Part shown: positions 1-64,000 of the stretch, in pieces
Numbering within the stretch: position 1 is the first letter of the stretch
How the letters are laid out: each line of letters begins with the position of its first letter
NCBI RefSeq assembly: GCF_009498275.1
Contig: NZ_CP045643.1
Location: forward strand, 6,076,001-6,140,000
DNA length: 64,000 bases
From: Streptomyces fagopyri
GTDB lineage: Bacteria; Actinomycetota; Actinomycetes; Streptomycetales; Streptomycetaceae
Reading direction: 5' to 3'
Notes under the pieces: generated by a model
The model's input: only the letters and a program-made list of their open reading frames with translations
Told to the model about the DNA's origin: nothing
Databases searched by the model: none
Program-made: the position numbers and the translations under genes

Positions 1-518
1 TACACCGACTCACAGGCGTCGAGGACGTCGGCCGGCGCGGCGAACCGCAGGCGTACGTCATCGGTGCCGGGCGGTACGGACAGCCGTACCCGGGTCGTGT
101 CGATCTCGGCGCGGTGCTGGTACGTCGCGATGCCGTAGCCGAACCGGCCGTAGATCGCCGGCTCCGACGCGGTCAGGACGGCGAGCGGCTCGCCCCAGGA
201 GCGGATGTCGTCCAGCTGCCGTCGCATCATCGCCGTCAGCAGCCCGCGCCGCCGGTGCGTGGCCGCGACGCTCACCATCGTGATGCCCGCCGCCGGTACG
301 GAGGCGCCGCCGGGGACCGTGACCCGGAAGGAGAACGCCCCCGCGGTGCCCACGCACCGGTCGTCCTCCCAGATTCCCAGGGAACGGTCGTATTCTGTGA
401 GCTCGGCCCACAGCTCGCGCTCCTCGGACGACTCCGGCACGCCCCCGAACGCGCGAACCAGATTGTCGTACCACGCATCCCACTCGGGCTGCCGCAGCAC
501 CCGCAAGTCAGTCGTCAT
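1..518 (-). CDS. Eis-like GNAT N-acetyltransferase, C-terminal part outside window
   Basis: The reading frame starts at the ATG complementary to 516-518 and stays open to the window edge, giving 172 residues. A GNAT acetyl-CoA-binding signature (VSVAATHRRRG, about residues 82-92) is followed by MMRRQLDDIRSWG and by ILxASEPAIYGRFGYG-type sequence (here LTASEPAIYGRFGYG). These are typical of the Eis/enhanced-intracellular-survival branch, whose members are about 400 aa with two GNAT domains and a sterol-carrier-like tail, so more than half is missing here. The likely role is N-acetylation of an amine substrate in the cytoplasm; the substrate cannot be told. It is divergent from the phosphatase gene at 716. 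Confidence 0.8.
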   Translation of the reverse strand, partial: MTTDLRVLRQPEWDAWYDNLVRAFGGVPESSEERELWAELTEYDRSLGIWEDDRCVGTAGAFSFRVTVPGGASVPAAGITMVSVAATHRRRGLLTAMMRRQLDDIRSWGEPLAVLTASEPAIYGRFGYGIATYQHRAEIDTTRVRLSVPPGTDDVRLRFAAPADVLDACESV

Positions 519-715
519 GAGCCATGCCTACCAGGGCGATGCGGTACGAGCGAGAGAATTTTCCACCGGCCGCGGGGGGTGTGTGCCGTGACCTTCCCCA
601 TGGGGCTCCCCGTGCAGTTCACTGTGCGGTTCACTGTGATGTTGAGCGCTCGGACGGGGGACAAGTGGGACCTCCCGTGCCAAGCACCTGGTCCGATGGA
701 TAGGGTCCCGAACTA

Positions 716-1894
716 ATGGCAGCAGGACGAGGGCGGCGCGCGGCGGCCGAGACGTTCACGGCCCGGTTGAAGAAGCAGTGGCACCGGGCCCGCACCGGCC
801 TGCGCAGATCCGCCGTGGACTACTTCCGCGGGGACGGTTCCGACTGGATCGCCCTGGCCGGCCTGCTGCTCACGATTCCGGTGATCGCGGCGACCACTCT
901 GGTCAACTCGGTCTGGTGCTCGCCTGCCGCGCTGGTCCTCCCGATCGTGGCGGGCGGCCTCCTGCTGCGCCCCGCGAGCCTGCTGGGTCTCTACGCGGCC
1001 GCCGCCACCGCGCTGATAGTGGAGTCCGTGAAACTCGGCCCGTACACGGAGGGCCCGTCCCGGGTGACCCCCGGTGTGGTCCTCGTCGTCGCGGCCTGTG
1101 GCTTCTTCGGCCTGCTGATCGCGCAGTTCCGCAGCCGCGTGGGCGTGCCCTGGCGGCGCGGCGGCACCATGCTCTTCGACCTGCGCGAGCGCATCCGGGT
1201 CCAGAGCAAGCTGCCGAAGCTGCCGCTCGGCTGGCACCGGGAGATGGCGCTGCGCCCGGCCGGCGGCCAGTCCTTCTCGGGCGACTTCGTGGTCGCGGCC
1301 CGTACGAACGGCGGCCGGACCCTGGAGGCCGTCCTCACGGACGTGTCGGGCAAGGGCATGGACGCGGGTTCGCGGGCGCTGCTCCTGTCCGGCGCCTTCG
1401 GCGGCCTGCTGGGCTCGCTCCCGCCGCACGCCTTCCTTCCCGCGGCCAACGGCTACCTGCTGCGTCAGGACTGGGACGAGGGCTTCGCCACCTCCATCCA
1501 CCTGGTCCTCGACCTCGACTCCGGCGACTACGAACTCTTCTCCGCGGGACACCCGCCGGGGCTCCAGCTCAGCGCGGGCAGCGGGCGCTGGGAGGAGAAG
1601 GCGGCCGAGGGTCCGCTGCTCGGGGTGTACGACGGTGCCCAGTTCGACTCCGTCAAGGGTTCGCTGCGGCCCGGTGACGTCCTGATGCTCTTCACGGACG
1701 GCCTGGTGGAGACCTCCGACCGTGACATCGTCGAGGGCATCGACCGGCTCACCGGCGAGGCGGACCGCTATGTCGCGGGCGGCTTCCACGGCGCGGCCTG
1801 GCACCTCATCGAGGCGGTGGCCAAGGACGTGAACGACGACAGGGCGCTCCTGCTGATCTGCCGGGAAGCCCCCTCCCCGTCCCCGGCCCGCTGA
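716..1894 (+). CDS. Membrane-anchored SpoIIE/PP2C-type serine phosphatase
   Basis: This 392-aa protein has a basic N-terminus and about four hydrophobic segments between residues 45 and 145. A PPM/SpoIIE phosphatase domain follows to the C-terminus. Metal-binding motifs are visible: GDF near residue 188, LTDVSGKGMDAG near 207 and FTDGLVE near 325. Family members dephosphorylate anti-anti-sigma factors in partner-switching networks, and streptomycetes carry dozens of them. No PAS, GAF or HATPase domain is present, so this is the short membrane-anchored form. The ATG at 716 was chosen because it begins directly before the basic N-terminus and no longer start is compelling. The partner is not encoded next to it. 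Confidence 0.85.
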   Translation: MAAGRGRRAAAETFTARLKKQWHRARTGLRRSAVDYFRGDGSDWIALAGLLLTIPVIAATTLVNSVWCSPAALVLPIVAGGLLLRPASLLGLYAAAATALIVESVKLGPYTEGPSRVTPGVVLVVAACGFFGLLIAQFRSRVGVPWRRGGTMLFDLRERIRVQSKLPKLPLGWHREMALRPAGGQSFSGDFVVAARTNGGRTLEAVLTDVSGKGMDAGSRALLLSGAFGGLLGSLPPHAFLPAANGYLLRQDWDEGFATSIHLVLDLDSGDYELFSAGHPPGLQLSAGSGRWEEKAAEGPLLGVYDGAQFDSVKGSLRPGDVLMLFTDGLVETSDRDIVEGIDRLTGEADRYVAGGFHGAAWHLIEAVAKDVNDDRALLLICREAPSPSPAR

Positions 1895-2015
1895 CCCCTC
1901 TCCCGACGGGCGTTCCTCGGCGCCGTACGGGCGCCCGCGCGCAGATCGCCGTGCCCGGCGCGACGGCGGGCGCGGTCCCGGCCCGCGCGGCCCTGCGACG
2001 GGAGACACTGGTGGG

Positions 2016-2471
2016 GTGACGCAGACTCTCCTGACCCTGGCCGAGATAGAGGCCCTCGCCCGTGCGGCGCACTCCGCCCAGACCGACAAGGCGGGGCGGC
2101 CGTACACCGAGCACCTCCAGGCCGTCGCGGACGGGGTGCGTGAGCGCGGCGGCGACGACGAACAGATGGCGGCGGCCTGGCTGCACGACGCCGTCGAGGA
2201 CGACGTGCTCTCCGAGGACTGGCTGCGCGAGGCCGCGCTGCCCGACCGCACGCGGGACATCGTGCTGGCGCTCACCAAACGCGAAGGAGAGCCCCCGGAG
2301 TCGTACGCCGAGCGCATCCGTACGACTCCGGGCGCCCTCCTGGTCAAGGCCTCCGACCTGGCGCACAACGGTGACCCGGACCGGCTCGCGGTCCTCGACG
2401 AGCACACGCGCGCACGGCTCACGAAGAAGTACGCCGCCATGCGGGCCCTGCTGGGCCTGCCCCCGAACTGA
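2016..2471 (+). CDS. HD-domain phosphohydrolase
   Basis: The 151-aa protein is a single HD domain. It has an early His (residue 19, AAHSAQTDKAGRPY), an HLQAV His, the catalytic WLHDAVED pair near residue 57 and a later KASDLAHNGDP segment. This is the arrangement of RelA/SpoT-type hydrolase domains without a synthetase or TGS part. Small stand-alone proteins of this kind may hydrolyse (p)ppGpp-like or other nucleotides, but the substrate cannot be read from the sequence. The start is the GTG at 2016. It ends 16 bp before the convergent acyltransferase gene. Confidence 0.75.
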   Translation: MTQTLLTLAEIEALARAAHSAQTDKAGRPYTEHLQAVADGVRERGGDDEQMAAAWLHDAVEDDVLSEDWLREAALPDRTRDIVLALTKREGEPPESYAERIRTTPGALLVKASDLAHNGDPDRLAVLDEHTRARLTKKYAAMRALLGLPPN

Positions 2472-2487
2472 CTCCGGCCGCCCCCGC

Positions 2488-3696
2488 CTAGGTCCGTGCC
2501 CTGGCCCGTTCGCGGGCCAGTTCGGTGGCGTCCCGCTTGAAGGCCCAGTCCATGCTGGGCTCCATCGCGAAGCGGAAGACCCGCCGCACGGGTGCCGTGC
2601 ACAGCAGGGTGACGACCGTGGCCGCGACGAGGGTCACGAAGATCTCACCGAGCGGCGTGTGCAGCCGCGCGTGGTCGAACCAGCCCCAGTAGGTGCCCGC
2701 CTTGACCAGGAAGCCGTGCAGCAGATAGCCGTACAGCGTGCCCGCGCCGAGTCCCGTGAACCACGTCCGGCGGCGCGGCACCCAGGAGTAGAAGCACGCG
2801 GTGAGCAGCAGCGAACAGCCGAAGAGGGCGAACACCATCATCGGGCCGACCCACCACGGGACACCGAGTTCCTGCGCGCTGTCGCGGTGGTAGAACCAGG
2901 CGGCGTTCATCCGCGGCACCGCCCACCAGCCCACCGCCAGCGCCGCGGCGAACACCGGCACCGACAGGATCCGCACCTCACGGCGGCGCGCCAGCTGGAA
3001 GTGCTCGGGCTTCATGACCAGGCCCAGCACGAAGAACGGGAGGAACTGGAGCACGCGCTGCAGGTCGAGGTCGTCACCGATGTCCGGTGAGACGGACGCG
3101 AGCATGGCGACGACGAGCGCGACCGGGAGCGGCCAGCGCACCAGCTTCCACAGAGGAGTGGTCAGCCGCCAGATGAACAGCGCGCACAGGAACCAGGTGA
3201 GGTACCACGGGTCGAGCAGGCTGATGGGCAGCGACGTGTCGCCGTCGGCCCAGCGCTTGAAGAGGACGTACGACACCTCGAAGACGACATAGGGGACGGC
3301 GACGCCGGTCACCAGCCGCTTCAGACGGTCGGGGCGCATGTCGAAACTGCGCGAGAAGTAGCCGGAGATGATGATGAAGGCCGGCATGTGGAAGGAGTAG
3401 ACGACCGTGTACGCCGCCTCCAGCACGCGGCTCTGACCCTTCAGGGGCTCCCAGGCGTGCCCCATGGCCACGAGCACGATCGCCAGGTACTTGGCGTTGT
3501 CGAAGAAGGCGTCGCGCCGTGCCGCGGGCTTCGAGGCCGGGGCGGCGGCCCCGGTCGTTCCCGTCGTGGCGTGCTGCGCGGACTGATTCCGTGGTGGGCG
3601 CGGACCCGGCACTCCCCGGGCCGGCTGCTGTGCCGGGGGGAGTGGTGCTCGCTGCTGGCCGTTCGGTCGGAGCGAGTTCGTCACGGACCCTCCCAC
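2488..3696 (-). CDS. Acyltransferase family 3 (fucose 4-O-acetylase-like) membrane protein
   Basis: The 402-aa protein has a Pro/Ala-rich cytoplasmic N-terminus of about 60 residues. Next comes RRDAFFDNAKYLAIVLVAMGHAW, the usual start of acyltransferase-3 proteins with the conserved His, then MPAFIIISGYFS and about nine further membrane spans. Family members transfer acetyl or other acyl groups from the cytoplasm to cell-surface sugars or lipids. The acceptor here is unknown. The gene is read toward the HD hydrolase gene and has no obvious operon partner. Confidence 0.8.
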   Translation of the reverse strand: MGGSVTNSLRPNGQQRAPLPPAQQPARGVPGPRPPRNQSAQHATTGTTGAAAPASKPAARRDAFFDNAKYLAIVLVAMGHAWEPLKGQSRVLEAAYTVVYSFHMPAFIIISGYFSRSFDMRPDRLKRLVTGVAVPYVVFEVSYVLFKRWADGDTSLPISLLDPWYLTWFLCALFIWRLTTPLWKLVRWPLPVALVVAMLASVSPDIGDDLDLQRVLQFLPFFVLGLVMKPEHFQLARRREVRILSVPVFAAALAVGWWAVPRMNAAWFYHRDSAQELGVPWWVGPMMVFALFGCSLLLTACFYSWVPRRRTWFTGLGAGTLYGYLLHGFLVKAGTYWGWFDHARLHTPLGEIFVTLVAATVVTLLCTAPVRRVFRFAMEPSMDWAFKRDATELARERARART

Positions 3697-4318
3697 CAGG
3701 TACGGAGGGAGACGGTCCGGAACGTTGCTGCGCTGGCGGGGGGCGAGGCGGCGTGGAACATCTGAGGCACCCTAGCGTCGTGTGTGTGTCTTCGTAAAAC
3801 CCTCGAGTTCATTCCTGCATATGGCCTGCGAGTACCCCGCATTTGAAGATGTGTGCCTGTTGGTTCGCACGCGATCCGCATACCGATTCGCCTACCGTAT
3901 GCGGTTGTTGTGTGGACGCTCTGTCCTCATTCTTCACGACTAAACGGTGCATAAGGTTCGCGGGCGACTCTGGTGAAATGTCCGGTTCATTAGTCTTTAG
4001 TGGCCTGTTGGGGGCCGGTGTGCGGCTCCCTCGACGTGCGTGTGGGAATAATTGGAATTGCCTGCGAACGAGATGTGTGGACACGGCAACGGTCCCGTTG
4101 AATTCGCCGGCCCGGTGCGCCCTCGAATTGCACTGCGGGGCAGTGCGGTTCACCTGTCCCGGAACGCCGCCGCCGTGCGCGCTCCACGGGTCCGCGGCCG
4201 ATGATGTGTCACCCGCGGCATAGGGGAGCCGCGTTGGTGGCACGATGGTTCTGGCGGGGGTGTGAGGGGTTGCATCCCCGGGCCGGGAGAGCGAACCGAC
4301 CGTAGGGTGTGATCAGTT
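3697..4318. other. Intergenic, relatively low GC, no supported gene
   Basis: This 622-bp stretch is visibly richer in A/T than its flanks, with runs such as gcataaggttcgcg and gggaataattggaattg. Short ORFs exist on both strands but none has a convincing start signal or protein-like composition. It must hold the promoters of the divergent genes at 3696 and 4319; no clear -35/-10 pair could be assigned. Confidence 0.4.
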
Positions 4319-4513
4319 GTGGCCATCTCGCTGTCAGTGGTACTGCTGTTGGCGATCATCCTCGTGGTGTTGATACGGGGAGGATCGATCAAGGCGGGGC
4401 CCGCGATCGTCGCGGTGCTCTTCGGCTTCTTCCTCGCGTCGACCGGCATGGCTCCGTCCATCCAACGGTTCCTCGACTCGATAGCGCAGACCATCAACTC
4501 GATCAGCTTCTGA
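4319..4513 (+). CDS. Small two-span membrane protein
   Basis: The GTG at 4319 gives 64 aa. Two hydrophobic segments (about residues 3-18 and 28-44) are separated by a basic RGGSIKAG turn, and a short amphipathic tail follows. The hydrophobic pattern and clean end make a real small membrane protein likely. It resembles the small hydrophobic proteins common in streptomycetes and the Spd-type proteins of actinomycete mobile elements, but no mobile-element gene lies beside it. Function unknown. Confidence 0.6.
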   Translation: MAISLSVVLLLAIILVVLIRGGSIKAGPAIVAVLFGFFLASTGMAPSIQRFLDSIAQTINSISF

Positions 4514-4930
4514 CCGGCGGTCCCTGGCCGGCGGTCCCGGCCGGCGGCTGCCGACGGGCGGTTACGGGCCGTTCGGGCGATGCCCGATCCCGGTCCGACG
4601 GGGCCCCCGTGCGGCGACCGCGGACGCCGCCGACCGCGCCCCCGGCCGTCCCCGCTCGCCGCGCCTCACCGCTCCCGGGGTGACCGCCCTGCGCGGTCCG
4701 CGCCGGGCGTGCGACCTTTCGTGCCGTTCGCGCCCTGAGTGCCTTTTCGCGCCGCGGGTACCCCTTCGCGCCGTCGGCGCAACCGAACCCGCGTAGGTCA
4801 AGTCCGGATTCCGGCAGGGCCAGGGGTTCTGCCGAGCGCCCCGCGGCCTCTCGGAGCGACGTGCCGGCCCGGTGGATGAGGCACGGGCACGTGGCGGGCA
4901 CGGAGGGCTGATCGGAGCCTCTGAAAGCGA
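4514..4930. other. GC-rich intergenic spacer
   Basis: No gene is supported. The stretch is dominated by cg-rich repeats such as ggcggtccctggccggcggtcccggccggcgg just after the small membrane gene, which can form hairpins and may end its transcript. Confidence 0.35.
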
Positions 4931-4971
4931 TCAGGGCCAGGCGGAGGAATGATCCTCCGGCCTGGCCCTGA
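4931..4971 (-). terminator. Hairpin terminator of tRNA-Gly
   Basis: Arms tcagggccaggcggagga and tcctccggcctggccctga pair over 18 bp with one bulged G around an atga loop. It lies just beyond the 3' end of the tRNA-Gly gene on the minus strand. Confidence 0.7.
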
Positions 4972-4980
4972 GTCGTATGG

Positions 4981-5051
4981 AGCGGGCGACGGGAATCGAA
5001 CCCGCGTAGCTAGTTTGGAAGACTAGGGCTCTACCATTGAGCTACGCCCGC
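4981..5051 (-). tRNA. tRNA-Gly (anticodon TCC)
   Basis: The minus strand gives a 71-nt cloverleaf: acceptor stem GCGGGCG/CGCCCGC, D arm AGCTCAATGGTAGAGC, anticodon stem CTAGT/ACTAG with loop CTTCCAA, and T arm CGGGTTCGATTCCCG. The anticodon TCC reads GGA and GGG glycine codons. No CCA is encoded. Confidence 0.97.
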
Positions 5052-5203
5052 ATGCATCGCACCGCAGGTCAGTGACCGCGCCGCTGAAGGCATCGTAGCG
5101 GGTTGTACCCCCTGGACGCACACCCTGTTCCCGCGCCTCGCGGACGCCCGCGAAATGCGGCAGCCGCACTGCCTGCGGGCATGTACCCTACGTGTCGCAC
5201 CGA

Positions 5204-5280
5204 CGGGGTGTGGCGCAGCTTGGTAGCGCGTCCGCTTTGGGAGCGGAAGGCCGTGGGTTCAAATCCCGCCACCCCGACCA
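5204..5280 (+). tRNA. tRNA-Pro (anticodon TGG)
   Basis: The 77-nt cloverleaf ends in an encoded CCA. The acceptor stem is CGGGGTG/CACCCCG, the anticodon arm is TCCGCTTTGGGAGCGGA with loop TTTGGGA, and the T arm is TGGGTTCAAATCCCG. tRNA-Pro genes are used as integration sites by pSAM2-type elements, but no duplicated 3' end or integrase follows here, so this site is empty. Confidence 0.97.
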
Positions 5281-5507
5281 CCAGTGGCATCCGGCGACCG
5301 AAGGCCGATGGCCGGGATCGCAAGATCGCCTTTTGGGGCGTGTACCGCCTGCGGTTACTATGCAGGTTGCGCGCCCGTATGTCTGCACTGTCACGTCTCT
5401 CAAGGGCTCGTGCATCCACTGAGGCTCCGCCCGACCGACCGGGCGGACGCACGCGGTGGAACCCCGCAGCAGTACCCCCAAGAAGTCAGCCACAAGGAGA
5501 CCGAACC

Positions 5508-6902
5508 GTGAAGAGCGCCGTGGAGAACCTGAACCCGACCCGGGTTCGGCTCACTGTCGAGGTGCCCTTCGAGGAGCTCAAGGACAGCCTCGACGCGGCG
5601 TACAAGAAGATCAACCAGCAGGTCACGGTGAAGGGCTTCCGGAAGGGCAAGATCCCGGCCCGTGTCATCGACCAGCGGTTCGGTCGCGGCGCCGTGCTCG
5701 AAGAGGCCGTCAACGACGCGCTCCCGAAGTTCTACACCGAAGCGGTCAACGAGGCTGAGCTGAACGTCCTCGGCCAGCCCGAGGTCGACATCACCGAGCT
5801 GAAGGACGGCGAGACGCTGAACTTCACCGCCGAGGTCGACGTCCGTCCGGCCATCGAGATCCCGGACTACTCCGGCATCGAGGTCGAGGTCGACGCCATC
5901 GAGGTGAGCGACGAGGACATCGAGAAGGCCGTCGAGGAGCTCCGTGAGCGCTTCGCGTCCACCTCGCCGGTCGAGCGCGCCGCCGAGGAGGGCGACGTCG
6001 TCACGCTCGACCTGGAGGCCAAGGTCGACGGAGAGGTGCTGGAGGACGGCGTCGCCTCCGACGTCTCCTACACCATCGGCTCCGGCGAGCTGCTGGAAGG
6101 CATCGACGAGGCCGTCAAGGGCCTGGAGGCCGGTGGCGGGACCACCTTCACCTCCGAGCTCAAGGGCGGCTCCGCGGCCGGCAAGGAGGCCGAGGTCACC
6201 GTCAAGGTCAGCCAGGTCGCCGCACGCGAACTCCCCGAGCTGGACGACGACTTCGCGCAGCTCGCCTCCGAGTTCGACACCCTCGACGAGCTGAAGGCGG
6301 ACAGCCGCAAGCGCCTCGAGAACATGAAGGAGTACGACCAGGCCACGCAGGCCCAGGAGCGCGTCCTGGAGAAGCTGCTCGAGCTGGTCGAGGTGCCCGT
6401 TCCCGAGAAGCTGCTCGAGGACGAGATCAACACCCGCAAGCACAACCTTGAGCACCACCAGCTCGGCCAGATGGGCCTCGACCTCGCGAAGTACCTGGAG
6501 ATCCAGGGCAAGACCGAGGAAGAGTGGGACGCCGAGACCAAGGAAGCCGCGGTCAAGGGCATCAAGACGCAGTTCGTCCTCGACGAGCTCGTCAACAAGG
6601 AGAAGCTGAACGTCAACCAGGAGGAGCTCACCGAGCACCTCATGCGGCGCGCGGCCTCCTCCGGCATGTCCCCCGACCAGTTCGCCCAGGCGGTCGTCGA
6701 GGGCGGCCAGGTCCCGATGCTGGTCGGCGAGGTCGCCCGCGGCAAGGCGCTCGCGGTCGTCGTCGAGGCCGCCACGGTCAAGGACACGAACGGCGAGATC
6801 GTCGACCTGGACGACGAGGAGGACGAGACCGAGTCGTCCACCGAGGTCGTCGCCGAGGTCACCGACGGTGACGAGGCTTCCGAGGAGAAGCCCGAGGCGT
6901 AA
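5508..6902 (+). CDS. tig: Trigger factor (ribosome-associated chaperone/PPIase)
   Basis: The GTG at 5508, preceded by cacaaggagacc, gives 464 aa. The start [20 protein letters not shown] and the signature GFRKGKIP (ribosome-binding loop, about residues 43-50) belong to the N-terminal domain. The FKBP-like PPIase domain follows ([16 protein letters not shown], about 160-250) and the helical C-terminal chaperone domain after it, with an acidic tail. It binds L23 at the ribosome exit tunnel and assists nascent-chain folding. It precedes clpP1-clpP2-clpX, the usual bacterial order, but a strong terminator at 6928-6966 separates them. Confidence 0.97.
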
Positions 6903-6927
6903 GCGGGCCGGGCCGCAGCAGCTCTGC

Positions 6928-6966
6928 GACGGGCCCCCGGGGACTTCTTGTCCCCGGGGGCCCGTC
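6928..6966 (+). terminator. Rho-independent-like terminator after tig
   Basis: A 17-bp perfect stem (gacgggcccccggggac / gtccccgggggcccgtc) with a ttctt loop lies 26 bp after the tig stop. No T-run follows, as is usual in Streptomyces. Confidence 0.85.
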
Positions 6967-7153
6967 GTCCTTCGGGGGGCGCGGGAAACGGCGCGAGCGA
7001 CCCACGACGAGCCGCACCCGCCGTTGGACCGCCCGTGGCGGACCCGACCGCGGCTTCGTGCGCCGGGCAGGGGGGGGCGGATCGCGCCGTTCCCGCGCCC
7101 CCCTGCGGGGCGGAGACCCGCCAAACCCCCTGTCCGACCCGGCGGAGCGCATG

Positions 7154-7164
7154 CGCTCACAGCG
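7154..7164. promoter_or_regulatory. Candidate ClgR operator upstream of clpP1
   Basis: The sequence CGCTCACAGCG followed by AAC fits the actinobacterial ClgR site pattern CGC-Y-N-A-N-R-GCG-W-W-S at every position. It lies about 170 bp before the clpP1 start. ClgR is an established activator of clp genes in Streptomyces, mycobacteria and corynebacteria. The rest of 6967-7332 is GC-rich leader with no gene. Confidence 0.7.
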
Positions 7165-7332
7165 AACAGTTCCTTCTGCGGGATTCCCCGGAGGGACCAG
7201 CGCGTTAGGGTCCATGAATACGAGGGCAGGGGAGTCCCCGAGCCGCCCGGAGCGGTGTTGCACCGGGGTCCCACGCCCCCAGCAGAAGACGTGAGACGGC
7301 CCGGCGCCGTCGTAAGACGAGCAGGTGGATAC

Positions 7333-7950
7333 GTGACGAATCTGATGCCCACAGCTGCCGGCGACCCCATCGGTGGTGGCCTCGGCGACCAGGTCTACAA
7401 CCGACTGCTCGGCGAGCGGATCATCTTCCTCGGCCAGGCGGTCGACGATGACATCGCCAACAAGATCACGGCGCAGCTGCTGCTCCTTGCCTCCGACCCG
7501 GACAAGGACATCTACCTCTACATCAACAGCCCCGGCGGTTCGATCACCGCCGGCATGGCGATCTACGACACCATGCAGTACATCAAGAACGACGTGGTGA
7601 CGATCGCCATGGGCATGGCGGCCTCGATGGGCCAGTTCCTGCTCAGCGCGGGCACCCCCGGCAAGCGGTTCGCGCTGCCGAACGCGGAGATCCTGATCCA
7701 CCAGCCGTCGGCCGGCCTCGCCGGCTCGGCCTCCGACATCAAGATCCACGCCGAGCGGCTGCTGCACACGAAGAAGCGCATGGCGGAGCTGACCTCGTTC
7801 CACACCGGCCAGACCGTGGAGCAGATCACCCGCGACTCGGACCGCGACCGCTGGTTCGACCCGATCGAGGCCAAGGAGTACGGCCTCATCGACGACATCA
7901 TGCCCACCGCTGCCGGTATGCCGGGCGGCGGCGGCACCGGGGCCGCGTAA
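7333..7950 (+). CDS. clpP1: ATP-dependent Clp protease proteolytic subunit 1
   Basis: The GTG at 7333 gives 205 aa ([12 protein letters not shown]...). Catalytic residues are visible: Ser near residue 98 in [15 protein letters not shown] and His near 123 in ILIHQPSAG, with the Asp in the C-terminal third. The LYINSPGG substrate-binding strand is present. It forms the ClpP1P2 tetradecamer with the next gene product and degrades proteins unfolded by ClpX or ClpC. An in-frame ATG at 7345 is an alternative start. A ClgR-type operator lies upstream, and clpP2 follows after 128 bp. Confidence 0.97.
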
Positions 7951-8078
7951 AGGCCCTCAGCGCCCTCAGGGCGGCTGTGGGGGCCCACCCGCCGCCATCC
8001 CGCCCTCGGGGCGGCGCAGGAGCCCCCAGCGCCCCCAGGCGACCGCCTCAGCCCTTTTCAGGCTCTTCAGGAGACACA

Positions 8079-8759
8079 GTGAACGACTTCCCCGGCAGCG
8101 GCCTCCATGCCCGCACGCAGGCCGAGTACACCGGTCCTCGTGCGGAGTCCCGCTACGTCATCCCGCGCTTCGTCGAGCGCACCTCGCAGGGCGTGCGTGA
8201 GTACGACCCGTACGCGAAGCTGTTCGAGGAGCGCGTGATCTTCCTCGGCGTGCAGATCGACGACGCCTCCGCCAACGACGTCATGGCGCAGCTGCTGTGC
8301 CTGGAGTCGATGGACCCCGACCGTGACATCTCGGTCTACATCAACAGCCCCGGTGGCTCCTTCACGGCGCTCACCGCGATCTACGACACGATGCAGTTCG
8401 TGAAGCCCGACATCCAGACGGTCTGCATGGGCCAGGCCGCCTCGGCCGCCGCGATCCTGCTGGCCGCCGGTACGCCGGGCAAGCGCATGGCGCTCCCGAA
8501 CGCCCGTGTGCTGATCCACCAGCCCTACAGCGAGACCGGCCGCGGCCAGGTCTCGGACCTCGAGATCGCCGCGAACGAGATCCTCCGGATGCGCGCGCAG
8601 CTCGAGGACATGCTGGCCAAGCACTCGACCACGCCGATCGAGAAGATCCGCGAGGACATCGAGCGCGACAAGATCCTCACCGCTGAGGACGCGCTGGCGT
8701 ACGGGCTGATCGACCAGATCATCTCCACCCGCAAGATGAACAATTCCGCGGTCGTCTGA
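8079..8759 (+). CDS. clpP2: ATP-dependent Clp protease proteolytic subunit 2
   Basis: The GTG at 8079 with the RBS aggagac gives 226 aa. Catalytic Ser (about residue 122, [15 protein letters not shown]) and His (about 147, LIHQPY) are present, as is YINSPGGS. Compared with ClpP1 it has a longer N-terminus ([20 protein letters not shown]), probably a processed propeptide. It is the partner subunit of the actinobacterial ClpP1P2 peptidase and is presumably co-transcribed with clpP1 as one ClgR-controlled unit. Confidence 0.97.
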
Positions 8760-8783
8760 CGTACCGCTGTATCGTCTGCCGCT

Positions 8784-8821
8784 CCTTGGCGCGGTTCACG
8801 ACAAAGTGAACCGCGCCAAGG
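8784..8821 (+). terminator. 16-bp hairpin between clpP2 and clpX
   Basis: Arms ccttggcgcggttcac (8784-8799) and gtgaaccgcgccaagg (8806-8821) are perfectly complementary with a 6-nt loop. It lies 24 bp after the clpP2 stop and about 100 bp before clpX, so it is a terminator or attenuator that would partly uncouple clpX from clpP1P2. Confidence 0.75.
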
Positions 8822-8919
8822 GGGGCCCGAACGGGGGGCTCGGCAAGGTACCGTCGTTCATAAGGCAGCACCAGGAGCCGCTGGACCTAGGCGTCTCCCA
8901 GGCGAAGGGGAAGCACACC

Positions 8920-10206
8920 GTGGCACGCATCGGTGACGGCGGCGATCTGCTCAAGTGCTCGTTCTGTGGCAAGAGCCAGAAGCAGGTCAAGAAGCTCATC
9001 GCAGGCCCCGGTGTGTACATCTGCGACGAGTGCATCGATCTCTGCAACGAGATCATCGAGGAAGAACTCGCGGAGACGAGCGAGGTCCGCTGGGAGGAAC
9101 TCCCCAAGCCTCGCGAGATCTACGAGTTCCTGGAGGGGTACGTCGTCGGCCAGGAGGCCGCGAAGAAGGCCCTCTCGGTCGCTGTGTACAACCACTACAA
9201 GCGGGTCCAGGCGGGTGAGAACGGCGGCGGCCAGAACCGGGACGACGCCATCGAGTTGGCGAAGTCCAACATCCTCCTGCTGGGTCCCACGGGCTCCGGC
9301 AAGACCCTGCTGGCCCAGACGCTCGCCCGGATGCTCAACGTCCCGTTCGCCATCGCCGACGCGACGGCGCTGACGGAGGCGGGCTACGTGGGCGAGGACG
9401 TCGAGAACATCCTGCTGAAGCTCATCCAGGCAGCGGACTACGACGTCAAGAAGGCCGAGACGGGCATCATCTACATCGACGAGATCGACAAGGTGGCCCG
9501 CAAGAGCGAGAACCCGTCGATCACGCGCGACGTGAGCGGTGAGGGTGTCCAGCAGGCGCTGCTGAAGATCCTGGAGGGCACGACCGCGTCGGTCCCGCCC
9601 CAGGGCGGCCGCAAGCACCCGCACCAGGAGTTCATCCAGATCGACACGACGAACGTCCTGTTCATCGTGGGCGGTGCGTTCTCGGGTCTGGAGAAGCTCA
9701 TCGAGTCCCGCGCGGGTGCGAAGGGCATCGGCTTCGGCGCGACGATCCGCTCGAAGCGTGAACTGGAGGAGAAGGACCAGTTCGAGGACGTCATGCCCGA
9801 GGACCTGGTCAAGTTCGGCATGATCCCCGAGTTCATCGGCCGCCTCCCGGTCATCACGTCGGTCCACAACCTCGACCGCGCGGCGCTCCTCCAGATCCTC
9901 GTCGAACCGCGCAACGCGCTCGTCAAGCAGTACCAGCGTCTCTTCGAACTCGACGGCGTGGAGCTGGACTTCGAGCGCGAGGCGCTCGAAGCCATCGCCG
10001 ACCAGGCCATCCTCCGCCAGACCGGCGCGCGCGGCCTGCGCGCCATCATGGAGGAGGTCCTCCAGGCGGTGATGTACGAGGTTCCCTCGCGCAAGGACGT
10101 GGCGAGGGTCGTCATCACGGCCGACGTGGTCCTGTCGAACGTCAACCCGACACTCATCCCGCGGGACGCCCGCGGGCGGGGCCCGGGGGAGCAGAAGACG
10201 GCGTAA
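8920..10206 (+). CDS. clpX: ClpX ATP-dependent unfoldase
   Basis: The GTG at 8920 gives 428 aa, the standard ClpX length. The N-terminal zinc domain shows CSFC (about residues 13-16) and CDEC. Walker A is GPTGSGKT (about 122), Walker B is IIYIDEID (about 183), and the ClpP-docking loop IGFG is near 269. Sensor 2 is in GARGLRAI. It recognises, unfolds and threads substrates into ClpP1P2. The frame is open far upstream to 8806, but the zinc-domain start [16 protein letters not shown] fixes the start used here. Confidence 0.97.
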
Positions 10207-10233
10207 CCCGCAGATGGACACACCAGGCACATG

Positions 10234-10271
10234 ACGAAGGGGCCCCGGTCGACCGACCGGGGCCCCTTCGT
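10234..10271. terminator. Bidirectional terminator between clpX and the convergent gene
   Basis: An 18-bp perfect inverted repeat (acgaaggggccccggtcg / cgaccggggccccttcgt) is almost loopless. It sits between the clpX stop and the 3' end of the convergent gene at 10292, so it can serve both transcripts. Confidence 0.85.
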
Positions 10272-10291
10272 GTCCGTGCCGACGCGAACGG

Positions 10292-11248
10292 TCAGATCTT
10301 CTGGCGGACGTCGTCGCGGAGCTTGGCCGCCGTCGCCGCCGCGTCGTCCATCGAGCCGCTCTTGCCCGCGATGACGGTGGCCATGTCGTACGAGACCACG
10401 TAGGCGACCGTGCTGTGATCGCCCCAGACGCAGATCGGCATCCGGGTCGTCTTCCCGCTGGTCGTGGTCTCCACCATCTGGCACTTCATGACGCCGTTCT
10501 TGAAGCCGGCGGGCGTCATCTTCTGCGGGCTGCCGACGAGTTTGCCGTCGGAGGCGGAGCCCTTCCGGGACTGCTTCTCGGTGTTGTCGAACATGGCGTC
10601 GACGACCTTCTCCGGGTCGTCGATGCTGCCGTAGACGCCGCTGAACGTCACGGCCTTGCCGTCGACCGGGGTCCCGCTCTGGTAGCTCGCGCTGACGTCC
10701 TTGGGGTTCTTGATGCCCCAGCTCTCGGCGTCCTTGATGTCCGACTTGGACATCGTGCCGGACTGGGAGCCGCCGCTCTTCTTGTACGTGCCGCCGATCA
10801 CCGTCGCCGGCGTCGTCAGCTTGTGCGCTCCGTCGTCCGCGACCGAGCTGCCGCCCCCGCCGCCACCGACGACCAGGGCCGCCGTCACGGCTATCGCCGC
10901 GACGACCGCCACCGCGGCGATGATGAGCACCGTCTTCTTCTTGCCGCCGCCGGGCGCGGGCGGCTGCGGGACACCGTAGGGCTGACCGTACGGGGGCTGC
11001 TGGCCGTAAGGCTGCTGCTGACCGTACGGAGGCGTCTGGGGCGGGACGCCCTGGGGAGCCTGGGGAGCCTGCTGGGGGTAGCCGTAGCCGGGCTGCGGGG
11101 GAGTCCCCGGAGCCTGCGCCGGGTAGCCGTAGCCGGGCTGGGGCGCCTGCGGCGGCTGGCCGTACGGGCCAGGCTGCTCCGGCTGACCGCCGTACGGTCC
11201 GGGCTGCTGGGGCTGCCCGCCGTACGGGCCCGGCTGGTTGTAGCTCAT
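10292..11248 (-). CDS. Pro/Gly/Tyr/Gln-rich single-span membrane protein
   Basis: The 318-aa protein has a cytoplasmic N-terminus of about 100 residues built from imperfect repeats of [23 protein letters not shown] stop precedes one membrane span (about residues 108-128, [21 protein letters not shown]). The extracellular domain of about 185 residues holds two Cys in the C-terminal part (KCQMVETT and ICVWGD) that may form a disulfide. Streptomycetes carry many such low-complexity-headed membrane proteins. Function unknown. It is divergent from valS, and the ATG at 11246-11248 has an aggggaaccc-like RBS. Confidence 0.7.
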
Positions 11249-11383
11249 TCTGGGTTCCCCTCCAGATGCTTATGTGTTCCTGACATCCTGGCGCAACGGG
11301 CGAGGGGCCAGGTGTCCGGGGGCCGCACCGTTACGAAGTAATCCCGTTTCGGGACACGGGCGTGACGCCCCTAAACTGACCCC

Positions 11384-14008
11384 GTGACCGAGAACTCTCA
11401 GCAGCCGCAAGCAGCGCCCACCTCCGAACTGCCGACCCAGTACGCGCCGGCCGATGTAGAGGGGCCGCTCTACGAGCGCTGGGTAGAACGGGGTTACTTC
11501 GAGGCGGACGCCAAGAGCGACAAGCCGCCGTTCACGGTCGTCATCCCGCCGCCGAACGTCACGGGCTCCCTCCACCTCGGGCACGCCTTCGAGCACACCC
11601 TCATCGACGCCCTCACCCGCCGCAAGCGCATGCAGGGCTTCGAGACGCTGTGGCAGCCCGGCATGGACCACGCCGGCATCGCCACGCAGAACGTCGTCGA
11701 GCGGGAGCTCGGCAAGGAGGGCAAGTCCCGGCACGACCTCGGCCGGGAGGCGTTCGTCGAGCGCGTCTGGCAGTGGAAGGCCGAGTCCGGCGGACAGATC
11801 TCCGGGCAGATGCGCCGTCTCGGCGACGGCGTCGCCTGGTCGCGCGAGCGCTTCACGATGGACGAGGGTCTCTCCCAGTCCGTCCAGACCATCTTCAAGA
11901 AGCTCTACGACGACGAGCTGATCTACCGCGCCGAGCGCATCATCAACTGGTGCCCCCGCTGTCTGACCGCCATCTCGGACATCGAGGTCGAGTACCAGGA
12001 CGACGACGGCGAGCTGGTCTCCATGAAGTACGGGGACGGGGACGACGCCATCGTCGTGGCCACCACCCGTGCCGAGACGATGCTCGGTGACACCGCCGTC
12101 GCCGTCCACCCCGACGACGAGCGGTACAAGCACCTCGTCGGCAAGCTCATCCGTCTCCCGCTGACCGAGCGGTCCATCCCGGTCGTCGCGGACGAGCACG
12201 TCGACCCCGAGTTCGGCACGGGCGCCGTCAAGGTGACGCCCGCCCACGACCCGAACGACTTCGAGATCGGGCAGCGCCACAACCTGCCGAACATCGCGGT
12301 CATGGACGAGCACGCCGTCATCACGGTCCCCGGCCCGTTCCAGGGCCTGGACCGCCTGGAGGCCCGTTCCGCGATCGTCGCCGCCCTGCGCGCCGACGGC
12401 CGGATCGTCGCCGAGAAGCGGCCCTACGTCCACTCGGTCGGCCACTGCTCGCGCTGCAAGACCACCATCGAGCCGCGGCTGTCCATGCAGTGGTGGGTCA
12501 AGGTCGGTCCGCTGGCGAAGGCCGCCGGCGACGCGGTCCGCGACGGCAAGGTCAAGATCCACCCGCAGGAGATGGAGAAGCGCTACTTCGACTGGGTCGA
12601 CAACCTCCACGACTGGTGCATCTCGCGGCAGTTGTGGTGGGGCCACCGCATCCCCGTCTGGTACGGGCCGGGCGGCGAGATCGTCTGCGTCGGTCCGGAC
12701 GACGAGGCCCCCACGGGCGAGGGATGGCACCAGGACACCGACGTCCTCGACACCTGGTTCTCCTCCGGCCTGTGGCCGTTCTCCACGCTCGGCTGGCCCG
12801 AACAGACCGAGAGCCTCGCGAAGTTCTACCCGAACTCCGTCCTCGTCACCGGCTACGACATCCTCTTCTTCTGGGTCGCCCGGATGATGATGTTCGGCCT
12901 GTACGCGATGGACGGCACCCCGCCGTTCCACACCATCGCCCTGCACGGCATGGTCCGTGACCAGTTCGGCAAGAAGATGTCCAAGTCCTTCGGGAACGCG
13001 GTCAACCCGCTGGACTGGATGGACAAGTACGGCAGCGACGCCCTGCGTTTCACGCTCGCGCGTGGTGCCAACCCCGGCGTCGACGTGCCGATCGGCGAGG
13101 ACTGGGTCCAGGGCTCGCGCAACTTCGCGAACAAGATCTGGAACGCCACCCGCTTCGCGCTGATGAACGGCGCGACGGTCGAGGGTGAACTCCCGCCCGC
13201 CGAGGAGCTGTCGGCCACCGACCGCTGGATCCTGTCCCGGCTGAACGCCACGGTCGCCGAAGTGGACGCCCTCTACGACGACTTCCAGTTCGCCAAGTTG
13301 TCGGACGCCCTGTTCCACTTCGCCTGGGACGAGGTCTTCGACTGGTACGTCGAGCTGTCCAAGACGACGTTCATGGCGGGCGGCGAGCCGGCGAAGGTCT
13401 CCGGCCGGGTCCTCGGCGAGGTCCTCGACGTCACGCTGCGGCTGCTCCACCCGATCGTCCCGTTCGTCACGGACACGCTCTGGACGACCCTCACGGGCGG
13501 CGAGTCCGTCGTCATCGCCGAGTGGCCCAAGGACAGCGGCTTCCGCGACACCGCCGCCGAGCGGGAGATCGAGTCCCTCCAGTCGGTGATCACCGAGGTC
13601 CGCCGCTTCCGTAACGACCAGGGTCTCCAGCCCGGTCAGCGGGTCCCGGCCCGGCTTGACCTCGACGGGACCGCGCTGGCCCCGCACGAGGCGGCCATCC
13701 GGCAGCTGCTGCGTCTCCAGCCGGAGGGGGAGGCCTTCGCGGCCACGGCGACGCTGCCCGTCGCCGGTGCCACGGTGGCGCTCGACCTCTCCGGCACGAT
13801 CGACGTGGCGGCCGAGCGGAAGCGGCTCGCGAAGGATCTCGCCGCGGCGGAGAAGGAGAAGGCGCAGGCGAACGCCAAGCTCGGCAACGAGGCGTTTCTC
13901 GCGAAGGCTCCGGACCAGGTCGTGGAGAAGATCCGTACGCGTCTCGCCAAGGCGGACGAGGACATGGCGCGGATCCGGACGCAGTTGGAGCGGTTGCCGG
14001 AGGCGTAG
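11384..14008 (+). CDS. valS: Valyl-tRNA synthetase
   Basis: The GTG at 11384 gives 874 aa. The class I HIGH motif appears as HLGHAF (about residue 64) and KMSKS as KKMSKSFGN (about 530). The CP1 editing domain lies between ([15 protein letters not shown]), an anticodon-binding domain follows, and the C-terminal coiled coil (about residues 810-870, rich in K/E/A) is typical of ValRS. It charges tRNA-Val and edits mischarged threonine. A strong terminator follows at 14021. Confidence 0.97.
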
Positions 14009-14020
14009 CGGCTCCGTTCA

Positions 14021-14063
14021 CCGCCGGAGGCCCCCGGGGTTCAGCCGCGGGGGCCTCCGGCGG
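14021..14063 (+). terminator. Terminator after valS
   Basis: A 15-bp perfect stem (ccgccggaggccccc / gggggcctccggcgg) with a 13-nt loop begins 13 bp after the valS stop. Confidence 0.85.
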
Positions 14064-14094
14064 CCCCGGGTGTCTTCGCCCCCGCCGCCCCTGC

Positions 14095-14240
14095 CCGTCC
14101 CGTCCCCGGGGCTCCGCCCCGGACCCCCGCCAGGGGCGCCGCGCCCCCTGGACCCCCGCCGTCGCCCGAAGGGCTCGTCCTCAAACGCCGGACGGGCTGG
14201 AGACGCGGGCCCACGCTCATAGGTTGCGGACGGGCTGAGG
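14095..14240. repeat. Streptomyces-type dispersed GC-rich intergenic repeat
   Basis: The stretch holds gggctccgccccggacccc, ggggcgccgcgccccctgga and caaacgccggacgggctgga. These are foldable modules of the kind found in very many Streptomyces intergenic regions. A second, partial gcggacgggctg copy follows at 14226. No gene is supported between valS and folC. Confidence 0.5.
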
Positions 14241-14423
14241 GAGTGGGCCCGTGCTCGAAGGCCGGCGGCCGGCGGCCGGGGCACGTCTCTCAGTCCGTGC
14301 GGCGTTCGAGGACAAGGTCCTCGAGGCCGACGCGGGGGTCCCGGGGCGGCAGTCCCCGGTCGCGTCGCCCGACCCGCCCCCACCCACTCACAGCGAAGCG
14401 CCCCCGCTCCGTAGACTGGACCT

Positions 14424-15962
14424 GTGAGTGAGCTCCCCCCGTACGACAGCAGCGAGTCAGACGAGTCGGACCCGCGGGATCCGAACGGTGTCTTCGACGA
14501 GATCGTCGAGGCCGAGACCGACCGTGACCCCGATCTCGCGGTGATCGAGGCCGGCAGCCGCACCCTGCGCGCGCAGGGCAGCGCCGCCCAGCGGGTCGAC
14601 GTACCCGCCCGGCCGGGCGACCCCGAGACCGACAAGGCGCTGCGCGAGGTGGAGGCCGACCTCGCCACCCGCTGGGGCGAGACCAAGCTGGAGCCCTCCG
14701 TCAGCCGCATCGCCGCGCTGATGGACGTCCTGGGCGAGCCGCAGCGCGCGTACCCCTCGATCCACATCACCGGAACGAACGGCAAGACGTCCACCGCGCG
14801 CATGATCGAGGCACTGCTCGGCGCCTTCGACCTGCGCACCGGCCGGTACACCAGCCCGCACGTCCAGTCGGTCACCGAGCGGATCAGCCTCGACGGGACC
14901 CCGATCTCCGCCGAGCGGTTCATCGAGACGTACGAGGACATCAAGCCGTACGTCGAGATGGTCGACTCGCAGCAGGAGTACCGGCTCTCGTTCTTCGAGG
15001 TGCTCACGGCCATGGCGTACGCGGCCTTCGCGGACGCGCCCGTGGACGTGGCCGTCGTCGAGGTCGGGATGGGCGGCAGCTGGGACGCCACCAACGTGAT
15101 CGACGGCGCGGTGGCCGTGGTCACCCCCATCGACCTCGACCACACCGACCGCCTCGGCACGACCCCCGGTGAGATCGCCACCGAGAAGGCCGGCATCGTC
15201 AAGCAGGACGCGAACGTGATCCTGGCCCAGCAGCCGGTGGACGCGGCCCAGGTGCTGCTGAAGAAGGCCGTCGAGGTCGACGCCACCGTGGCCCGCGAGG
15301 GCCTGGAGTTCGGGGTCGTGGCCCGGCAGGTCGCCGTGGGCGGCCAGCTGGTCACGCTGCGCGGGCTCGGCGGGGAGTACGAGGAGATCTTCCTGCCGCT
15401 GCACGGCGCCTACCAGGCGCACAACGCCGCCGTGGCGCTCGCCGCGGTCGAGGCGTTCTTCGGCGTCGGTGCCGCGCACGCGCAGAGCCTCGACATCGAC
15501 ACCGTCCGCAAGGCCTTCGCCTCGGTGACCTCGCCGGGCCGCCTGGAGATCGTGCGGCGCTCGCCGACCGTCGTCCTGGACGCCGCGCACAACCCGGCGG
15601 GCGCCCGCGCCACCGCCGAGGCCGTCAGCGAGGTCTTCGACTTCAGCCGGCTGATCGGTGTGGTCGGCGCGAGTGCCGACAAGGACGTGCGAGGGCTGCT
15701 GGAAGCCTTCGAGCCGATCTTCTCCGAGGTCGTGGTCACGCGGAACTCCAGTCATCGCGCGATGGACGTGGACGAACTCGCCGGGATCGCCGTCGAGATC
15801 TTCGGTGAGGACCGGGTGCAGGTCGAGCCGCGCCTCGACGACGCGATCGAGGCCGCGATCACGCTGGCCGAGGAGGAGAGCGAGTACTCCGGCGGCGGCG
15901 TCCTCGTCACCGGGTCCGTCATCACCGTCGGCGAGGCCCGACTGCTTCTGGGAAGGCGTTGA
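14424..15962 (+). CDS. folC: Folylpolyglutamate synthase / dihydrofolate synthase
   Basis: The GTG at 14424 gives 512 aa. A Mur-ligase-type fold shows the ATP loop ITGTNGKTST (about residues 113-122), the omega-loop region YTSPHVQSVTERI, and GVVGASADKD in the C-terminal domain. It adds glutamate to dihydropteroate and folates. The first 75 residues are an acidic extension longer than in E. coli FolC, as often seen in streptomycetes. The stop overlaps the start of the next gene, so the two are translationally coupled. Confidence 0.93.
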   Translation: MSELPPYDSSESDESDPRDPNGVFDEIVEAETDRDPDLAVIEAGSRTLRAQGSAAQRVDVPARPGDPETDKALREVEADLATRWGETKLEPSVSRIAALMDVLGEPQRAYPSIHITGTNGKTSTARMIEALLGAFDLRTGRYTSPHVQSVTERISLDGTPISAERFIETYEDIKPYVEMVDSQQEYRLSFFEVLTAMAYAAFADAPVDVAVVEVGMGGSWDATNVIDGAVAVVTPIDLDHTDRLGTTPGEIATEKAGIVKQDANVILAQQPVDAAQVLLKKAVEVDATVAREGLEFGVVARQVAVGGQLVTLRGLGGEYEEIFLPLHGAYQAHNAAVALAAVEAFFGVGAAHAQSLDIDTVRKAFASVTSPGRLEIVRRSPTVVLDAAHNPAGARATAEAVSEVFDFSRLIGVVGASADKDVRGLLEAFEPIFSEVVVTRNSSHRAMDVDELAGIAVEIFGEDRVQVEPRLDDAIEAAITLAEEESEYSGGGVLVTGSVITVGEARLLLGRR

Positions 15963-16321
15963 CCGCCGTGCGTACGCTCTGTGCTTCGACCTTGATCGGC
16001 GAGTTCTTCGTCGTCGGCTTCGCCGGGCTGGTGGCGATGAAGGACCCGGGGCTGTCCACGGCCACCGTCTGGACGGTCAGTGGGATCGTCATGGTGCTGA
16101 GTGTCCTGCTCTGTGGCATGATCACCCGACCCGGAGGCGTGCAGCTCGGCTGGGCCCTTCAGATCGTGCTGATCGCCAGTGGGTTCTTCGTGACCTCGAT
16201 GTTCTTCCTGGGCGCGGTCTTCGCCGCCCTGTGGTGGGCTTCGGTGCACTACGGCCGGAAGATCGACGAGGCGAAGGCGCGGTTCGCCGCGCAGGCGGAG
16301 GCGGAGGGGCACGCCGCGTAG
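15959..16321 (+). CDS. DUF4233-like four-span membrane protein
   Basis: The 120-aa protein starts at TTG 15959, overlapping the folC TGA, or at the in-frame GTG 15968. Four hydrophobic segments run from residue 8 to 98 and a charged tail (KIDEAKARFAAQAEAEG) follows. The folC-DUF4233-ndk order is conserved in actinobacteria, which supports the assignment. Function unknown. Confidence 0.75.
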   Translation: MTAVRTLCASTLIGEFFVVGFAGLVAMKDPGLSTATVWTVSGIVMVLSVLLCGMITRPGGVQLGWALQIVLIASGFFVTSMFFLGAVFAALWWASVHYGRKIDEAKARFAAQAEAEGHAA

Positions 16322-16447
16322 CGGACGCGCCCCGCGGTTTCCGCGTGACCCGGGCGGCCCCGTACCACCTGACTCTGCGTGACACCCACCCCGACACGCC
16401 CTGTAGCCTCGGTCACCCGCACACTCGTGACCTGAAGGAGCACCACC

Positions 16448-16861
16448 GTGAGCCAGCGCACCCTCGTCCTCCTCAAGCCCGACACCGTCCGTCGTGGCCT
16501 GACCGGCGAGATCATCAGCCGCATCGAGCGCAAGGCCGGCTGGCAGATCACCGCGCTGGAGCTGCGGACGCTGGACCAGGACACGCTGGAGCAGCACTAC
16601 GGCGAGCACAAGGGCAAGCCGTTCTACGAGCCGCTGGTCGAGTTCATGGCGTCCGGCCCGGTCGTGGCGCTGGTCGTCGAGGGCGATCGGGTCATCGAAG
16701 GGGTGCGGGCGCTGGCCGGCCCCACCGACCCCATCGCCGCCGCCCCCGGCTCCATCCGTGGTGACTTCGGCGTCATCGTCCGCGAGAACCTGATCCACGC
16801 CTCGGACTCCGAGGAGTCCGCCGAGCGCGAGCTGAAGATCTTCTTCCCCGGCCGCGACTGA
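16448..16861 (+). CDS. ndk: Nucleoside diphosphate kinase
   Basis: The GTG at 16448 with the RBS gaaggagc gives 137 aa, the usual length. The N-terminus QRTLVLLKPDTVRRGL and the active site NLIHASDS, with the phosphohistidine at about residue 117, are diagnostic. It transfers gamma-phosphate between NTPs and NDPs in the cytoplasm. Confidence 0.97.
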   Translation: MSQRTLVLLKPDTVRRGLTGEIISRIERKAGWQITALELRTLDQDTLEQHYGEHKGKPFYEPLVEFMASGPVVALVVEGDRVIEGVRALAGPTDPIAAAPGSIRGDFGVIVRENLIHASDSEESAERELKIFFPGRD

Positions 16862-17172
16862 GTTCCACGGACCGGCGAGCGCTAATTTTCCGCGAATTTT
16901 TCGTGGGGCGGTCTCGTCGTCCGGACGTCCCGTCCGGGGCGGCCGCGGAATTTCCGCCCCTCCTGTGGCATATGCGTGGCGATCGGGGGAACGCGTGCCC
17001 CCGATGGCCCGTCTCCACAAGCGGGGCGGCGCCGCACATGCTGACAATGGCGAAGACCCTCGCGCAGTGTTCGTGCAGGCGCGTCTACGATGTAAGCCTT
17101 CACGTCACAGCACCCACCTCGCCTACCTAACAAGCCGTCAAAGCTCCACTTGGGAAGGCCAGACGAATCCTG
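16862..17172. other. mreB leader region
   Basis: This 311-bp stretch carries no gene. The promoter or promoters of the mre cluster must lie here. A TACGAT hexamer at about 17087 is a possible -10, but no matching -35 was convincing. Confidence 0.4.
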
Positions 17173-18204
17173 ATGGGGAACTCAATGTCGTTCATCGGCC
17201 GTGACATGGCTGTCGACCTCGGGACCGCCAACACGCTGGTGTACGTCAGGGGTCGCGGGATCGTACTCAACGAGCCGTCCGTCGTCGCGATCAACACCAA
17301 CACCGGTGGCATTCTCGCGGTCGGCGCGGAGGCCAAGAAGATGATCGGGCGGACCCCCGGCAACATCGTTGCCGTACGTCCGCTGAAGGACGGCGTCATC
17401 GCCGACTTCGAGATCACCGAGCGCATGCTCCGCTACTTCATCCTGAAGATCCACAAGCGGCGCTACCTCGCCCGCCCCCGTGTCGTCGTCTGTGTGCCCT
17501 CCGGTATCACGGGAGTCGAGCGCCGTGCCGTCATCGAGGCGTCGTCCCAGGCCGGCGCCCGCCAGGTGCACATCATCGAGGAGCCCATGGCCGCGGCCAT
17601 CGGTTCCGGCCTGCCGGTCCACGAGGCCACGGGCAACATGGTGGTGGACATCGGCGGCGGCACCACGGAGGTCGCGGTGATCTCGCTCGGCGGCATCGTC
17701 ACCGCCCAGTCCATCCGCGTCGCGGGCGACGAACTGGACAACGCGATCATCCAGCACATCAAGAAGGAGTACAGCCTCCTCCTCGGTGAGCGGACCGCGG
17801 AACAGATCAAGATCACGATCGGTTCGGCGTACGACCTCGACACCGACGAGCACACCGAGATCCGTGGCCGCGACCTCGTCTCCGGGCTGCCCAAGACCGT
17901 GGTCATCTCCGCGGCCGAAGTCCGCAAGGCGATCGAGGAGCCGGTCAACGCGATCGTCGACGCCGTGAAGACCACGCTCGACAAGTGCCCGCCCGAGCTG
18001 TCGGGCGACGTCATGGACCGCGGAATCGTTCTGACCGGCGGTGGAGCCCTGCTGCGGGGTCTCGACGAGCGGCTGCGCCGCGAGACCGGCATGCCGATCC
18101 ACATCGCCGAGGACCCGCTGGACAGCGTGGCGCTCGGCGCCGGCAAGTGCGTCGAGGAGTTCGAGGCACTCCAGCAGGTGCTGGACGCCCAGCCGCGCAG
18201 ATGA
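17173..18204 (+). CDS. mreB: Rod-shape/sporulation actin MreB
   Basis: The 343-aa protein has actin-fold motifs: phosphate 1 [10 protein letters not shown] (about residues 14-23), phosphate 2 DIGGGTTE and the adenosine motif [12 protein letters not shown]. In Streptomyces, MreB acts mainly in spore-wall synthesis rather than tip growth. The ATG at 17173 gives MGNSMSF; the internal ATG at 17185 is an alternative. A perfect hairpin after the stop precedes mreC. Confidence 0.96.
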
Positions 18205-18219
18205 GGTAACTCTTCGGTT

Positions 18220-18253
18220 CCGCCGTACGAGATGATCTCCTCTCGTACGGCGG
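18220..18253 (+). terminator. Hairpin between mreB and mreC
   Basis: A 13-bp perfect stem (ccgccgtacgaga / tctcgtacggcgg) with an 8-nt loop starts 15 bp after mreB. It probably ends or attenuates the mreB transcript, allowing mreB to exceed mreCD. An 11-bp direct repeat, gcctcttgggg, follows at about 18292 and 18303. Confidence 0.8.
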
Positions 18254-18387
18254 ATCGTTGATATAGAGGCATAAGCTCACCCAAAGAGCCTCTTGGGGCA
18301 GCCTCTTGGGGAGGCCCTACGGTCAGCCTTGCGGGCTGCCCTCTTTGGGTACGACGAATACCGACGAGGAAGGCACGGCCGCCGCAC

Positions 18388-19332
18388 GTGAGGGACACAC
18401 GAGAGAGCCGGCTGCTCCTGGTGCTGCTGATCGCCATCGCGTTCGCTCTGATCACGGTGGACATCCGGGGCGGAGAGGACTCACCGGTCCAGGGTGCCCG
18501 TCAGGCCGCCGCGACGGTCTTCGGCCCGATCGAGAACGGGGTGTCCTCCGCGGTCGACCCCGTCGGCAACGCGATCACCGCGGTCCGTGACTCGGACGAC
18601 CGGCACGACCGCGTCGCCCGGCTCGAACACGACAACGCGGCGCTGAAGGCGAAACTCGGCAGCGACGACCGCAACCGCAGCCGGTTGGGCCAGCTCGACA
18701 AGATGCTGCGCATGGCCGGCGACGGACAGTACGGCATCAAGGGCGCCGAGGTCATCGCCATAGGAGCGGCCCAGGGCTTCTCCTGGACCGTGACGATCGA
18801 CGTCGGCGCGAACGACGGCATCACCCGCGACATGACCGTCCTGAACGGGGACGGACTGGTCGGACGCATCACCACCGTCGGCCCCGACACCTCCACCGTC
18901 CTGCTCGCCAACGACCCCGACTTCACGGTCGGCACCCGCATGGAGTCGAGCGACGAACTCGGCTTCGCCTCCGGCCAGGGCGACCGCCCGCTGCGCGTCG
19001 AACTGCTCAACGGCAAGGCGAAGATCAAGAAGGGCGACCGGATGGTCACCTTCGGGTCCCAGGCCGACAAGCCCTTCGTGCCGGGCGTCCCGGTCGGCGT
19101 GGTCTCCCGCGTCGACCCCTCCGGCGGCGGCCTGACCCGCACGGTCTACGTGACGCCGTACGCCTCGTTCACGAAGCTCGACATCGTCGGCGTCGTCGTC
19201 CGGGCCCCCCGCAAGGACCCCCGCGACGAGGTCCTGCCCCCCAAGCCCAGACCGACGCCCACGCCGACCGTGACCGTCACGGTCACCCCCTCGGCGAGCG
19301 CCCCCCTCGACGGCCAGCAGCAACAGCAGTAG
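18388..19332 (+). CDS. mreC: Cell-shape protein MreC
   Basis: The GTG at 18388 gives 314 aa. One N-terminal membrane span (about residues 8-25) is followed by a coiled coil (about 70-95, RVARLEHDNAALKAKL) and two beta-barrel subdomains. The C-terminus is Pro/Thr-rich and ends in a Gln run. It links the wall synthases to MreD and RodA in the spore-wall complex. mreD starts 12 bp downstream. Confidence 0.94.
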   Translation: MRDTRESRLLLVLLIAIAFALITVDIRGGEDSPVQGARQAAATVFGPIENGVSSAVDPVGNAITAVRDSDDRHDRVARLEHDNAALKAKLGSDDRNRSRLGQLDKMLRMAGDGQYGIKGAEVIAIGAAQGFSWTVTIDVGANDGITRDMTVLNGDGLVGRITTVGPDTSTVLLANDPDFTVGTRMESSDELGFASGQGDRPLRVELLNGKAKIKKGDRMVTFGSQADKPFVPGVPVGVVSRVDPSGGGLTRTVYVTPYASFTKLDIVGVVVRAPRKDPRDEVLPPKPRPTPTPTVTVTVTPSASAPLDGQQQQQ

Positions 19333-19344
19333 GAGCCGAATCCC

Positions 19345-20013
19345 ATGCGTCTCAACCGGATGCTGCTCTCCACCACCCTGGTGGTCGTCGCCCTGGTGAT
19401 CCAGGTGAGCGTCCTCGCCCGTCTCCACCTCCCCGGCGCGGTGCCGGACCTGGTCCTGCTGACCGTGCTGGCCCTCGCGATGGTCTACGGCCACGTCGGC
19501 GGCGCCCTCATCGGCTTCGGCGCGGGCCTGCTCGCCGACCTCGCGCCCCCCTCCGACCACGCGGCCGGCCGCTACGCCCTCGTGCTGTGCGTCATCGGCT
19601 ACCTCGCCGGTCTGGTGAAGCCGGAGAACGGCCAGCTCAAGTCCGCGACCGGACCGATGGCCGTGGTCGTCGCCGCCGCGGTCGGTTCCACCCTGCTCTA
19701 CGCCGGTGTCGGCGCCCTCGTCGGCGACACCGCGGCCCGTCACGTGGGCCTCGGCGGCCTGCTGTTCTCGGCCGCGCTCTACGACCTGCTGCTCGCCCCC
19801 TTCGTGGTGCCGGGGCTGATGGCGCTGGCCCGGCGTGCCGAGAACAACCCGCTCGGCGAGTCCGGCACGTCCGCGAAGGCCGCCGACGTGTCCTCGGGAT
19901 GGCTCGCCTCCGGCACCGGCCTGCGCATCGGCAGCCAGCGCGGTATGCGGGTCAAGGCGGCCAGGGCGCGCGTCGCCCGCGCGGGGCGCATCAAGGGGGT
20001 CAAGCGACTGTGA
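19345..20013 (+). CDS. mreD: Cell-shape membrane protein MreD
   Basis: The ATG at 19345 with the RBS aggagcc gives 222 aa. About five membrane spans cover residues 8-165, and a basic tail follows (RGMRVKAARARVARAGRIKGVKRL). Position between mreC and pbp2 and the hydrophobic profile support the call, since MreD is poorly conserved in sequence. The basic tail is longer than in rod-shaped Proteobacteria. Confidence 0.92.
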   Translation: MRLNRMLLSTTLVVVALVIQVSVLARLHLPGAVPDLVLLTVLALAMVYGHVGGALIGFGAGLLADLAPPSDHAAGRYALVLCVIGYLAGLVKPENGQLKSATGPMAVVVAAAVGSTLLYAGVGALVGDTAARHVGLGGLLFSAALYDLLLAPFVVPGLMALARRAENNPLGESGTSAKAADVSSGWLASGTGLRIGSQRGMRVKAARARVARAGRIKGVKRL

Positions 20014-20111
20014 CCGCAGATGAGTTCACTCCGGGCGCCGTGGCTCGCGCACACAGGTTGGCCGGGTATTCGTATGTCTCGTACACACACTGAGAGGGGG
20101 AGGCAGCAGCA

Positions 20112-22370
20112 GTGACCAACATCCCCGAGACCGGCAGGACCCCACGGGTCCAGATCCGACTCGTCGTCATCCAGATTCTCGTGCTCTCCCTCCTCGGTAC
20201 CCTCGGCGGCCGCCTCTGGTACCTCCAGATCCGCAACGGCGACGAGTACGCCAAGGAAGCCTCCGGCAACCACGTCCAGCAGGTCGTCCAGCCCGCCGTG
20301 CGCGGCTCGATCCTCGACGCGCGGGGTGTGCCGATCGCCGACAACGAGACCCGGCTGGTGGTCTCCGCCTCGCGCACCGACCTGCTGAAGATGAAGGACG
20401 ACGGCAAGGCGGTGCTGACCAAGCTCGCCGGCGTGCTCGGCGAGAAGCCCGAGGACATCATCCAGAAGGTCCGGCTGTGCGACGCGAAGACCCCGCAGCC
20501 CTGCTGGAACGGCTCGCCCTACCAGCCGATCCCCATCACGGACGAGGCCACCGCCAAGCAGGCCCTGCAGATCCGTGAGCGCTCCGAGGACTTCCCCGGC
20601 ATCACCGCCGAACCCGAGGCGGTACGGCGCTACGCCGCTCCGGGCAAGTCCAACGCCGCCCAGGTCCTCGGCTACCTCTCGCCGGTCACGGACGCCGAGA
20701 TCACCAAGGCCAAGGACAGCGACTCGCCGTACCTGCGCTCCGACCAGGTCGGCCGCTCCGGCCTGGAACGCCAGTACGACAAGGAACTGCGCGGCAAGGC
20801 CGGCATCACCCGCTACGAGGTCGACAACCTGGGCCGCGTCATCGGCAAGGCCAAGAGCGACAAGGCCGAGTCCGGCGCGAACCTCGTCACCAGCATCGAC
20901 GCCCGCGTCCAGCGCGTCGCCGAGTACGAGCTGAACAACGCGATGAAGATCGCTCGTACCCAGTACGACAAGATCACCAGCGAGAACTACAAGGCCGACT
21001 CCGGCGCGGTCGTCGTGATGGAGGCCAAGACCGGCCGGATCGTCGCCATGGCGTCCAACCCGACGTACGACCCGAACGCCTGGGTCGGCGGCATCTCCGC
21101 CAAGGACTACCAGCAGCTGACCGGCAAGGGTTCCGACTACCCGCTGCTCAACAGGGCCATACAGGGTCAGTCCGCGCCCGGCTCGACGTTCAAGGTCGTC
21201 TCCACGGCCGCCGCGGTCGAGGCCGGCTACGACTTCGACGGCCACTACCCGTGCACCAGCTCGTACTCCGTCGGCAGCCAGGTCTTCAAGAACTTCGAGG
21301 GCGAGAACTTCGGCCCCATCTCCCTCGGCCGGGCCCTCGAGGTCTCCTGCGACACCGTCTTCTACGGCCTCGCGGACAACGAGTGGAAGAAGGACGGCGG
21401 CATCAACCCGAAGAAGACCCCCAAGGACTTCTTCTACAAGGCCGCCCACCAGTTCGGCCTCGGCAAGGAGACCGGCGTCGACCTGCCGAACGAGGTCACC
21501 GGCCGCGTCCCCGACCGCCAGTGGAAGCAGAGCTACTGGAAGGCCAACAAGGCCGTCTGGTGCAAGACCGGCAAGAAGGACGGCGACTACGTCCAGAAGA
21601 TCGCGTACGAGAACTGCCTCGAAGGCAACAAGATGCGCGAGGGCGACTCGATCAACTACTCCATCGGTCAGGGCGACACCCTCGTCACCCCGATCCAGGA
21701 GGCCATGATCTACGGGGCGCTCGCCAACGGCGGCACCGTGCACACGCCCACCATCGGCAAGGCGATCGTCAGCGCCGACGGCAAGAGCGTCAAGGAGATC
21801 AAGCCTCGGACCCGCGGCCGACTGCCGATCAGCAAGGCCACGCTCAAGGGCATGGACGCCGCCCTGGAAGGCGTCGTCACCCGCGGTACGGCCGCCTGGA
21901 AGTTCGGCGGCTGGCCGCAGGACAAGATCCCGCTGCACGCCAAGACCGGTACCGCCGAGGTCTACGGCAAGCAGACCACGTCCTGGCTCGCCACGTACTC
22001 CAAGGACTACACGATCGTCATGACGATCGCCCAGGCCGGTACGGGTTCCGGCGCCTCCGGTGAAGCCGTGCGCAACATCTACAACGCCCTGTACGGCGTC
22101 TCGCCCGACGGTGCCATCGACAAGAAGAAGGCCCTGCTCCCCACCCCGCAGAAGAGCCTTCCCAAGATCCAGCCCGACGGTTCGGTCGACTCCCCGGAGA
22201 TCTCCAAGGACCCGGCCAAGGACCAACAGGCCAACAAGAAGGACACCTCCGGCACCGCCGACCAGAACCAGGACGGAGCCACCACGCCGTCGCCGAACAC
22301 CAGCAACCGCGACACCCGCAGGCGTTCGCAGCGCCCGCGGAAGCGGCGGAGGACGAGGATCCTGACATGA
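20112..22370 (+). CDS. pbp2: Class B penicillin-binding protein 2 (transpeptidase)
   Basis: The GTG at 20112 (RBS gaggggga upstream) gives 752 aa. An N-terminal membrane anchor (about residues 16-36) precedes the dimerisation domain and the transpeptidase domain, with SxxK as STFK (about 358), SCD at the SxN position (about 412) and KTGT (about 611). It crosslinks peptidoglycan together with the RodA glycosyltransferase encoded next. The C-terminal 90 residues are low-complexity and Lys/Asp/Thr-rich. The gene overlaps rodA by 4 bp. Confidence 0.95.
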   Translation: MTNIPETGRTPRVQIRLVVIQILVLSLLGTLGGRLWYLQIRNGDEYAKEASGNHVQQVVQPAVRGSILDARGVPIADNETRLVVSASRTDLLKMKDDGKAVLTKLAGVLGEKPEDIIQKVRLCDAKTPQPCWNGSPYQPIPITDEATAKQALQIRERSEDFPGITAEPEAVRRYAAPGKSNAAQVLGYLSPVTDAEITKAKDSDSPYLRSDQVGRSGLERQYDKELRGKAGITRYEVDNLGRVIGKAKSDKAESGANLVTSIDARVQRVAEYELNNAMKIARTQYDKITSENYKADSGAVVVMEAKTGRIVAMASNPTYDPNAWVGGISAKDYQQLTGKGSDYPLLNRAIQGQSAPGSTFKVVSTAAAVEAGYDFDGHYPCTSSYSVGSQVFKNFEGENFGPISLGRALEVSCDTVFYGLADNEWKKDGGINPKKTPKDFFYKAAHQFGLGKETGVDLPNEVTGRVPDRQWKQSYWKANKAVWCKTGKKDGDYVQKIAYENCLEGNKMREGDSINYSIGQGDTLVTPIQEAMIYGALANGGTVHTPTIGKAIVSADGKSVKEIKPRTRGRLPISKATLKGMDAALEGVVTRGTAAWKFGGWPQDKIPLHAKTGTAEVYGKQTTSWLATYSKDYTIVMTIAQAGTGSGASGEAVRNIYNALYGVSPDGAIDKKKALLPTPQKSLPKIQPDGSVDSPEISKDPAKDQQANKKDTSGTADQNQDGATTPSPNTSNRDTRRRSQRPRKRRRTRILT

Positions 22371-23563
22371 CCGGAGCGAACAACTTCTCCGTCTCCGGGT
22401 ACGGCCCCGAGCGCGGCGGCATGTCCCGGCTCCTCGCCCGCGACTCGCTGGCCCGCCGCCTCGACTGGCCGATACTGCTCTCGGCCGTCGCGCTCTCGCT
22501 GATCGGCTCGGCCCTCGTCTACTCGGCGACCCGCAACCGCACCGAGATCAACCAGGGCGACCCGTACTACTTCCTCATCCGCCACCTCATGAACACCGGC
22601 ATCGGCATCGCGCTGATGATCGGCACGGTCTGGCTCGGTCACCGCACCCTGCGCACCGCGGTCCCGATCCTCTACGGCCTGTCGGTCTTCATGATCCTGC
22701 TGGTGCTCACCCCGCTCGGCGCGACGATCAACGGCCAGCGCAACTGGCTCGTCGCGGGCGGTCTGTCGCTCCAGCCCGCCGAGTTCACCAAGATCACGAT
22801 CATCCTGGGCATGGCGATGCTGCTGGCCACCCGGGTGGACGCGGGTGACAAGCAGTACCCCGACCACCGCACGGTGCTCCAGGCGCTGGGCCTCGCGGCC
22901 GTCCCGATGATGATCGTGATGCTCATGCCCGACCTCGGCACGATCATGGTCGCGGTCATCATCGTGCTCGGTGTGCTGCTCGCCTCCGGCGCCTCCAACC
23001 GCTGGGTGTTCGGCCTGCTCGGCGCCGGCGCGCTGGGAGCGGTGGCGATCTGGCAGCTCAAGATCCTCGACGAGTACCAGATCAACCGTTTCGCCGCCTT
23101 CGCCAACCCCGACCTCGACCCGGCCGGCGTCGGCTACAACACCAACCAGGCGCGGATCGCGATCGGCTCCGGCGGGCTCTTCGGCACCGGCCTGGGGCAC
23201 GGTTCCCAGACGACGGGCCAGTTCGTGCCCGAACAGCAGACGGACTTCGTCTTCACGGTCGCGGGCGAGGAACTGGGCTTCGTGGGCGCCGGTCTCATCC
23301 TGTTCCTGCTGGGCGTCGTGCTCTGGCGGGCCTGCCGCATCGCGCGCGAGACCACCGAGCTGTACGGCACGATCGTCGCCGCCGGCATCATCGCCTGGTT
23401 CGCCTTCCAGGCCTTCGAGAACATCGGCATGACGCTCGGCATCATGCCGGTCGCCGGTCTCCCCCTCCCCTTCGTCTCCTACGGCGGCTCATCGATGTTC
23501 GCGGTATGGGTGGCGGTGGGCCTGTTGCAGTCGATCAGAGTCCAACGGCCCATGTCGGCGTAG
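22367..23563 (+). CDS. rodA: RodA/FtsW-family SEDS glycosyltransferase
   Basis: The ATG at 22367 overlaps the pbp2 stop (ATGA), giving 398 aa with about ten membrane spans. SEDS signatures include NGQRNWL, SLQPAEFTKI, MPDLGT, GHGSQTTGQFVPEQQTDFVF and GLPLPFVSYGGSS. It polymerises lipid II in partnership with PBP2. In S. coelicolor the gene at this position is called sfr. Confidence 0.95.
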   Translation: MTGANNFSVSGYGPERGGMSRLLARDSLARRLDWPILLSAVALSLIGSALVYSATRNRTEINQGDPYYFLIRHLMNTGIGIALMIGTVWLGHRTLRTAVPILYGLSVFMILLVLTPLGATINGQRNWLVAGGLSLQPAEFTKITIILGMAMLLATRVDAGDKQYPDHRTVLQALGLAAVPMMIVMLMPDLGTIMVAVIIVLGVLLASGASNRWVFGLLGAGALGAVAIWQLKILDEYQINRFAAFANPDLDPAGVGYNTNQARIAIGSGGLFGTGLGHGSQTTGQFVPEQQTDFVFTVAGEELGFVGAGLILFLLGVVLWRACRIARETTELYGTIVAAGIIAWFAFQAFENIGMTLGIMPVAGLPLPFVSYGGSSMFAVWVAVGLLQSIRVQRPMSA

Positions 23564-24142
23564 GCCACCGGCGGTTGGGCGGGGACGCCTTGCGCGAGGC
23601 GCCGGGCCGGGCGCACGCGGGAAGCGTCGCCGGGCGCGCCCGTCTTCAGGGTGGCCCGGGTCCGGCGGCCGGTCGGCGGCCGGTCGTCGCCCGGCCGGTG
23701 GCCGGGGCCCGCGATGCCAGGGGCCTGCCGATGGGTGGGGCCCGCTCGATGCGTGGGGCTCGCTCGGTGGCCGGGGGCTGCCCGACCCGTGGCGTGGGTG
23801 GTCGACGCGGGAGGGGAGTGGCTGCCGCGTGGTGGGGATGGCCGACCCGTTGCGGGGGCGGTTGCCGCGTGACGGAGTGCCCGTAGGGCGAATCGTGATC
23901 GTCGTGGCCGTGGCCGTGGCCGTAGCCGTAGCCGTCGTCGCCCGAATGCCGGTCGGGCCGGTTCGTCCGGTCCCGGCCGGGTTTTTCGGACGAGATCGTT
24001 CGGGGAGTGCGGGCGACCGGCGACGGCGGCCCCCGGCGGAGCGGAACGGGCAGGGCCGGCAGGGGCGAAAACAGGTCCCCCGCGACAGTCCCGGCAGGTC
24101 CGGGCACTGCCATACCGGCCCCGCTGCCACTAGATTCAGGTC
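23564..24142. other. GC-rich spacer with a short hexamer repeat
   Basis: No gene is firmly supported in these 579 bp. At about 23905-23935 a run of gtggcc/gtagcc hexamers forms a short tandem repeat. On the minus strand it lies in an open frame of 155 codons (24113 to 23646, GYGYGHGHGH segment) with low-complexity composition. I leave this ORF unannotated. Confidence 0.4.
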
Positions 24143-25720
24143 ATGGCGGACACCAAGCGAGAAATCGAGCGGAAGTACGAGGGTCCCCCCACCGGAGGCG
24201 ACCCGGCCCTGCCGGACCTGACCCGCGTCCCCGGAGTCTCGGGCGTCATCGACAAGGGCGTGGCGGACCTCGACGCCACCTACTACGACACGGCCGACCA
24301 GCGACTCGCCGCCGCCTCCCTCACCCTGCGCCGACGCACCGGCGGCGACGACGCCGGCTGGCACCTCAAACTCCCCGTCTCCGAAGGCGTCCGCGACGAG
24401 ATCCGCGCCCCGCTCGCCGACACCGTCCCCCGCTCCCTGTCCGCCCTCGTACGTTCCCGGGTGCGCGAAGCCGAACTGGTCCCCGTCGTACGTCTGCTGT
24501 CGGCCCGGGACGTCCGCCACCTCGTCGACGGCTCCGGCGCCCTGCTCGCCGAGGTCAGCGTCGACCGCGTCCGGGCGGAGCGCCTCAGCGGCGGCACCGG
24601 TGTCGCCGAGTGGACGGAGATCGAGGTGGAGCTCGCCGACGACGGTGATCCGGCCTTCCTCGACAAGGTGGAGAAGAAGCTCCGCAAGGCGGGCCTCGAA
24701 CGCTCCTCCTCCAAGTCCAAACTCGCCAGGGCCCTCAGCGACACGGCCACCGAGGCCACCGCGGACGTCACGGACACCGCGGACGTCACGGACACCGCGG
24801 TGAAGCGGGGGAAGGGCCACCAGCGCGACAAGCCCGCGGACCGCGCCCCGCGGACGGCCGGCGACCACGTCCTCGCCTACCTCCGCACCCAGCGCGACGC
24901 GATCATCGAACTGGACCCCGCCGTCCGCCGCGACCTGCACGACTCCGTCCACAGCATGCGCGTCGCCACCCGCCGTATGCGCAGCGCCTTCCGCTCGTAC
25001 GGCAAGATCCTCGACCGCGCCGTCACCGACCCGATCGGCGCGGAACTGAAGTGGCTCGCCGGTGAACTGGGCGTCGGCCGCGACCAGGAAGTCCTCGCCG
25101 AACGCCTGACGACGGCACTCGACGACCTCCCGGACGACCTGCTCACCGGCCCCGTCCGCGATCGGCTGCGCAACTGGTCGCGGGCGGGCGGTGACGGTTC
25201 CCGACGCCATCTGATCGCCGTTCTGGACGGCGGCCGCTACCTGGACCTGCTGGCGGCGCTGGACGGTGTGGTGACCGACCCGCCCCTGCTGAAGGCCGCG
25301 GCGGGCGACCCCACGAAGGTGATCACCAAGGCCGTACGGAAGGACTTCGCGAAGGTCTCCGCCCTGGTCGCCCAAGCCCTCGACCTGCCTCCGGGCGCCG
25401 ACCGCGACCTCGCGATGCACGAGGCCCGCAAGAAGGCCAAGCGCACCCGGTACGCCGCCGAGGCCGCCGCCCCCGCCCTCGGCGGACCCGCCGCCGGCCT
25501 GGTCAAGTCGATGAAGTCGCTGCAGAGCCTGCTCGGCGACCACCAGGACAGCGTGATGGCCCGCGAGACACTGCGCGACCTGGCCGCCCAGGCCCACGCG
25601 GCGGGCGAGAGCGCGTTCACGTACGGGGTGCTGTACGGACGTGAGGAACGGCGCGCGGCGGCGGTCGAGGCGGCGTTCCCGGGGGAGTGGGAGCCGATCG
25701 CGGGCGGCGGCGGGATCTGA
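24143..25720 (+). CDS. CYTH and CHAD domain protein
   Basis: The 525-aa protein starts with the CYTH signature EIERKYE (residues 6-12), followed by a triphosphate-tunnel-type beta domain to about residue 200 (YYDTADQRLAAA, LRRRTGG, KLPVSEGVRDE). After a Lys/Asp-rich linker comes a CHAD domain (about 235-510) with the conserved His/Arg helices LHDSVHSMRVATRRMRSAF and HEARKKAKRTRYAAEA. CYTH enzymes cleave triphosphates and CHAD domains bind polyphosphate, so a polyphosphate-linked role is likely. The gene overlaps no neighbour and precedes the radical SAM gene. Confidence 0.9.
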   Translation: MADTKREIERKYEGPPTGGDPALPDLTRVPGVSGVIDKGVADLDATYYDTADQRLAAASLTLRRRTGGDDAGWHLKLPVSEGVRDEIRAPLADTVPRSLSALVRSRVREAELVPVVRLLSARDVRHLVDGSGALLAEVSVDRVRAERLSGGTGVAEWTEIEVELADDGDPAFLDKVEKKLRKAGLERSSSKSKLARALSDTATEATADVTDTADVTDTAVKRGKGHQRDKPADRAPRTAGDHVLAYLRTQRDAIIELDPAVRRDLHDSVHSMRVATRRMRSAFRSYGKILDRAVTDPIGAELKWLAGELGVGRDQEVLAERLTTALDDLPDDLLTGPVRDRLRNWSRAGGDGSRRHLIAVLDGGRYLDLLAALDGVVTDPPLLKAAAGDPTKVITKAVRKDFAKVSALVAQALDLPPGADRDLAMHEARKKAKRTRYAAEAAAPALGGPAAGLVKSMKSLQSLLGDHQDSVMARETLRDLAAQAHAAGESAFTYGVLYGREERRAAAVEAAFPGEWEPIAGGGGI

Positions 25721-25800
25721 GCGTACGGGGGGTGCTCCCGGCCGCGTTAGGCTGGATGGTCACCCCTGTCAGTACATCCCAGCTCACGAAGGTTCGCGAG

Positions 25801-27771
25801 ATGCCTGCCGAAGCCGCTGTGTCGGTGTTTCCACAGCTCGAAGCTCTGCTCCCGCATGTGCAGAAGCCGATCCAGTACGTCGGCGGGGAGCTCAACTCCA
25901 CGGTCAAGCCGTGGGAGGCCTGCGACGTCCGCTGGGCGCTGATGTACCCCGACGCCTACGAGGTCGGACTGCCCAACCAGGGCGTCATGATCCTCTACGA
26001 GGTCCTCAACGAGCGCGAGGGCGTCCTCGCCGAGCGCACCTACAGCGTCTGGCCGGACCTGGAGGAGCTGATGCGCGAGCACCGGGTCCCCCAGTTCACG
26101 GTGGACAGCCACCGCCCGGTGAAGGCCTTCGACGTGTTCGGGCTGTCCTTCTCCACGGAGCTGGGCTACACGAACATGCTGACGGCCCTGGACCTGGCCG
26201 GGATCCCCCTGGAGTCCAAGGACCGCACGCTCGACGACCCGATCGTGCTGGCCGGCGGTCACGCGGCCTTCAACCCCGAGCCCATCGCCGACTTCATCGA
26301 CGCGGCGATCATCGGTGACGGCGAGCAGGCCGTGCTCGACATGACCGAGATCATCCGGGCCTGGAAGGCGGAGGGCCGCCCGGGCGGCCGCGAGGAGGTC
26401 CTCCTCCGCCTGGCGAAGACGGGCAACGTCTACATCCCGGCGTTCTACGACGTCGAGTACCTCGCCGACGGCCGGATCGCCCGGGTCGTGCCCAACAGGT
26501 CGGGCGTCCCGTGGCGTGTGTCGAAGCACACGGTCATGGACCTCGACGAGTGGCCCTACCCCAAGCAGCCGCTGGTGCCCCTCGCCGAGACGGTCCACGA
26601 GCGGATGTCCGTGGAGATCTTCCGGGGTTGCACGCGCGGCTGCCGCTTCTGCCAGGCGGGCATGATCACCCGCCCGGTCCGTGAGCGTTCCATCACGGGC
26701 ATCGGCGACATGGTCGAGAAGGGTCTCAAGGCGACGGGTTTCGAGGAGGTGGGCCTGCTCTCGCTGTCCTCCGCGGACCACAGCGAGATCGGTGACCTCG
26801 CCAAGGGCCTGGCGGACCGGTACGAGGAGGACAAGATCGGCCTCTCCCTCCCCTCCACCCGCGTCGACGCCTTCAACGTGGACCTGGCGAACGAGCTGAC
26901 GCGCAACGGCCGCCGCTCGGGCCTGACCTTCGCCCCCGAGGGTGGCTCGGAGCGCATGCGCAAGGTCATCAACAAGATGGTCTCGGAGGAGGACCTGATC
27001 CGGACCGTCTCCACCGCCTACGGCAACGGCTGGCGCCAGGTGAAGCTGTACTTCATGTGCGGCCTGCCGACCGAGACGGACGAGGACGTCCTGCAGATCG
27101 CCGACATGGCGATGAACGTGATCGCCGAGGGTCGCAAGGTCTCCGGCCAGAACGACATCCGCTGCACGGTCTCGATCGGCGGCTTCGTCCCCAAGCCGCA
27201 CACGCCCTTCCAGTGGGCCCCGCAGCTCTCCGCCGAACAGACGGACGACCGCCTCGCGAAGCTCCGCGACAAGATCCGCGGCGACAAGAAGTACGGCCGC
27301 TCCATCGGCTTCCGCTACCACGACGGCAAGCCCGGCATCGTGGAGGGCCTGCTCTCCCGCGGTGACCGCCGCATCGGCTCGGTCATCCGCGCCGTCTACG
27401 AGGACGGCGGCCGCTTCGACGGCTGGCGCGAGCACTTCTCGTACGACCGCTGGATGGCCTGCGCCGAGAAGACCCTCCCCGCGCAGGGCGTGGACGTCGA
27501 CTGGTACACGACCCGCGAGCGCACCTACGAGGAGGTCCTCCCCTGGGACCACCTCGACTCCGGCCTCGACAAGGACTGGCTCTGGGAGGACTGGCAGGAC
27601 GCCCTCGACGAGACCGAGGTCGAGGACTGCCGCTGGACACCGTGCTTCGACTGCGGCGTCTGCCCTCAGATGGACACGGCCATACAAATCGGCCCGACCG
27701 GCAAGAAGTTGCTGCCTCTGACGGTCAAGAACGCTGCGCCGGCGCCCGCTTCGAGCGGTCACTCTCACTGA
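25801..27771 (+). CDS. TIGR03960-type B12-binding radical SAM protein
   Basis: The 656-aa protein begins at the ATG at 25801, preceded by gaaggttcgcgag; an upstream ATG at 25756 has no good RBS. An N-terminal B12-binding-like region (PDAYEVGLPNQGVMIL, GGHAAFNPEPIADF) precedes the radical SAM core with CTRGCRFC, the CxxxCxxC cluster ligands near residue 277. A C-terminal extension holds CFDCGVCPQ. The family is usually adjacent to and fused with DUF2344/TIGR03936; here that partner lies 27 kb away at 54564. The last ~35 codons lie within a 368-bp segment repeated downstream, so the C-terminal tail was probably supplied by an integrated element. Confidence 0.92.
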   Translation: MPAEAAVSVFPQLEALLPHVQKPIQYVGGELNSTVKPWEACDVRWALMYPDAYEVGLPNQGVMILYEVLNEREGVLAERTYSVWPDLEELMREHRVPQFTVDSHRPVKAFDVFGLSFSTELGYTNMLTALDLAGIPLESKDRTLDDPIVLAGGHAAFNPEPIADFIDAAIIGDGEQAVLDMTEIIRAWKAEGRPGGREEVLLRLAKTGNVYIPAFYDVEYLADGRIARVVPNRSGVPWRVSKHTVMDLDEWPYPKQPLVPLAETVHERMSVEIFRGCTRGCRFCQAGMITRPVRERSITGIGDMVEKGLKATGFEEVGLLSLSSADHSEIGDLAKGLADRYEEDKIGLSLPSTRVDAFNVDLANELTRNGRRSGLTFAPEGGSERMRKVINKMVSEEDLIRTVSTAYGNGWRQVKLYFMCGLPTETDEDVLQIADMAMNVIAEGRKVSGQNDIRCTVSIGGFVPKPHTPFQWAPQLSAEQTDDRLAKLRDKIRGDKKYGRSIGFRYHDGKPGIVEGLLSRGDRRIGSVIRAVYEDGGRFDGWREHFSYDRWMACAEKTLPAQGVDVDWYTTRERTYEEVLPWDHLDSGLDKDWLWEDWQDALDETEVEDCRWTPCFDCGVCPQMDTAIQIGPTGKKLLPLTVKNAAPAPASSGHSH

Positions 27772-27772
27772 C

Positions 27773-27958
27773 GTGAGCGGGGCACTCGATCGGGTGATTG
27801 AGGCATTGGCGGGGGCTAGCGAGGACGAGGTCGCCGCGGCGTTGGCTGCGGTAGGCACTTCGGGCCCTCGCCGCTCCGCGCCGGCAGCGCCCTCCCGGAC
27901 GCCGTTGCCGGGCCCTGGAGCTGCTGCGGGGATCGTCTCCGAGGTGGAGTGGGTCTAG
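27773..27958 (+). CDS. Small ORF carried in the repeat, unknown function
   Basis: The GTG at 27773, one base after the radical SAM stop, gives 61 aa: an acidic helix-like start (ALDRVIEALAGASEDEVAAALAAVG) followed by a Pro/Ser-rich tail ending SEVEWV. The same frame is open in copy B at 44176-44364 with mostly conservative changes (DRVVEALAGVGEGEV, ending SGVDWV), which supports it being translated. It may be a small coupled protein made with the radical SAM enzyme. I do not recognise it. Confidence 0.5.
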   Translation: MSGALDRVIEALAGASEDEVAAALAAVGTSGPRRSAPAAPSRTPLPGPGAAAGIVSEVEWV

Positions 27959-27998
27959 GGCAGGTTCGGCGCTGCCAAGCGGGACAGAGGAGCATCTG

Positions 27999-28029
27999 AG
28001 CCCCCTTCCTTGACTGGGAGGGGGCTCGT
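27999..28029 (+). terminator. Terminator inside repeat copy A
   Basis: Arms gagcccccttcc and gggagggggctc pair with one mismatch around ttgact. The equivalent hairpin is kept in copy B and, in altered form, in copy C. It ends the radical SAM/small-ORF transcript. Confidence 0.7.
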
Positions 28030-28034
28030 TGGCG

Positions 28035-28378
28035 TGTTCCGTGACTTGTGGGTCTGCGCAGCACAGCTGGCGTCGGTGCTGCAGAGGCCGTGATCACTCG
28101 CGCCAAAGCAACTCCGGCCCAAAGTCCCTCGGCTGCACTTCGCTTCCCACTCGTCGCCTGGGGAGTTCTCAGGGAGAGACTGGCAAGCGGGGAAGATCGC
28201 CCCCAATACTGCACGTCAGTGGGGACGAAGCGTCATCAACTAGACTAAGTCGGATCCACGTCGAGCGTAGGAAATCCAGGAAGAGATATAGGTAACGGCT
28301 TCCACAACACTATTGGCAACCCCTCGTTACCCCATGAGACTGGAAGTCGGGGCTCGTCGGAGAACGCGGGGTGGCGTG
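28035..28378. other. Element left-end spacer
   Basis: No gene is supported in these 344 bp between the left attachment repeat and the first cargo gene. GC drops markedly from about 28200 onward, marking cargo of different origin. Confidence 0.4.
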
Positions 28379-28831
28379 ATGGGGGACTTGCTAGCAGCCG
28401 TTGGTATCGCTCAAACAAACATTGATCGACTTGCTCAGCCAACTGAACTGAGGGAAGCGGCACAGCGCGTTGCGGAGTTGGCAGAGTCTTCGGGTGCACT
28501 AGCAGTGCTAGCTGCCAGCCCAGTGGCAGAACGACTAGTGGGGGCTGTCTTGCAGGTGTCAACTGGCCTGCAGTGTCTATCGAGTAGTTCCCAGAGCAGC
28601 GGCAAGGTGTTGATCATTGATGTGAACCTTGCGAGTGGCACCGCCGTTGCCCAGGCGGCCCGCATCGCACGCGCAGCTGGTGCAGCCCAGGTCGATGCAG
28701 CGGTCCTCTACCAACTGATGCCTGTGTCCGCACAGGCTGCTGACTGCGGCGTGGATGCACTGACGGTCTTGCGGTACGACTCCGGTGGTCTGCCAAGCGC
28801 GGCGTACACCGGGACACCGTCAGGGCTGTGA
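28379..28831 (+). CDS. Phosphoribosyltransferase-like small protein
   Basis: The ATG at 28379 gives 150 aa; an in-frame ATG at 28334 would add 15. A hydrophobic strand ending in Asp, VLIIDVNLASGTAVAQAARIARAAGA (residues about 80-105), has the shape of a type I PRTase PRPP loop (strand-D-x-x-x-x-(S/T)-G-T), followed by a helix and a strand VDAAVLYQLM. LAASPVAERLVGA would correspond to the upstream PRTase loop. The second PRPP-loop acidic residue is replaced by N, so activity is doubtful. It is convergent with and overlaps the next gene by 12 bp. GC is lower than in the core genome. Confidence 0.5.
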   Translation: MGDLLAAVGIAQTNIDRLAQPTELREAAQRVAELAESSGALAVLAASPVAERLVGAVLQVSTGLQCLSSSSQSSGKVLIIDVNLASGTAVAQAARIARAAGAAQVDAAVLYQLMPVSAQAADCGVDALTVLRYDSGGLPSAAYTGTPSGL

Positions 28832-29278
28832 CGGCAGCGCGGTTACCGCAGCTGCAGCCGCTTCAAAGCGCTTCGCATCGAGACTCTTGCCGCGGGCTAG
28901 GGCTCCGGCCTTGTTCGTGCCGAGGGCCTCTCCCATCTCCTTACCGTTGCGCACCCGCACATCCTGGATTTTCTGGACGCGACACACGTAAGCCAGCGCA
29001 CCTTCGATCATGAGGCGATAGCGCGGCCCAAGGGCACGACTGCCGGCGGGCGCGGTGTCAGCGGTCCGGATGACCACAGCGTCAGGGCTTCTGCCCGAGA
29101 GAGTGCTGCTGAGTTTCCTTGCCACGTCCTCGATCTGATCAAGGATCGATGTCTCTGCGGTTCTAAGTTCGCATGCCTCGACAAGCTTAGGATCCTGAAG
29201 ATCACCTTCCGCAAAGACTAAGGTGACAACAGGTGACCTTCCAGCAGCGAACGCTGTACTGACTCCGAGCGCCAACAT
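28820..29278 (-). CDS. Unknown protein with RuvC/RNase-H-like pattern
   Basis: The 152-aa reading starts at the ATG complementary to 29276-29278; longer starts would run into the kinase N-terminus. The pattern is strand (MLALGVSTAF), strand (SPVVTLVF), long helix (SILDQIEDVARKLSSTL), strand (PDAVVIR), helix (RLMIEGALAYVCR), strand (DVRV), which resembles a RuvC/YqgF RNase-H fold. The first catalytic Asp is Ser, so it is probably inactive as a nuclease. It is divergent from the kinase gene with a 24-bp gap. The fold assignment is inference only. Confidence 0.4.
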   Translation of the reverse strand: MLALGVSTAFAAGRSPVVTLVFAEGDLQDPKLVEACELRTAETSILDQIEDVARKLSSTLSGRSPDAVVIRTADTAPAGSRALGPRYRLMIEGALAYVCRVQKIQDVRVRNGKEMGEALGTNKAGALARGKSLDAKRFEAAAAAVTALPSQP

Positions 29279-29285
29279 GCCGCTC

Positions 29286-29293
29286 ACTATAGG
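29286..29293. promoter_or_regulatory. Shared palindromic -10 for divergent leaderless transcripts
   Basis: The octamer actatagg reads TATAGG toward the kinase ATG (29303) and TATAGT toward the opposite ATG (29278). Both starts lie within 10 bp of the hexamer, so both mRNAs would be leaderless or nearly so. No convincing -35 is present for either. Confidence 0.4.
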
Positions 29294-29302
29294 GTGTTCG
29301 CC

Positions 29303-30361
29303 ATGCTGGGACCTGTCGCTAGTCAAGTTGGTGATCGCATCAATGATCGATACCGAGTTCTCGCACTGTTGGGGGTGGGTGCCAACGGCGAGGTCTACCG
29401 TGTCAGTGATGATCATCTGGGTACCGAGGTGGCTTTGAAGTTGCTTAAACCCCAGCAGAATCAAGCAGCCACTTGGGATGAAGCGCAGACCCTTAAGCAT
29501 TTGAGCAGCGAGTTCCTGCTATCTGTGCTGAATGCAGACATTGTGGTTGGTTCTGATATTCGCTACATCACGACGCCGATTATGGATGGAGGTGACCTTG
29601 AGAATCACGCAGAATCATTTGGAGTTGAAGCAAAGGCGGCGGTCCGTTGGGGGCAGCAACTGGGTTATGGACTCGACCGGATGCATAAAGCAGGATTGTT
29701 GCATCGGGACGTGAAGCCAGGGAACGCATACCTAGATGGCGCGGGTGCCGTACTCCTTGGCGACATGGGGATGGCGGTGGCGATTGATTCTAACGGTCGT
29801 GCACCAGCCAATGGGACCCTGGCCACAGTTGCACCTGAAGTACTATCTATGGCTCCAGATGCGTGCTCGATTTCATCCGACGTCTATTCGCTTGCGGCCA
29901 CAGTTTTCTACCTCTTGTCGGGGCAGTACCCCACCGGTCCAAAAGGGGTAAGTTTGCTAGAGCGTAGGAATTTGATTATCGGCAGAAGGTTTCTTGATAT
30001 CCGCGAAATCGCACCGCAGGTACCATTGAGTCTGGCTCGAGTCGTCGAGAAGGGTCTATCCGGATCCCCGGAGGAGCGTCAAAGTACCGCTCGTGACTTT
30101 GCCAATGAATTGGCGTGCTGTGCGAGTCACCGACGCTCTTGGAGGAGAATTCTCCCACATGAGAATCATCAGGCGTGTTTTTCGGCAGACGCGACCGCTA
30201 CGGCCCAGCCGCTGAATCTGTGTGTAATTCCACTAAGTTCGACTCACGCCTCAATTGAAGTTAAGCTACTGACGGGGAGGAGGGTGAAGAAATATGAGCG
30301 TCACAGAATCTCTGTGAGTAAGCTCCCTTCCGTCTTGCGTAATATAATCAAAGAAATTTGA
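29303..30361 (+). CDS. Soluble Ser/Thr protein kinase (Hanks type)
   Basis: The ATG at 29303 gives 352 aa. Kinase motifs in order: Gly-rich loop LLGVGANGEVYRV (about residues 24-36), VALK Lys (about 51), HRDVKPGN catalytic loop (about 135), DMG in place of DFG (about 155), APE (about 178) and SDVYSLAATVFYLLSG. No membrane span or PASTA repeats occur, unlike PknB. A C-terminal region of about 80 residues ends in basic VKKYERHRISVSKL. Low GC and AT-ending codons mark it as acquired. It sits with the PRTase-like and RNase-H-like genes, suggesting a small signalling or defence module. Confidence 0.85.
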   Translation: MLGPVASQVGDRINDRYRVLALLGVGANGEVYRVSDDHLGTEVALKLLKPQQNQAATWDEAQTLKHLSSEFLLSVLNADIVVGSDIRYITTPIMDGGDLENHAESFGVEAKAAVRWGQQLGYGLDRMHKAGLLHRDVKPGNAYLDGAGAVLLGDMGMAVAIDSNGRAPANGTLATVAPEVLSMAPDACSISSDVYSLAATVFYLLSGQYPTGPKGVSLLERRNLIIGRRFLDIREIAPQVPLSLARVVEKGLSGSPEERQSTARDFANELACCASHRRSWRRILPHENHQACFSADATATAQPLNLCVIPLSSTHASIEVKLLTGRRVKKYERHRISVSKLPSVLRNIIKEI

Positions 30362-30489
30362 GAGCGCGGTTTTTTCAATCACCTTGCTCGATCTCGCGCT
30401 TTCCCGGGCAGGTCCACAGGATGCCCGACATGCCTAAAGCCTACGAGGCCAAGATCACTCACCCCGAAGCGATTTTCAGCCCTAATCGG

Positions 30490-31425
30490 CTACACCGGCT
30501 TTGTAGCCGTGAAGGTCCAGGCGGAAAGTTTCCCACCGTAACAATCGAGGGCCTCGTCCATAGAAAGAATCAGGCTCGCGTACTGAAAGTTCTCCCGGCC
30601 GTGCTGTTGATCAGCTCGGCGTAGCGCGTCGACAAAATCTCGCACACTTGGCCTATCGGGGAATTCTTGCATAGCCTGGCTCACAATAATTCCCAGCAGG
30701 TACCCGCCTCCGCCTTCCTCGTCTCCGCTCCCGCTCGAAAACTTCTTTACGTTCGCTCTCATGAGTTCCCGCCAGATAACTGTGAACGGCGAAATCTCGG
30801 CTCTTCCCGTGCGTGCCATCCAGGCTTCGGGTTGAATCAGCCAGGCGAGACGCTTGCTGGACAAGGACGACTTACCTCTGCCTGCCACAGATACGCATCC
30901 GCGTAGGCGTACCCCCTGGCCGTTTGCCTCCTTCTTGAGCCGAGACATCGCCGACCAATAGTCGAAGAGGAAGGTGACCCTGTCGTACGGGTTGATGCGA
31001 ACAGACGTGGCAGCGGTAGAGCTATCTGCACCGAAGTCCTTGAGCTCAAAAGATCGTGGTGAGATGCGATAATTTTTGCTCCTTGTTCCGGCGACTGCCA
31101 AACCCGGTGAATAAACAGTAATCGCGGTGCGGCCGGGATTCTCGACAACGAGTTGCGCCAGTTCTATGTTCTCGGCACCCGGTGCACCGAAGCCGCCATC
31201 GAACAGTTCCCATTTACCCGACCGATTCACTGTGAGTCTTCGGCCCGGCTCCCAGACAGCCGTATTGAGGTAGACCTTCGGACGCCCACCGTCCAATCGG
31301 TGTTTGGCGATCTGCCAGCCAAGGGCACCTAGGGCTGTCGCAAGGCTCAGGAGAGACACTGCGAGAGCAAGAACAGCAACGGGCGTTTCGAAGAGAGTTG
31401 GAGATGCCGACGCAGAGGTCATCAT
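30490..31425 (-). CDS. Membrane-anchored protein of unknown function
   Basis: The 311-aa protein has one membrane span near the N-terminus (about residues 16-38, VAVLALAVSLLSLATALGALGWQI). A mostly beta-rich cytoplasmic domain (QLVVENPGRTAITVYSPGLAVAG) is followed by a helical C-terminal part with a Gly-rich linker (SGSGDEEGGGG). The N-terminal span followed by a PGRTAITVY beta-sandwich segment is common in mobile-element proteins of actinomycetes. No enzymatic motif is seen. It is convergent with the kinase gene and shares its low GC. Confidence 0.6.
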   Translation of the reverse strand: MMTSASASPTLFETPVAVLALAVSLLSLATALGALGWQIAKHRLDGGRPKVYLNTAVWEPGRRLTVNRSGKWELFDGGFGAPGAENIELAQLVVENPGRTAITVYSPGLAVAGTRSKNYRISPRSFELKDFGADSSTAATSVRINPYDRVTFLFDYWSAMSRLKKEANGQGVRLRGCVSVAGRGKSSLSSKRLAWLIQPEAWMARTGRAEISPFTVIWRELMRANVKKFSSGSGDEEGGGGYLLGIIVSQAMQEFPDRPSVRDFVDALRRADQQHGRENFQYASLILSMDEALDCYGGKLSAWTFTATKPV

Positions 31426-31805
31426 CCGGGCATAGTAACGACAATCCGCCTTGCGTCCTTGTCCGCGGCCACCTGACGCCGTACCGAACAGTCTGCCGGG
31501 GCCGAGTGCGAAGAAGCTTCATCGAGAAGGGGCTCCCGCAAGTCGGTTCAGCGCCCAACCAAGTTGAAGGACCGTAGGTTCCCAAGCTGATGGCACTCGT
31601 CGCCACGGCATCCGTTGCTTTGCCCCAGATTGAGTGGGCTCGTCCCGCAGTGTGCAGCCGAGTCGTGATGCGGCTGCTCTTGGGACACTCTCGTCGGCTC
31701 CCTGGGTACTAGGTACCGTCGTGGTTGTGTCCGGCGTACGTCGGGGTTGGTCGCCCGCAAGCGTGCGCTGGTTGATCGCGTGCGACTAGGGGAGCTGGTA
31801 CGGGC
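31426..31805. other. Spacer before APH-family gene
   Basis: No gene is supported in these 380 bp. A near-palindrome ggtactaggtacc lies at about 31706, and aggggag about 12 bp before the next ATG may serve as its RBS. Confidence 0.35.
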
Positions 31806-32720
31806 ATGGCGGTTGACGCTGCTCGATCGGAAGAAGGGTTCACGCCGGCGGTAGCGACGCGGGTGATGGTTGCCGCGTGCCGGGCTGCGGGGCTCGATGA
31901 CAGAGGCGCCGAGTTGATTCGCCTCGGGGAGAACGCGTTGTTCCGGCTGGCTTCCGCGCCGGTGATCGTGCGGGTTGCCCGTGGTGAAGAGTGGCTACGG
32001 ACAGCACGCAACGAGGTTGCTGTTTCGCGGTGGCTCTCGGAGGAGGGGTTCCCTGCCGCGCGCATCATCGAGGATCTTGAGCAGCCCCTCTTGGTCGAGG
32101 GACACCCTGTGACGTTCTGGCACCTGATCGAGGAGGGGGGCCGTAGGGCCACGTATGGGGAGCTGGGTGGGATCCTTCGGGATCTGCACTCCTTGACGTT
32201 GCCGGCCGGTCTGGAGTTGCCCTCGTTCGATCCCTTCGGCAAGCAGGAGTTGCGGCTCGATCGGGCGGTGATCCCGGAGGATGACCGGGTCTTCCTGCGG
32301 AAGCGTTGGCGGGAGCTACGGGACAAGTTCGAGGAGTTGCGGTTCGAGACCCCCAAGGGGCCCGTGCACGGCGACGCCCACGTGCAGAACCTCATGGTGG
32401 ACGATCGAGATCAAGTGATCCTGATCGACTTTGAGGCCTTCTGCTTCGATCATCCTGAGTGGGATCTGATGGTCACGGCAGTGGAGCACCACAGTCTTGG
32501 GTGGCAGACCGACGAGCAGTACGCCGAGTTCGTGGGGGCGTACGGGCGGGATCTGTACGACTGGCACGGGTACGAGACGCTGCGTGGGCTGCAAGAGTTC
32601 GGGATGACGACGTGGCTGATGCAGAACGTTCAGGAAGACGAGCGGACGGCGGCCGAGTACCGCCGGCGTATCGCTGGGCTGCGCGATGACGACGGGCCTC
32701 GGGACTGGCGTCCTTGGTAG
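31806..32720 (+). CDS. Aminoglycoside phosphotransferase-like (APH family) kinase
   Basis: The 304-aa protein shows the APH fold: RLGENALFRL in the nucleotide loop, VIVRVAR with the ATP-contacting segment, the catalytic VHGDAHVQNLMV (about residues 186-197) and the metal-binding LIDFEAF (about 208). Proteins of this branch often sit next to a TPR-containing XRE regulator in streptomycetes, as here (32724, convergent, 3-bp gap). The substrate is unknown; calling it a resistance gene would be premature. Confidence 0.75.
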   Translation: MAVDAARSEEGFTPAVATRVMVAACRAAGLDDRGAELIRLGENALFRLASAPVIVRVARGEEWLRTARNEVAVSRWLSEEGFPAARIIEDLEQPLLVEGHPVTFWHLIEEGGRRATYGELGGILRDLHSLTLPAGLELPSFDPFGKQELRLDRAVIPEDDRVFLRKRWRELRDKFEELRFETPKGPVHGDAHVQNLMVDDRDQVILIDFEAFCFDHPEWDLMVTAVEHHSLGWQTDEQYAEFVGAYGRDLYDWHGYETLRGLQEFGMTTWLMQNVQEDERTAAEYRRRIAGLRDDDGPRDWRPW

Positions 32721-32723
32721 CAC

Positions 32724-34100
32724 CTACTCGTCGTCGTCCAGGCGGGCGAGGGCGTCGCGTACCTGGTCGTTGAAGGCGGCCACGATGGGGTTCGCCGCGT
32801 GGATGGTCACTTCGGTCTGGAAGTCGGACACGTAGCGCTGGAAGCGGGAGGACTGGAGGGTGTCTCCGCCGTCCACGGCCAGGCTGGCTGTCGTGACGGC
32901 GGCTTCCAGTTCACCGTTCAGCAGGTGGCTTTGGGCGAGCACCATGCGGCAGAACCCCAGGGTGCGGGCGTATTTCGGGTCGGTTTCATCGACCGCGCGT
33001 TGTGCGGCTTCGACGGACTCGCGGCGCATCTTGAGGTCGCGGAAGCAGTGGCAGAGCTCGCCCATGAGTTCCGCAGAGTCGAAGTAGCCCAGCCATGCGG
33101 GGTCGTCGGTGGTGTCGGCGTGCTCGAAGTGGCGTTCTGCTTCGTTCATCGCACGGCCGGCGCCGGTCGGGTCCCCTCCGTTGGCCAGTGCGCGGGCTTC
33201 CATGGCTGAGTAGTTCGCCATGGCCCGTGGGGTGGCCCGGCCCTTGGCGCCTTCGACGGCGGCGCGGCCGAGTTGGATCGCTTGGGCGTGGTTGCCGAGG
33301 TAGTTGGCCTGGTGGCTGAGGTTGCCGAGGATGCGGGCGCCGAACATGCGGTCGTCGACGACCTGGGACAGGCGCAGTGTCGATGTCAGGTAGCGGTGGG
33401 CGAGCCGCTGGTTCCCGGTGTCGTACGCGGTCCATGCGAGTAGCTGGGAGACCTCGGCGGCGGCCCCGAATAACGCGGTGCCGACCTTCTCGCTGTAGCT
33501 GGCGTTCAGGAGAGGGAGGACTTCGTGGCGGAAGTAGTGGCGCAGTGCCCTGTGGCCGTGGCCGCCGCCGTATTTGAAGTCGAGCTGCATGAACATGCTG
33601 GCCGCATCTCGGATCGCGCGTACGTCGCGCATGCCGATGCGTTGGTGAGCGGGCCTGTCGGCCTCGACGCCATCCGGGCGCGCGATCATCCATGACAGGA
33701 CGGCTGAGTTGAGATCGTTGTCCGCGATCACCAGGTCGTCAGGGGTGGCGGCTTCGGCTCGCTGGTCGGCGAGTCCGTCCAGCATGGACAGTACGTCGGG
33801 CACGCTGGTGGGATACCCGATCGGCTGTGGAGTGGCCGGCCGCGCAGCGTGGTCGATGAATCCGAGATCGGCGGGCGAGACGCGGCGGCCGAGCTTGGCG
33901 CCGAGTACGTCGGCCATGATGGCCGCTGTCGGGGGCTGGATGCCCGCACCGTCGCGCCATCGTTGTACGGCGACGTGCGTCGTTCCGAGACTCGTTCCGT
34001 GCTGAGCGGCGGCGTCCTGCATCCGCCTGGCGAGTCCCTTGTTCGAGACGTTCGCCTCGTCCATGACCGCGATCAACTGTGCGTTTGGCTCTCGGCTCAT
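32724..34100 (-). CDS. XRE-family regulator with TPR-like C-terminal region
   Basis: The start at the ATG complementary to 34098-34100 gives 458 aa. Residues 5-75 form an XRE helix-turn-helix (ANVSNKGLARRMQDAA, GTTHVAVQRWRDG, ILGAKLG-type helix). The remainder is helical with repeat-like segments (LGNLSHQANYLGNHAQAIQLGRAAV, MNEAERHFEHADT) typical of TPR regulators of actinomycetes. The divergent intergenic region contains several GTTCAC/GTGAAC boxes that could be its operator. Its ligand is unknown. Confidence 0.8.
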   Translation of the reverse strand: MSREPNAQLIAVMDEANVSNKGLARRMQDAAAQHGTSLGTTHVAVQRWRDGAGIQPPTAAIMADVLGAKLGRRVSPADLGFIDHAARPATPQPIGYPTSVPDVLSMLDGLADQRAEAATPDDLVIADNDLNSAVLSWMIARPDGVEADRPAHQRIGMRDVRAIRDAASMFMQLDFKYGGGHGHRALRHYFRHEVLPLLNASYSEKVGTALFGAAAEVSQLLAWTAYDTGNQRLAHRYLTSTLRLSQVVDDRMFGARILGNLSHQANYLGNHAQAIQLGRAAVEGAKGRATPRAMANYSAMEARALANGGDPTGAGRAMNEAERHFEHADTTDDPAWLGYFDSAELMGELCHCFRDLKMRRESVEAAQRAVDETDPKYARTLGFCRMVLAQSHLLNGELEAAVTTASLAVDGGDTLQSSRFQRYVSDFQTEVTIHAANPIVAAFNDQVRDALARLDDDE

Positions 34101-34132
34101 GCTCCCCTGCCAACCCGAGAATGACAGCGAGT

Positions 34133-34252
34133 GTTCATCGTGACACAGGCCTATGACATTGGGGGGTTCATCGGTGAACCCCCGCTGCCTTTGCAGGTGT
34201 TCACGTGAACCCCCTGGTGAACGCTCCCGGCTGAGCGGCTGGCGCCGTTCAC
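34133..34252. promoter_or_regulatory. Cluster of GTTCAC/GTGAAC operator-like boxes
   Basis: Between the divergent starts at 34100 and 34309 lie a 9-bp inverted repeat gggggttca-tcgg-tgaaccccc (34162-34183), the perfect palindrome gttcacgtgaac (34199-34210), a half-site gtgaac (34217) and a half-site gttcac (34247), plus gttca at about 34133. This spacing suits cooperative binding by a helix-turn-helix regulator, presumably the XRE protein. Confidence 0.55.
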
Positions 34253-34308
34253 TGTTCGGCACGGAGTGATGGGCGGCAAGAGCCCGTCGACAGTCGGCAG
34301 GGGACGCG

Positions 34309-34848
34309 ATGGATGCTCGGCAGAGCAAACGCGTAGCGAACACCCCGCGGGCGATCTCGCTGCGTGAAGCGGCGCAAGATCCCTCGTCGGGTCACTTCCG
34401 GGCGCTGACGCTCTTCGACGAGTCCTCAAGCACGGTGTTCGCCGCGCGCACCATGGTGAGCGGCTGCCTCCAGGACTGGGGGTTCGGCGACATGGTCGAC
34501 GATGCCCGGCTCGTCGTCTCGGAGCTGGTCGGCAACGTCGTGCACCACGCGGTGCCGGACGAGTGCCTGACGCGGCCTGGTGCCGCGCGTCGGATTGATG
34601 TGCTGGTCAAGGCGTGGCCCGGGTGGCTGTTCATCGGTGTCGCCGATGAGGACTCCACCCCGCCTGATCTGCCGGTGGGCGAGTTCGTCTCCCCGCAGTT
34701 GGCCGGTGACTTCGCGGAGGCGCTGTTGCCTGACCGCGGGCGCGGGCTGCTGATCGTTCAGCGGCTGGTTGACGCGGTGTGGTGGTCGCCGAAGAGTCTC
34801 GGTGGCAAGACCGTGTGGTGCCGCTTCGACCTCGACGGTACGACCTAG
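34309..34848 (+). CDS. HATPase_c (RsbW-like) ATP-binding regulatory protein
   Basis: The 179-aa protein has the GHKL N-box VSELVGNVVHHA (about residues 70-80), a G1-like VADEDSTPP and a G2-like GRGLLIVQRLVD. This is the stand-alone anti-sigma-factor-kinase fold common in streptomycetes. Genes of this type are regularly divergent from XRE regulators (the whiJ/abaA-like arrangement), as here. Whether it binds a sigma factor is unknown. Confidence 0.75.
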   Translation: MDARQSKRVANTPRAISLREAAQDPSSGHFRALTLFDESSSTVFAARTMVSGCLQDWGFGDMVDDARLVVSELVGNVVHHAVPDECLTRPGAARRIDVLVKAWPGWLFIGVADEDSTPPDLPVGEFVSPQLAGDFAEALLPDRGRGLLIVQRLVDAVWWSPKSLGGKTVWCRFDLDGTT

Positions 34849-35018
34849 AGATCTCCGGGCTGCCGTCTCCGCGTCTCTCCCACGCGATCGGGAGAGGACG
34901 GCGGCCCGGACCCCGGCCGGAGTCTGACCACTCCGGCCGCAAGGGGCGCGGCTCCTCGGATCCCATCGGGGGCTCCCCTCCCATGCGAGGGGCCGCGCTT
35001 CACAACCTCATACCGAGA

Positions 35019-35059
35019 CCGGACCACCCCCGCGCCTGGCAGCAACTGGGGTGGTCCGG
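35019..35059. repeat. 12-bp inverted repeat downstream of the HATPase gene
   Basis: Perfect arms ccggaccacccc and ggggtggtccgg with a 17-nt loop are followed by a second hairpin (ccccggt / accgggg, about 35077-35098). They lie in the gene-free interval 34849-35165 and may be terminators or part of the element's replication or transfer region. Confidence 0.55.
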
Positions 35060-35165
35060 GAGGGGACGCGACGGTCCCCGGTGCCTGATGGTACCGGGGC
35101 CGTTGCGCTGCGTTCCGCCCTGGACCAAAGGAAGTTGACGAATCATTACCTAGATCAGGGCAGAG

Positions 35166-35474
35166 GTGGGCAAGGTGACGGGCGCGGGTGAGGACTGGCT
35201 GAGCGACGAACTCGACGTCGCGGGCGTGGACTGCGGTCTGTGGGCGTCCGGCGTCGACTACGTGGCGGGCTGGCGGGATGCGCGGAAGGCTGCCGATCGG
35301 TTGAACCGGGCGTTCCTTGTCACGGGGTTCGAGCTGGACCAGGTGCGGGCGGTCGCCTCGACGAACGCTGACGGGGGCGGGGCAGTGCGGATCACGGGCC
35401 ACCCCCACGCTGTGGACCGGCTCGCCATGCTCTTGGCGTCGGTCGCCTCGGATGACAACGGCGGTGCGGCATGA
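35166..35474 (+). CDS. Small protein of unknown function
   Basis: GTG starts at 35166 or 35175 give 102 or 99 aa. The protein is acidic, with a helical middle (GWRDARKAADRLNRAFLVTGFE) and a strand-helix end (GGGAVRITGHPHAVDRLAMLLASV). No family is recognised. It lies in the AICE regulatory region before the GntR gene. Confidence 0.5.
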   Translation: MGKVTGAGEDWLSDELDVAGVDCGLWASGVDYVAGWRDARKAADRLNRAFLVTGFELDQVRAVASTNADGGGAVRITGHPHAVDRLAMLLASVASDDNGGAA

Positions 35475-35543
35475 CGCGCGTGATTGCTGTTGAGTGGCGC
35501 GCGTGGGCACGTCGCCGGCCGCAGAGCCTTTGGGCAGTAGCTG

Positions 35544-35653
35544 CCATGGGGCGAGTGAACAGGGGGCCTTACGCTCGCCAGCGGATCGGGCAGTCCTTGG
35601 ACCTGCCCGCAATGGCCCGATCGGCCCCCTGTTCTTCGAGGCTCGCCCCATGG
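35544..35653. repeat. 110-bp nested inverted repeat
   Basis: Three perfect stem blocks nest in order: ccatggggcgag/ctcgccccatgg (12 bp), gaacagggggcc/ggccccctgttc (12 bp) and gatcgggc/gcccgatc (8 bp), separated by small bulges. An alternative inner stem gggcag/ctgccc is also possible. It sits in the 407-bp interval between the small gene at 35166 and the GntR gene, in which no protein gene is convincing. A structured RNA, terminator or single-strand replication origin are all possible. Confidence 0.7.
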
Positions 35654-35881
35654 GAGCTGCCTAAAGTCTCGGAGGCCGGCGACCCCCAGCCCCGCGGGCC
35701 CCGGCCCAAGCCGACCGGTCGACGCCTCGACTCCCTGGGCGCGCTGCGGTGCGGGCAGTCGGGCGACCGGACGGGACCGGCGGCCACGCCGCACGCCCGG
35801 CCGGGGCGGCCGGGCTGCCCGGCGCGCCGCAGGCGCGCCCTTGAGGAAGTGAAGACTGTTTCGACCGATGGCGGTTGCGGG

Positions 35882-36661
35882 TCAGTCGCGGGATTGCTGT
35901 GCGGGCTCTTTGTCGGCGGTGATCCGGTAGGCGACTTCGGCACGGTCCGCCCCGACGCGGAGCTCTTCGAGAATCAGTGGGCGGCCACTCGTGCCGTGCG
36001 TGACGCGGGACAGCTGCAGGATCGGCGTCGCGTCCGGGAGTTGGAGAGCAGTCCGTTCGTCCGGGAGTGGCATATGGGCGCGGACTGTCTCCGACCACCA
36101 CAGCTTGTGTCCGGCCTGGGTGAGCAGCCCGTAGATGGAGTCTGGGCGGCGGTCGGGTGCATCGGCGAGCGTCGGGACGTCCTCGGTCACCTCGAACGGG
36201 ATCAGCGTCCGATGCATCGCACGGGTGCCGGTGGCGGGGTCGGTGAGCAGTCGGTCGCAGCCGAAGAGGGCTTCCTCCTCGCCGAGTTCGAGGAGCTGGC
36301 CCGTGGACTTGGTGGTGTGCGTGCGGTACGGGGTTGGCTCCTCCGCCTCGTCCCAGACGGCGCCATTGGGCATCACGAAACGCCCGTCCGGCGTACGGCT
36401 GATTCGGCGTTCGAGGGTGACGGCCGGCTGGCCGTCGGAACGCACAAAGCTGCCTTTGCCGTGCCGCACCTCGATCAGGCCTTCCGCTCGCAGGGCTGCG
36501 ACGGCGTTGCGGACGGTGGGACGGGAGACCTTGTAGCGCTCGATGAGCTGCGCCTCGGAGGGCAGCGGAGCGCCAGGGGCGAACTCGCCCTTCACGATCG
36601 CTTCCCGGATCGCGGCGGCGACCTGCTGATAGAGAGCTCCGGGGCGTTGGATCTCCGTCAT
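35882..36661 (-). CDS. GntR/HutC-family regulator, KorSA-like
   Basis: The 259-aa protein has an N-terminal winged helix (LYQQVAAAIREAIVKGEFAPGAPLPSE, SRPTVRNAVAALRAEGLIEVRHGKG, residues about 9-72). A UTRA ligand-binding domain follows (about 100-245). Such regulators, called KorSA in pSAM2, repress transfer and replication genes of AICEs. It is divergent from the transfer operon that starts at 36825. The frame is open upstream, but MTEIQRPGALYQQV is the natural start. The C-terminus DKEPAQQSRD is short. Confidence 0.85.
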   Translation of the reverse strand: MTEIQRPGALYQQVAAAIREAIVKGEFAPGAPLPSEAQLIERYKVSRPTVRNAVAALRAEGLIEVRHGKGSFVRSDGQPAVTLERRISRTPDGRFVMPNGAVWDEAEEPTPYRTHTTKSTGQLLELGEEEALFGCDRLLTDPATGTRAMHRTLIPFEVTEDVPTLADAPDRRPDSIYGLLTQAGHKLWWSETVRAHMPLPDERTALQLPDATPILQLSRVTHGTSGRPLILEELRVGADRAEVAYRITADKEPAQQSRD

Positions 36662-36727
36662 CTCGGCACCTTCGGGTCGGAGTCGTAGGCACGTCGCACG
36701 CGCGACATCACTCGTCAGCATAAGTAG

Positions 36728-36757
36728 TTGACCCCTCGCCGTACAGAGCCACATAGT
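36728..36757 (+). promoter_or_regulatory. Candidate promoter of the transfer operon
   Basis: TTGACC (36728) and CATAGT (36752) are separated by 18 bp, a fair vegetative promoter reading toward 36825. A short dyad tctga-atatg-tcaga lies just downstream at about 36782 and could be the GntR operator. Confidence 0.45.
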
Positions 36758-36824
36758 CGTAACTCGTAAGGACAAGTGACGTCTGAATATGTCAGATGTT
36801 CCGACTGGCCAAGGAGGCCAAGCA

Positions 36825-37175
36825 ATGCAGTCCATTCCCGTGGACACAGCACGACTGGGCGTACTGCGGTGCGCCATCACACCCGAAGCGAAGATCAGCA
36901 ACTTCGAGACACAGGAGGTCAAGAAGGACCGCGACGGCAACACCGTATACACCGTCGCCGTCACGGTGCGCCAGGACGGACGACGCATCTCCGTCATCGA
37001 GATCGCGGTCGCCGGTGAGCCGAAGGGCATCGAGGAAGGGCAGATACTCAAGGTCACCGGACTGACCGCATTCGCCTGGGCCATGGGCGACCGGCACGGA
37101 ATCAGCTTCCGCGCCGATGCCATCACCCCCGTACACGGCACCCCCGCACCGGCCAAGAACAGCGGTGCCGCGTGA
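36825..37175 (+). CDS. Conserved-type AICE small protein, function unknown
   Basis: The ATG at 36825 with a strong aaggagg RBS gives 116 aa. The protein looks beta-rich and barrel-like (VLRCAITPEAKISNF, TVAVTVRQDGRRISVIEIAVAG, ILKVTGLTAFAW), compatible with an OB-like fold. Its stop overlaps the start of the TraSA-like gene, indicating coupled expression. Small proteins at this position are common in streptomycete integrative elements, perhaps DNA-binding accessory factors. Confidence 0.65.
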   Translation: MQSIPVDTARLGVLRCAITPEAKISNFETQEVKKDRDGNTVYTVAVTVRQDGRRISVIEIAVAGEPKGIEEGQILKVTGLTAFAWAMGDRHGISFRADAITPVHGTPAPAKNSGAA

Positions 37176-38476
37176 TGGGGCCGATCGTGCTCGCCTTCGG
37201 GCTCGCCGCACTGGCCTGGGTGCTGGTAGTCGGCGACCAGCTACGCCAACGTCGTCCGGCCTGGCACTGGTACCTCGCCGGCTACCCGGCCACCGCCCTG
37301 CGGGTGGCGCTCACCTGGCGCAAGGTCGCCCTGCTCAACGACCTCACCGTCACTCGACGGCCGTCTCGCGGGCTGTTCGGGGACCTGATCGTGAAAGGTG
37401 ACCCGCTGCGGCCGGTGACTCCGCGGCTCTCGTTCCCGCGGGCCAACCGCATGGGGCTCACGGCGACCGTGCGCCTGCACGCAGGCCAGACCCCCGCGAC
37501 CTATATGAAGGCAGCGGATGCCCTGGTGCATGCGTGGAAGGTCCACGCCGTACGGGTCACCTCGCCGGAACGCGGCCTCGTGCTCCTGACCGCAACCGCC
37601 AGTGACCCGCTGGCCAGGCCCGGCTTAGCCTCCGCGCCCGCCGTTCTCCTATCCGCGCTCATCGGCGTACTGGAGAACGGCGGGGCGTGGGTCATGGACC
37701 TGCGGCTCGTGCCGCACTGGCTCATCGCCGGCGCCACCCGATCGGGCAAGTCCACCCTGCTGGCCCGGCTGATCACCCAACTCGCTCCGCAACCCGTCGC
37801 CCTGGTCGGCATCGACTGCAAGGGCGGCATGGAACTCGGCCTCTTCGCCGAACGGCTCAGCGCCCTCACCACCTGCCGACGTGAGGCAGTTGCCGTCCTC
37901 ACCGCCCTCGTCGTCGACATGCACGACCGCATGCACGCCTGCCGCACGGCCGGCGTCCGCTCCATCTGGGAACTCCCAGAGAAGCTACGGCCGGTGCCAG
38001 TCGTGGTGATCGTCGACGAGATCGCGGAGCTGTACCTCTCCGACGGCCGACGCGAAAGCAAGGCGGAAGCCGAACAGTGCTCCACGCTCCTCCTGCGCCT
38101 GGCCCAGCTCGGGGCGGCGCTCGGCATGCACCTGGTCGTCGCCGGCCAACGCGTCGGCTCCGACCTCGGCCCCGGCGTCACCGCCCTACGGGCGCAGCTC
38201 GGGGGTCGGATCTGCCATCGGGTCAACGACCCCGGCACAGCAGAGATGACCCTCGGGGATCTCAACAAGGACTCCGTCGTCGTCGCTCAGTCGATCACCG
38301 CGGATGAACAGGGCATGGCCGTGTGCACCGGTCCGGACGGTGGCTGGAGTCGTGCCCGCTCCCACCTGACAACCGCCGAAGAGGCCATGGCAACGGCTCG
38401 GAAGCACGGCGCCCTGACTCCCGAACTGCCCGCCATCGACCGTGCCCTCGCAGCGCTCGAAGGAGACGACAAGTGA
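37172..38476 (+). CDS. traSA: FtsK/SpoIIIE-like conjugal DNA translocase (TraSA type)
   Basis: The GTG at 37172 (or ATG at 37175) gives 434 aa. One N-terminal hydrophobic segment precedes a motor domain with Walker A GATRSGKST (about residues 187-195), Walker B VVVIVDEIAEL (about 272) and VAGQRVGSD. TraSA-type proteins alone drive intermycelial transfer of double-stranded DNA in streptomycetes, unlike type IV secretion. It overlaps both neighbours by a few bases in a compact operon. Confidence 0.88.
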   Translation: MMGPIVLAFGLAALAWVLVVGDQLRQRRPAWHWYLAGYPATALRVALTWRKVALLNDLTVTRRPSRGLFGDLIVKGDPLRPVTPRLSFPRANRMGLTATVRLHAGQTPATYMKAADALVHAWKVHAVRVTSPERGLVLLTATASDPLARPGLASAPAVLLSALIGVLENGGAWVMDLRLVPHWLIAGATRSGKSTLLARLITQLAPQPVALVGIDCKGGMELGLFAERLSALTTCRREAVAVLTALVVDMHDRMHACRTAGVRSIWELPEKLRPVPVVVIVDEIAELYLSDGRRESKAEAEQCSTLLLRLAQLGAALGMHLVVAGQRVGSDLGPGVTALRAQLGGRICHRVNDPGTAEMTLGDLNKDSVVVAQSITADEQGMAVCTGPDGGWSRARSHLTTAEEAMATARKHGALTPELPAIDRALAALEGDDK

Positions 38477-38670
38477 TCAGCACAGGTACCGCCGTGTCCC
38501 TCGTGGTGGTCTTCGGGATCATCACCTTCCTCCTCGTGCGCTCCCGCGACGTCCGTGCCTGGGAAGCGGTCTGTATCGCCCTCTTCGGCATGTACCTCGG
38601 CCAGACCCCCGTCAGCCTCACCATCAACGGCTTCATGACCTGGGTCCTGAGCGGCTTCTCCCACTTCTAG
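38473..38670 (+). CDS. Small membrane protein, Spd-like
   Basis: The GTG at 38473, overlapping the TraSA stop, gives 65 aa. Two hydrophobic segments (VSLVVVFGIITFLLV and CIALFGMYLG) are separated by RSRDVRAWE. Position after TraSA and size match the plasmid-spreading (Spd) membrane proteins of Streptomyces elements. Confidence 0.6.
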   Translation: MISTGTAVSLVVVFGIITFLLVRSRDVRAWEAVCIALFGMYLGQTPVSLTINGFMTWVLSGFSHF

Positions 38671-38692
38671 ACCGGCAGGAAGGACCCAGACC

Positions 38693-38806
38693 ATGCCCAT
38701 GCCCCGCGTGAGGTGCCCCTACTGCAAGGGCGACGGAGCCCGCAGAACCTGGACCGGACGGCGTCACCGCTGCCGCGTCTGCCGCGGCACCGGAACCATC
38801 CGCTGA
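38693..38806 (+). CDS. 37-aa zinc-finger protein
   Basis: The ATG at 38693, with aggaagg 12 bp upstream, encodes 37 residues with two CxxC-G motifs: CPYCKGDG (residues 8-15) and CRVCRGTG (27-34). This is one DnaJ-type zinc-binding unit surrounded by Arg. Small proteins like this occur between tra and rep genes in actinomycete elements. The stop at 38804-38806 closes the frame later used by the rep gene. Confidence 0.6.
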   Translation: MPMPRVRCPYCKGDGARRTWTGRRHRCRVCRGTGTIR

Positions 38807-38843
38807 CCCACGTCACCACCCCACCTCGCAAGGAGTGATCCCC

Positions 38844-40324
38844 ATGGACGACAGCGCGCCACCCACCATCACCCGTGCCGCTTCGGCGGCCCACCCCGGA
38901 AGGCCACCACCATCACCCCGGACTTCACCCCGGCTGACAGGCGCGCCGCCCTCGACCGCGCGGCGCGCCTGCGTCAGCTCTCAGAAGCAGATCGGGATGC
39001 CATCCGCATCGCCCAAGACCCGAAGTTTCCGCGCTGGCTGGAGCAGGTAACCGCTACCGGCGGCTGCGCCCGCCCCGTCCACCTCTCTGGCTCCACCACC
39101 ACCCTCGATGGCGGGACCGGGGAGATCCTCCAGCACTACGACACTCGTGACGAACCCGGGGAACGCCTCCTCGTCCGCTGCCGCAACCGACGCGCAACCG
39201 TCTGCCCGGCCTGCTCCCGCCTTCACGCCGGAGACACCTTCCACCTGGTCCGCGCCGGCCTCCTCGGCGGCAAGAACGTTCCCGAATCGGTCCGCCACCG
39301 GCCTCGGCTCTTCGTTACCCTCACCGCCCCATCCTTCGGCCCCGTCCACCGCGCTGGCGAGCAGTGCCGCCCCCGCCGCGATGGCGGAACCTGCGAGCAC
39401 GGACGCCCCACCGGCTGCAGGACGGTGCACGCCTCAGATGCGCCGGTCGTCGGCCAACCGCTATGCCCCGACTGCTACGACTACACGGCCCACGTGCTGT
39501 GGCACGCGCACGCCTCCAAGCTGTGGGACCGATTCGTCATCGACGTCCGCCGCCGTCTCGCCTCCTCCGCGGGCCTCGTACAGTCCCACTTCGCCCGGCA
39601 CGCCCGGCTGTCCTTCGCCCGCGTTGCCGAGTACCAGAAACGTGCGGCCGTACATGTGCACGCCGTCGTACGCCTCGACGGCCCCGACGGGTCGGAGGAC
39701 GACCCTCCCGATTGGGGCACTGCGGAATTGCTCAGCGGTGCTGTGCGCGCATCTGCCTTCCGGGTCGTGGTCCGCACCCCCCACAGCCCCGCCGTGGGTG
39801 AGATGACGCTGCGTTGGGGCGCCCAAGTCGATGCGCGGTCGCTGCTGCCAGACGGTGAAGGTCCGGATGATGACGCGGTCGCGGCGTACGTGGCGAAGTA
39901 CGTCACCAAAGGTGCGACCGACACAGGGGCCGGCACCGACTACCCGCTTGCGACCGAGGGTGACATTGCGTCCGCACCCGTGAACGACCACGTGCGCAGC
40001 CTGATGCGGATCTGTTGGAGTCTGGGCGGCCTCCCCGAATTTGAACCCCTCCGTCTCCGGGCGTGGGCGCACACTCTCGGCTACCGCGGACACATCCTCA
40101 CCAAGTCCCGCGCCTACTCAACGACGTACGGAGTGCTGCGTGCCGAACGCGCTCGTCACGCGGGCTACGTCGACTTGCCCGACGCGATCACCGAGCGACA
40201 GTGGCGATACGTCGGCTCCGGCCACACACCTGGCGCGGCTCATATCGCCGCTGGCATTGCCGATGACCTCGCCGAGTCTCGATGCCTGGCTTTGGAGGCG
40301 CAACGAGAGAGGGAACGGCACTGA
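38844..40324 (+). pseudogene. repSA: RepSA-like HUH replication initiator, frameshifted near the N-terminus
   Basis: An ATG at 38844 behind a strong RBS (gcaaggagtgatcccc) starts MDDSAPPTITRAASAA. After about 16 codons the protein continues in the frame one base back (KATTITPDFTPADRR, LRQLSEADRDAIRIAQ). That frame has no ATG, GTG or TTG between the stop at 38804 and the GTG at 39425. A one-base loss near 38885-38897 (gcggcccaccccgg) would explain this. The body shows Cys pairs (CPACSRLHAG, CPDCYDY), the HUH motif VHVHAVVRL and a candidate catalytic Tyr in VAAYVAKYVTKG. It is intact otherwise, about 490 codons. Translation from 39425 would give a 299-aa piece keeping HUH and Tyr. Confidence 0.75.
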
Positions 40325-40500
40325 CGACTAAGCGCGGTTCTCAGCTCGTAAGCCCTTTGCCCCTGCCGGGCGACAGCGGAGGCAACACAGCCACCATGAT
40401 CGAAAGTGAGATTGTGATAGTGGACGACGACGGGATGGAAGAACCGTTTAATACGGCGTCGTGGTTCGTATCGGGGAGGACGTCCGGAGCCGCACTGTGA
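40321..40500 (+). CDS. Possible small gene after rep, weak
   Basis: The frame runs from a CTG overlapping the rep stop (LTTKRGSQLVSPLPLPGD) to 40500, 59 aa; the nearest ATG starts are 40282 and 40396. The middle is acidic (ESEIVIVDDDGMEEPFN). AICEs usually encode a small excision factor between rep and int, so this is a candidate, but nothing in the sequence proves it. Confidence 0.3.
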   Translation: MTTKRGSQLVSPLPLPGDSGGNTATMIESEIVIVDDDGMEEPFNTASWFVSGRTSGAAL

Positions 40501-40674
40501 GCTTCGCTCTGCGCCAAGTCCCAGAGGGCCGACGCGCGCTACGTGCCTGCTTCCGCGTCCAGCGGTTCCTCGGTTCGGCCTTAGCACAAGTGACTGCTCT
40601 CGCTCATCACCAACCGTTTTGGGTACACAGAGGTTGGTTTCGGGAGTAAATCGCGTTGGCCACGAAGGCGATGG
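40501..40674. other. Spacer before the peptidase gene
   Basis: No gene is supported. Base composition shifts to lower GC from about 40600, at the edge of the right-hand cargo. Confidence 0.35.
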
Positions 40675-41988
40675 CTACCGCCAACCGCATAGCTGTCGCG
40701 TCAACATCGCACACTGCTTGTTGGAAATGCTTACGAGAGGTTCATAGTCGGCATTTAGGTGCAGGCCATCTATCTCGAAAGCACTAGTAGCCAAGAAGGG
40801 CTCAGCGCCGCCTTCAGATATGGCCGAATAGTGACGACTGTTGAACTTTGCGAAGCGGCCGACATAGTCGTTCAGGATGTCTCCGCACCCCAAGTACTCA
40901 TCCATAGACATGGGCACCTCAACGCTAAGGTCGACAGCATCGTCCAAGTATCGCATCAACAAGCCGAGTGAAATATGCCTGAAGGAAAGCCAGCGTCGCA
41001 CGTCCGTGTGGTGATGATCAAGGCTTTCAAGTCGCCCGGACATGAATCTGGTGAGCTTATCCGCATATTGCAGAAAGCGCAGATTCTGGAGGCCTAGCGA
41101 TACGGCAAGCAATGCACCGACGTACCCCATTTCGCGTTGCAGGACCCTGGCAGCAATATCTGCACCTAGGGCATCACATATACACTCTTCCAAAAGTTCC
41201 GCATCCTGCAGTACCACATCAATCAAGTCAATCCGAGGGTCCCACCGTCGACTCGAACGGGATTTCATTCGCTCGACGTAGATAGAAATTTCATTCGCGT
41301 CTGGATCGCGGCCGGCACGCCTACGGAATCCGTCGACCCAACTGGCAAGCGCATCTTTTATGACCTCTGAATCATCGACGTGTTGACTTTTCGATCGCTC
41401 CCACTCATCGCCCAGCTTCAGGAGCGAGATAAAATTGCGCTTTACTGCACTATTTCCAATAGTACGGTGACGGTAAAAGAAGTGCGCGACCTCGTGCGCA
41501 ATCACAAAAGCCTCTTGAGCTGCAGTGAAGAGTGCGCGTGTTTCCCGCTCTTCGATCAAGGGAAGCCAGCGGTATTTGCCAGCCCGCGAATAGCAAAGTG
41601 CGTGATCAAGCGCCCGCCTGGGGGCTCCGTTAGCAAGATTCAAGCAGGCCCAGAGCTTGTGCAGGTAAGTTTCGATGTAGCGCTGTTCGAAAGGTTCGAA
41701 GATGAATCGGTTCAACTTATTGAATACTTGCCCTCCGAACTGATCGTAAATCACATAGGTAGTGCCGTCGAGGGTGAAATTCTCGGCCTTAGGGTTGCAT
41801 GAATAAGTAGGTACGAGAGAAAGGCTACCCAGCCGTTGTGGGTGGGCAATTTTTCGCACGTAATCTAGGGCCTGGGCGGCGAATTGTGAGTATAAATGCT
41901 TCAACTCCGGCAGGGCGCTGTCGAGCGATTTCGACCCTCGCGTTGCTGAAATGAATGCATGAGCAGCTTCCGTGCTAGGGGAACTCAT
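40675..41988 (-). CDS. HExxH zinc peptidase-like effector protein
   Basis: The 437-aa protein has FVIAHEVAHFFYRH (HExxH, about residues 162-175). A downstream helix LLEECICDALGADIAARVL (about 270) offers the Glu/Asp third ligand of gluzincins. No signal peptide or membrane span is present, so it acts in the cytoplasm. The N-terminal 150 residues (VYDQFGGQVF, FEPFEQRYIETYLHKLWAC) are unrecognised. Its start overlaps the stop of the preceding EACC1-like gene by 4 bp, so the two form one unit. GC is clearly lower than in the flanking AICE genes. Confidence 0.7.
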   Translation of the reverse strand: MSSPSTEAAHAFISATRGSKSLDSALPELKHLYSQFAAQALDYVRKIAHPQRLGSLSLVPTYSCNPKAENFTLDGTTYVIYDQFGGQVFNKLNRFIFEPFEQRYIETYLHKLWACLNLANGAPRRALDHALCYSRAGKYRWLPLIEERETRALFTAAQEAFVIAHEVAHFFYRHRTIGNSAVKRNFISLLKLGDEWERSKSQHVDDSEVIKDALASWVDGFRRRAGRDPDANEISIYVERMKSRSSRRWDPRIDLIDVVLQDAELLEECICDALGADIAARVLQREMGYVGALLAVSLGLQNLRFLQYADKLTRFMSGRLESLDHHHTDVRRWLSFRHISLGLLMRYLDDAVDLSVEVPMSMDEYLGCGDILNDYVGRFAKFNSRHYSAISEGGAEPFLATSAFEIDGLHLNADYEPLVSISNKQCAMLTRQLCGWR

Positions 41989-42350
41989 TCGGTGCCGTCC
42001 TGATTTCCTGTCGCATCCGGAGGGTCATCTATTTCGCCCTGAAGGTCCCGAATTAGTTGCTCCAAATCTGCTCGAGTCAGTTGCTCGATGCGTTCTCCGT
42101 CTCGCGAAATTACCGTCCGCTGATTACGGTCAACCCGACTCGAGAGCCATTGATAGAAGATCGGGATCGTTGCTGCAGTGAGAGTCGTTACTGCCTGTAC
42201 GACAGTGTCCCCATCTAGGGCGCGACTTTCCATCAGGGGTGCGTCTTGGGCTATTTCAGCTCGCAGCAACTCCAGGTCGCTTACTTCCAGCTGATCCACT
42301 TCAATCACTACCTGTATCGCGGCCATGACTATTTGACTGCTCTGCGTCAA
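41985..42350 (-). CDS. EACC1-like (effector-associated constant component) protein
   Basis: The 121-aa protein has an N-terminal strand-helix (IQVVIEVDQLEVSDLELLRAEI), a central hydrophobic helix (VVQAVTTLTAATIPIFYQWLSSRVDRN) and a C-terminal strand-strand-helix (RTVISRDGERIEQLTRADLEQLIRDL). This layout matches my memory of EACC1 proteins, adaptor components of NTP-dependent conflict systems that pair with peptidase or other effectors. The peptidase gene is coupled directly downstream. The family call is by pattern only and needs a profile search. Confidence 0.5.
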   Translation of the reverse strand: MTQSSQIVMAAIQVVIEVDQLEVSDLELLRAEIAQDAPLMESRALDGDTVVQAVTTLTAATIPIFYQWLSSRVDRNQRTVISRDGERIEQLTRADLEQLIRDLQGEIDDPPDATGNQDGTE

Positions 42351-42407
42351 AGATCCATAAACGCTGTGACTCCAGGGGATGCGCGTTCGATATTGCCTAC
42401 TGTGGTA

Positions 42408-44027
42408 CTAGAAGGCGTCGGCGAAGTCGTCTTCCTTGAGTATCAGGCGGTCCCGCACGTCCTTCGGGATCATGAGTTTCATGCGGATGTGCGGGGCACG
42501 TACGCCCTGGACCTTGCTCCTTGTGACCTCGCACCTCACACCTACCCGGAGCAGATCGGCGGCCATGGCCTCCATGCCGCCTTCCTCCCAGCGGCTACGG
42601 AACGTCTTGCCGTTGTGCACAGCGACCCACCGGTCCTGCGTCGACTCCGGGTCGATGGCCTCCAGTTGTTTGATGAGGTCGTCCAACGTCTTCTCCGCCT
42701 TCTCCTTGGTGAAGCGCGTCTTCGTGAATCGTCCCCCAGGCTCCAGACCAGTCATGTAGTAGTTGGTGGCCTCTTCCAGGCGCTGAAGCTCCCTTCGGGC
42801 CTCAGCACCTTGCCGGTACTCGCGCGTCATGACCGGCTCGCCCCCGAGAACCTTCAGGACGTCGTCCACAAGCTTGCTGTAGATCTCTTCGGGGTTCGGA
42901 GCGCCATGACCGCCAGCCTTGCACTTCCCGCAGCGTAGGTAGGAGTACGACCGTCCCTTGACCCGGTTCGTCTGCACGATCATGTTCGAGTTGCAATCAC
43001 GGCAGATCAGGACGCCGAGGAACTTTGTCGCGCCGCCGGGTTGTCTGGTGGGCTGGTTCCTCCCGCGGCGGTCCAGGGCCTCCTGAACACTCTTGAACTG
43101 CTCCTCGGTGAAGATCGCGTCGGCCACGCGGATGGGCTGGGCGTTGTCGCCAAGGACCACCTTCGATCGGCGTACGCCTCCGTTCTTGTCCTCTTCTACG
43201 CGGTAGCCCATGAGAGCGGGGTTTCTGAGGCGACGGAGCATCGTGGATGTTGTCAGTCCCGGCCCGCAGTAGCCGGCTCGTACGAGGACCTTGGCCATGC
43301 GGCGGGCGGAAGCGGGCCTGGGCCGTAATGCTGCGTCACGACACCAGTGCAGTGCTCGGTAGGCGTCCTTGTCGATGACGAGCGTGATCCTGCCGTCTTC
43401 GGTCTCCGCCGTCTCGTATCCATAGGCGGGCTTGCCCACGAGCCAGTCGCTTTGGCTCTTCGTGTAGTCCCAGAGGCTTGCGACCCGGGTGCTCGTGTTG
43501 GTCGCCTCGATCTCGGCAATGCCGCCGACGATCGTGATCATGATCTTCCCGGCGGTGGTGGTCAGGTCGATCGAGTCGTTTTTGGAGACGAGGTTCTTCC
43601 CGTACTTCAGACACCAGTCGATCATGGTGCTGAGGTCGGTCAGGCGTCGTACGAAGCGGTCCAGCTTCCAGAAGAGGATCTCGTCGAACTCCGGCGCCCG
43701 GTTGTTGAGCCAGTCCCCGAGCTCCTTGCGCTTCCAGGGCGGAACCTTCATCGCCGACACGTTGAGATCGCTGGCCACGCCCACGACTCGGCAGCCGCGG
43801 TCCAGAGCCAGTTTGCGGAGGTCGAGCTCCTGGCGGACGGGTGACGTCGTGTCGTCGGTGAGCACGGACAGCCGTACGGACAGCAGGGCCCGCGGAGCGT
43901 CGTTGGGTAAGAGTGCTTCAGCCTTCTTCAGATCTCTCAACAGGGCTAAGTCGGTTGGCGTCCACTCGGCCTCAACTGAGTACCGGTTGCGGTCAGTTGC
44001 GGTGCGCGTCCTCGTTCGCTTCGCCAT
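42408..44027 (-). CDS. Large serine recombinase (integrase)
   Basis: The ATG complementary to 44025-44027 gives 539 aa. The catalytic domain has VRLSVLTDDTTSPVRQ (nucleophile probably Ser54) and FWKLDRFVRRLTDL. The recombinase domain follows (KPAYGYETAE, TSTMLRRLRNPALMGYRV), then a zinc ribbon (ICRDCNSN ... LRCGKCKAGG) and a coiled-coil region before the C-terminus. The start lies about 45 bp from repeat copy B, the usual int-attP arrangement. Such enzymes integrate unidirectionally and need a directionality factor to excise. Most AICEs use tyrosine integrases, so this pairing is notable. Confidence 0.93.
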   Translation of the reverse strand: MAKRTRTRTATDRNRYSVEAEWTPTDLALLRDLKKAEALLPNDAPRALLSVRLSVLTDDTTSPVRQELDLRKLALDRGCRVVGVASDLNVSAMKVPPWKRKELGDWLNNRAPEFDEILFWKLDRFVRRLTDLSTMIDWCLKYGKNLVSKNDSIDLTTTAGKIMITIVGGIAEIEATNTSTRVASLWDYTKSQSDWLVGKPAYGYETAETEDGRITLVIDKDAYRALHWCRDAALRPRPASARRMAKVLVRAGYCGPGLTTSTMLRRLRNPALMGYRVEEDKNGGVRRSKVVLGDNAQPIRVADAIFTEEQFKSVQEALDRRGRNQPTRQPGGATKFLGVLICRDCNSNMIVQTNRVKGRSYSYLRCGKCKAGGHGAPNPEEIYSKLVDDVLKVLGGEPVMTREYRQGAEARRELQRLEEATNYYMTGLEPGGRFTKTRFTKEKAEKTLDDLIKQLEAIDPESTQDRWVAVHNGKTFRSRWEEGGMEAMAADLLRVGVRCEVTRSKVQGVRAPHIRMKLMIPKDVRDRLILKEDDFADAF

Positions 44028-44175
44028 GACCAGCACAGTAGCCGTTTTAGGCACGTTGGCATATGGCCGCAGATGGACACCCACATCCAGATCGGCCCGA
44101 CCGGCAAGAAGCTGCTGCCGCTGACGGTCAAGAACGCTGCGCCGGCGCCGGCCGCGAGCGGTCACGCGCACTGAG

Positions 44176-44364
44176 GTGAGGAGCCTGGTGCTCGATCGGG
44201 TGGTTGAGGCGTTGGCGGGGGTTGGCGAGGGTGAGGTCGTCGCGGTGGTGGCTGCGGCAGGCACTTCTGGCCCTCGCTGCTCCGCGCCGGCGGTGCCCAC
44301 CCGGACGCCGTTGCCGCGCCCCGGAGCGTCTTCGGCGATCGTCTCCGGGGTGGACTGGGTGTAG
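44176..44364 (+). CDS. Second copy of the small repeat-borne ORF
   Basis: The GTG at 44176 gives 62 aa, aligned along its length with the ORF at 27773-27958: DRVVEALAG, AAGTSGPRCSAPA, TRTPLPRPGA and a final W-V. Conservation of frame and length across two copies suggests a translated product. In copy B it has lost the complete gene upstream, so it may not be expressed. Confidence 0.4.
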   Translation: MRSLVLDRVVEALAGVGEGEVVAVVAAAGTSGPRCSAPAVPTRTPLPRPGASSAIVSGVDWV

Positions 44365-44402
44365 GGCGGGTTCGCCGCTGCCAAGGGGAACAGCGACCAT
44401 CC

Positions 44403-44432
44403 GAGCCCCCTTCCTCGACCGGGAGGGGGCTT
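44403..44432 (+). terminator. Terminator inside repeat copy B
   Basis: Arms gagcccccttcc and gggagggggctt form the same hairpin as in copy A. Confidence 0.6.
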
Positions 44433-44439
44433 GTTGGCG

Positions 44440-44808
44440 CTTCACGACCTGCGGGTCCGTGCGCCTCGGCCTCCCTGAACGGCACCGAGTCCCAACTGTC
44501 TCCACCACCGGTTCACGGCGCCGCACACGCGCGGCGCTCGACCGGTCCGCGCGCCACCGCTCCTGCCCCACGCCCCGGACTTCCCGGTCGAGCGCCGCGC
44601 CAGGGGGGGCGCCCGTCGGCCACGGCGACCGGGTGACGGACAGCAGGTCTCTTCGGGTTGCCCTCACCGACCGAACGACGGAGTGGCCCGCGTGGCTCCC
44701 TGTGCCGGAAATCATCTAGGCACATTCTCGGCACTGTCGCGCATCCGTGTTGCGCGCCCCCGCAGGTCGTATGCCTGGAGACCGTCGATCCAAAAGAGGG
44801 ATGCCGTC
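44440..44808. other. Spacer of the first downstream cassette
   Basis: No gene is supported in these 369 bp. ORFs on both strands here have atypical composition. The stretch must contain the promoter of the beta-helix gene. Confidence 0.35.
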
Positions 44809-45858
44809 TTGCCCGCACTGCGAGCCCTTGCCGGTGCCGCCGCGATTGCCGCGGCCGCTACCGCCGTCACCGCTGTCCCCGCCGTTGCCCACAGCCCTGA
44901 GCATGTGCGGTGCAAGGCGAGTTCTCTTGTCGCCGCCATCGCCAGAGCCAACGCCCGAGGTTTTGGTGACCTCCGTCTCGCCAGAGGCTGCGTCTACGAC
45001 TTCACGGCAGCCGCCTCGGGCGATGACGCGACACCTCCCGTCACGGTGCCCGTCACCATCGACGGACACGGCGCCACGCTCCGGCGCGGTACCACCGCGA
45101 ACCTCTTCCGCCTCCTCGATGTCGCAGCCGGTGGGCGGGTGACACTCAGCGATCTCAAGATCGAGAACGGCGAGGTGACCGGCGACGGTGGGGGCGTCCT
45201 CGTCCAGGACCGGGGGACACTCCACGCGACATCTGTCCTCGTCAAAGGGAACACCGCCGGTAACAACGGTGGCGGCATCGAGAACCTGGGAACCCTGAGG
45301 CTCGTTCGATCCAGGGTTGCCGACAACGAGGCCGCGGGTTCCGGTGGGGGGATTTCCAGCGAGGGCTCCACCTCCGTCATCTCCACCTCGATCGAGGGCA
45401 ACACGGCCGGCAGATTTTTTGGCGGAGGGGTGTTCAACGACGACAGGATCACCATCAGCCGCAGTTCCATCACCGGCAACAGGGTTACGGCAGGTGACGG
45501 CGGCGGCCTCTGGAACGACTCCCGGATGACCGTCGACGACACCACGATCGTCGACAACACCGCCAGCGACCACGGAGGAGGCGTCACCAACGCGCAGCTC
45601 GGAAGAGCCACCTTCAACCGGAGCACCATCAAGAGGAACACCGCCCTTCTGCTGGCCGGCGGTGTCTACAACGTCAACCCCGGCTCCCACCTCGTCCTCG
45701 ACCACAGCTCCGTCACCAAGAACAACGCGGGCAATGCCCCTGGAGGCGTGTTCGACGGGACCGGAAGCGTCGTGGTGAACAAACGCTCCCCCATCACGGG
45801 AAACCGTCCTACCAACTGCGTCGGCAGCCCGTCTCCCGTGGCCGGTTGCACCGGCTGA
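44809..45858 (+). CDS. Secreted right-handed beta-helix protein
   Basis: A TTG at 44809, with aaagaggg upstream, gives 349 aa. Residues 1-27 form a Sec signal peptide (ALRALAGAAAIAAAATAVTAVPAVAHS). The mature part has many imperfect turns of a parallel beta-helix, with recurring NTAGNNGGGIEN, SGGGISSE, FGGGVFND, GDGGGLWN and HGGGVTN. This is the polymorphic right-handed parallel beta-helix fold seen in polysaccharide-active and adhesin-like proteins. No catalytic residues can be assigned. It is the only gene of its cassette. Confidence 0.8.
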   Translation: MPALRALAGAAAIAAAATAVTAVPAVAHSPEHVRCKASSLVAAIARANARGFGDLRLARGCVYDFTAAASGDDATPPVTVPVTIDGHGATLRRGTTANLFRLLDVAAGGRVTLSDLKIENGEVTGDGGGVLVQDRGTLHATSVLVKGNTAGNNGGGIENLGTLRLVRSRVADNEAAGSGGGISSEGSTSVISTSIEGNTAGRFFGGGVFNDDRITISRSSITGNRVTAGDGGGLWNDSRMTVDDTTIVDNTASDHGGGVTNAQLGRATFNRSTIKRNTALLLAGGVYNVNPGSHLVLDHSSVTKNNAGNAPGGVFDGTGSVVVNKRSPITGNRPTNCVGSPSPVAGCTG

Positions 45859-45954
45859 CCAGTCCGCATCCCGCCGCGGGCCCTGGGCGGCATACCGCCG
45901 GAACCCGGTCCGTCGAGTCAGGGCGCCGAGTGACGCGGCCGTCGCGGGTACCCG

Positions 45955-46110
45955 AAGGTGGATTCGGTCCTACGAATCGGCCCGGTTGCCGAGCAGTTGC
46001 CGCCTCTGACGGGCAGGAACGCGACGCCGGCGCCGAGCGGTCACGCGTACTGACGTGAGCGAGGCGCTCCGTACGAGCCCTGAGGCCCCTCCCGATCGGG
46101 AGGGGCCTCA
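45955..46110 (+). repeat. Attachment-type repeat, decayed copy C
   Basis: Recognisable parts are gaatcggcccgg, ctctgacgggcaggaacgc, gcgccggcgccgagcggtcacgcgtactgacgtgagc and a terminal hairpin. Most of the small ORF is deleted, so the copy is only about 155 bp. It separates the beta-helix cassette from the arsenic cassette. Confidence 0.6.
46081..46110. terminator. Perfect palindromic terminator in copy C
   Basis: The 30-bp palindrome has arms tgaggcccctccc and gggaggggcctca around gatc. It can serve both strands, including the convergent arsM transcript. Confidence 0.75.
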
Positions 46111-46221
46111 AGGCTGTCCGGGTCGGTTCTGGCCACCGCGGCCGGATGCGGTCTGTGCCCCTGTGGCCGTGACGCCGGGGTCGGCGGAGGCCTCTGCGGG
46201 TGTGCGGAAGGCGTCGACGCC

Positions 46222-47025
46222 TCAGCACGTATCGGCCGACCCGGTCGTCCGGGATGTCTTGGCCCCGCTCTGGGGCTTGGTGGCGTGGACGACGGCGGAG
46301 TGCATGCCGTCGGCCACTGAGTGGGTGGGGGTGATCCCGACGTCCATGAACCCCGCCGCCTCGAGGCCTTCCCGGTACTCGGTGAAGGACAGGGCGCCCG
46401 CGACGCAACCGACGTGGTCGCCGCGCCCGGCGCGCTGGGCGGGGGTGAGGGTGTCGTCCGCGACCACGTCCGAGACGCCGATGCGGCCGCCGGGCGTCAG
46501 GACACGGAACGTCTCGGCGAACACCGCCGCCTTGTCTGTCGACAGGTTGATCACGCAGTTGGAGATCACCACGTCGATGCTGCCCGCGGGGAGCGGGATG
46601 GCCTCGATGGTGCCCTTGAGGAACTCGACGTTCGTCGCGCCCGCCTTCTTGGCGTTGGCGAGGGCGAGTTGGAGCATCTCGTCAGTCATGTCGAGGCCGT
46701 AGGCCCTCCCCGCGGGGCCGACGCGGCGGGCGGAGAGCAGGACGTCGATGCCGCCACCCGAGCCGAGGTCGAGGACGCGTTCGCCTTCGCGGAGATCGGC
46801 CACGGCGGTCGGGTTGCCGCAGCCCAGTGAGGCGGCGACGGCTCCGGCGGGCAGGGCGTCGCGCTCGTCGGCCGCGTAGAGGGTGGCGCCGAAGTGCTCC
46901 TCCACCTCGCCCGGATGCGGCCCGCGACACGCGGTGCCGCCCTCGGTGACCTTCACGGCCGCGGCGGCGTACCGCCGGCGGACGGTCTCGCGCAGAGTCT
47001 CAGCGGGCTGCTCACTCATCGTCAC
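46222..47025 (-). CDS. arsM: Arsenite S-adenosylmethionine methyltransferase
   Basis: The 267-aa protein has the SAM motif [20 protein letters not shown] (about residues 84-103), GLDMTDEML and the ArsM-type cysteines in [16 protein letters not shown] and [10 protein letters not shown]. ArsM methylates As(III) to volatile or less toxic species. Three conserved cysteines are seen, fitting the As(III)-binding set. It is divergent from arsR and lies in the cassette between repeat copies C and D. Confidence 0.88.
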
Positions 47026-47067
47026 TCACTCCTGGATGACGGGGCACGGCAGGTCCTGGAAGAGCTT

Positions 47068-47120
47068 GTATTGATGTTTGTTGATGCAACCTTGCGCCTT
47101 GGATCGAAAAACGTCAACAT
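47068..47120. promoter_or_regulatory. ArsR operator/promoter region
   Basis: TTGATG repeats (ttgatgtttgttgatgcaac, 47071-47090) and a gtcaa box at 47113 lie between the divergent arsM and arsR starts. Direct/inverted TTGA-type motifs are typical of ArsR sites. A CATAGA hexamer 8 bp before the arsR ATG would give a nearly leaderless mRNA. Confidence 0.4.
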
Positions 47121-47126
47121 AGACGC

Positions 47127-47504
47127 ATGTCGAAACAAAGACTTGAGGTGACGGGCCAGGAGGTGGACGGCGCCTGCTGTCAGGGGCTGGCCTCGGCCCC
47201 GCTGTCCGCGGATCGGGCCGTCGAACTGGCGAAGGTGTTCAAGGCGCTGGGTGACCCGGTGCGCCTGCGGCTGCTCTCGATGGTCGCCTCGCGGGAGGGC
47301 GGCGAGGTGTGCGTCTGCGAGCTGACGCCCGCGTTCGAGTTGTCGCAACCGACGATCTCCCACCATCTCAAGCTGCTCCGGCAGGCCGGACTCATCGACT
47401 GTGAGCGGAGGGGGACCTGGGTCTACTACTGGGTGCTCCCCGGCGTACTGGACCGGCTGGGCGCGTTCCTGACCACCCCTGAGCCCGTGGGGGTGACCGT
47501 GTGA
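47127..47504 (+). CDS. arsR: ArsR-family arsenic-responsive repressor
   Basis: The ATG at 47127 gives 125 aa. A winged helix (FKALGDPVRLRLLSMV, FELSQPTISHHLKLLRQAGLIDCERRG, about residues 33-95) contains the metal-site segment VCVCELTP, matching the ELCVCDL As(III)-binding motif. It should release the divergent operator on binding arsenite. The stop overlaps the next gene by 4 bp. Confidence 0.92.
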   Translation: MSKQRLEVTGQEVDGACCQGLASAPLSADRAVELAKVFKALGDPVRLRLLSMVASREGGEVCVCELTPAFELSQPTISHHLKLLRQAGLIDCERRGTWVYYWVLPGVLDRLGAFLTTPEPVGVTV

Positions 47505-48274
47505 GCGCGTCGCTGGGACAGCGTGCCGTGGCCGAGCTGGTGGGGACCGCCGTGCTGGTCGCGGTGGTGGTCGGGTCCGGGATCCAGGCGACGGAGCTGT
47601 CGCGGGACGTCGGCGTGCAGTTGCTCGCGAACTCCCTCGCCACCGTCTTCGGCCTGGCCGTGCTGATCACGCTGTTCGGGCCGGTCTCCGGGGCCCACTT
47701 CAACCCGGTCGTCACCCTGGCCGTCTGGTTCACCGGACGGAAGAACGGTGACGGGATGACCGCACGCGAAGCAGCCGTGTACGTCCTCGCCCACATCGTG
47801 GGCGCGATCGGCGGCGCGGTCCTGGCTGACGCGATGTTCGCCGAACCGCTGGTGAAGTGGTCCACGCACGACCGCTCCGGCGGCCATCTGTGGCTGGGCG
47901 AGATCGTGGCCACCGCCGGGCTGATCCTGCTGGTCCTCGGCCTGGGCCGGACCGGTCGCGCCCACCTCGCATCAGCCGCGGTGGCGTCCTACGTCGGGGC
48001 CGCGTACTGGTTCACGTCCTCGACGTCGTTCGCGAACCCGGCGGTGACCATCGGTCGGGCCTTCACCGACACGTTCGCGGGAATCGCCCCCGCCTCCGTC
48101 GCCCCGTTCATCGCCGCGCAACTGGTCGGTGCCGCTGTCGGCCTGGGGCTGTCGGCGGTGGTGTTCGGCCGAACGGCGCCCGCTGCGACAGGTGCCGTCG
48201 TCCCTCACGGTGGGACCGAACCCGCTCCGTCCGCTCCCCGAGCCCGCCTCTCCGCAGAAAGACACCTGCCATGA
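47501..48274 (+). CDS. Aquaporin (MIP channel) in arsenic operon
   Basis: The GTG at 47501 gives 257 aa with six membrane spans. The two pore half-helices carry HFNPVVTLA (NPV, about residue 68) and FANPAVTIG (NPA, about 180). In Sinorhizobium an aquaporin (AqpS) replaces the arsenite pump and lets arsenite made by ArsC leave down its gradient. The same logic fits here, as no arsB or acr3 is present. It is coupled to arsR and arsC by 4-bp overlaps. Confidence 0.88.
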   Translation: MSASLGQRAVAELVGTAVLVAVVVGSGIQATELSRDVGVQLLANSLATVFGLAVLITLFGPVSGAHFNPVVTLAVWFTGRKNGDGMTAREAAVYVLAHIVGAIGGAVLADAMFAEPLVKWSTHDRSGGHLWLGEIVATAGLILLVLGLGRTGRAHLASAAVASYVGAAYWFTSSTSFANPAVTIGRAFTDTFAGIAPASVAPFIAAQLVGAAVGLGLSAVVFGRTAPAATGAVVPHGGTEPAPSAPRARLSAERHLP

Positions 48275-48681
48275 GCACTGCCACCCCGCGTCCGTCCGTG
48301 CTGTTCGTCTGCGTCCACAACGCCGGGCGGTCCCAGATGGCCGCCGCGTTCCTCACGCACCTCGCGGGCGACAGGGTCGAAGTCCGCTCGGCCGGCTCCG
48401 CTCCCGCCGACACGGTCAATCCGGCGGTCGTCGACGCGATGAGGGAAGTCGGCATCGACATCTCCGCGGAGACCCCGAAGGTGCTGACCGAGGAAACGGT
48501 GCGGGCATCCGACGTCGTGATCACCATGGGGTGCGGTGACACCTGCCCGGTCTTCCCCGGCAAGCGGTACCTCGACTGGCGGCTCGACGACCCGGCGGGG
48601 CAGGGCGTCGACGCGGTGCGGCCGATCCGCGATGAGATCGCACAGCGCATCCGTGGCTTGCTGGCCGATCTGGATGGCTGA
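48271..48681 (+). CDS. arsC: Arsenate reductase, LMW-phosphatase fold
   Basis: The ATG at 48271 gives 136 aa. The P-loop VCVHNAGRSQMA (about residues 12-23) provides the nucleophilic Cys of the CX5R loop. MGCGDTCPVFPGKRYLDWRLDDP carries the resolving-type cysteines seen in actinobacterial ArsC. It reduces arsenate to arsenite, with mycothiol or thioredoxin as the likely reductant. Last gene of the arsR operon. Confidence 0.92.
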   Translation: MSTATPRPSVLFVCVHNAGRSQMAAAFLTHLAGDRVEVRSAGSAPADTVNPAVVDAMREVGIDISAETPKVLTEETVRASDVVITMGCGDTCPVFPGKRYLDWRLDDPAGQGVDAVRPIRDEIAQRIRGLLADLDG

Positions 48682-48718
48682 CCCGGTTGTCGGGCCGTGT
48701 GACGCGGCCCGTGTCCGC

Positions 48719-49072
48719 GGATGGACACCCACGTCCCGTCCGGCCCGACGGGCAGGAAGCTGCCGCTGCCGGTCAAGAACGCGGCGCCGGCTCCCGCTTC
48801 GCGTGGTCACGCGCACCGACGTGAGCGGGGCGCGCGACCGATCGGGTGGTCGAGGCTCTGGCGGGGTGAGCGAGGGGGAGGTGGCGGCTGCGTCGGCTGC
48901 GGTAGGCACGTCGGGCCCTCGCCGCCCCTCCGCGCCGGCGGCGTCCCCGGCGCGGTGTGGGCGGCGCCCTCTCGGACGCCGTTGCCGAGCCGTGGAGCCG
49001 TTGCGGGGATCGTCCAGGAGGCGGAGTGGATCCGAGGGCAGTTCGGCGCCGCCAGGGGGAACCGGGCCCCCA
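48719..49072 (+). repeat. Attachment-type repeat, copy D
   Basis: From ggatggacacccac the segment follows copies A and B through gccggtcaagaacgcggcgcc, the small-ORF region (gcggtaggcacgtcgggccctcgccg) and ggcggagtggatccgagggcag. The small ORF is broken by a stop and a frame change, so the copy is decayed. It closes the arsenic cassette on the right. Confidence 0.7.
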
Positions 49073-49124
49073 CCGTGTGACGCACACCACGGGAACCCGC
49101 CCCGCCGTCTGGACAAGGACTGAC

Positions 49125-49763
49125 GTGGACTACTCATTGCACACCCGGATACGGGCAGGCGACCCGGAGGCGTTCCGCGAGCTCTTCCGTGACCACGCCC
49201 GACTGGTCCACCGGCACGCGGTGCGCGTGACCGGGGACTGGACCGTCGCCGAGGACGTCGTCTCCCTGACCTTCTTGGAGGCGTGGCGGCTGCGCGCCAG
49301 ACTGCGGGACGAGGGCGACAGCCCGCGCCCCTGGCTGATGGGCATCGCAGTGAACGTACTGCGCAACACCACCCGTGCCGCGCGCCGTCATCAGCGGGCC
49401 CTGCAACGTCTGCCGGCCAAGGAGACGGTCCCGGACTTCGCCGACGAACTCGTCGGCCGCATAGCCGATGCCGACCAGTTGGCCGCCGCCCAGCGGGCGC
49501 TGAAGAAGCTGAATCGCAGTGAGCGCGAGGTCTTCACGCTCTGTGTGTGGTCCGGGCTCGGCTACGCGGAGGCGGCGGCAGCACTCGGCATCCCGGTCGG
49601 CACCGTGCGCTCGCGCCTGTCCCGCGCCCGCGGACGGCTGAGCAAGCTGGCCGAGGAAGAACTGAGGAAACGCGGGGAACCACCGTCGGGCGACGGACAA
49701 GTACAGGGCGGCCGCACCTCTGCGGCCCGGTCGCACGAGTCGTACGAGGAGGGGTCCGAATGA
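49125..49763 (+). CDS. ECF-type RNA polymerase sigma factor
   Basis: The GTG at 49125 gives 212 aa. Sigma-2 (AFRELFRDHARLVHRHAVRVTGDWTVAEDVVSLTFLEAW, about residues 12-50) and sigma-4 (REVFTLCVWSGLGYAEAAAALGIPVGTVRSRLSRARG, about 128-170) are present. A Gly/Ser-rich tail follows. The next gene overlaps by 4 bp (ATGA) and encodes a membrane protein of the CU044_5270 type, a common partner of this sigma group that may act as anti-sigma. It lies in the cassette between copies D and E. Confidence 0.85.
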   Translation: MDYSLHTRIRAGDPEAFRELFRDHARLVHRHAVRVTGDWTVAEDVVSLTFLEAWRLRARLRDEGDSPRPWLMGIAVNVLRNTTRAARRHQRALQRLPAKETVPDFADELVGRIADADQLAAAQRALKKLNRSEREVFTLCVWSGLGYAEAAAALGIPVGTVRSRLSRARGRLSKLAEEELRKRGEPPSGDGQVQGGRTSAARSHESYEEGSE

Positions 49764-50824
49764 TCCGCAAGAAGCCGCGGCGCGAGGAGTCGCCGGACTA
49801 CGCGGAGCTGGCGCGTTTGCTGCCGGCACCCGGAGACCCGCACCTGTCGCTCGACCGTCACCTGCTTCTCGAGGAGCACCTGATGAACGAGTTCCGGTCC
49901 ACCGCACCCGCCCCCGCGTCGTCCCGCCGCCCGGCCCGCCGTGTCCTGCTGATCGGTGTCCCGGTCACCGCCGCCGCCCTGGCCGGCGCGTTCGCCTTCA
50001 CCGCGCTGACCAATTCCGCGGGCGGCGACCCGGCCGTGGCCACCCCGCCCCCGGTCGAAGCGCCGGTCGTCCGCATCGAGCCCGGCAGCACCGCCCAACT
50101 GGCCTCCACCGTCGAGCACATCGCCGCCGCCGCGTCGGCCCGCGAGACGCCCGAACCCGGCCCGGGCCAGTACATCTACATCAAGAGCAAGGTCTCCTAC
50201 GTCACCGTCTCGCACACCGACAAAGACGACTCCAAGGCATGGGTCCAGCCCCTGCACATCCGTGAGGTCTGGAGTTCTCCCGACGGCAAGCAGGGCTGGC
50301 TTGACGAGCCCGGCTACCAGCCCAAGGGCGGCAGCACCCTCGACAGCGACGTCGAGCCCAGCTGGGGCGCCGCCTCCTACGACTACCTCAAGACGCTGCC
50401 CACCGACCCGGACGCCCTGCTGAAGAGGATCTACAAGGAGACCAAGGGTCAGGGGAACTCCCCGGACCAGCAGGCATTCACCACGGTCGGCGACCTGCTC
50501 AACGAGGAGATCGCGCCGGCGAAGCTGAACGCGGCGCTGTACCGGGCCGCGGCCAAGATCCCCGGGGTTGTGGTGGTGGAGCATGCCCAGGATGCCGCGG
50601 GTCGCGAGGGCATCGCCCTGGCCCACGTCGACCAGCGGAGCGGCGACCGCACCGAGTGGATCTTCGACCGCGGGACGTACACCTATCTCGGCAGCCGCGC
50701 TGTCCAGGTCAAGCAGGCCGACGGCGTCAAGCCCGGCACGGTCATCAACTGGACCGCCGTGCTGGAGCGGGCCGTTGTGGACGCCCAGAAGCAGCGTCCC
50801 GGCGCGCAAGGCACCCGTGCGTGA
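49760..50824 (+). CDS. CU044_5270-type single-span membrane protein
   Basis: The ATG at 49760, overlapping the sigma factor stop, gives 354 aa. About 60 cytoplasmic residues precede one membrane span (about 60-80, VLLIGVPVTAAALAGAFAFTAL). The large extracellular domain has QYIYIKSKVSYVTVS, REVWSSPDGKQGW and a C-terminal NWTAVLERAVVDAQK. This pattern is that of proteins encoded after ECF sigma factors in actinomycetes. A zinc-finger anti-sigma motif is not seen, so a regulatory role is inferred from coupling only. Confidence 0.7.
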   Translation: MIRKKPRREESPDYAELARLLPAPGDPHLSLDRHLLLEEHLMNEFRSTAPAPASSRRPARRVLLIGVPVTAAALAGAFAFTALTNSAGGDPAVATPPPVEAPVVRIEPGSTAQLASTVEHIAAAASARETPEPGPGQYIYIKSKVSYVTVSHTDKDDSKAWVQPLHIREVWSSPDGKQGWLDEPGYQPKGGSTLDSDVEPSWGAASYDYLKTLPTDPDALLKRIYKETKGQGNSPDQQAFTTVGDLLNEEIAPAKLNAALYRAAAKIPGVVVVEHAQDAAGREGIALAHVDQRSGDRTEWIFDRGTYTYLGSRAVQVKQADGVKPGTVINWTAVLERAVVDAQKQRPGAQGTRA

Positions 50825-51071
50825 GAACGCGATCGCCCCGCTGAGCAGTGCGTGCGGTGCCACGCGATCACATCGAGCGGCGGTTGGTGGCTTGACCTGA
50901 ACACAGGTGAGCTGCCGCGCCCGCTCACCGCGTCGACACCCGCTGGAATTCGACTGGGGTGCTTTTCAGGGGGCCCTTCAAGGGCGATTGCCCGGCCAGG
51001 GGAAAGCCGTGGTCGTCCCCGGGTACTACCAGCCGTACTGGGGGAGTCGGCCCGCCGGAGGACTGCGGCGG
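50825..51071. other. Spacer before copy E
   Basis: No gene is supported. The stretch contains gggcccttcaagggc, a short dyad. Confidence 0.35.
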
Positions 51072-51290
51072 CAGATGGGAACGCGCATGCAAATCGACCC
51101 CACGGAAAGGAAGTTGCTTCCACTGACGGTCAACAGCGGGGCGCCGGCACCTGCTTCGAACGGTCACGTGCACTGAGGCGAGCCTGGACCTCTGTCGGGG
51201 GATCGAGGTGTTGGCAGGAGCGAGGGAGGACGAGGCCGCCGCGGCGTTGGCCGCGGTAGGCACTTCGAACCCTTGCTTCTCCGCGCCGAC
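51072..51290 (+). repeat. Attachment-type repeat, copy E (right end of island)
   Basis: cagatgggaacgcgcatgcaaatcgaccccac continues as ttccactgacggtcaacagcggggcgccggcacctgcttcgaacggtcac, with the following small-ORF region (gaggccgccgcggcgttggccgcggtaggcacttcg). The end of the ORF and the terminator are missing. As the outermost copy, it may be the oldest, originally native, gene end. Confidence 0.65.
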
Positions 51291-51678
51291 GGCCCGGGGC
51301 GCGGCCATGGCTCCGGCGGGGGATCGGCTGGCACCGGGATGGAGGGGGCACCGTTTCCGCCCGCGGGCCCGTAATGGTGTGCACCGGGTGCGTACGTGTG
51401 TGGCCTGAATCACTAACGGGCCTCGTGTGTACAGGGCATGACGTGAATACGGCTTCGGACTTACGTGGAATCAGCCAGTCAGGGCCCGACGCAACATCTG
51501 GTGGCCGCGCGAAAGGGGCACCCCAGATGTGGCGGGCATGCGTCCGGATTCTCCCGTGGCGGTCCTGCCGGGGTGCTCGTCTCGCGAGAGTGAATGCGGC
51601 CGCTCGTGCGTGGCGGACGGGGCGACAGCGGGAAGGTCCTTCCGGAAACCGGACCAGCGACGGGCAGGAAGCATCCCC
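51291..51678. other. Spacer after the island
   Basis: No gene is supported in these 388 bp before the GYD gene. Confidence 0.35.
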
Positions 51679-51999
51679 ATGCCGAAGTTCCTCATCCAGG
51701 CCTCCTACACGCCCGAGGGCGCCGAAGGTCTGCTCAAAGAGGGTGCGAGTGGCCGTCGCGCCGCCGTCGACCGGGTCGTCACCGGCCTCGGTGGCAGCGT
51801 CGAGGTCATGTACTTCGCCTTCGGGGAGGACGACCTCGTGTGCGTCATCGACCTCCCCGATCCGGTGTCCATGGCCGCCGTGAGCCTCACCGTCAAGGCC
51901 AGCGGCGCCCTCCACACCCGTGCCACCCCTCTCCTCACCCTCGACGAGATCGACGAGGCCGCCCGCCGGCAGGTGACCTTCCGCGCTCCCGGCGCGTGA
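51679..51999 (+). CDS. GYD-domain protein
   Basis: The 106-aa protein begins MPKFLIQASYTPEGAEGLLKEG and continues with GGSVEVMYFAFGEDDLVCVIDLPDPVSMAAVSL, matching the small GYD (dimeric ferredoxin-like) fold; the GYD tripeptide itself reads GED here. Such proteins are cytoplasmic and of unknown biochemical role. Confidence 0.75.
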   Translation: MPKFLIQASYTPEGAEGLLKEGASGRRAAVDRVVTGLGGSVEVMYFAFGEDDLVCVIDLPDPVSMAAVSLTVKASGALHTRATPLLTLDEIDEAARRQVTFRAPGA

Positions 52000-52071
52000 G
52001 CGGGAGGACCTGACGCCGCCCGGCGCCCCGTTCCGGGCGGTTCGGTGCTCGGCCGGGGCCGATGGCGGTCA

Positions 52072-52482
52072 TCAGGGCCGGGTGAACCGCAGGTGTCGTC
52101 GTTCGGCCAGTTCCTCCGCGCCGACCACGGTCAGGATCGGCGTGCCCGGAAGCGCGAACATGGTCACCACCAGCTGCGACTGCGCGTCGGGGAGGTTGTT
52201 GCCTCCCTGGTAGTGGATCACGTCGCCGCCGGGTTCGAACACGGCGTCCCCGGCCTTCAGCACCCGGGGCGGTTGCCCCTCCAGCTCGAAGAGGATCTCG
52301 CCCTCGGTCACGTAACCGAAGATCGGCCCGGGGTGACGGTGCGGCGGTGCGCCCGGGTCGCCGGGTGACAGGGTGACGCGGACGGTTCTGGCCTCGGCAC
52401 CGGCCGGGATCCGCGACGCCGCGTCCGGCAGGGTCGCGATCACCTCGACGCCCGGGGGCAGGTGTGCGTGCTCAGCGCTCAT
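52072..52482 (-). CDS. Cupin-domain protein
   Basis: The ATG complementary to 52480-52482, with ggagg upstream, gives 136 aa. Cupin motif 1 is PPHRHPGPIFGYVTEGEILFELEG (about residues 46-69) and motif 2 is GDVIHYQGGN (about 85-94). The His ligands suggest a metal-binding small cupin. The enzyme activity is unknown. Confidence 0.8.
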   Translation of the reverse strand: MSAEHAHLPPGVEVIATLPDAASRIPAGAEARTVRVTLSPGDPGAPPHRHPGPIFGYVTEGEILFELEGQPPRVLKAGDAVFEPGGDVIHYQGGNNLPDAQSQLVVTMFALPGTPILTVVGAEELAERRHLRFTRP

Positions 52483-52969
52483 GTGTTCCTCCAAACAGGG
52501 ACTGTCCGCAGGAACGACAAGACGGCTTCCTCGTTTGTGACAGCCCCACGCGGCGAACCTGCCGGAGCCCCGCCGGAGAGCCGGTGGTGCGAGCGGATCG
52601 GGACGGCCGCGTGCCGGGCGCCACCGTGACCTCCCGCGCACCGCGGAGCCACATCAGTCACATGGAGCCACATCAGTCAGTGGAGTCACAACGCTCGGCG
52701 GAGCCGCGGGGGCGGTCGGCCCGGTCGGGCGCGCCACCCATTCGGCGACGTCCGTGCGACGTGCGTGCGAGGGCTGTGACGCGCCGGGGGCGTCGGCCGG
52801 GCTCGGCGCGGTGAGTCGACGGCGCGGTTCTCGGAGCACCGCCGCCGGCCGCCGCAGGTCGTGACCAGGCCCGCCCGGAGCGTGGAATTCGGGGCGGGCC
52901 ATGGGTCATTGCGGATCGTGCGGTACGCGGGGCGTCTCTCGCCCCGTGGCGCGGCACGCGAGGCTTCGG
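52483..52969. other. Intergenic, no supported gene
   Basis: These 487 bp hold a short direct repeat, gagccacatcagtca, twice at about 52647 and 52663. No coding sequence is convincing. Confidence 0.4.
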
Positions 52970-53044
52970 TCAGCCGCGGCGCAGCATCATGACGACGGCG
53001 ACGATGACGATGATGAGGACGACGGTGCCCAGTCCTATGTACAT
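52970..53044 (-). CDS. 24-aa single-span membrane peptide
   Basis: The ATG complementary to 53042-53044 has a strong RBS (gaaggaaagag) at the right spacing. It encodes a 24-residue peptide, MYIGLGTVVLIIVIVAVVMM and a basic LRRG end. Hydrophobic peptides of this form recur in actinobacterial genomes. It is probably a membrane regulator or stress peptide. Confidence 0.6.
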   Translation of the reverse strand: MYIGLGTVVLIIVIVAVVMMLRRG

Positions 53045-53393
53045 GGGTTTCTCTTTCCTTCTAGGGAGTGGCACCGTTCGGTGCCTCAGGGAGCCGAGTG
53101 CCCCCGTCCGGTCCTTTCAGCCCACCCGGATGTGTCTGTTGCTCCGCTGTGACCCGCTCCCGTACTCCTGACGCGGCGCCCGCCCCGCCCCGGCCCGTCC
53201 GTCACCGGAAGGGCGTCGCGACTGCCGCCGAGCCGGCTCGTTCGGCGCGTTCGGTGAAGTCGGCACCAGGGCCGAGGGGTTGAGCCGTCCACGAGAGCTC
53301 GTACGGGCGGCCGTGGAGGCCGCCGCGGGACGCCGGACCGACCCGGACGCGGTCGCGCGCATCCAGACGCCGGGGTGACGCGTCTCCTTCGGT
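53045..53393. other. Intergenic, no supported gene
   Basis: Apart from the leader of the 24-aa peptide gene and the upstream region of the repeat protein at 53394, nothing is recognised in these 349 bp. Confidence 0.35.
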
Positions 53394-54557
53394 ATGGATC
53401 TGGAGAAGCGGCCCGCCGAGCGACCCGTGCCCCGGGCCGAGGGGTGCCTCACGGTCGCTGTCCGGCTGCCGGTGCGGATCGTCGTGTTCGTGCTCGTGGT
53501 GCCGGTGCGCATGGCGTGGGACGCGCTGGTCGCCGGCGGGCGGCTGCTGCGCGACACCGTGCTGCGGCCGGCGGGACGGGCGCTGCTGTGGGTGGCGTGG
53601 GCGGTGGCCGTGTGGCCGTGGGTGACGCTGTGGCGGTACGTCGTGGTCCCGGCCGGCCGGATCCTGGGGTGGTTCGGATACGTGCTGCTGGTGGTCCCCG
53701 CCGTCCAGCTGTACGACCGGGTGCTCACCCCCCTGGGGCACGCGGTCGCGTGGGCCGCGCGGGGGACCGGCGCCGCGCTCGCCCGGGTGCTCCGGGGTGT
53801 TCTCGCCGGGCTCGGCCGGGTGTACGTGTGGGTGCTGGTGCCCGTGGGACGTGTGCTCGCACGGCTGCTCAAGGGTGCCGGGACCGGCCTCGCGGCTGTC
53901 GGGCTCGGGGTGTACAGGACCGTGGTCTGGCTCACGCGGTATCTGATCGTCGTACCGGCGATGTGGCTCTACGAGTGGGTCCTCGCGCCCGCCGGCCGGG
54001 CCGTCGCGTGGACGGCGCGCGGACTCGGACAACTCGTACGGATGATCTTCGTAGGGATCGGTACCGCTCTCCACCGGACACTGTGGGTCCTGCTCGTCCT
54101 GCCCGCGCTCGCGGTGTGGCGCTGGGTGCTGGTGCCGGTGGGACGCGTCCTCGCTGTCGTCGGCCGGGAGGCCGTGGACGCGTTCGCACATGCCTGGCGG
54201 GTGGCCGGGCATCTCTCGCTCGCCGTCGGACGCTTCCTCGCGTGGCTGCTCCGGCGGGCCTTCGTGGAGCCCGCGCGCTGGGCGTACCGGACCGTGCTGA
54301 CCCCGCTCGGGCATGTCGTACAGGACACCGTCCTGCGGCCCGCCGCCGAGGCCGCGCGCGCCGCGGGCCGGATCACCCGGCAGGCCCTGGCCGCCGCCCG
54401 CGAGTCCGCGCGGCAGGCCCGTGCCGACGTCCGCCGGATGCTGTTCGGCACGCCCCGCGAGCCCGAGCCGCTCCGGCCGGCGAAACCCCGCGGGGAACCG
54501 GGAGCCGCCGCTGCACGTACTCTAGGTAGCAGTACGACCGCTCTCACGAAGGACTGA
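53394..54557 (+). CDS. Membrane-associated repeat protein with VLxPxGR motifs
   Basis: The 387-aa protein carries at least eight spaced copies of a motif (R/W/Y)xxVLxPxG(R/H): RDTVLRPAGR, WRYVVVPAGR, YDRVLTPLGH, YVWVLVPVGR, YEWVLAPAGR, WRWVLVPVGR, YRTVLTPLGH and QDTVLRPAAE. They are separated by hydrophobic, Trp-rich helices. The C-terminal 80 residues are Ala/Arg-rich. The regular layout suggests a stack of amphipathic helices at the membrane. No known domain is recognised. It lies directly before the DUF2344 gene. Confidence 0.65.
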   Translation: MDLEKRPAERPVPRAEGCLTVAVRLPVRIVVFVLVVPVRMAWDALVAGGRLLRDTVLRPAGRALLWVAWAVAVWPWVTLWRYVVVPAGRILGWFGYVLLVVPAVQLYDRVLTPLGHAVAWAARGTGAALARVLRGVLAGLGRVYVWVLVPVGRVLARLLKGAGTGLAAVGLGVYRTVVWLTRYLIVVPAMWLYEWVLAPAGRAVAWTARGLGQLVRMIFVGIGTALHRTLWVLLVLPALAVWRWVLVPVGRVLAVVGREAVDAFAHAWRVAGHLSLAVGRFLAWLLRRAFVEPARWAYRTVLTPLGHVVQDTVLRPAAEAARAAGRITRQALAAARESARQARADVRRMLFGTPREPEPLRPAKPRGEPGAAAARTLGSSTTALTKD

Positions 54558-54563
54558 ACGACA

Positions 54564-55382
54564 CTGGGCAAGCGACAGCCCGAAGGCCCGCCGCCCGCAC
54601 CCGCGGTGCAGCGCATCCGACTGCGCTACACCAAGCGCGGCCGCCTCCGGTTCACCAGCCACCGTGACTTCCAGCGCGCCTTCGAGCGCGCGCTGCGCCG
54701 TGCCGAGGTGCCGATGGCGTACTCGGCGGGGTTCACGCCGCATCCGAAGGTGTCGTACGCCAATGCCGCACCCACCGGCACGGGCAGTGAGGCGGAGTAC
54801 CTGGAGATCGCGCTCACGGCGGCGCGTGACCCTCAGAAACTGCGTGAGCTCCTCGACGAGTCGATGCCTGTCGGGCTCGACATCATCGAGGCGGTCGAGG
54901 CCCGCACCTCGGGTCTCGCCGACCGGCTCACCGCGTCCGTGTGGGAGCTGCGCCTCGACGGCGTGGCACCCGAGGACGCGGAGCGCGCGGTCGTGGCCTT
55001 CACCGCGGCCGACTCCGTGGAGGTCCAGCGCAGGACCAAGAACGGGATGCGCACCTTCGACGCCCGTAGCGCGGTGGCGAGCCTGGAGGCGCACTCCGCG
55101 CAGGCTGATAGGCCGACGGACCAGCCCTGTGCGATACTGCGGCTGGTTGTTCGGCACGTGACGCCTGCCGTTCGACCCGACGACGTCCTGTCCGGTCTTC
55201 GCGCCGTGGCCGACCTGGCGCCGCCGGTCGCCGCAGCGGTGACCAGGCTGGCGCAGGGGCTGTTCGATGAAGAGACCGGCACGGTGACCGACCCGCTCGC
55301 GCCCGACCGCGAGGCAGTCACGGCCGCCCCAGCCGATCGCACAGGGGCCGCCACAGCTGCCGCCGCGAAGGCGTCGGCGTAA
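54564..55382 (+). CDS. TIGR03936/DUF2344 protein, partner of the radical SAM enzyme
   Basis: The conserved N-terminus QRIRLRYTKRGRLRFTSHRDFQRAFERALRRA, with the following AYSAGFTPHPKVSYANA, defines the family, which is normally encoded next to or fused with TIGR03960 proteins. A GTG at 54606 starts exactly at this core. However, a CTG at 54564 in the same frame (LGKRQPEGPPPAPAVQ) lies 10 bp after aagga and would add 14 residues, so it is the likelier start. Role unknown, possibly tRNA or cofactor modification. rne follows. Confidence 0.8.
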   Translation: MGKRQPEGPPPAPAVQRIRLRYTKRGRLRFTSHRDFQRAFERALRRAEVPMAYSAGFTPHPKVSYANAAPTGTGSEAEYLEIALTAARDPQKLRELLDESMPVGLDIIEAVEARTSGLADRLTASVWELRLDGVAPEDAERAVVAFTAADSVEVQRRTKNGMRTFDARSAVASLEAHSAQADRPTDQPCAILRLVVRHVTPAVRPDDVLSGLRAVADLAPPVAAAVTRLAQGLFDEETGTVTDPLAPDREAVTAAPADRTGAATAAAAKASA

Positions 55383-55643
55383 GGAAGGTCCCGCGTAGGG
55401 ACGGATGTCGTAGCGCCGCCCTCGTATCCGGGAGCCACCTGGGTCGGGCAGCGCACCCACCAGAAGACTTTCGCCAGGCCGTACGCACACATGGCGTACG
55501 GAACCGGCGAGACAGGACACAGAGAGCTCCCGTGCGGCGCCCGCGCCCCGGACGGCGGCACCGCGCATCGCGCGAGCCGCGGACGTCACCGGCACTGCCG
55601 GACCAGGCGCGGCGCCCGGGAGCCTGACGGGAGATCCACCCGC

Positions 55644-58600
55644 ATGCTCGAGCCGACCGAACCCAACGAGCCCTCCACGGGCTCCGACAACAACACCCCC
55701 AGCGACACCCTGCCGCCGCGGCGCCGCCGCCGTGCGGCGTCGCGTCCGGCCGGTCCGCCCACGGGCGCGGCCGAATCCGGGGCCGTGGCCGAGACCACCG
55801 CCCCGGCCATACCGCCGGTGGCATCCACCGAGGCCGTAGCGGCCGCCGAGGCCGAAGAGGCCGAGGAGACGGTGGAGGAAGCGGTGGCCGAGGCCGCCGT
55901 CGCCGAGTCGACCCCGGCCGACAGCACCGACGCCCCGGACATCAACGCCCCGGACACCGACGCCGAGGACACCGCTCCGCGGCGCAGCCGCCGTCGTGCC
56001 ACCCGCCGGGCCTCCGCGCCCGCCGGTACGCCCGTGACGGCGGAGGCCGCGGAGACCGTGGTCGACGCTCCCGAGGCATCGGCCCCCGCCGTGGAGGCCC
56101 AGGACGGGCAGGACGCCGCCGAAGAGGCCGCGCCCGCCGCCCGCCCGCGCCGCCGCGCCACCCGACGTGCCTCCGCACCGACCGGCACGCCCCAGGCCGC
56201 CGCGAGCGTCGAGGCGGCCGAGACCGTCGTGCCCGCCGAAGCCGCGCCGGAGCCGGTGGCCGCCGAGGCCGAGGCGCCCGTCACCGAGGACGCCGCACCG
56301 CGTCGTACCACCCGACGTCGCGCCACCCGGCGCGTCTCCGCACCCGCCGGTACGCCCGAGGGCGACACCGCCGACGAGCGTGTGGAGGCGCCCGTGTCCA
56401 GCGAGACCCAGCCCAGTGAGAGCGGGCCCAGCGAGACCCGCCGCTCCGGCGAGAGCACCGCCACCGAGTCCACGGAGTCCGCCGAGACCACGGAGTCCGC
56501 CGAGGACGGTGCCCCGCGCCGCGGCCGCCGCCGTGCGACCCGCAAGGCGGCCGTCGGTTTCTCCGCCCCCGCGCCGAAGGAGACCGAGTCCGGACGACGC
56601 CCCGCGCGTCCGGCCGTCGCCGTCTTCCAGGCGCCGGTGTTCACCGAGCCCATGTTCCAGACGCCGGAGCGGGCCGCGGCCGCGGCCGCGGCCGCGGCCG
56701 AAGCGGCGGAGGAGGCCCTGGAGGCTCCCGAGGCCGACGAGGTGACCGAGCCGGTCGTGGCCCCCGAGCCCGTCGAGGCCGCCGAGGAGACGACCGGTGG
56801 TCGCCGTCGTCGCCGCCGCCGGGCCGTCGAGGACGAGCCCGTGGCCGCCCCCGCGAAGGCCGCCCCCGTCGAGACCGTCGACGAGGCGGAGGAGGCCGAC
56901 GAGTCCGCCGAGGACGTCGCCGAGGGTGACGAGTCCGACGAGGAGGAGTCGGCCGGTTCGCGCCGTCGCCGCCGCCGTGGTGGCCGTCGCCGTCGCCGTG
57001 GTGAGTCCGCCGACGCGGACGGCGAGGCCGGTGACGACGAGTACGCCGCCGAGCAGGCCGCGCAGGACGCCGAGGACACCGCCGAGCAGTCCGCCGAGGA
57101 CGCGGAGGACGCCGAGAACGCGGAGGACACCGACGAGCGCGACGAGCAGGGCGGCTCCAGCAGCAGCCGTCGCCGTCGTCGGCGTCGCCGCCGTGCCGGT
57201 GACTCCGGCACGGAGGCCGAGTCCACCGAGAGCGACCCCGAGCGCACCGTCGTCAAGGTCCGCGAGCCCCGCGGCAAGAAGGACGACCACCCGAGCGACG
57301 AGGTGCAGTCCATCAAGGGCTCCACCCGCCTGGAGGCGAAGAAGCAGCGCCGCCGCGAAGGGCGCGAGCAGGGCCGCCGCCGTGTTCCGATCATCACCGA
57401 GGCCGAGTTCCTGGCCCGCCGTGAGGCCGTCGAGCGCGTGATGGTCGTCCGTCAGAGCGGCGAGCGCACCCAGATCGGCGTCCTCGAGGACAACGTGCTC
57501 GTCGAGCACTACGTCAACAAGGAGCAGTCGACCTCGTACGTCGGAAACGTCTACCTGGGCAAGGTCCAGAACGTGCTGCCGTCGATGGAGGCCGCCTTCA
57601 TCGACATCGGCAAGGGCCGCAACGCCGTCCTGTACGCCGGTGAGGTCAACTTCGAGGCGCTCGGCATGGCCAACGGGCCGCGCCGCATCGAGGTCGCCCT
57701 CAAGTCCGGCCAGTCGGTCCTCGTGCAGGTCACCAAGGACCCGATCGGCCACAAGGGCGCCCGCCTCACCAGCCAGGTCTCGCTGCCCGGCCGCTACCTG
57801 GTGTACGTGCCCGAGGGCTCGATGACCGGCATCAGCCGCAAGCTGCCCGACACCGAGCGCGCGCGTCTGAAGACCATCCTCAAGAAGATCGTCCCCGAGG
57901 ACGCGGGCGTCATCGTGCGCACCGCCGCCGAGGGCGCGAGCGAGGACGAGCTGCGCCGTGACGTCGAGCGTCTGCAGGCGCAGTGGGAGGACATCCAGAA
58001 GAAGGCGAAGAGCGGCAACGCCCCGACGCTGCTCTACGGCGAGCCGGACATGACCGTCCGCGTCGTCCGCGACATCTTCAACGAGGACTTCTCCAAGGTC
58101 ATCGTCAGCGGTGACGAGGCGTGGGACACCATCCACGGGTACGTCGCGCACGTCGCGCCCGACCTGACCGACCGGCTGTCGAAGTGGACCTCCGAGGTCG
58201 ACGTCTTCGCGACGTACCGCATCGACGAGCAGCTGATGAAGGCGCTGGACCGCAAGGTCTGGCTGCCCAGCGGTGGTTCGCTGGTGATCGACAAGACCGA
58301 GGCGATGGTCGTGGTCGACGTCAACACCGGCAAGTTCACCGGTCAGGGCGGCAACCTCGAAGAGACCGTGACCAGGAACAACCTGGAGGCGGCCGAGGAG
58401 ATCGTGCGCCAGCTGCGGCTGCGCGACCTGGGCGGCATCGTCGTCATCGACTTCATCGACATGGTGCTGGAGTCCAACCGGGACCTGGTGCTGCGGCGCC
58501 TCCTGGAGTGCCTGGGACGCGACCGTACGAAGCACCAGGTGGCCGAGGTGACCTCGCTGGGCCTCGTCCAGATGACCCGCAAGAGGGTCGGCCAGGGCCT

Positions 58601-59723
58601 GCTGGAGTCCTTCTCCGAGACCTGTGTCCACTGCAACGGCCGCGGTGTCATCGTCCACATGGAGCAGCCCACCTCCGTAGGGGGCGGCGGCAAGCGCAAG
58701 AAGCGCGGCCGTGGCGGTGCGGACCAGACGCACGAGCACGACCACGACCACGAGCAGACGCACGAGGCCGCGGAGGAGTCGGAGACGGTCGAGTCCGAGG
58801 CCGAGGTGGCCGCCGAGGCCGCCGCGCCGACGCAGCCCGTGGCGGAGTTCCGGGCCGACGAGGAGTTCTACAGCAGCGCCGCCGAGGCGGAGGCCGCGGC
58901 GTCCCGTGGCCGTTCGCGGCGCCGCGCCACCCGGCGTGCCTCGGCCCCCGCGGGTGCGCCGAAGGCCGAGGAGCGTGCTCCCCGGAGCCGGCGCGAGGAG
59001 CGGGCCGAGCGGGCTTCCCGTGAGGCAGCCGAGGCCGAGCCGGTCGCGGTCGAGGACCCGGTCGTCGAGGCCCCCGCGGTCGAGGCCCCGGTGGCCGAGG
59101 CCGTCGCGGTGACGGAGGCCGCGCCGGCCCACGCCGTCGAGGACGAGGCCGCTCCCAAGGGCCGTACACGGCGCCGTGCGACGCGGAAGGTGTCGGCTCC
59201 GGCCGGTTCCCCGAAGGCGGCGGAGGAGGCCGCGGTCACGGTCACGGAGCCGGTCGCGGCGCCCGCGCCGGAGGTCCCGGCCGAGCAGGCCGCCGAAGCG
59301 CCCGCGGAGGTGCCCGTCGAGAGCGCGGCCCCGGCCCGCCCGCGTCGGCGCGCCGTCCGCAAGGCGACCGCGCCCACCGCGTCCGAGGAGGCGGCCGTCA
59401 TGGTCGTCCCGTCGGTGACGGCCGAGACGCCGGCCGAGTCCCCCGTGGAGAGCGGGCAGGACCGGGCGGCCGAGGCCGGCGCGGAGACCGAGGCTCCGGC
59501 CCCGGCCAGGAAGACGGCCGCCCGCAAGACGGCCGCCAAGAAGACGACGGCGAAGAAGACCGTCGCCAAGAAGACCGCGGCCAAGAAGACCGTCGCCAAG
59601 AAGGCCACCACCACGGCCAAGAAGACGACGGCGAAGAAGACGGCCGCCAAGTCGACGTCGAAGAAGACCGCGGCGGCGGAGCAGACGCTCCCCTCCGTCA
59701 CGGCCTCCACCGACGAGGGCTGA
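55644..59723 (+). CDS. rne: Ribonuclease E/G with long Arg-rich arms
   Basis: The ATG at 55644 gives 1359 aa. The catalytic core (about residues 570-1010) holds the S1 domain (VGNVYLGKVQNVLPSMEAAFIDIGKGRNAVLY), the DNase-I-like metal site (VVVDVNTGKFTG; IVVIDFIDM) and the zinc link CVHCNG. The first ~560 residues and the last ~340 are acidic/Arg-rich arms with repeated RRRATRRxSAPAGTP units, and the C-terminus ends in a Lys-rich KKTAAKKT tail. It processes rRNA and turns over mRNA. The arms, as in other actinobacteria, likely bind RNA and degradosome partners. Confidence 0.95.
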   Translation: MLEPTEPNEPSTGSDNNTPSDTLPPRRRRRAASRPAGPPTGAAESGAVAETTAPAIPPVASTEAVAAAEAEEAEETVEEAVAEAAVAESTPADSTDAPDINAPDTDAEDTAPRRSRRRATRRASAPAGTPVTAEAAETVVDAPEASAPAVEAQDGQDAAEEAAPAARPRRRATRRASAPTGTPQAAASVEAAETVVPAEAAPEPVAAEAEAPVTEDAAPRRTTRRRATRRVSAPAGTPEGDTADERVEAPVSSETQPSESGPSETRRSGESTATESTESAETTESAEDGAPRRGRRRATRKAAVGFSAPAPKETESGRRPARPAVAVFQAPVFTEPMFQTPERAAAAAAAAAEAAEEALEAPEADEVTEPVVAPEPVEAAEETTGGRRRRRRRAVEDEPVAAPAKAAPVETVDEAEEADESAEDVAEGDESDEEESAGSRRRRRRGGRRRRRGESADADGEAGDDEYAAEQAAQDAEDTAEQSAEDAEDAENAEDTDERDEQGGSSSSRRRRRRRRRAGDSGTEAESTESDPERTVVKVREPRGKKDDHPSDEVQSIKGSTRLEAKKQRRREGREQGRRRVPIITEAEFLARREAVERVMVVRQSGERTQIGVLEDNVLVEHYVNKEQSTSYVGNVYLGKVQNVLPSMEAAFIDIGKGRNAVLYAGEVNFEALGMANGPRRIEVALKSGQSVLVQVTKDPIGHKGARLTSQVSLPGRYLVYVPEGSMTGISRKLPDTERARLKTILKKIVPEDAGVIVRTAAEGASEDELRRDVERLQAQWEDIQKKAKSGNAPTLLYGEPDMTVRVVRDIFNEDFSKVIVSGDEAWDTIHGYVAHVAPDLTDRLSKWTSEVDVFATYRIDEQLMKALDRKVWLPSGGSLVIDKTEAMVVVDVNTGKFTGQGGNLEETVTRNNLEAAEEIVRQLRLRDLGGIVVIDFIDMVLESNRDLVLRRLLECLGRDRTKHQVAEVTSLGLVQMTRKRVGQGLLESFSETCVHCNGRGVIVHMEQPTSVGGGGKRKKRGRGGADQTHEHDHDHEQTHEAAEESETVESEAEVAAEAAAPTQPVAEFRADEEFYSSAAEAEAAASRGRSRRRATRRASAPAGAPKAEERAPRSRREERAERASREAAEAEPVAVEDPVVEAPAVEAPVAEAVAVTEAAPAHAVEDEAAPKGRTRRRATRKVSAPAGSPKAAEEAAVTVTEPVAAPAPEVPAEQAAEAPAEVPVESAAPARPRRRAVRKATAPTASEEAAVMVVPSVTAETPAESPVESGQDRAAEAGAETEAPAPARKTAARKTAAKKTTAKKTVAKKTAAKKTVAKKATTTAKKTTAKKTAAKSTSKKTAAAEQTLPSVTASTDEG

Positions 59724-59731
59724 GTCCCGCC

Positions 59732-59776
59732 CCGGTGCCCCGGTTCTCCGCCCTTCGGCGGAGCCCGGGGCACCGG
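59732..59776 (+). terminator. Terminator after rne
   Basis: Outer arms ccggtgccccgg and ccggggcaccgg (12 bp) enclose an inner 7-bp hairpin ctccgcc-cttc-ggcggag. It begins 8 bp after the rne stop. Confidence 0.8.
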
Positions 59777-59812
59777 CGTGACCGGTGGCACATCCGCGGG
59801 GCCCGACCTGGT

Positions 59813-59842
59813 TTGACCCTTTCGGTCGTGGCCCCGTAACCT
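59813..59842 (+). promoter_or_regulatory. Vegetative promoter of rplU-rpmA
   Basis: TTGACC and TAACCT are separated by 18 bp, a near-consensus sigma-HrdB promoter, about 140 bp before rplU. The leader has no gene. Confidence 0.7.
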
Positions 59843-59980
59843 TGCCCCTCGGCGTGTTCTTCGATGCGCCGCGATCCCGTAAACCTTTTTCCTCCCGGTG
59901 CCATGTGTCCTGGGAGAGGCCGTTCGCTTCTGCGCGTGGCTGGACTGCGGGGTTCCGTCCCGAGTGAGAGAGAGATCCGC

Positions 59981-60301
59981 GTGTACGCCATCGTGCGCAG
60001 CGGTGGTCGCCAGCACAAGGTTGCTGTGGGCGACATCGTTGAGGTTGACAAGATTTCCACTGCCAAGGTTGGCGACACGGTCGAGCTCTCGACCCTGCTC
60101 GTTGTCGACGGCGACGCCGTGACCAGCGACCCGTGGGTCCTTGCCGGCATCAAGGTCCAGGCCGAGATCGTGGACCACCACAAGGGCGTCAAGATCGACA
60201 TCCTTCGCTACAAGAACAAGACCGGTTACCGCCGTCGTCAGGGCCACCGCCAGCAGTACACGGCGATCAAGGTCACTGAGATCCCCGCGGCTGCGAAGTA
60301 A
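59981..60301 (+). CDS. rplU: 50S ribosomal protein L21
   Basis: The GTG at 59981 with the RBS gagagagatc gives 106 aa. [23 protein letters not shown] and the C-terminal [21 protein letters not shown] are diagnostic of L21. rpmA follows after 14 bp. Confidence 0.97.
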
Positions 60302-60315
60302 GGGACTGAGGAGAG

Positions 60316-60570
60316 ATGGCACACAAGAAGGGCGCATCGTCCACTCGGAACGGTCGCGACTCCAATGCTCAGCGGCTCGGCGTGAAGCGCTTCGGCGGTC
60401 AGGTCGTCAACGCCGGTGAGATCCTGGTCCGCCAGCGCGGCACCCACTTCCACCCGGGCAACGGCGTCGGCCGTGGCAAGGACGACACGCTGTTCGCCCT
60501 TGACGCCGGTGCGGTGGAGTTCGGTACCCACCGTGGCCGCAAGGTCGTGAACATCGTTCCGGTCGCCTGA
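60316..60570 (+). CDS. rpmA: 50S ribosomal protein L27
   Basis: The ATG at 60316 with gaggagag upstream gives 84 aa beginning [27 protein letters not shown]. No cleavable N-terminal extension of the Firmicutes type is present. rplU-rpmA-obg order is conserved in bacteria. Confidence 0.97.
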
Positions 60571-60704
60571 CCGGTTCTTTCGCGAGGCGGACCTCACTTC
60601 CCGTACGGGAAGCGGGTCCGCCTTTCGCGTGTTGACATTGAAATACAGTACGCAAAAGACATTCCGTACGTACTGACGTAACCGAAGTGCTGGAGGCACC
60701 CCCC

Positions 60705-62141
60705 ATGACCACCTTCGTGGACCGCGTCGAGCTGCATGTCGCCGCGGGTAGCGGAGGCCACGGCTGTGCCTCCGTGCACCGGGAGAAATTCAAGCCGCTG
60801 GGCGGCCCCGACGGCGGGAACGGCGGCCGGGGCGGTGACGTGATGCTGGTCGTCGACCAGTCCGTCACCACGCTGCTCGACTACCACCACAAGCCGCACC
60901 GCAGCGCGACCAACGGCAAGCCCGGCGAGGGCGGCAACCGTTCCGGCAAGGACGGTCAGGACCTGATCCTGCCGGTGCCGGACGGCACCGTCGTGCTGGA
61001 CAAGGCGGGCAACGTCCTCGCGGACCTCGTCGGCCACGGCACGTCGTACGTCGCCTCCCAGGGCGGCCGCGGCGGTCTCGGCAACGCGGCGCTGTCCTCG
61101 GCCCGCCGCAAGGCCCCCGGCTTCGCGCTGCTCGGTGTGCCCGGAGACTTCCAGGACATCGTCCTGGAGCTGAAGACCGTCGCGGACGTGGCGCTGGTCG
61201 GCTACCCGAGCGCGGGCAAGTCGTCCCTGATCTCCGTTCTGTCGGCGGCCAAGCCGAAGATCGCGGACTACCCGTTCACGACCCTCGTCCCCAACCTCGG
61301 AGTGGTGACGGCGGGCGAGACGGTCTACACGATCGCCGACGTGCCCGGTCTCATCCCCGGTGCCAGCCAGGGCAAGGGCCTCGGCCTCGAGTTCCTGCGG
61401 CACGTGGAGCGCTGCAGCGTGCTGGTGCACGTCCTCGACACGGCGACCCTGGAGTCCGAGCGTGACCCGGTCACCGACCTCGACATCATCGAGGAGGAGC
61501 TGAAGCAGTACGGCGGTCTCGGCAACCGGCCCCGCATGGTGGTCCTGAACAAGATCGACGTACCGGACGGCAAGGACCTGGCCGAGATGGTCCGCCCCGA
61601 GCTGGAGGCGCGCGGCTACCGCGTCTTCGAGGTGTCCGCGGTCGCCCACATGGGTCTGAAGGAGCTGTCGTTCGCGCTGGCCGAAGTGGTCGGCTCGGCG
61701 CGCGCCGCCAAGCCCAAGGAGGAGGCGACCCGGATCGTCATCCGCCCGAAGGCGGTCGACGACGCGGGCTTCACCGTGGTGCAGGAGGAGGAGGGCCTCT
61801 TCCGCGTGCGTGGCGAGAAGCCCGAACGCTGGGTCCGTCAGACGGACTTCAACAACGACGAGGCCGTCGGCTACCTCGCCGACCGCCTCAACCGCCTCGG
61901 CGTCGAGGCGGTGCTGGTGAAGGCGGGCGCCCGCTCGGGCGACGGCGTCGCCATCGGCCCCGAGGAGAACGCCGTCGTCTTCGACTGGGAGCCGACGGTC
62001 ATGGCGGGCGCCGAGATGCTCGGCCGCCGTGGCGAGGACCACCGCCTCGACACCTCCCGGCCCGCCGCGCAGCGCCGCCGTGACAAGCAGGCGGAGCGGG
62101 ACGACGCGGACAAGGAGTACGACGACTTCGAGCCGTTCTAG
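60705..62141 (+). CDS. obg: Obg family ribosome-assembly GTPase
   Basis: The ATG at 60705 gives 478 aa. The glycine-rich N-terminal Obg fold ([20 protein letters not shown] repeats) precedes the G domain with G1 [10 protein letters not shown] (about residue 166), G3 [12 protein letters not shown] and G4 NKID. The C-terminal OCT domain follows. In Streptomyces Obg links GTP level to differentiation. An RBS (tggagg) lies 10 bp upstream of the ATG. The longer frame from 60687 is not needed. Confidence 0.96.
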
Positions 62142-62165
62142 GCACAGTCCGGCCCCGCGGGGCCG

Positions 62166-62195
62166 CGTCGTCCCCGGTGAACGGCGGGGACGACG
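62166..62195 (+). terminator. Terminator after obg
   Basis: An 11-bp stem, cgtcgtccccg / cggggacgacg, encloses an 8-nt loop 24 bp after the obg stop. Confidence 0.75.
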
Positions 62196-62543
62196 TGGTG
62201 TGCGGTGGGCAGCCGAGCGGGTGGACCGGAGGGCGTAGCGGGCGCGGACGTGGATGTACCCGCTCCGCGCCCGACTTCCTTCCAGCCGCCCGGAGTTCAC
62301 GTGCCCCTGCCGGAGTGCCTCCCGCGGCGAACACGACGTGCGGCCGTCGTCGCGCTGTCGCTGCCCGCCGCGACGGTCACCGCCCTGCCGGCCGCCACGC
62401 CGGGTCGGTGTGGGTACTGCGGTCGACCTCCTCCGGGGTGACGGCGAAGGGCTCGTTCACCTTCGGTGCGGGCATCCCCGGCACTGTCGCCACCGGTGCC
62501 CGGCCGGCCCCGGGGTTCAACGGCTGAGAGATCGTCAGGACCT
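62196..62543. other. Intergenic with possible gene remnant
   Basis: A frame from about 62301 reads like a signal-peptide-bearing N-terminus (RRAAVVALSLPAATVTALPAATP) and stops at 62441. A second frame nearby ends GAGIPGTVATGARPAPGFNG. These could be pieces of a decayed small secreted-protein gene. Not called as a gene. Confidence 0.35.
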
Positions 62544-62687
62544 AGAAGCGGTCGGCCACCTGGAGACCGCCGGACACCTGGAGACCGTCGAAGACCGGGA
62601 GACCGTCGAAGACCGGGCGCGTGCCGGACATCGAGAGCGCGCCGGACGCCGGGCGCGTGCCGGACACAGGGAAACCGCCGGACCCGT
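62544..62687. repeat. 18-bp tandem repeat array, eight degenerate units
   Basis: Units follow the pattern ggagaccgccggacacct, with two adjacent identical units (ggagaccgtcgaagaccg at 62580 and 62598) and looser units from 62544 to 62687. The period of 18 keeps frame, giving hexapeptide repeats on both strands. No enclosing gene has a convincing start. Confidence 0.75.
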
Positions 62688-62836
62688 CGCGTCGCAGGGG
62701 GCCTTCCCCACCGCGGCGGGTCGCTCTTTGCTCGCCTATTTGTCATGCGCTTGATGAACTCCGTTCAGCGACCGTGTCGTTGCGCCGTGTGAGCCTTCTG
62801 ATGTCCGAGGGGCCACCGAAGCAAGGGAGTTCGCCG

Positions 62837-64000
62837 ATGACCGGAGCATTCTCACGCGATCGACGCCGCTTACTCACCGCTGGGGGCGCGGTGCTCGGTG
62901 CGGCGGCCACCACCCAGCTGTGGCGGCCCACCACCGCCCGCGCGGCCGAAACACCCCTGCCCGGGGAGGTGTTCACGCTCGGCGTGGCCTCCGGGGACCC
63001 GCTGCCCGACGCCGTCGTGATCTGGACCAGACTCGCACCCGACCCGCTCGGCGGCGGTGGCATGCCCGACCGCGCGGTGCCGGTGGAATGGGAGGTCGCC
63101 GAGGACGCCCGCTTCAGAAGGCCGGTACGGAGGGGCGTCACGCAGGCGCTGCCCGCGTACGGGCACAGCGTCCACGTCGACGTACGCGGTCTGCGCCCCG
63201 ACCGCGCCTACTGGTACCGCTTCCGCGCCTCGGGCCGGCTCTCGCCCGTCGGACGCACCCGCACCGCGCCGCACCCGCACAGCCGCGGCGGCTCGCTCCG
63301 CGTCGCCCTGGCCTCCTGCCAGAACTGGCAGAACGGCTACTTCACGCCGTACGCCGACATGCTCGGCCAGGACCCGGACCTCGTCCTGTTCGTCGGTGAC
63401 TACATCTACGAGTCCGCGCCGTCCGCGACGGCCGTCCGCCGGCACGAGGGCGGCGGGGAGCCGTACACGCTGGTCGAGTACCGCAACCGCTACGCGCAGT
63501 ACCGCACCGACCCGCACCTCGCGGCGATGCACGCGGCCGCGCCCTGGGTGGTCACCTTCGACGACCACGAGGTCGACAACGACTTCGCCGGCGAGGTCCC
63601 GCAGGACCCGGCCAAACAGTCGCACGACGCCTTCGTGGCCCGGCTGACGGCCGCCTACCAGGCGTACTACGAGCACATGCCGGTCCGGGCGACCGCGGTC
63701 CCGGACGGGCCGCACATCCAGATGTACCGACGCCTCGACTTCGGCCGGCTGGTCCGGCTGAACGTGCTGGACACCCGGCAGTTCCGCAGCGACCAGGCGA
63801 CCGGCCGGGCGGGCGCCGAGGACCCCTCGATGACCATGCTCGGCGCCGCGCAGAAGGAGTGGCTGCTCGACGGCCTGCACCACTCGCCGGCCCGCTGGAA
63901 CCTCATCGCCTCGCAGATCATGATGGCCGAGACCGATCTGCAGGTGGGCGAGGGCAAGCTCTGGTACTACGACGCGTGGGACGGCTACCAGGCCGAACGC
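62837..64000 (+). CDS. phoD: Secreted alkaline phosphatase D, truncated by window end
   Basis: The ATG at 62837 opens a frame of 388 codons to the window edge. A Tat signal is present (SRDRRRLLTAGGAVLGAAATTQLW, cut near AETPLPG). The PhoD N-domain has VASGDPLPDAVVIWTRLAP. The metallophosphoesterase domain shows LASCQNWQNGYFTPY, FVGDYIYESAP, TFDDHEVDNDFAG and VLDTRQFRSDQ, giving the Asp, Glu and Asn/His metal ligands. It frees phosphate from extracellular phosphodiesters. A single loose PHO-box-like gttcagcgacc lies at about 62764, too weak to call. Confidence 0.9.
   Translation, partial: MTGAFSRDRRRLLTAGGAVLGAAATTQLWRPTTARAAETPLPGEVFTLGVASGDPLPDAVVIWTRLAPDPLGGGGMPDRAVPVEWEVAEDARFRRPVRRGVTQALPAYGHSVHVDVRGLRPDRAYWYRFRASGRLSPVGRTRTAPHPHSRGGSLRVALASCQNWQNGYFTPYADMLGQDPDLVLFVGDYIYESAPSATAVRRHEGGGEPYTLVEYRNRYAQYRTDPHLAAMHAAAPWVVTFDDHEVDNDFAGEVPQDPAKQSHDAFVARLTAAYQAYYEHMPVRATAVPDGPHIQMYRRLDFGRLVRLNVLDTRQFRSDQATGRAGAEDPSMTMLGAAQKEWLLDGLHHSPARWNLIASQIMMAETDLQVGEGKLWYYDAWDGYQAER

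Follow-up and report, generated by a model that had tools for sequence, protein, structure and literature searches.

Repeated 3' ends of a radical SAM gene suggest serial integrase-mediated insertion in a cassette island of Streptomyces fagopyri

Introduction

How does the end of a single chromosomal gene come to stand five times in a row, each time with different genes behind it? The question is raised by a 64,000-nt stretch of the Streptomyces fagopyri chromosome (the window, meaning the whole stretch that was analysed), in which the interval from 27.66 to 51.35 kb consists of four cassettes divided by five copies, tails A to E, of the 3' end of a TIGR03960 radical SAM gene (Table 1). This host gene, whose start codon is not certain, has a match in 391 of 392 genomes of the genus. 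The excerpted text of Fogg et al. (2017; PMC5311408) places the attB of phage phiJoe in an SCO2606-like B12 radical SAM gene, at a site occupied by variable elements; a sequence-only reading of the window had raised this link, and by that excerpt the locus is the same.

Results

The repeated unit carries an RDF gene

Positions 26500-28000 of the window, which end with tail A, were compared by BLAST with the whole window, revealing matches at tail B (84% over 349 nt, E = 1e-93), tail D (74%, E = 5e-64), tail E (74%, E = 5e-49) and tail C (75% over 132 nt, E = 5e-21), relative to E = 5e-9 for the strongest place outside the tails. A profile seeded with tails A, B, D and E and then trained on all matches, which favours these tails by construction, returned E values of 2e-86 to 1e-24 for the five tails; the next place scored 2.4, and the reversed window gave nothing better than 0.063. 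The BLAST and profile values rule out chance similarity of GC-rich coding DNA, which the sequence-only reading had itself considered for C, D and E, and the unrelated cargo of the cassettes rules out tandem duplication. The five copies, the four cassettes and the closeness of A and B described in that reading are borne out by these matches; its five places are also correct, although the copies begin about 10 nt further left and extend past the gene.

Copies A to D begin sharply at a CC core and tail E begins at a CG (Table 1), and all five extend beyond the gene, to about the right ends listed there; the sharp left edge at the core and the ragged right edge were counted in favour of insertion. 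Within a copy, the order is core CC, host C-terminus, phiJoe gp52 homologue and terminator. The segment past the host stop is the gp52-type RDF gene, which begins 1 nt past the stop in A and B, where its ORF is intact; only its start is left in C, it is split over two frames in D and it is partial in E. A profile of the element RDFs matches phiJoe gp52 (1.8e-5) and Lannister (1.5e-7), and a terminator-like hairpin is present in tails A (GAGCCCCCT..AGGGGGCTC), B and C. Tail B encodes nearly the same C-terminus as tail A; the gene tails of C and E are in frame up to a stop, yet drifted, and that of D has lost one codon and its stop, its differences being overstated by ungapped counting past the lost codon. 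Because its right part codes for the RDF, the repeat is not a copied 3' UTR; judged by its gene and site order, it corresponds to an integrase element's left end and not to a gene end alone. A native RDF-free tail was looked for to the right of tail E, and none was found.

Table 1. Features of the host gene, the cassettes and the right flank (window coordinates)
Feature	Position	Strand	Evidence or remark
Host gene, TIGR03960 family B12-binding radical SAM protein (SCO2606-like)	25687..27771	+	NCBIfam TIGR03960 708 bits, cut-off 462
Tail A, attL of cassette 1	27656..28034	+	core CC 27664-27665, host stop 27769-27771, RDF gene, terminator
RDF gene (gp52 homologue), 61 aa, GTG start	27773..27958	+	tblastn with phiJoe gp52, E 3e-5
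Protein kinase domain gene, cassette 1 cargo	29294..30361	+	Pfam Pkinase 3.9e-29
AICE transcriptional regulator	32724..34343	-	PHROG 10886, 1e-95
SCO3933 family regulatory protein (AICE)	36789..37175	+	NCBIfam NF051478 119 bits, cut-off 80
FtsK/SpoIIIE-type transfer protein (AICE)	37172..38476	+	Pfam PF01580 6e-25
RepSA replication initiator (pSAM2 type)	39425..40324	+	Pfam PF20199 1.2e-93
Serine integrase, 539 aa	42408..44027	-	phrog_95 2.6e-89
Tail B, attR of cassette 1, also bounding cassette 2 on its left	44059..44439	+	core CC 44067-44068, intact RDF ORF 44176-44364, terminator
Cassette 2 cargo, repeat-rich protein, secreted-looking	44683..45858	+	no family match; real start downstream
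Tail C	45944..46072	+	core CC 45952-45953, gene tail drifted, RDF deleted to its start, terminator retained
Cassette 3 arsenite methyltransferase	46222..47025	-	NCBIfam NF008823 288 bits, cut-off 263
Cassette 3 ArsR/SmtB family regulator	47127..47504	+	NCBIfam NF033788 93.9 bits, cut-off 55
Cassette 3 aquaporin-family channel	47501..48274	+	Pfam MIP 1.7e-22
Cassette 3 ArsC-like arsenate reductase domain	48298..48681	+	within ORF 47857-48681; Pfam LMWPc 4.8e-22
Tail D	48704..49062	+	core CC 48715-48716, gene tail without stop, RDF over two frames
Cassette 4 ECF-type sigma factor	48957..49763	+	NCBIfam TIGR02937 81.6 bits, cut-off 42.9
Cassette 4 CU044_5270 family protein	49757..50824	+	NCBIfam NF038083 247 bits, cut-off 100
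Tail E, last copy found	51061..51348	+	core CG 51069-51070, gene tail drifted, RDF partial
Chromosomal right flank, TIGR03936 radical SAM-associated protein	54606..55382	+	then rne (55491); served as flank marker

Cassette 1 has the gene content of an AICE

By gene content (a pSAM2-type replication protein, an FtsK-type transfer protein, an integrase and att sites), cassette 1 is an AICE. Its integrase lies at the right end, starting 39 nt from the att core, and the gp52-type RDF gene lies at the opposite end; the protein is 64% identical over 526 aa to the phiJoe integrase, and 54 phage records fall at 60-80%. From the core to the last base of the host stop codon is a distance of 106 nt, so that about 35 final host codons lie to the right of the core; the att position in published cases is 74 bp from the gene end (PMC5311408, in excerpt). 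The integrase, an att site near the end of an SCO2606-like gene, the RDF and the half-sites together place cassette 1 among the phiJoe/SCO2603-type elements. The spacing of the half-sites reads tail A as B|P' (attL) and tail B as P|B' (attR), with the P arm to the left of the core and the B' arm to its right, a matched pair for the cassette; the host gene's own left half, which bears no TGT, was taken as B. In tail A, the P' arm (GGCCATACAAAT) lies within coding sequence. Because A types as attL and B as attR, cassette 1 looks excisable.

Integrase-free cassettes recur across Streptomyces

No recombinase was found in cassettes 2-4 by Pfam and NCBIfam searches of the main ORFs or by tblastn with four serine integrases, in agreement with the earlier claim that only the first cassette has one. 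These cassettes are att-flanked and carry neither an integrase nor conjugation genes, as expected of a CIME. The ArsC-like domain of cassette 3 also matched an NCBIfam arsenate reductase model at 2e-25, under its cut-off; for cassettes 2 and 4, the stretches fetched from 58 genomes gave no DNA match of at least 150 nt.

Composite states are found in other Streptomyces genomes as well: 14 of 38 had at least two tails and 4 at least three, in a sample drawn from the first 48 gene matches in list order; of the ten omitted, some had short contigs, and no reason was given for the rest. One of the ten, G201 with five tails, re-entered in a set chosen for tail matches; the further genomes comprised eight from the same list and 12 picked for strong tail matches. 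The fetched stretches were mostly 20 kb, so that long islands are under-counted. An integrase was absent from 31 of 41 cassettes; tblastn found no integrase remnant in the integrase-free ones, and no PF00239 match (E up to 1e-10) was obtained in such cassettes of the 12 genomes tested. Mrr-TerD, NACHT and caspase-domain genes occur in some of them.

Half-site types point to probable excision scars

The proposal of the sequence-only reading, that elements were inserted serially and site-specifically at the 3' end of a B12/radical SAM gene in an actinomycete, is supported. On balance, we favour a composite island built by serial insertion of phiJoe/SCO2603-type serine-integrase elements at the attB of the TIGR03960 gene, with scars of module excision included. 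An element would enter by attP x attB recombination, replacing the last ~35 host codons and keeping the gene whole. Later, the integrase, aided by an RDF expressed through read-through of host-gene transcription, would recombine attR not with attL but with a pseudo-attB (b) behind the cargo; the integrase module would depart as a circle, the cargo would remain, and the scar b|B' would serve as a new attB-like landing site. Repeated rounds could leave a stack of integrase-free cargo cassettes.

This order of events was compared with the half-sites at the junctions, typed by TGT/ACA offsets that were fixed, the B-type included, after the alignment had been viewed; the named set of loci served as the check for P, P' and B', and shares G003 and G275 with the first set. 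The right half of the gene junction was P' in all seven loci with an integrase in the first cassette and in 13 of the 14 named integrase loci (L130 repeats G003, and L129 and L135 start with an integrase-free cassette), relative to 1 P', 10 B and 18 neither among 29 single-tail loci without a full RDF. Beside the integrase, the left half was P in 8 of 10 junctions of the first set and 23 of 27 of the named set; the right half of these junctions was B in 7 and 14 cases, respectively, and never P'. The right ends of 31 integrase-free cassettes were B-type in 11, P-type in 2 and neither in 18; since the typed ends are thus mostly B-type half-sites, we read these cassettes as probable excision scars and not as separate insertions that each brought an integrase. 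Tail D also has a B-type left half (TGT at -17..-15).

The left ends fit this step only partly. Integrase-free left ends would be expected to be P', and only 5 of the 20 gene-junction tails with a full RDF and no integrase are (6 B, 9 neither), which weakens the scar model. The 18 right ends of neither type, and a B-type offset set with the alignment in view, also count against it. The left halves of C and E are of neither type, the core of E is CG, P' tails follow some b junctions and would need a further insertion, and the P/B offset is 4 bp here as against 5 bp reported for a Listeria integrase. In favour of the model, two cargo families of integrase-free cassettes are also present between tail and integrase (Mrr-TerD in L139, an S1 gene in L145). 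The distance from cargo stop to junction is 22-33 nt in four Mrr-TerD cassettes and one S1 cassette, and 33 nt for the arsenic genes of the window; of the 22 nt leading to the core, 14 are shared by a relative of the S1 cassette that no tail follows, and of the 18 nt beyond, 6 are shared.

If the integrases had simply been lost by random deletion from stacked complete elements, the decayed tails and RDFs of C, D and E and the broken integrases elsewhere (truncated in G011, with an in-frame stop in G242) would be accounted for. Such deletions, however, are not expected to end at the next core, and remnants or an integrase-type P arm would be expected where P-type right ends number only those 2 of 31; we regard this explanation as very improbable. 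Decay does not strictly follow distance from the gene in every genome: in G189 greater distance does not always go with greater decay of the tail, which counts against the preferred history.

Homologous recombination, in which circles or chromosomal DNA pair with the 100-380 bp tail and duplicate it around new cargo, could draw on sufficient tail length, would agree with the identity of tails 1 and 2 over 66 nt in G255 and G117, and could also account for the mixed left-end types. It leaves unexplained the B-type half-sites left of the core and the P'/B' alternation around integrase elements, and the first tail-bearing circle would still require an integrase event, making this route quite unlikely.

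The integrase-free cassettes may instead have been mobile circles of their own (tail, RDF and cargo) with a CIME or satellite life, moved in trans by the integrase of an AICE or a phiJoe-like phage. Their att edges are sharp, and their RDF ORFs are constrained much as those with an integrase (pooled dN/dS 0.49 for 20 ORFs and 0.40 for 6), although 16 of the 20 compared RDFs adjoin the gene and the constraint may reflect recent arrival. Cargo also changes rank: the Mrr-TerD gene occupies differing ranks at this locus in seven genomes, and the arsenic genes lie closest to the host gene in G110 and make up cassette 3 of the window. Moreover, in a search of 36 genomes, 14 carried integrase-free cassettes at this locus and yielded no integrase of the family (E up to 1e-60). 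Against these observations, the mostly B-type right ends imply that a circle would bear b|P' or b|B' rather than attP, and we consider circles somewhat unlikely.

Two distributions count against the favoured scar model: Mrr-TerD is also found away from the locus in 9 of the 16 genomes carrying it, and in several genomes the arsenic genes are placed beyond the final recognised tail, on its right side, and adjoin none, so that cassette 3 may be an old resident. The proposal that integration exchanges the host's C-terminal tail receives indirect support: third-position identity of the tail stayed at 0.74-0.78 across four gene-divergence bins below 0.95 (30 loci), tail divergence being decoupled from that of the gene body; the same decoupling in loci without an RDF counts against it.

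Discussion

The phiJoe attB hotspot was already known; the RDF-bearing repeat, the attL/attR typing and the recurrent stacking are added here. A known phage integration site becomes a locus where cargo recurs and whose history can be read in part: half-site spacing separates many junctions into attL, attR and candidate scars. Tentatively, and with more doubt than attaches to the insertion history itself, the locus could work as a cargo ratchet: excision of an element's own module at a pseudo-attB would strand one cargo per round and rebuild the landing pad, streptomycetes thereby gathering defence and resistance cassettes. The scar b|B' might outdo the host site as attB, and RDF translated directly behind the host gene might prime the integrase; the cargo would include arsenic resistance, Mrr-TerD restriction, NACHT, caspase-type and other genes. 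If this were true, a resident RDF would tilt an incoming phiJoe-type integrase from integration to excision. Two questions become testable, namely the origin of integrase-free cargo beside serine-integrase elements and whether later insertions are controlled by an RDF that follows the host gene. Integrases of the phiJoe type are also used in cloning, and scars resembling attB would affect where vectors based on them land. The defence-type genes in some integrase-free cassettes add to the interest of the locus.

The layout also resembles the composite SCC islands of staphylococci, where a serine recombinase restores the 3' end of a conserved gene and cargo with and without recombinase is stacked. 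The earlier comparison with SCC-type islands holds for this layout but not for membership: the integrase is phiJoe-type and not Ccr (39.6 bits for CcrC and 30.1 for CcrB, each model having a cut-off of 900), the target is the TIGR03960 gene rather than rlmH, the RDF gene lies within the repeat, and host and site differ. The phiJoe/SCO2603-type elements share the target gene, the integrase family, the opposite-end gp52-type RDF and the GG/CC core and also have variable cargo, of up to 40 kb; the excerpted text of PMC5311408 describes single elements, whereas the stack, the integrase-free RDF cassettes and the coding-disguised P' arm are seen here. Ghinet et al. (2011; PMC3218068), in excerpt, report serine recombinases in 19 of 144 AICEs and mention tandem AICEs; RepSA, the FtsK-type transfer protein and the serine integrase are common to these elements and cassette 1, whereas here the target is a radical SAM gene and integrase-free cassettes with the same left-end module follow. 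Streptomyces pathogenicity islands (PMC8369830, in excerpt) likewise have att-bounded modules, one termed a CIME, beside an ICE; the sites there are aviX1 and an 8-bp palindrome, in contrast to the mostly B-type half-sites of the typed right ends here. In PLE1 of Vibrio cholerae, by the excerpted account, the large serine recombinase and the RDF come from different elements, the PLE having the integrase and the phage the RDF (PMC6002521); the present cassettes, with an RDF and no integrase, are its mirror image.

Repeated gene ends as left ends of elements

The window covers positions 6076001–6140000 of an 8.88-Mb Streptomyces chromosome. The gene at whose 3' end the island lies encodes a TIGR03960 B12-binding radical SAM protein and has a match in all but one of 392 genus genomes; the right flank consists of a TIGR03936 gene and rne. 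A search of the window with its positions 26500–28000, at the end of which lies the first of five copies of the gene's 3' end (tails A–E, bounding cassettes 1–4), recovered the remaining tails with E-values of 1e-93 (B), 5e-64 (D), 5e-49 (E) and 5e-21 (C); the best unrelated match reached 5e-9. Searched against its own genome, tail A matched the five tail places and one 33-nt stretch elsewhere. The similarity among tails has a sharp left and a ragged right edge.

Aligned by eye, the phiJoe attP (record KX815338) meets the tails at its central dinucleotide, which reads CC on this strand (the core). Behind the host stop, 1 nt past it in A and B, begins an ORF of 61–62 codons homologous to the phiJoe directionality factor (RDF) gp52 (tblastn E-values 3e-5 and 1e-3). 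A profile built from 26 such ORFs, those of A and B included, matched gp52 at 1.8e-5, the RDF of Lannister at 1.5e-7 and an RDF remnant in tail E at 1e-9; the RDF of tail D was matched in two frames, and tail C, judged from the sequence, retains only the RDF start, followed by a hairpin. The repeats are thus left ends of elements, composed of the core, the host C-terminus and the RDF, with a terminator-like hairpin in addition in A, B and C.

Cassette 1, predicted to be an actinomycete integrative conjugative element (AICE), encodes RepSA, an FtsK-type protein, an SCO3933-family regulator and a 539-aa serine integrase starting 39 nt from the core; backbone stretches with 73–85% DNA identity occur at this locus in genomes G267, G189, G101, G275 and G011. 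Cassette 2 encodes a single repeat-rich protein of no family, cassette 3 ArsM, ArsR, aquaporin and ArsC-like genes, and cassette 4 an ECF sigma factor and a CU044_5270 protein.

Coordinates of individual cargo genes and their occurrence in other genomes
Feature	Sequence	Position	Occurrence
Gene inside the AICE with weak similarity (scores well under the cut-offs) to phosphotransferase/homoserine kinase families	window	31806-32720	homologues in AICEs of G101 and G267
Arsenic genes	window	46222-48681	homologues in this interval in G110 (between two tails) and in G286, G193, G011, G201, G255 (right of last tail or inverted)
685-aa Mrr catalytic + TerD protein, a recurrent single-gene cargo	L098 (G207)	766-2823	also G252, G220, G101, L129, L139; in other genomes also away from this locus

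Attachment half-sites and age order

The phiJoe attP shows TGT at −21 to −19 and ACA at +19 to +21 of the core. The latter, attP-type right half (P') stood at the gene junction in all seven loci with an integrase in the first cassette and in 13 of 14 named integrase loci, a set in which one locus repeats G003 and two (L129 and L135) have an integrase-free cassette first. Single-tail loci without a full RDF (n=29) showed this ACA in 1 case, a B-like (attB-type) half in 10 and neither in 18; gene junctions with a full RDF and no integrase in the cassette (n=20) were P' in 5, B in 6 and neither in 9. At the junction to the right of the integrase, TGT or TTT stood at −21 to −19 of the left half in 8/10 and 23/27 cases (first and named sets), and the right half was B-like (ACA at +15 to +17) in 7/10 and 14/27 and never P'. 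The shift between attP and attB motifs is 4 bp here, compared with 5 bp reported for the zinc-domain motif by Rutherford et al. (2013; PMC3783163). On the basis of these half-sites, we interpret A as attL and B as attR. The P' arm is formed with the Ile codon ATA in 5 of the 7 first-cassette-integrase loci; the ATA share of Ile codons is 0/29 in the gene body, 1/25 in rne and 1/5 in the TIGR03936 gene.

Cassette 1 is read as the youngest of the island, since it combines a matched att pair, an intact integrase and RDF, and few differences between tails A and B (5 silent and 2 replacement, 22 codons). Before its arrival, the gene end would have been tail B. Relative to A, tail C has 14 replacement and 2 silent differences, E 10 and 5, and D 19 and 8 (overstated owing to a lost codon), a replacement excess as would be expected of old, unselected copies. 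The left half of D is B-type, and those of C and E are of neither type.

Tail stacks across the genus

For 58 genomes, the 15–20 kb following the gene were taken (9 kb in one case, 40 kb in two); of these genomes, 38 were drawn from the first 48 gene matches, 8 more came from the same list and 12 were picked for tail matches. Among the 38, at least two core-bearing tails were present in 14 and at least three in 4; a single tail lacked the full RDF in 22 and had an RDF in 2. The corresponding numbers of stacks (at least two; at least three) were 15 and 4 in the 46 genomes, and 24 and 7 in all 58, the 12 chosen for tail matches included.

Cassettes between two tails numbered 40 (4 in the window), plus one in G189 across two stretches; 10 of the 41 contained an integrase (two broken) and 31 none, the latter measuring 0.8–9.2 kb (median 2.5 kb). 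In the 12 genomes tested with PF00239 (E up to 1e-10), the integrase-free cassettes gave no match. Among the cargo carried without an integrase are Mrr-TerD, NNH1-NACHT, caspase, pentapeptide, P450 and S1 proteins; PADLOC assigned type IV restriction to four and caspase to one of 73 cargo proteins. Members of this integrase family, at E up to 1e-60, were found in 11 of 36 genomes searched, always at this locus except in G234; Mrr-TerD matches occurred in 16 of the 36, at this locus in 7. The second cassette of L084 (G252) encodes an 875-aa NNH1-NACHT protein and no integrase, and has an integrase-type right end (P arm). In L149 and L154, an integrase is succeeded by a short RDF-free tail and then by TIGR03936, all within a few hundred bases, and the element has no other cassette on its right; in L114 (G146), a solo left end, an RDF-bearing tail, lies only ~500 bp from TIGR03936.

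Origin of integrase-free cassettes

The 31 integrase-free right ends share little similarity past about −20. T occupies −17 and −15 in 20/31 each, exact TGT (−17 to −15) is present in 11/31 (chance ~0.8% each, for a motif picked after viewing), and TG is frequent at −3 to −2 (22 and 27). This is B-type spacing, and where a B' tail follows, the junction is attB-like. The distance from the last cargo stop to the junction is 32–33 nt for Mrr-TerD in G207, G252, G101 and L129, 22 nt for S1 in G084 and 33 nt for the window's arsenic genes. An S1 relative in G252 without a following tail has 14/22 nt in common before the core and 6/18 after it. Two cargo families also occur with an integrase, S1 in L145 and Mrr-TerD in L139, where it sits between the RDF-bearing tail and int; past Mrr-TerD, L139 and L129 agree at 19/26 nt at first, then at 1/7 before the core.

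We infer that integrase-free cassettes arise by recombination between attR and a pseudo-attB behind the cargo, whereby the integrase module would be lost and a scar left. This reading accommodates the mixed left-end types poorly, unless tails have been exchanged since; circles mobilised in trans and homologous recombination are the rival origins for these cassettes.

Relation to known systems

The literature searched, mainly open journals and including passages of PMC5311408, yielded no account of stacks at this site, RDF-bearing integrase-free cassettes, a coding-disguised P' arm or excision scars. The site, the integrase family, the AICE class and accretion were all previously known. According to Fogg et al. 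(2017; PMC5311408), the phiJoe attB sits close to the end of an SCO2606-like B12 radical SAM gene, and in several streptomycetes the site is taken by elements with varying content, so that the hotspot was already on record; the phiJoe attB filled by variable elements, mentioned in the sequence-only reading, is this locus.
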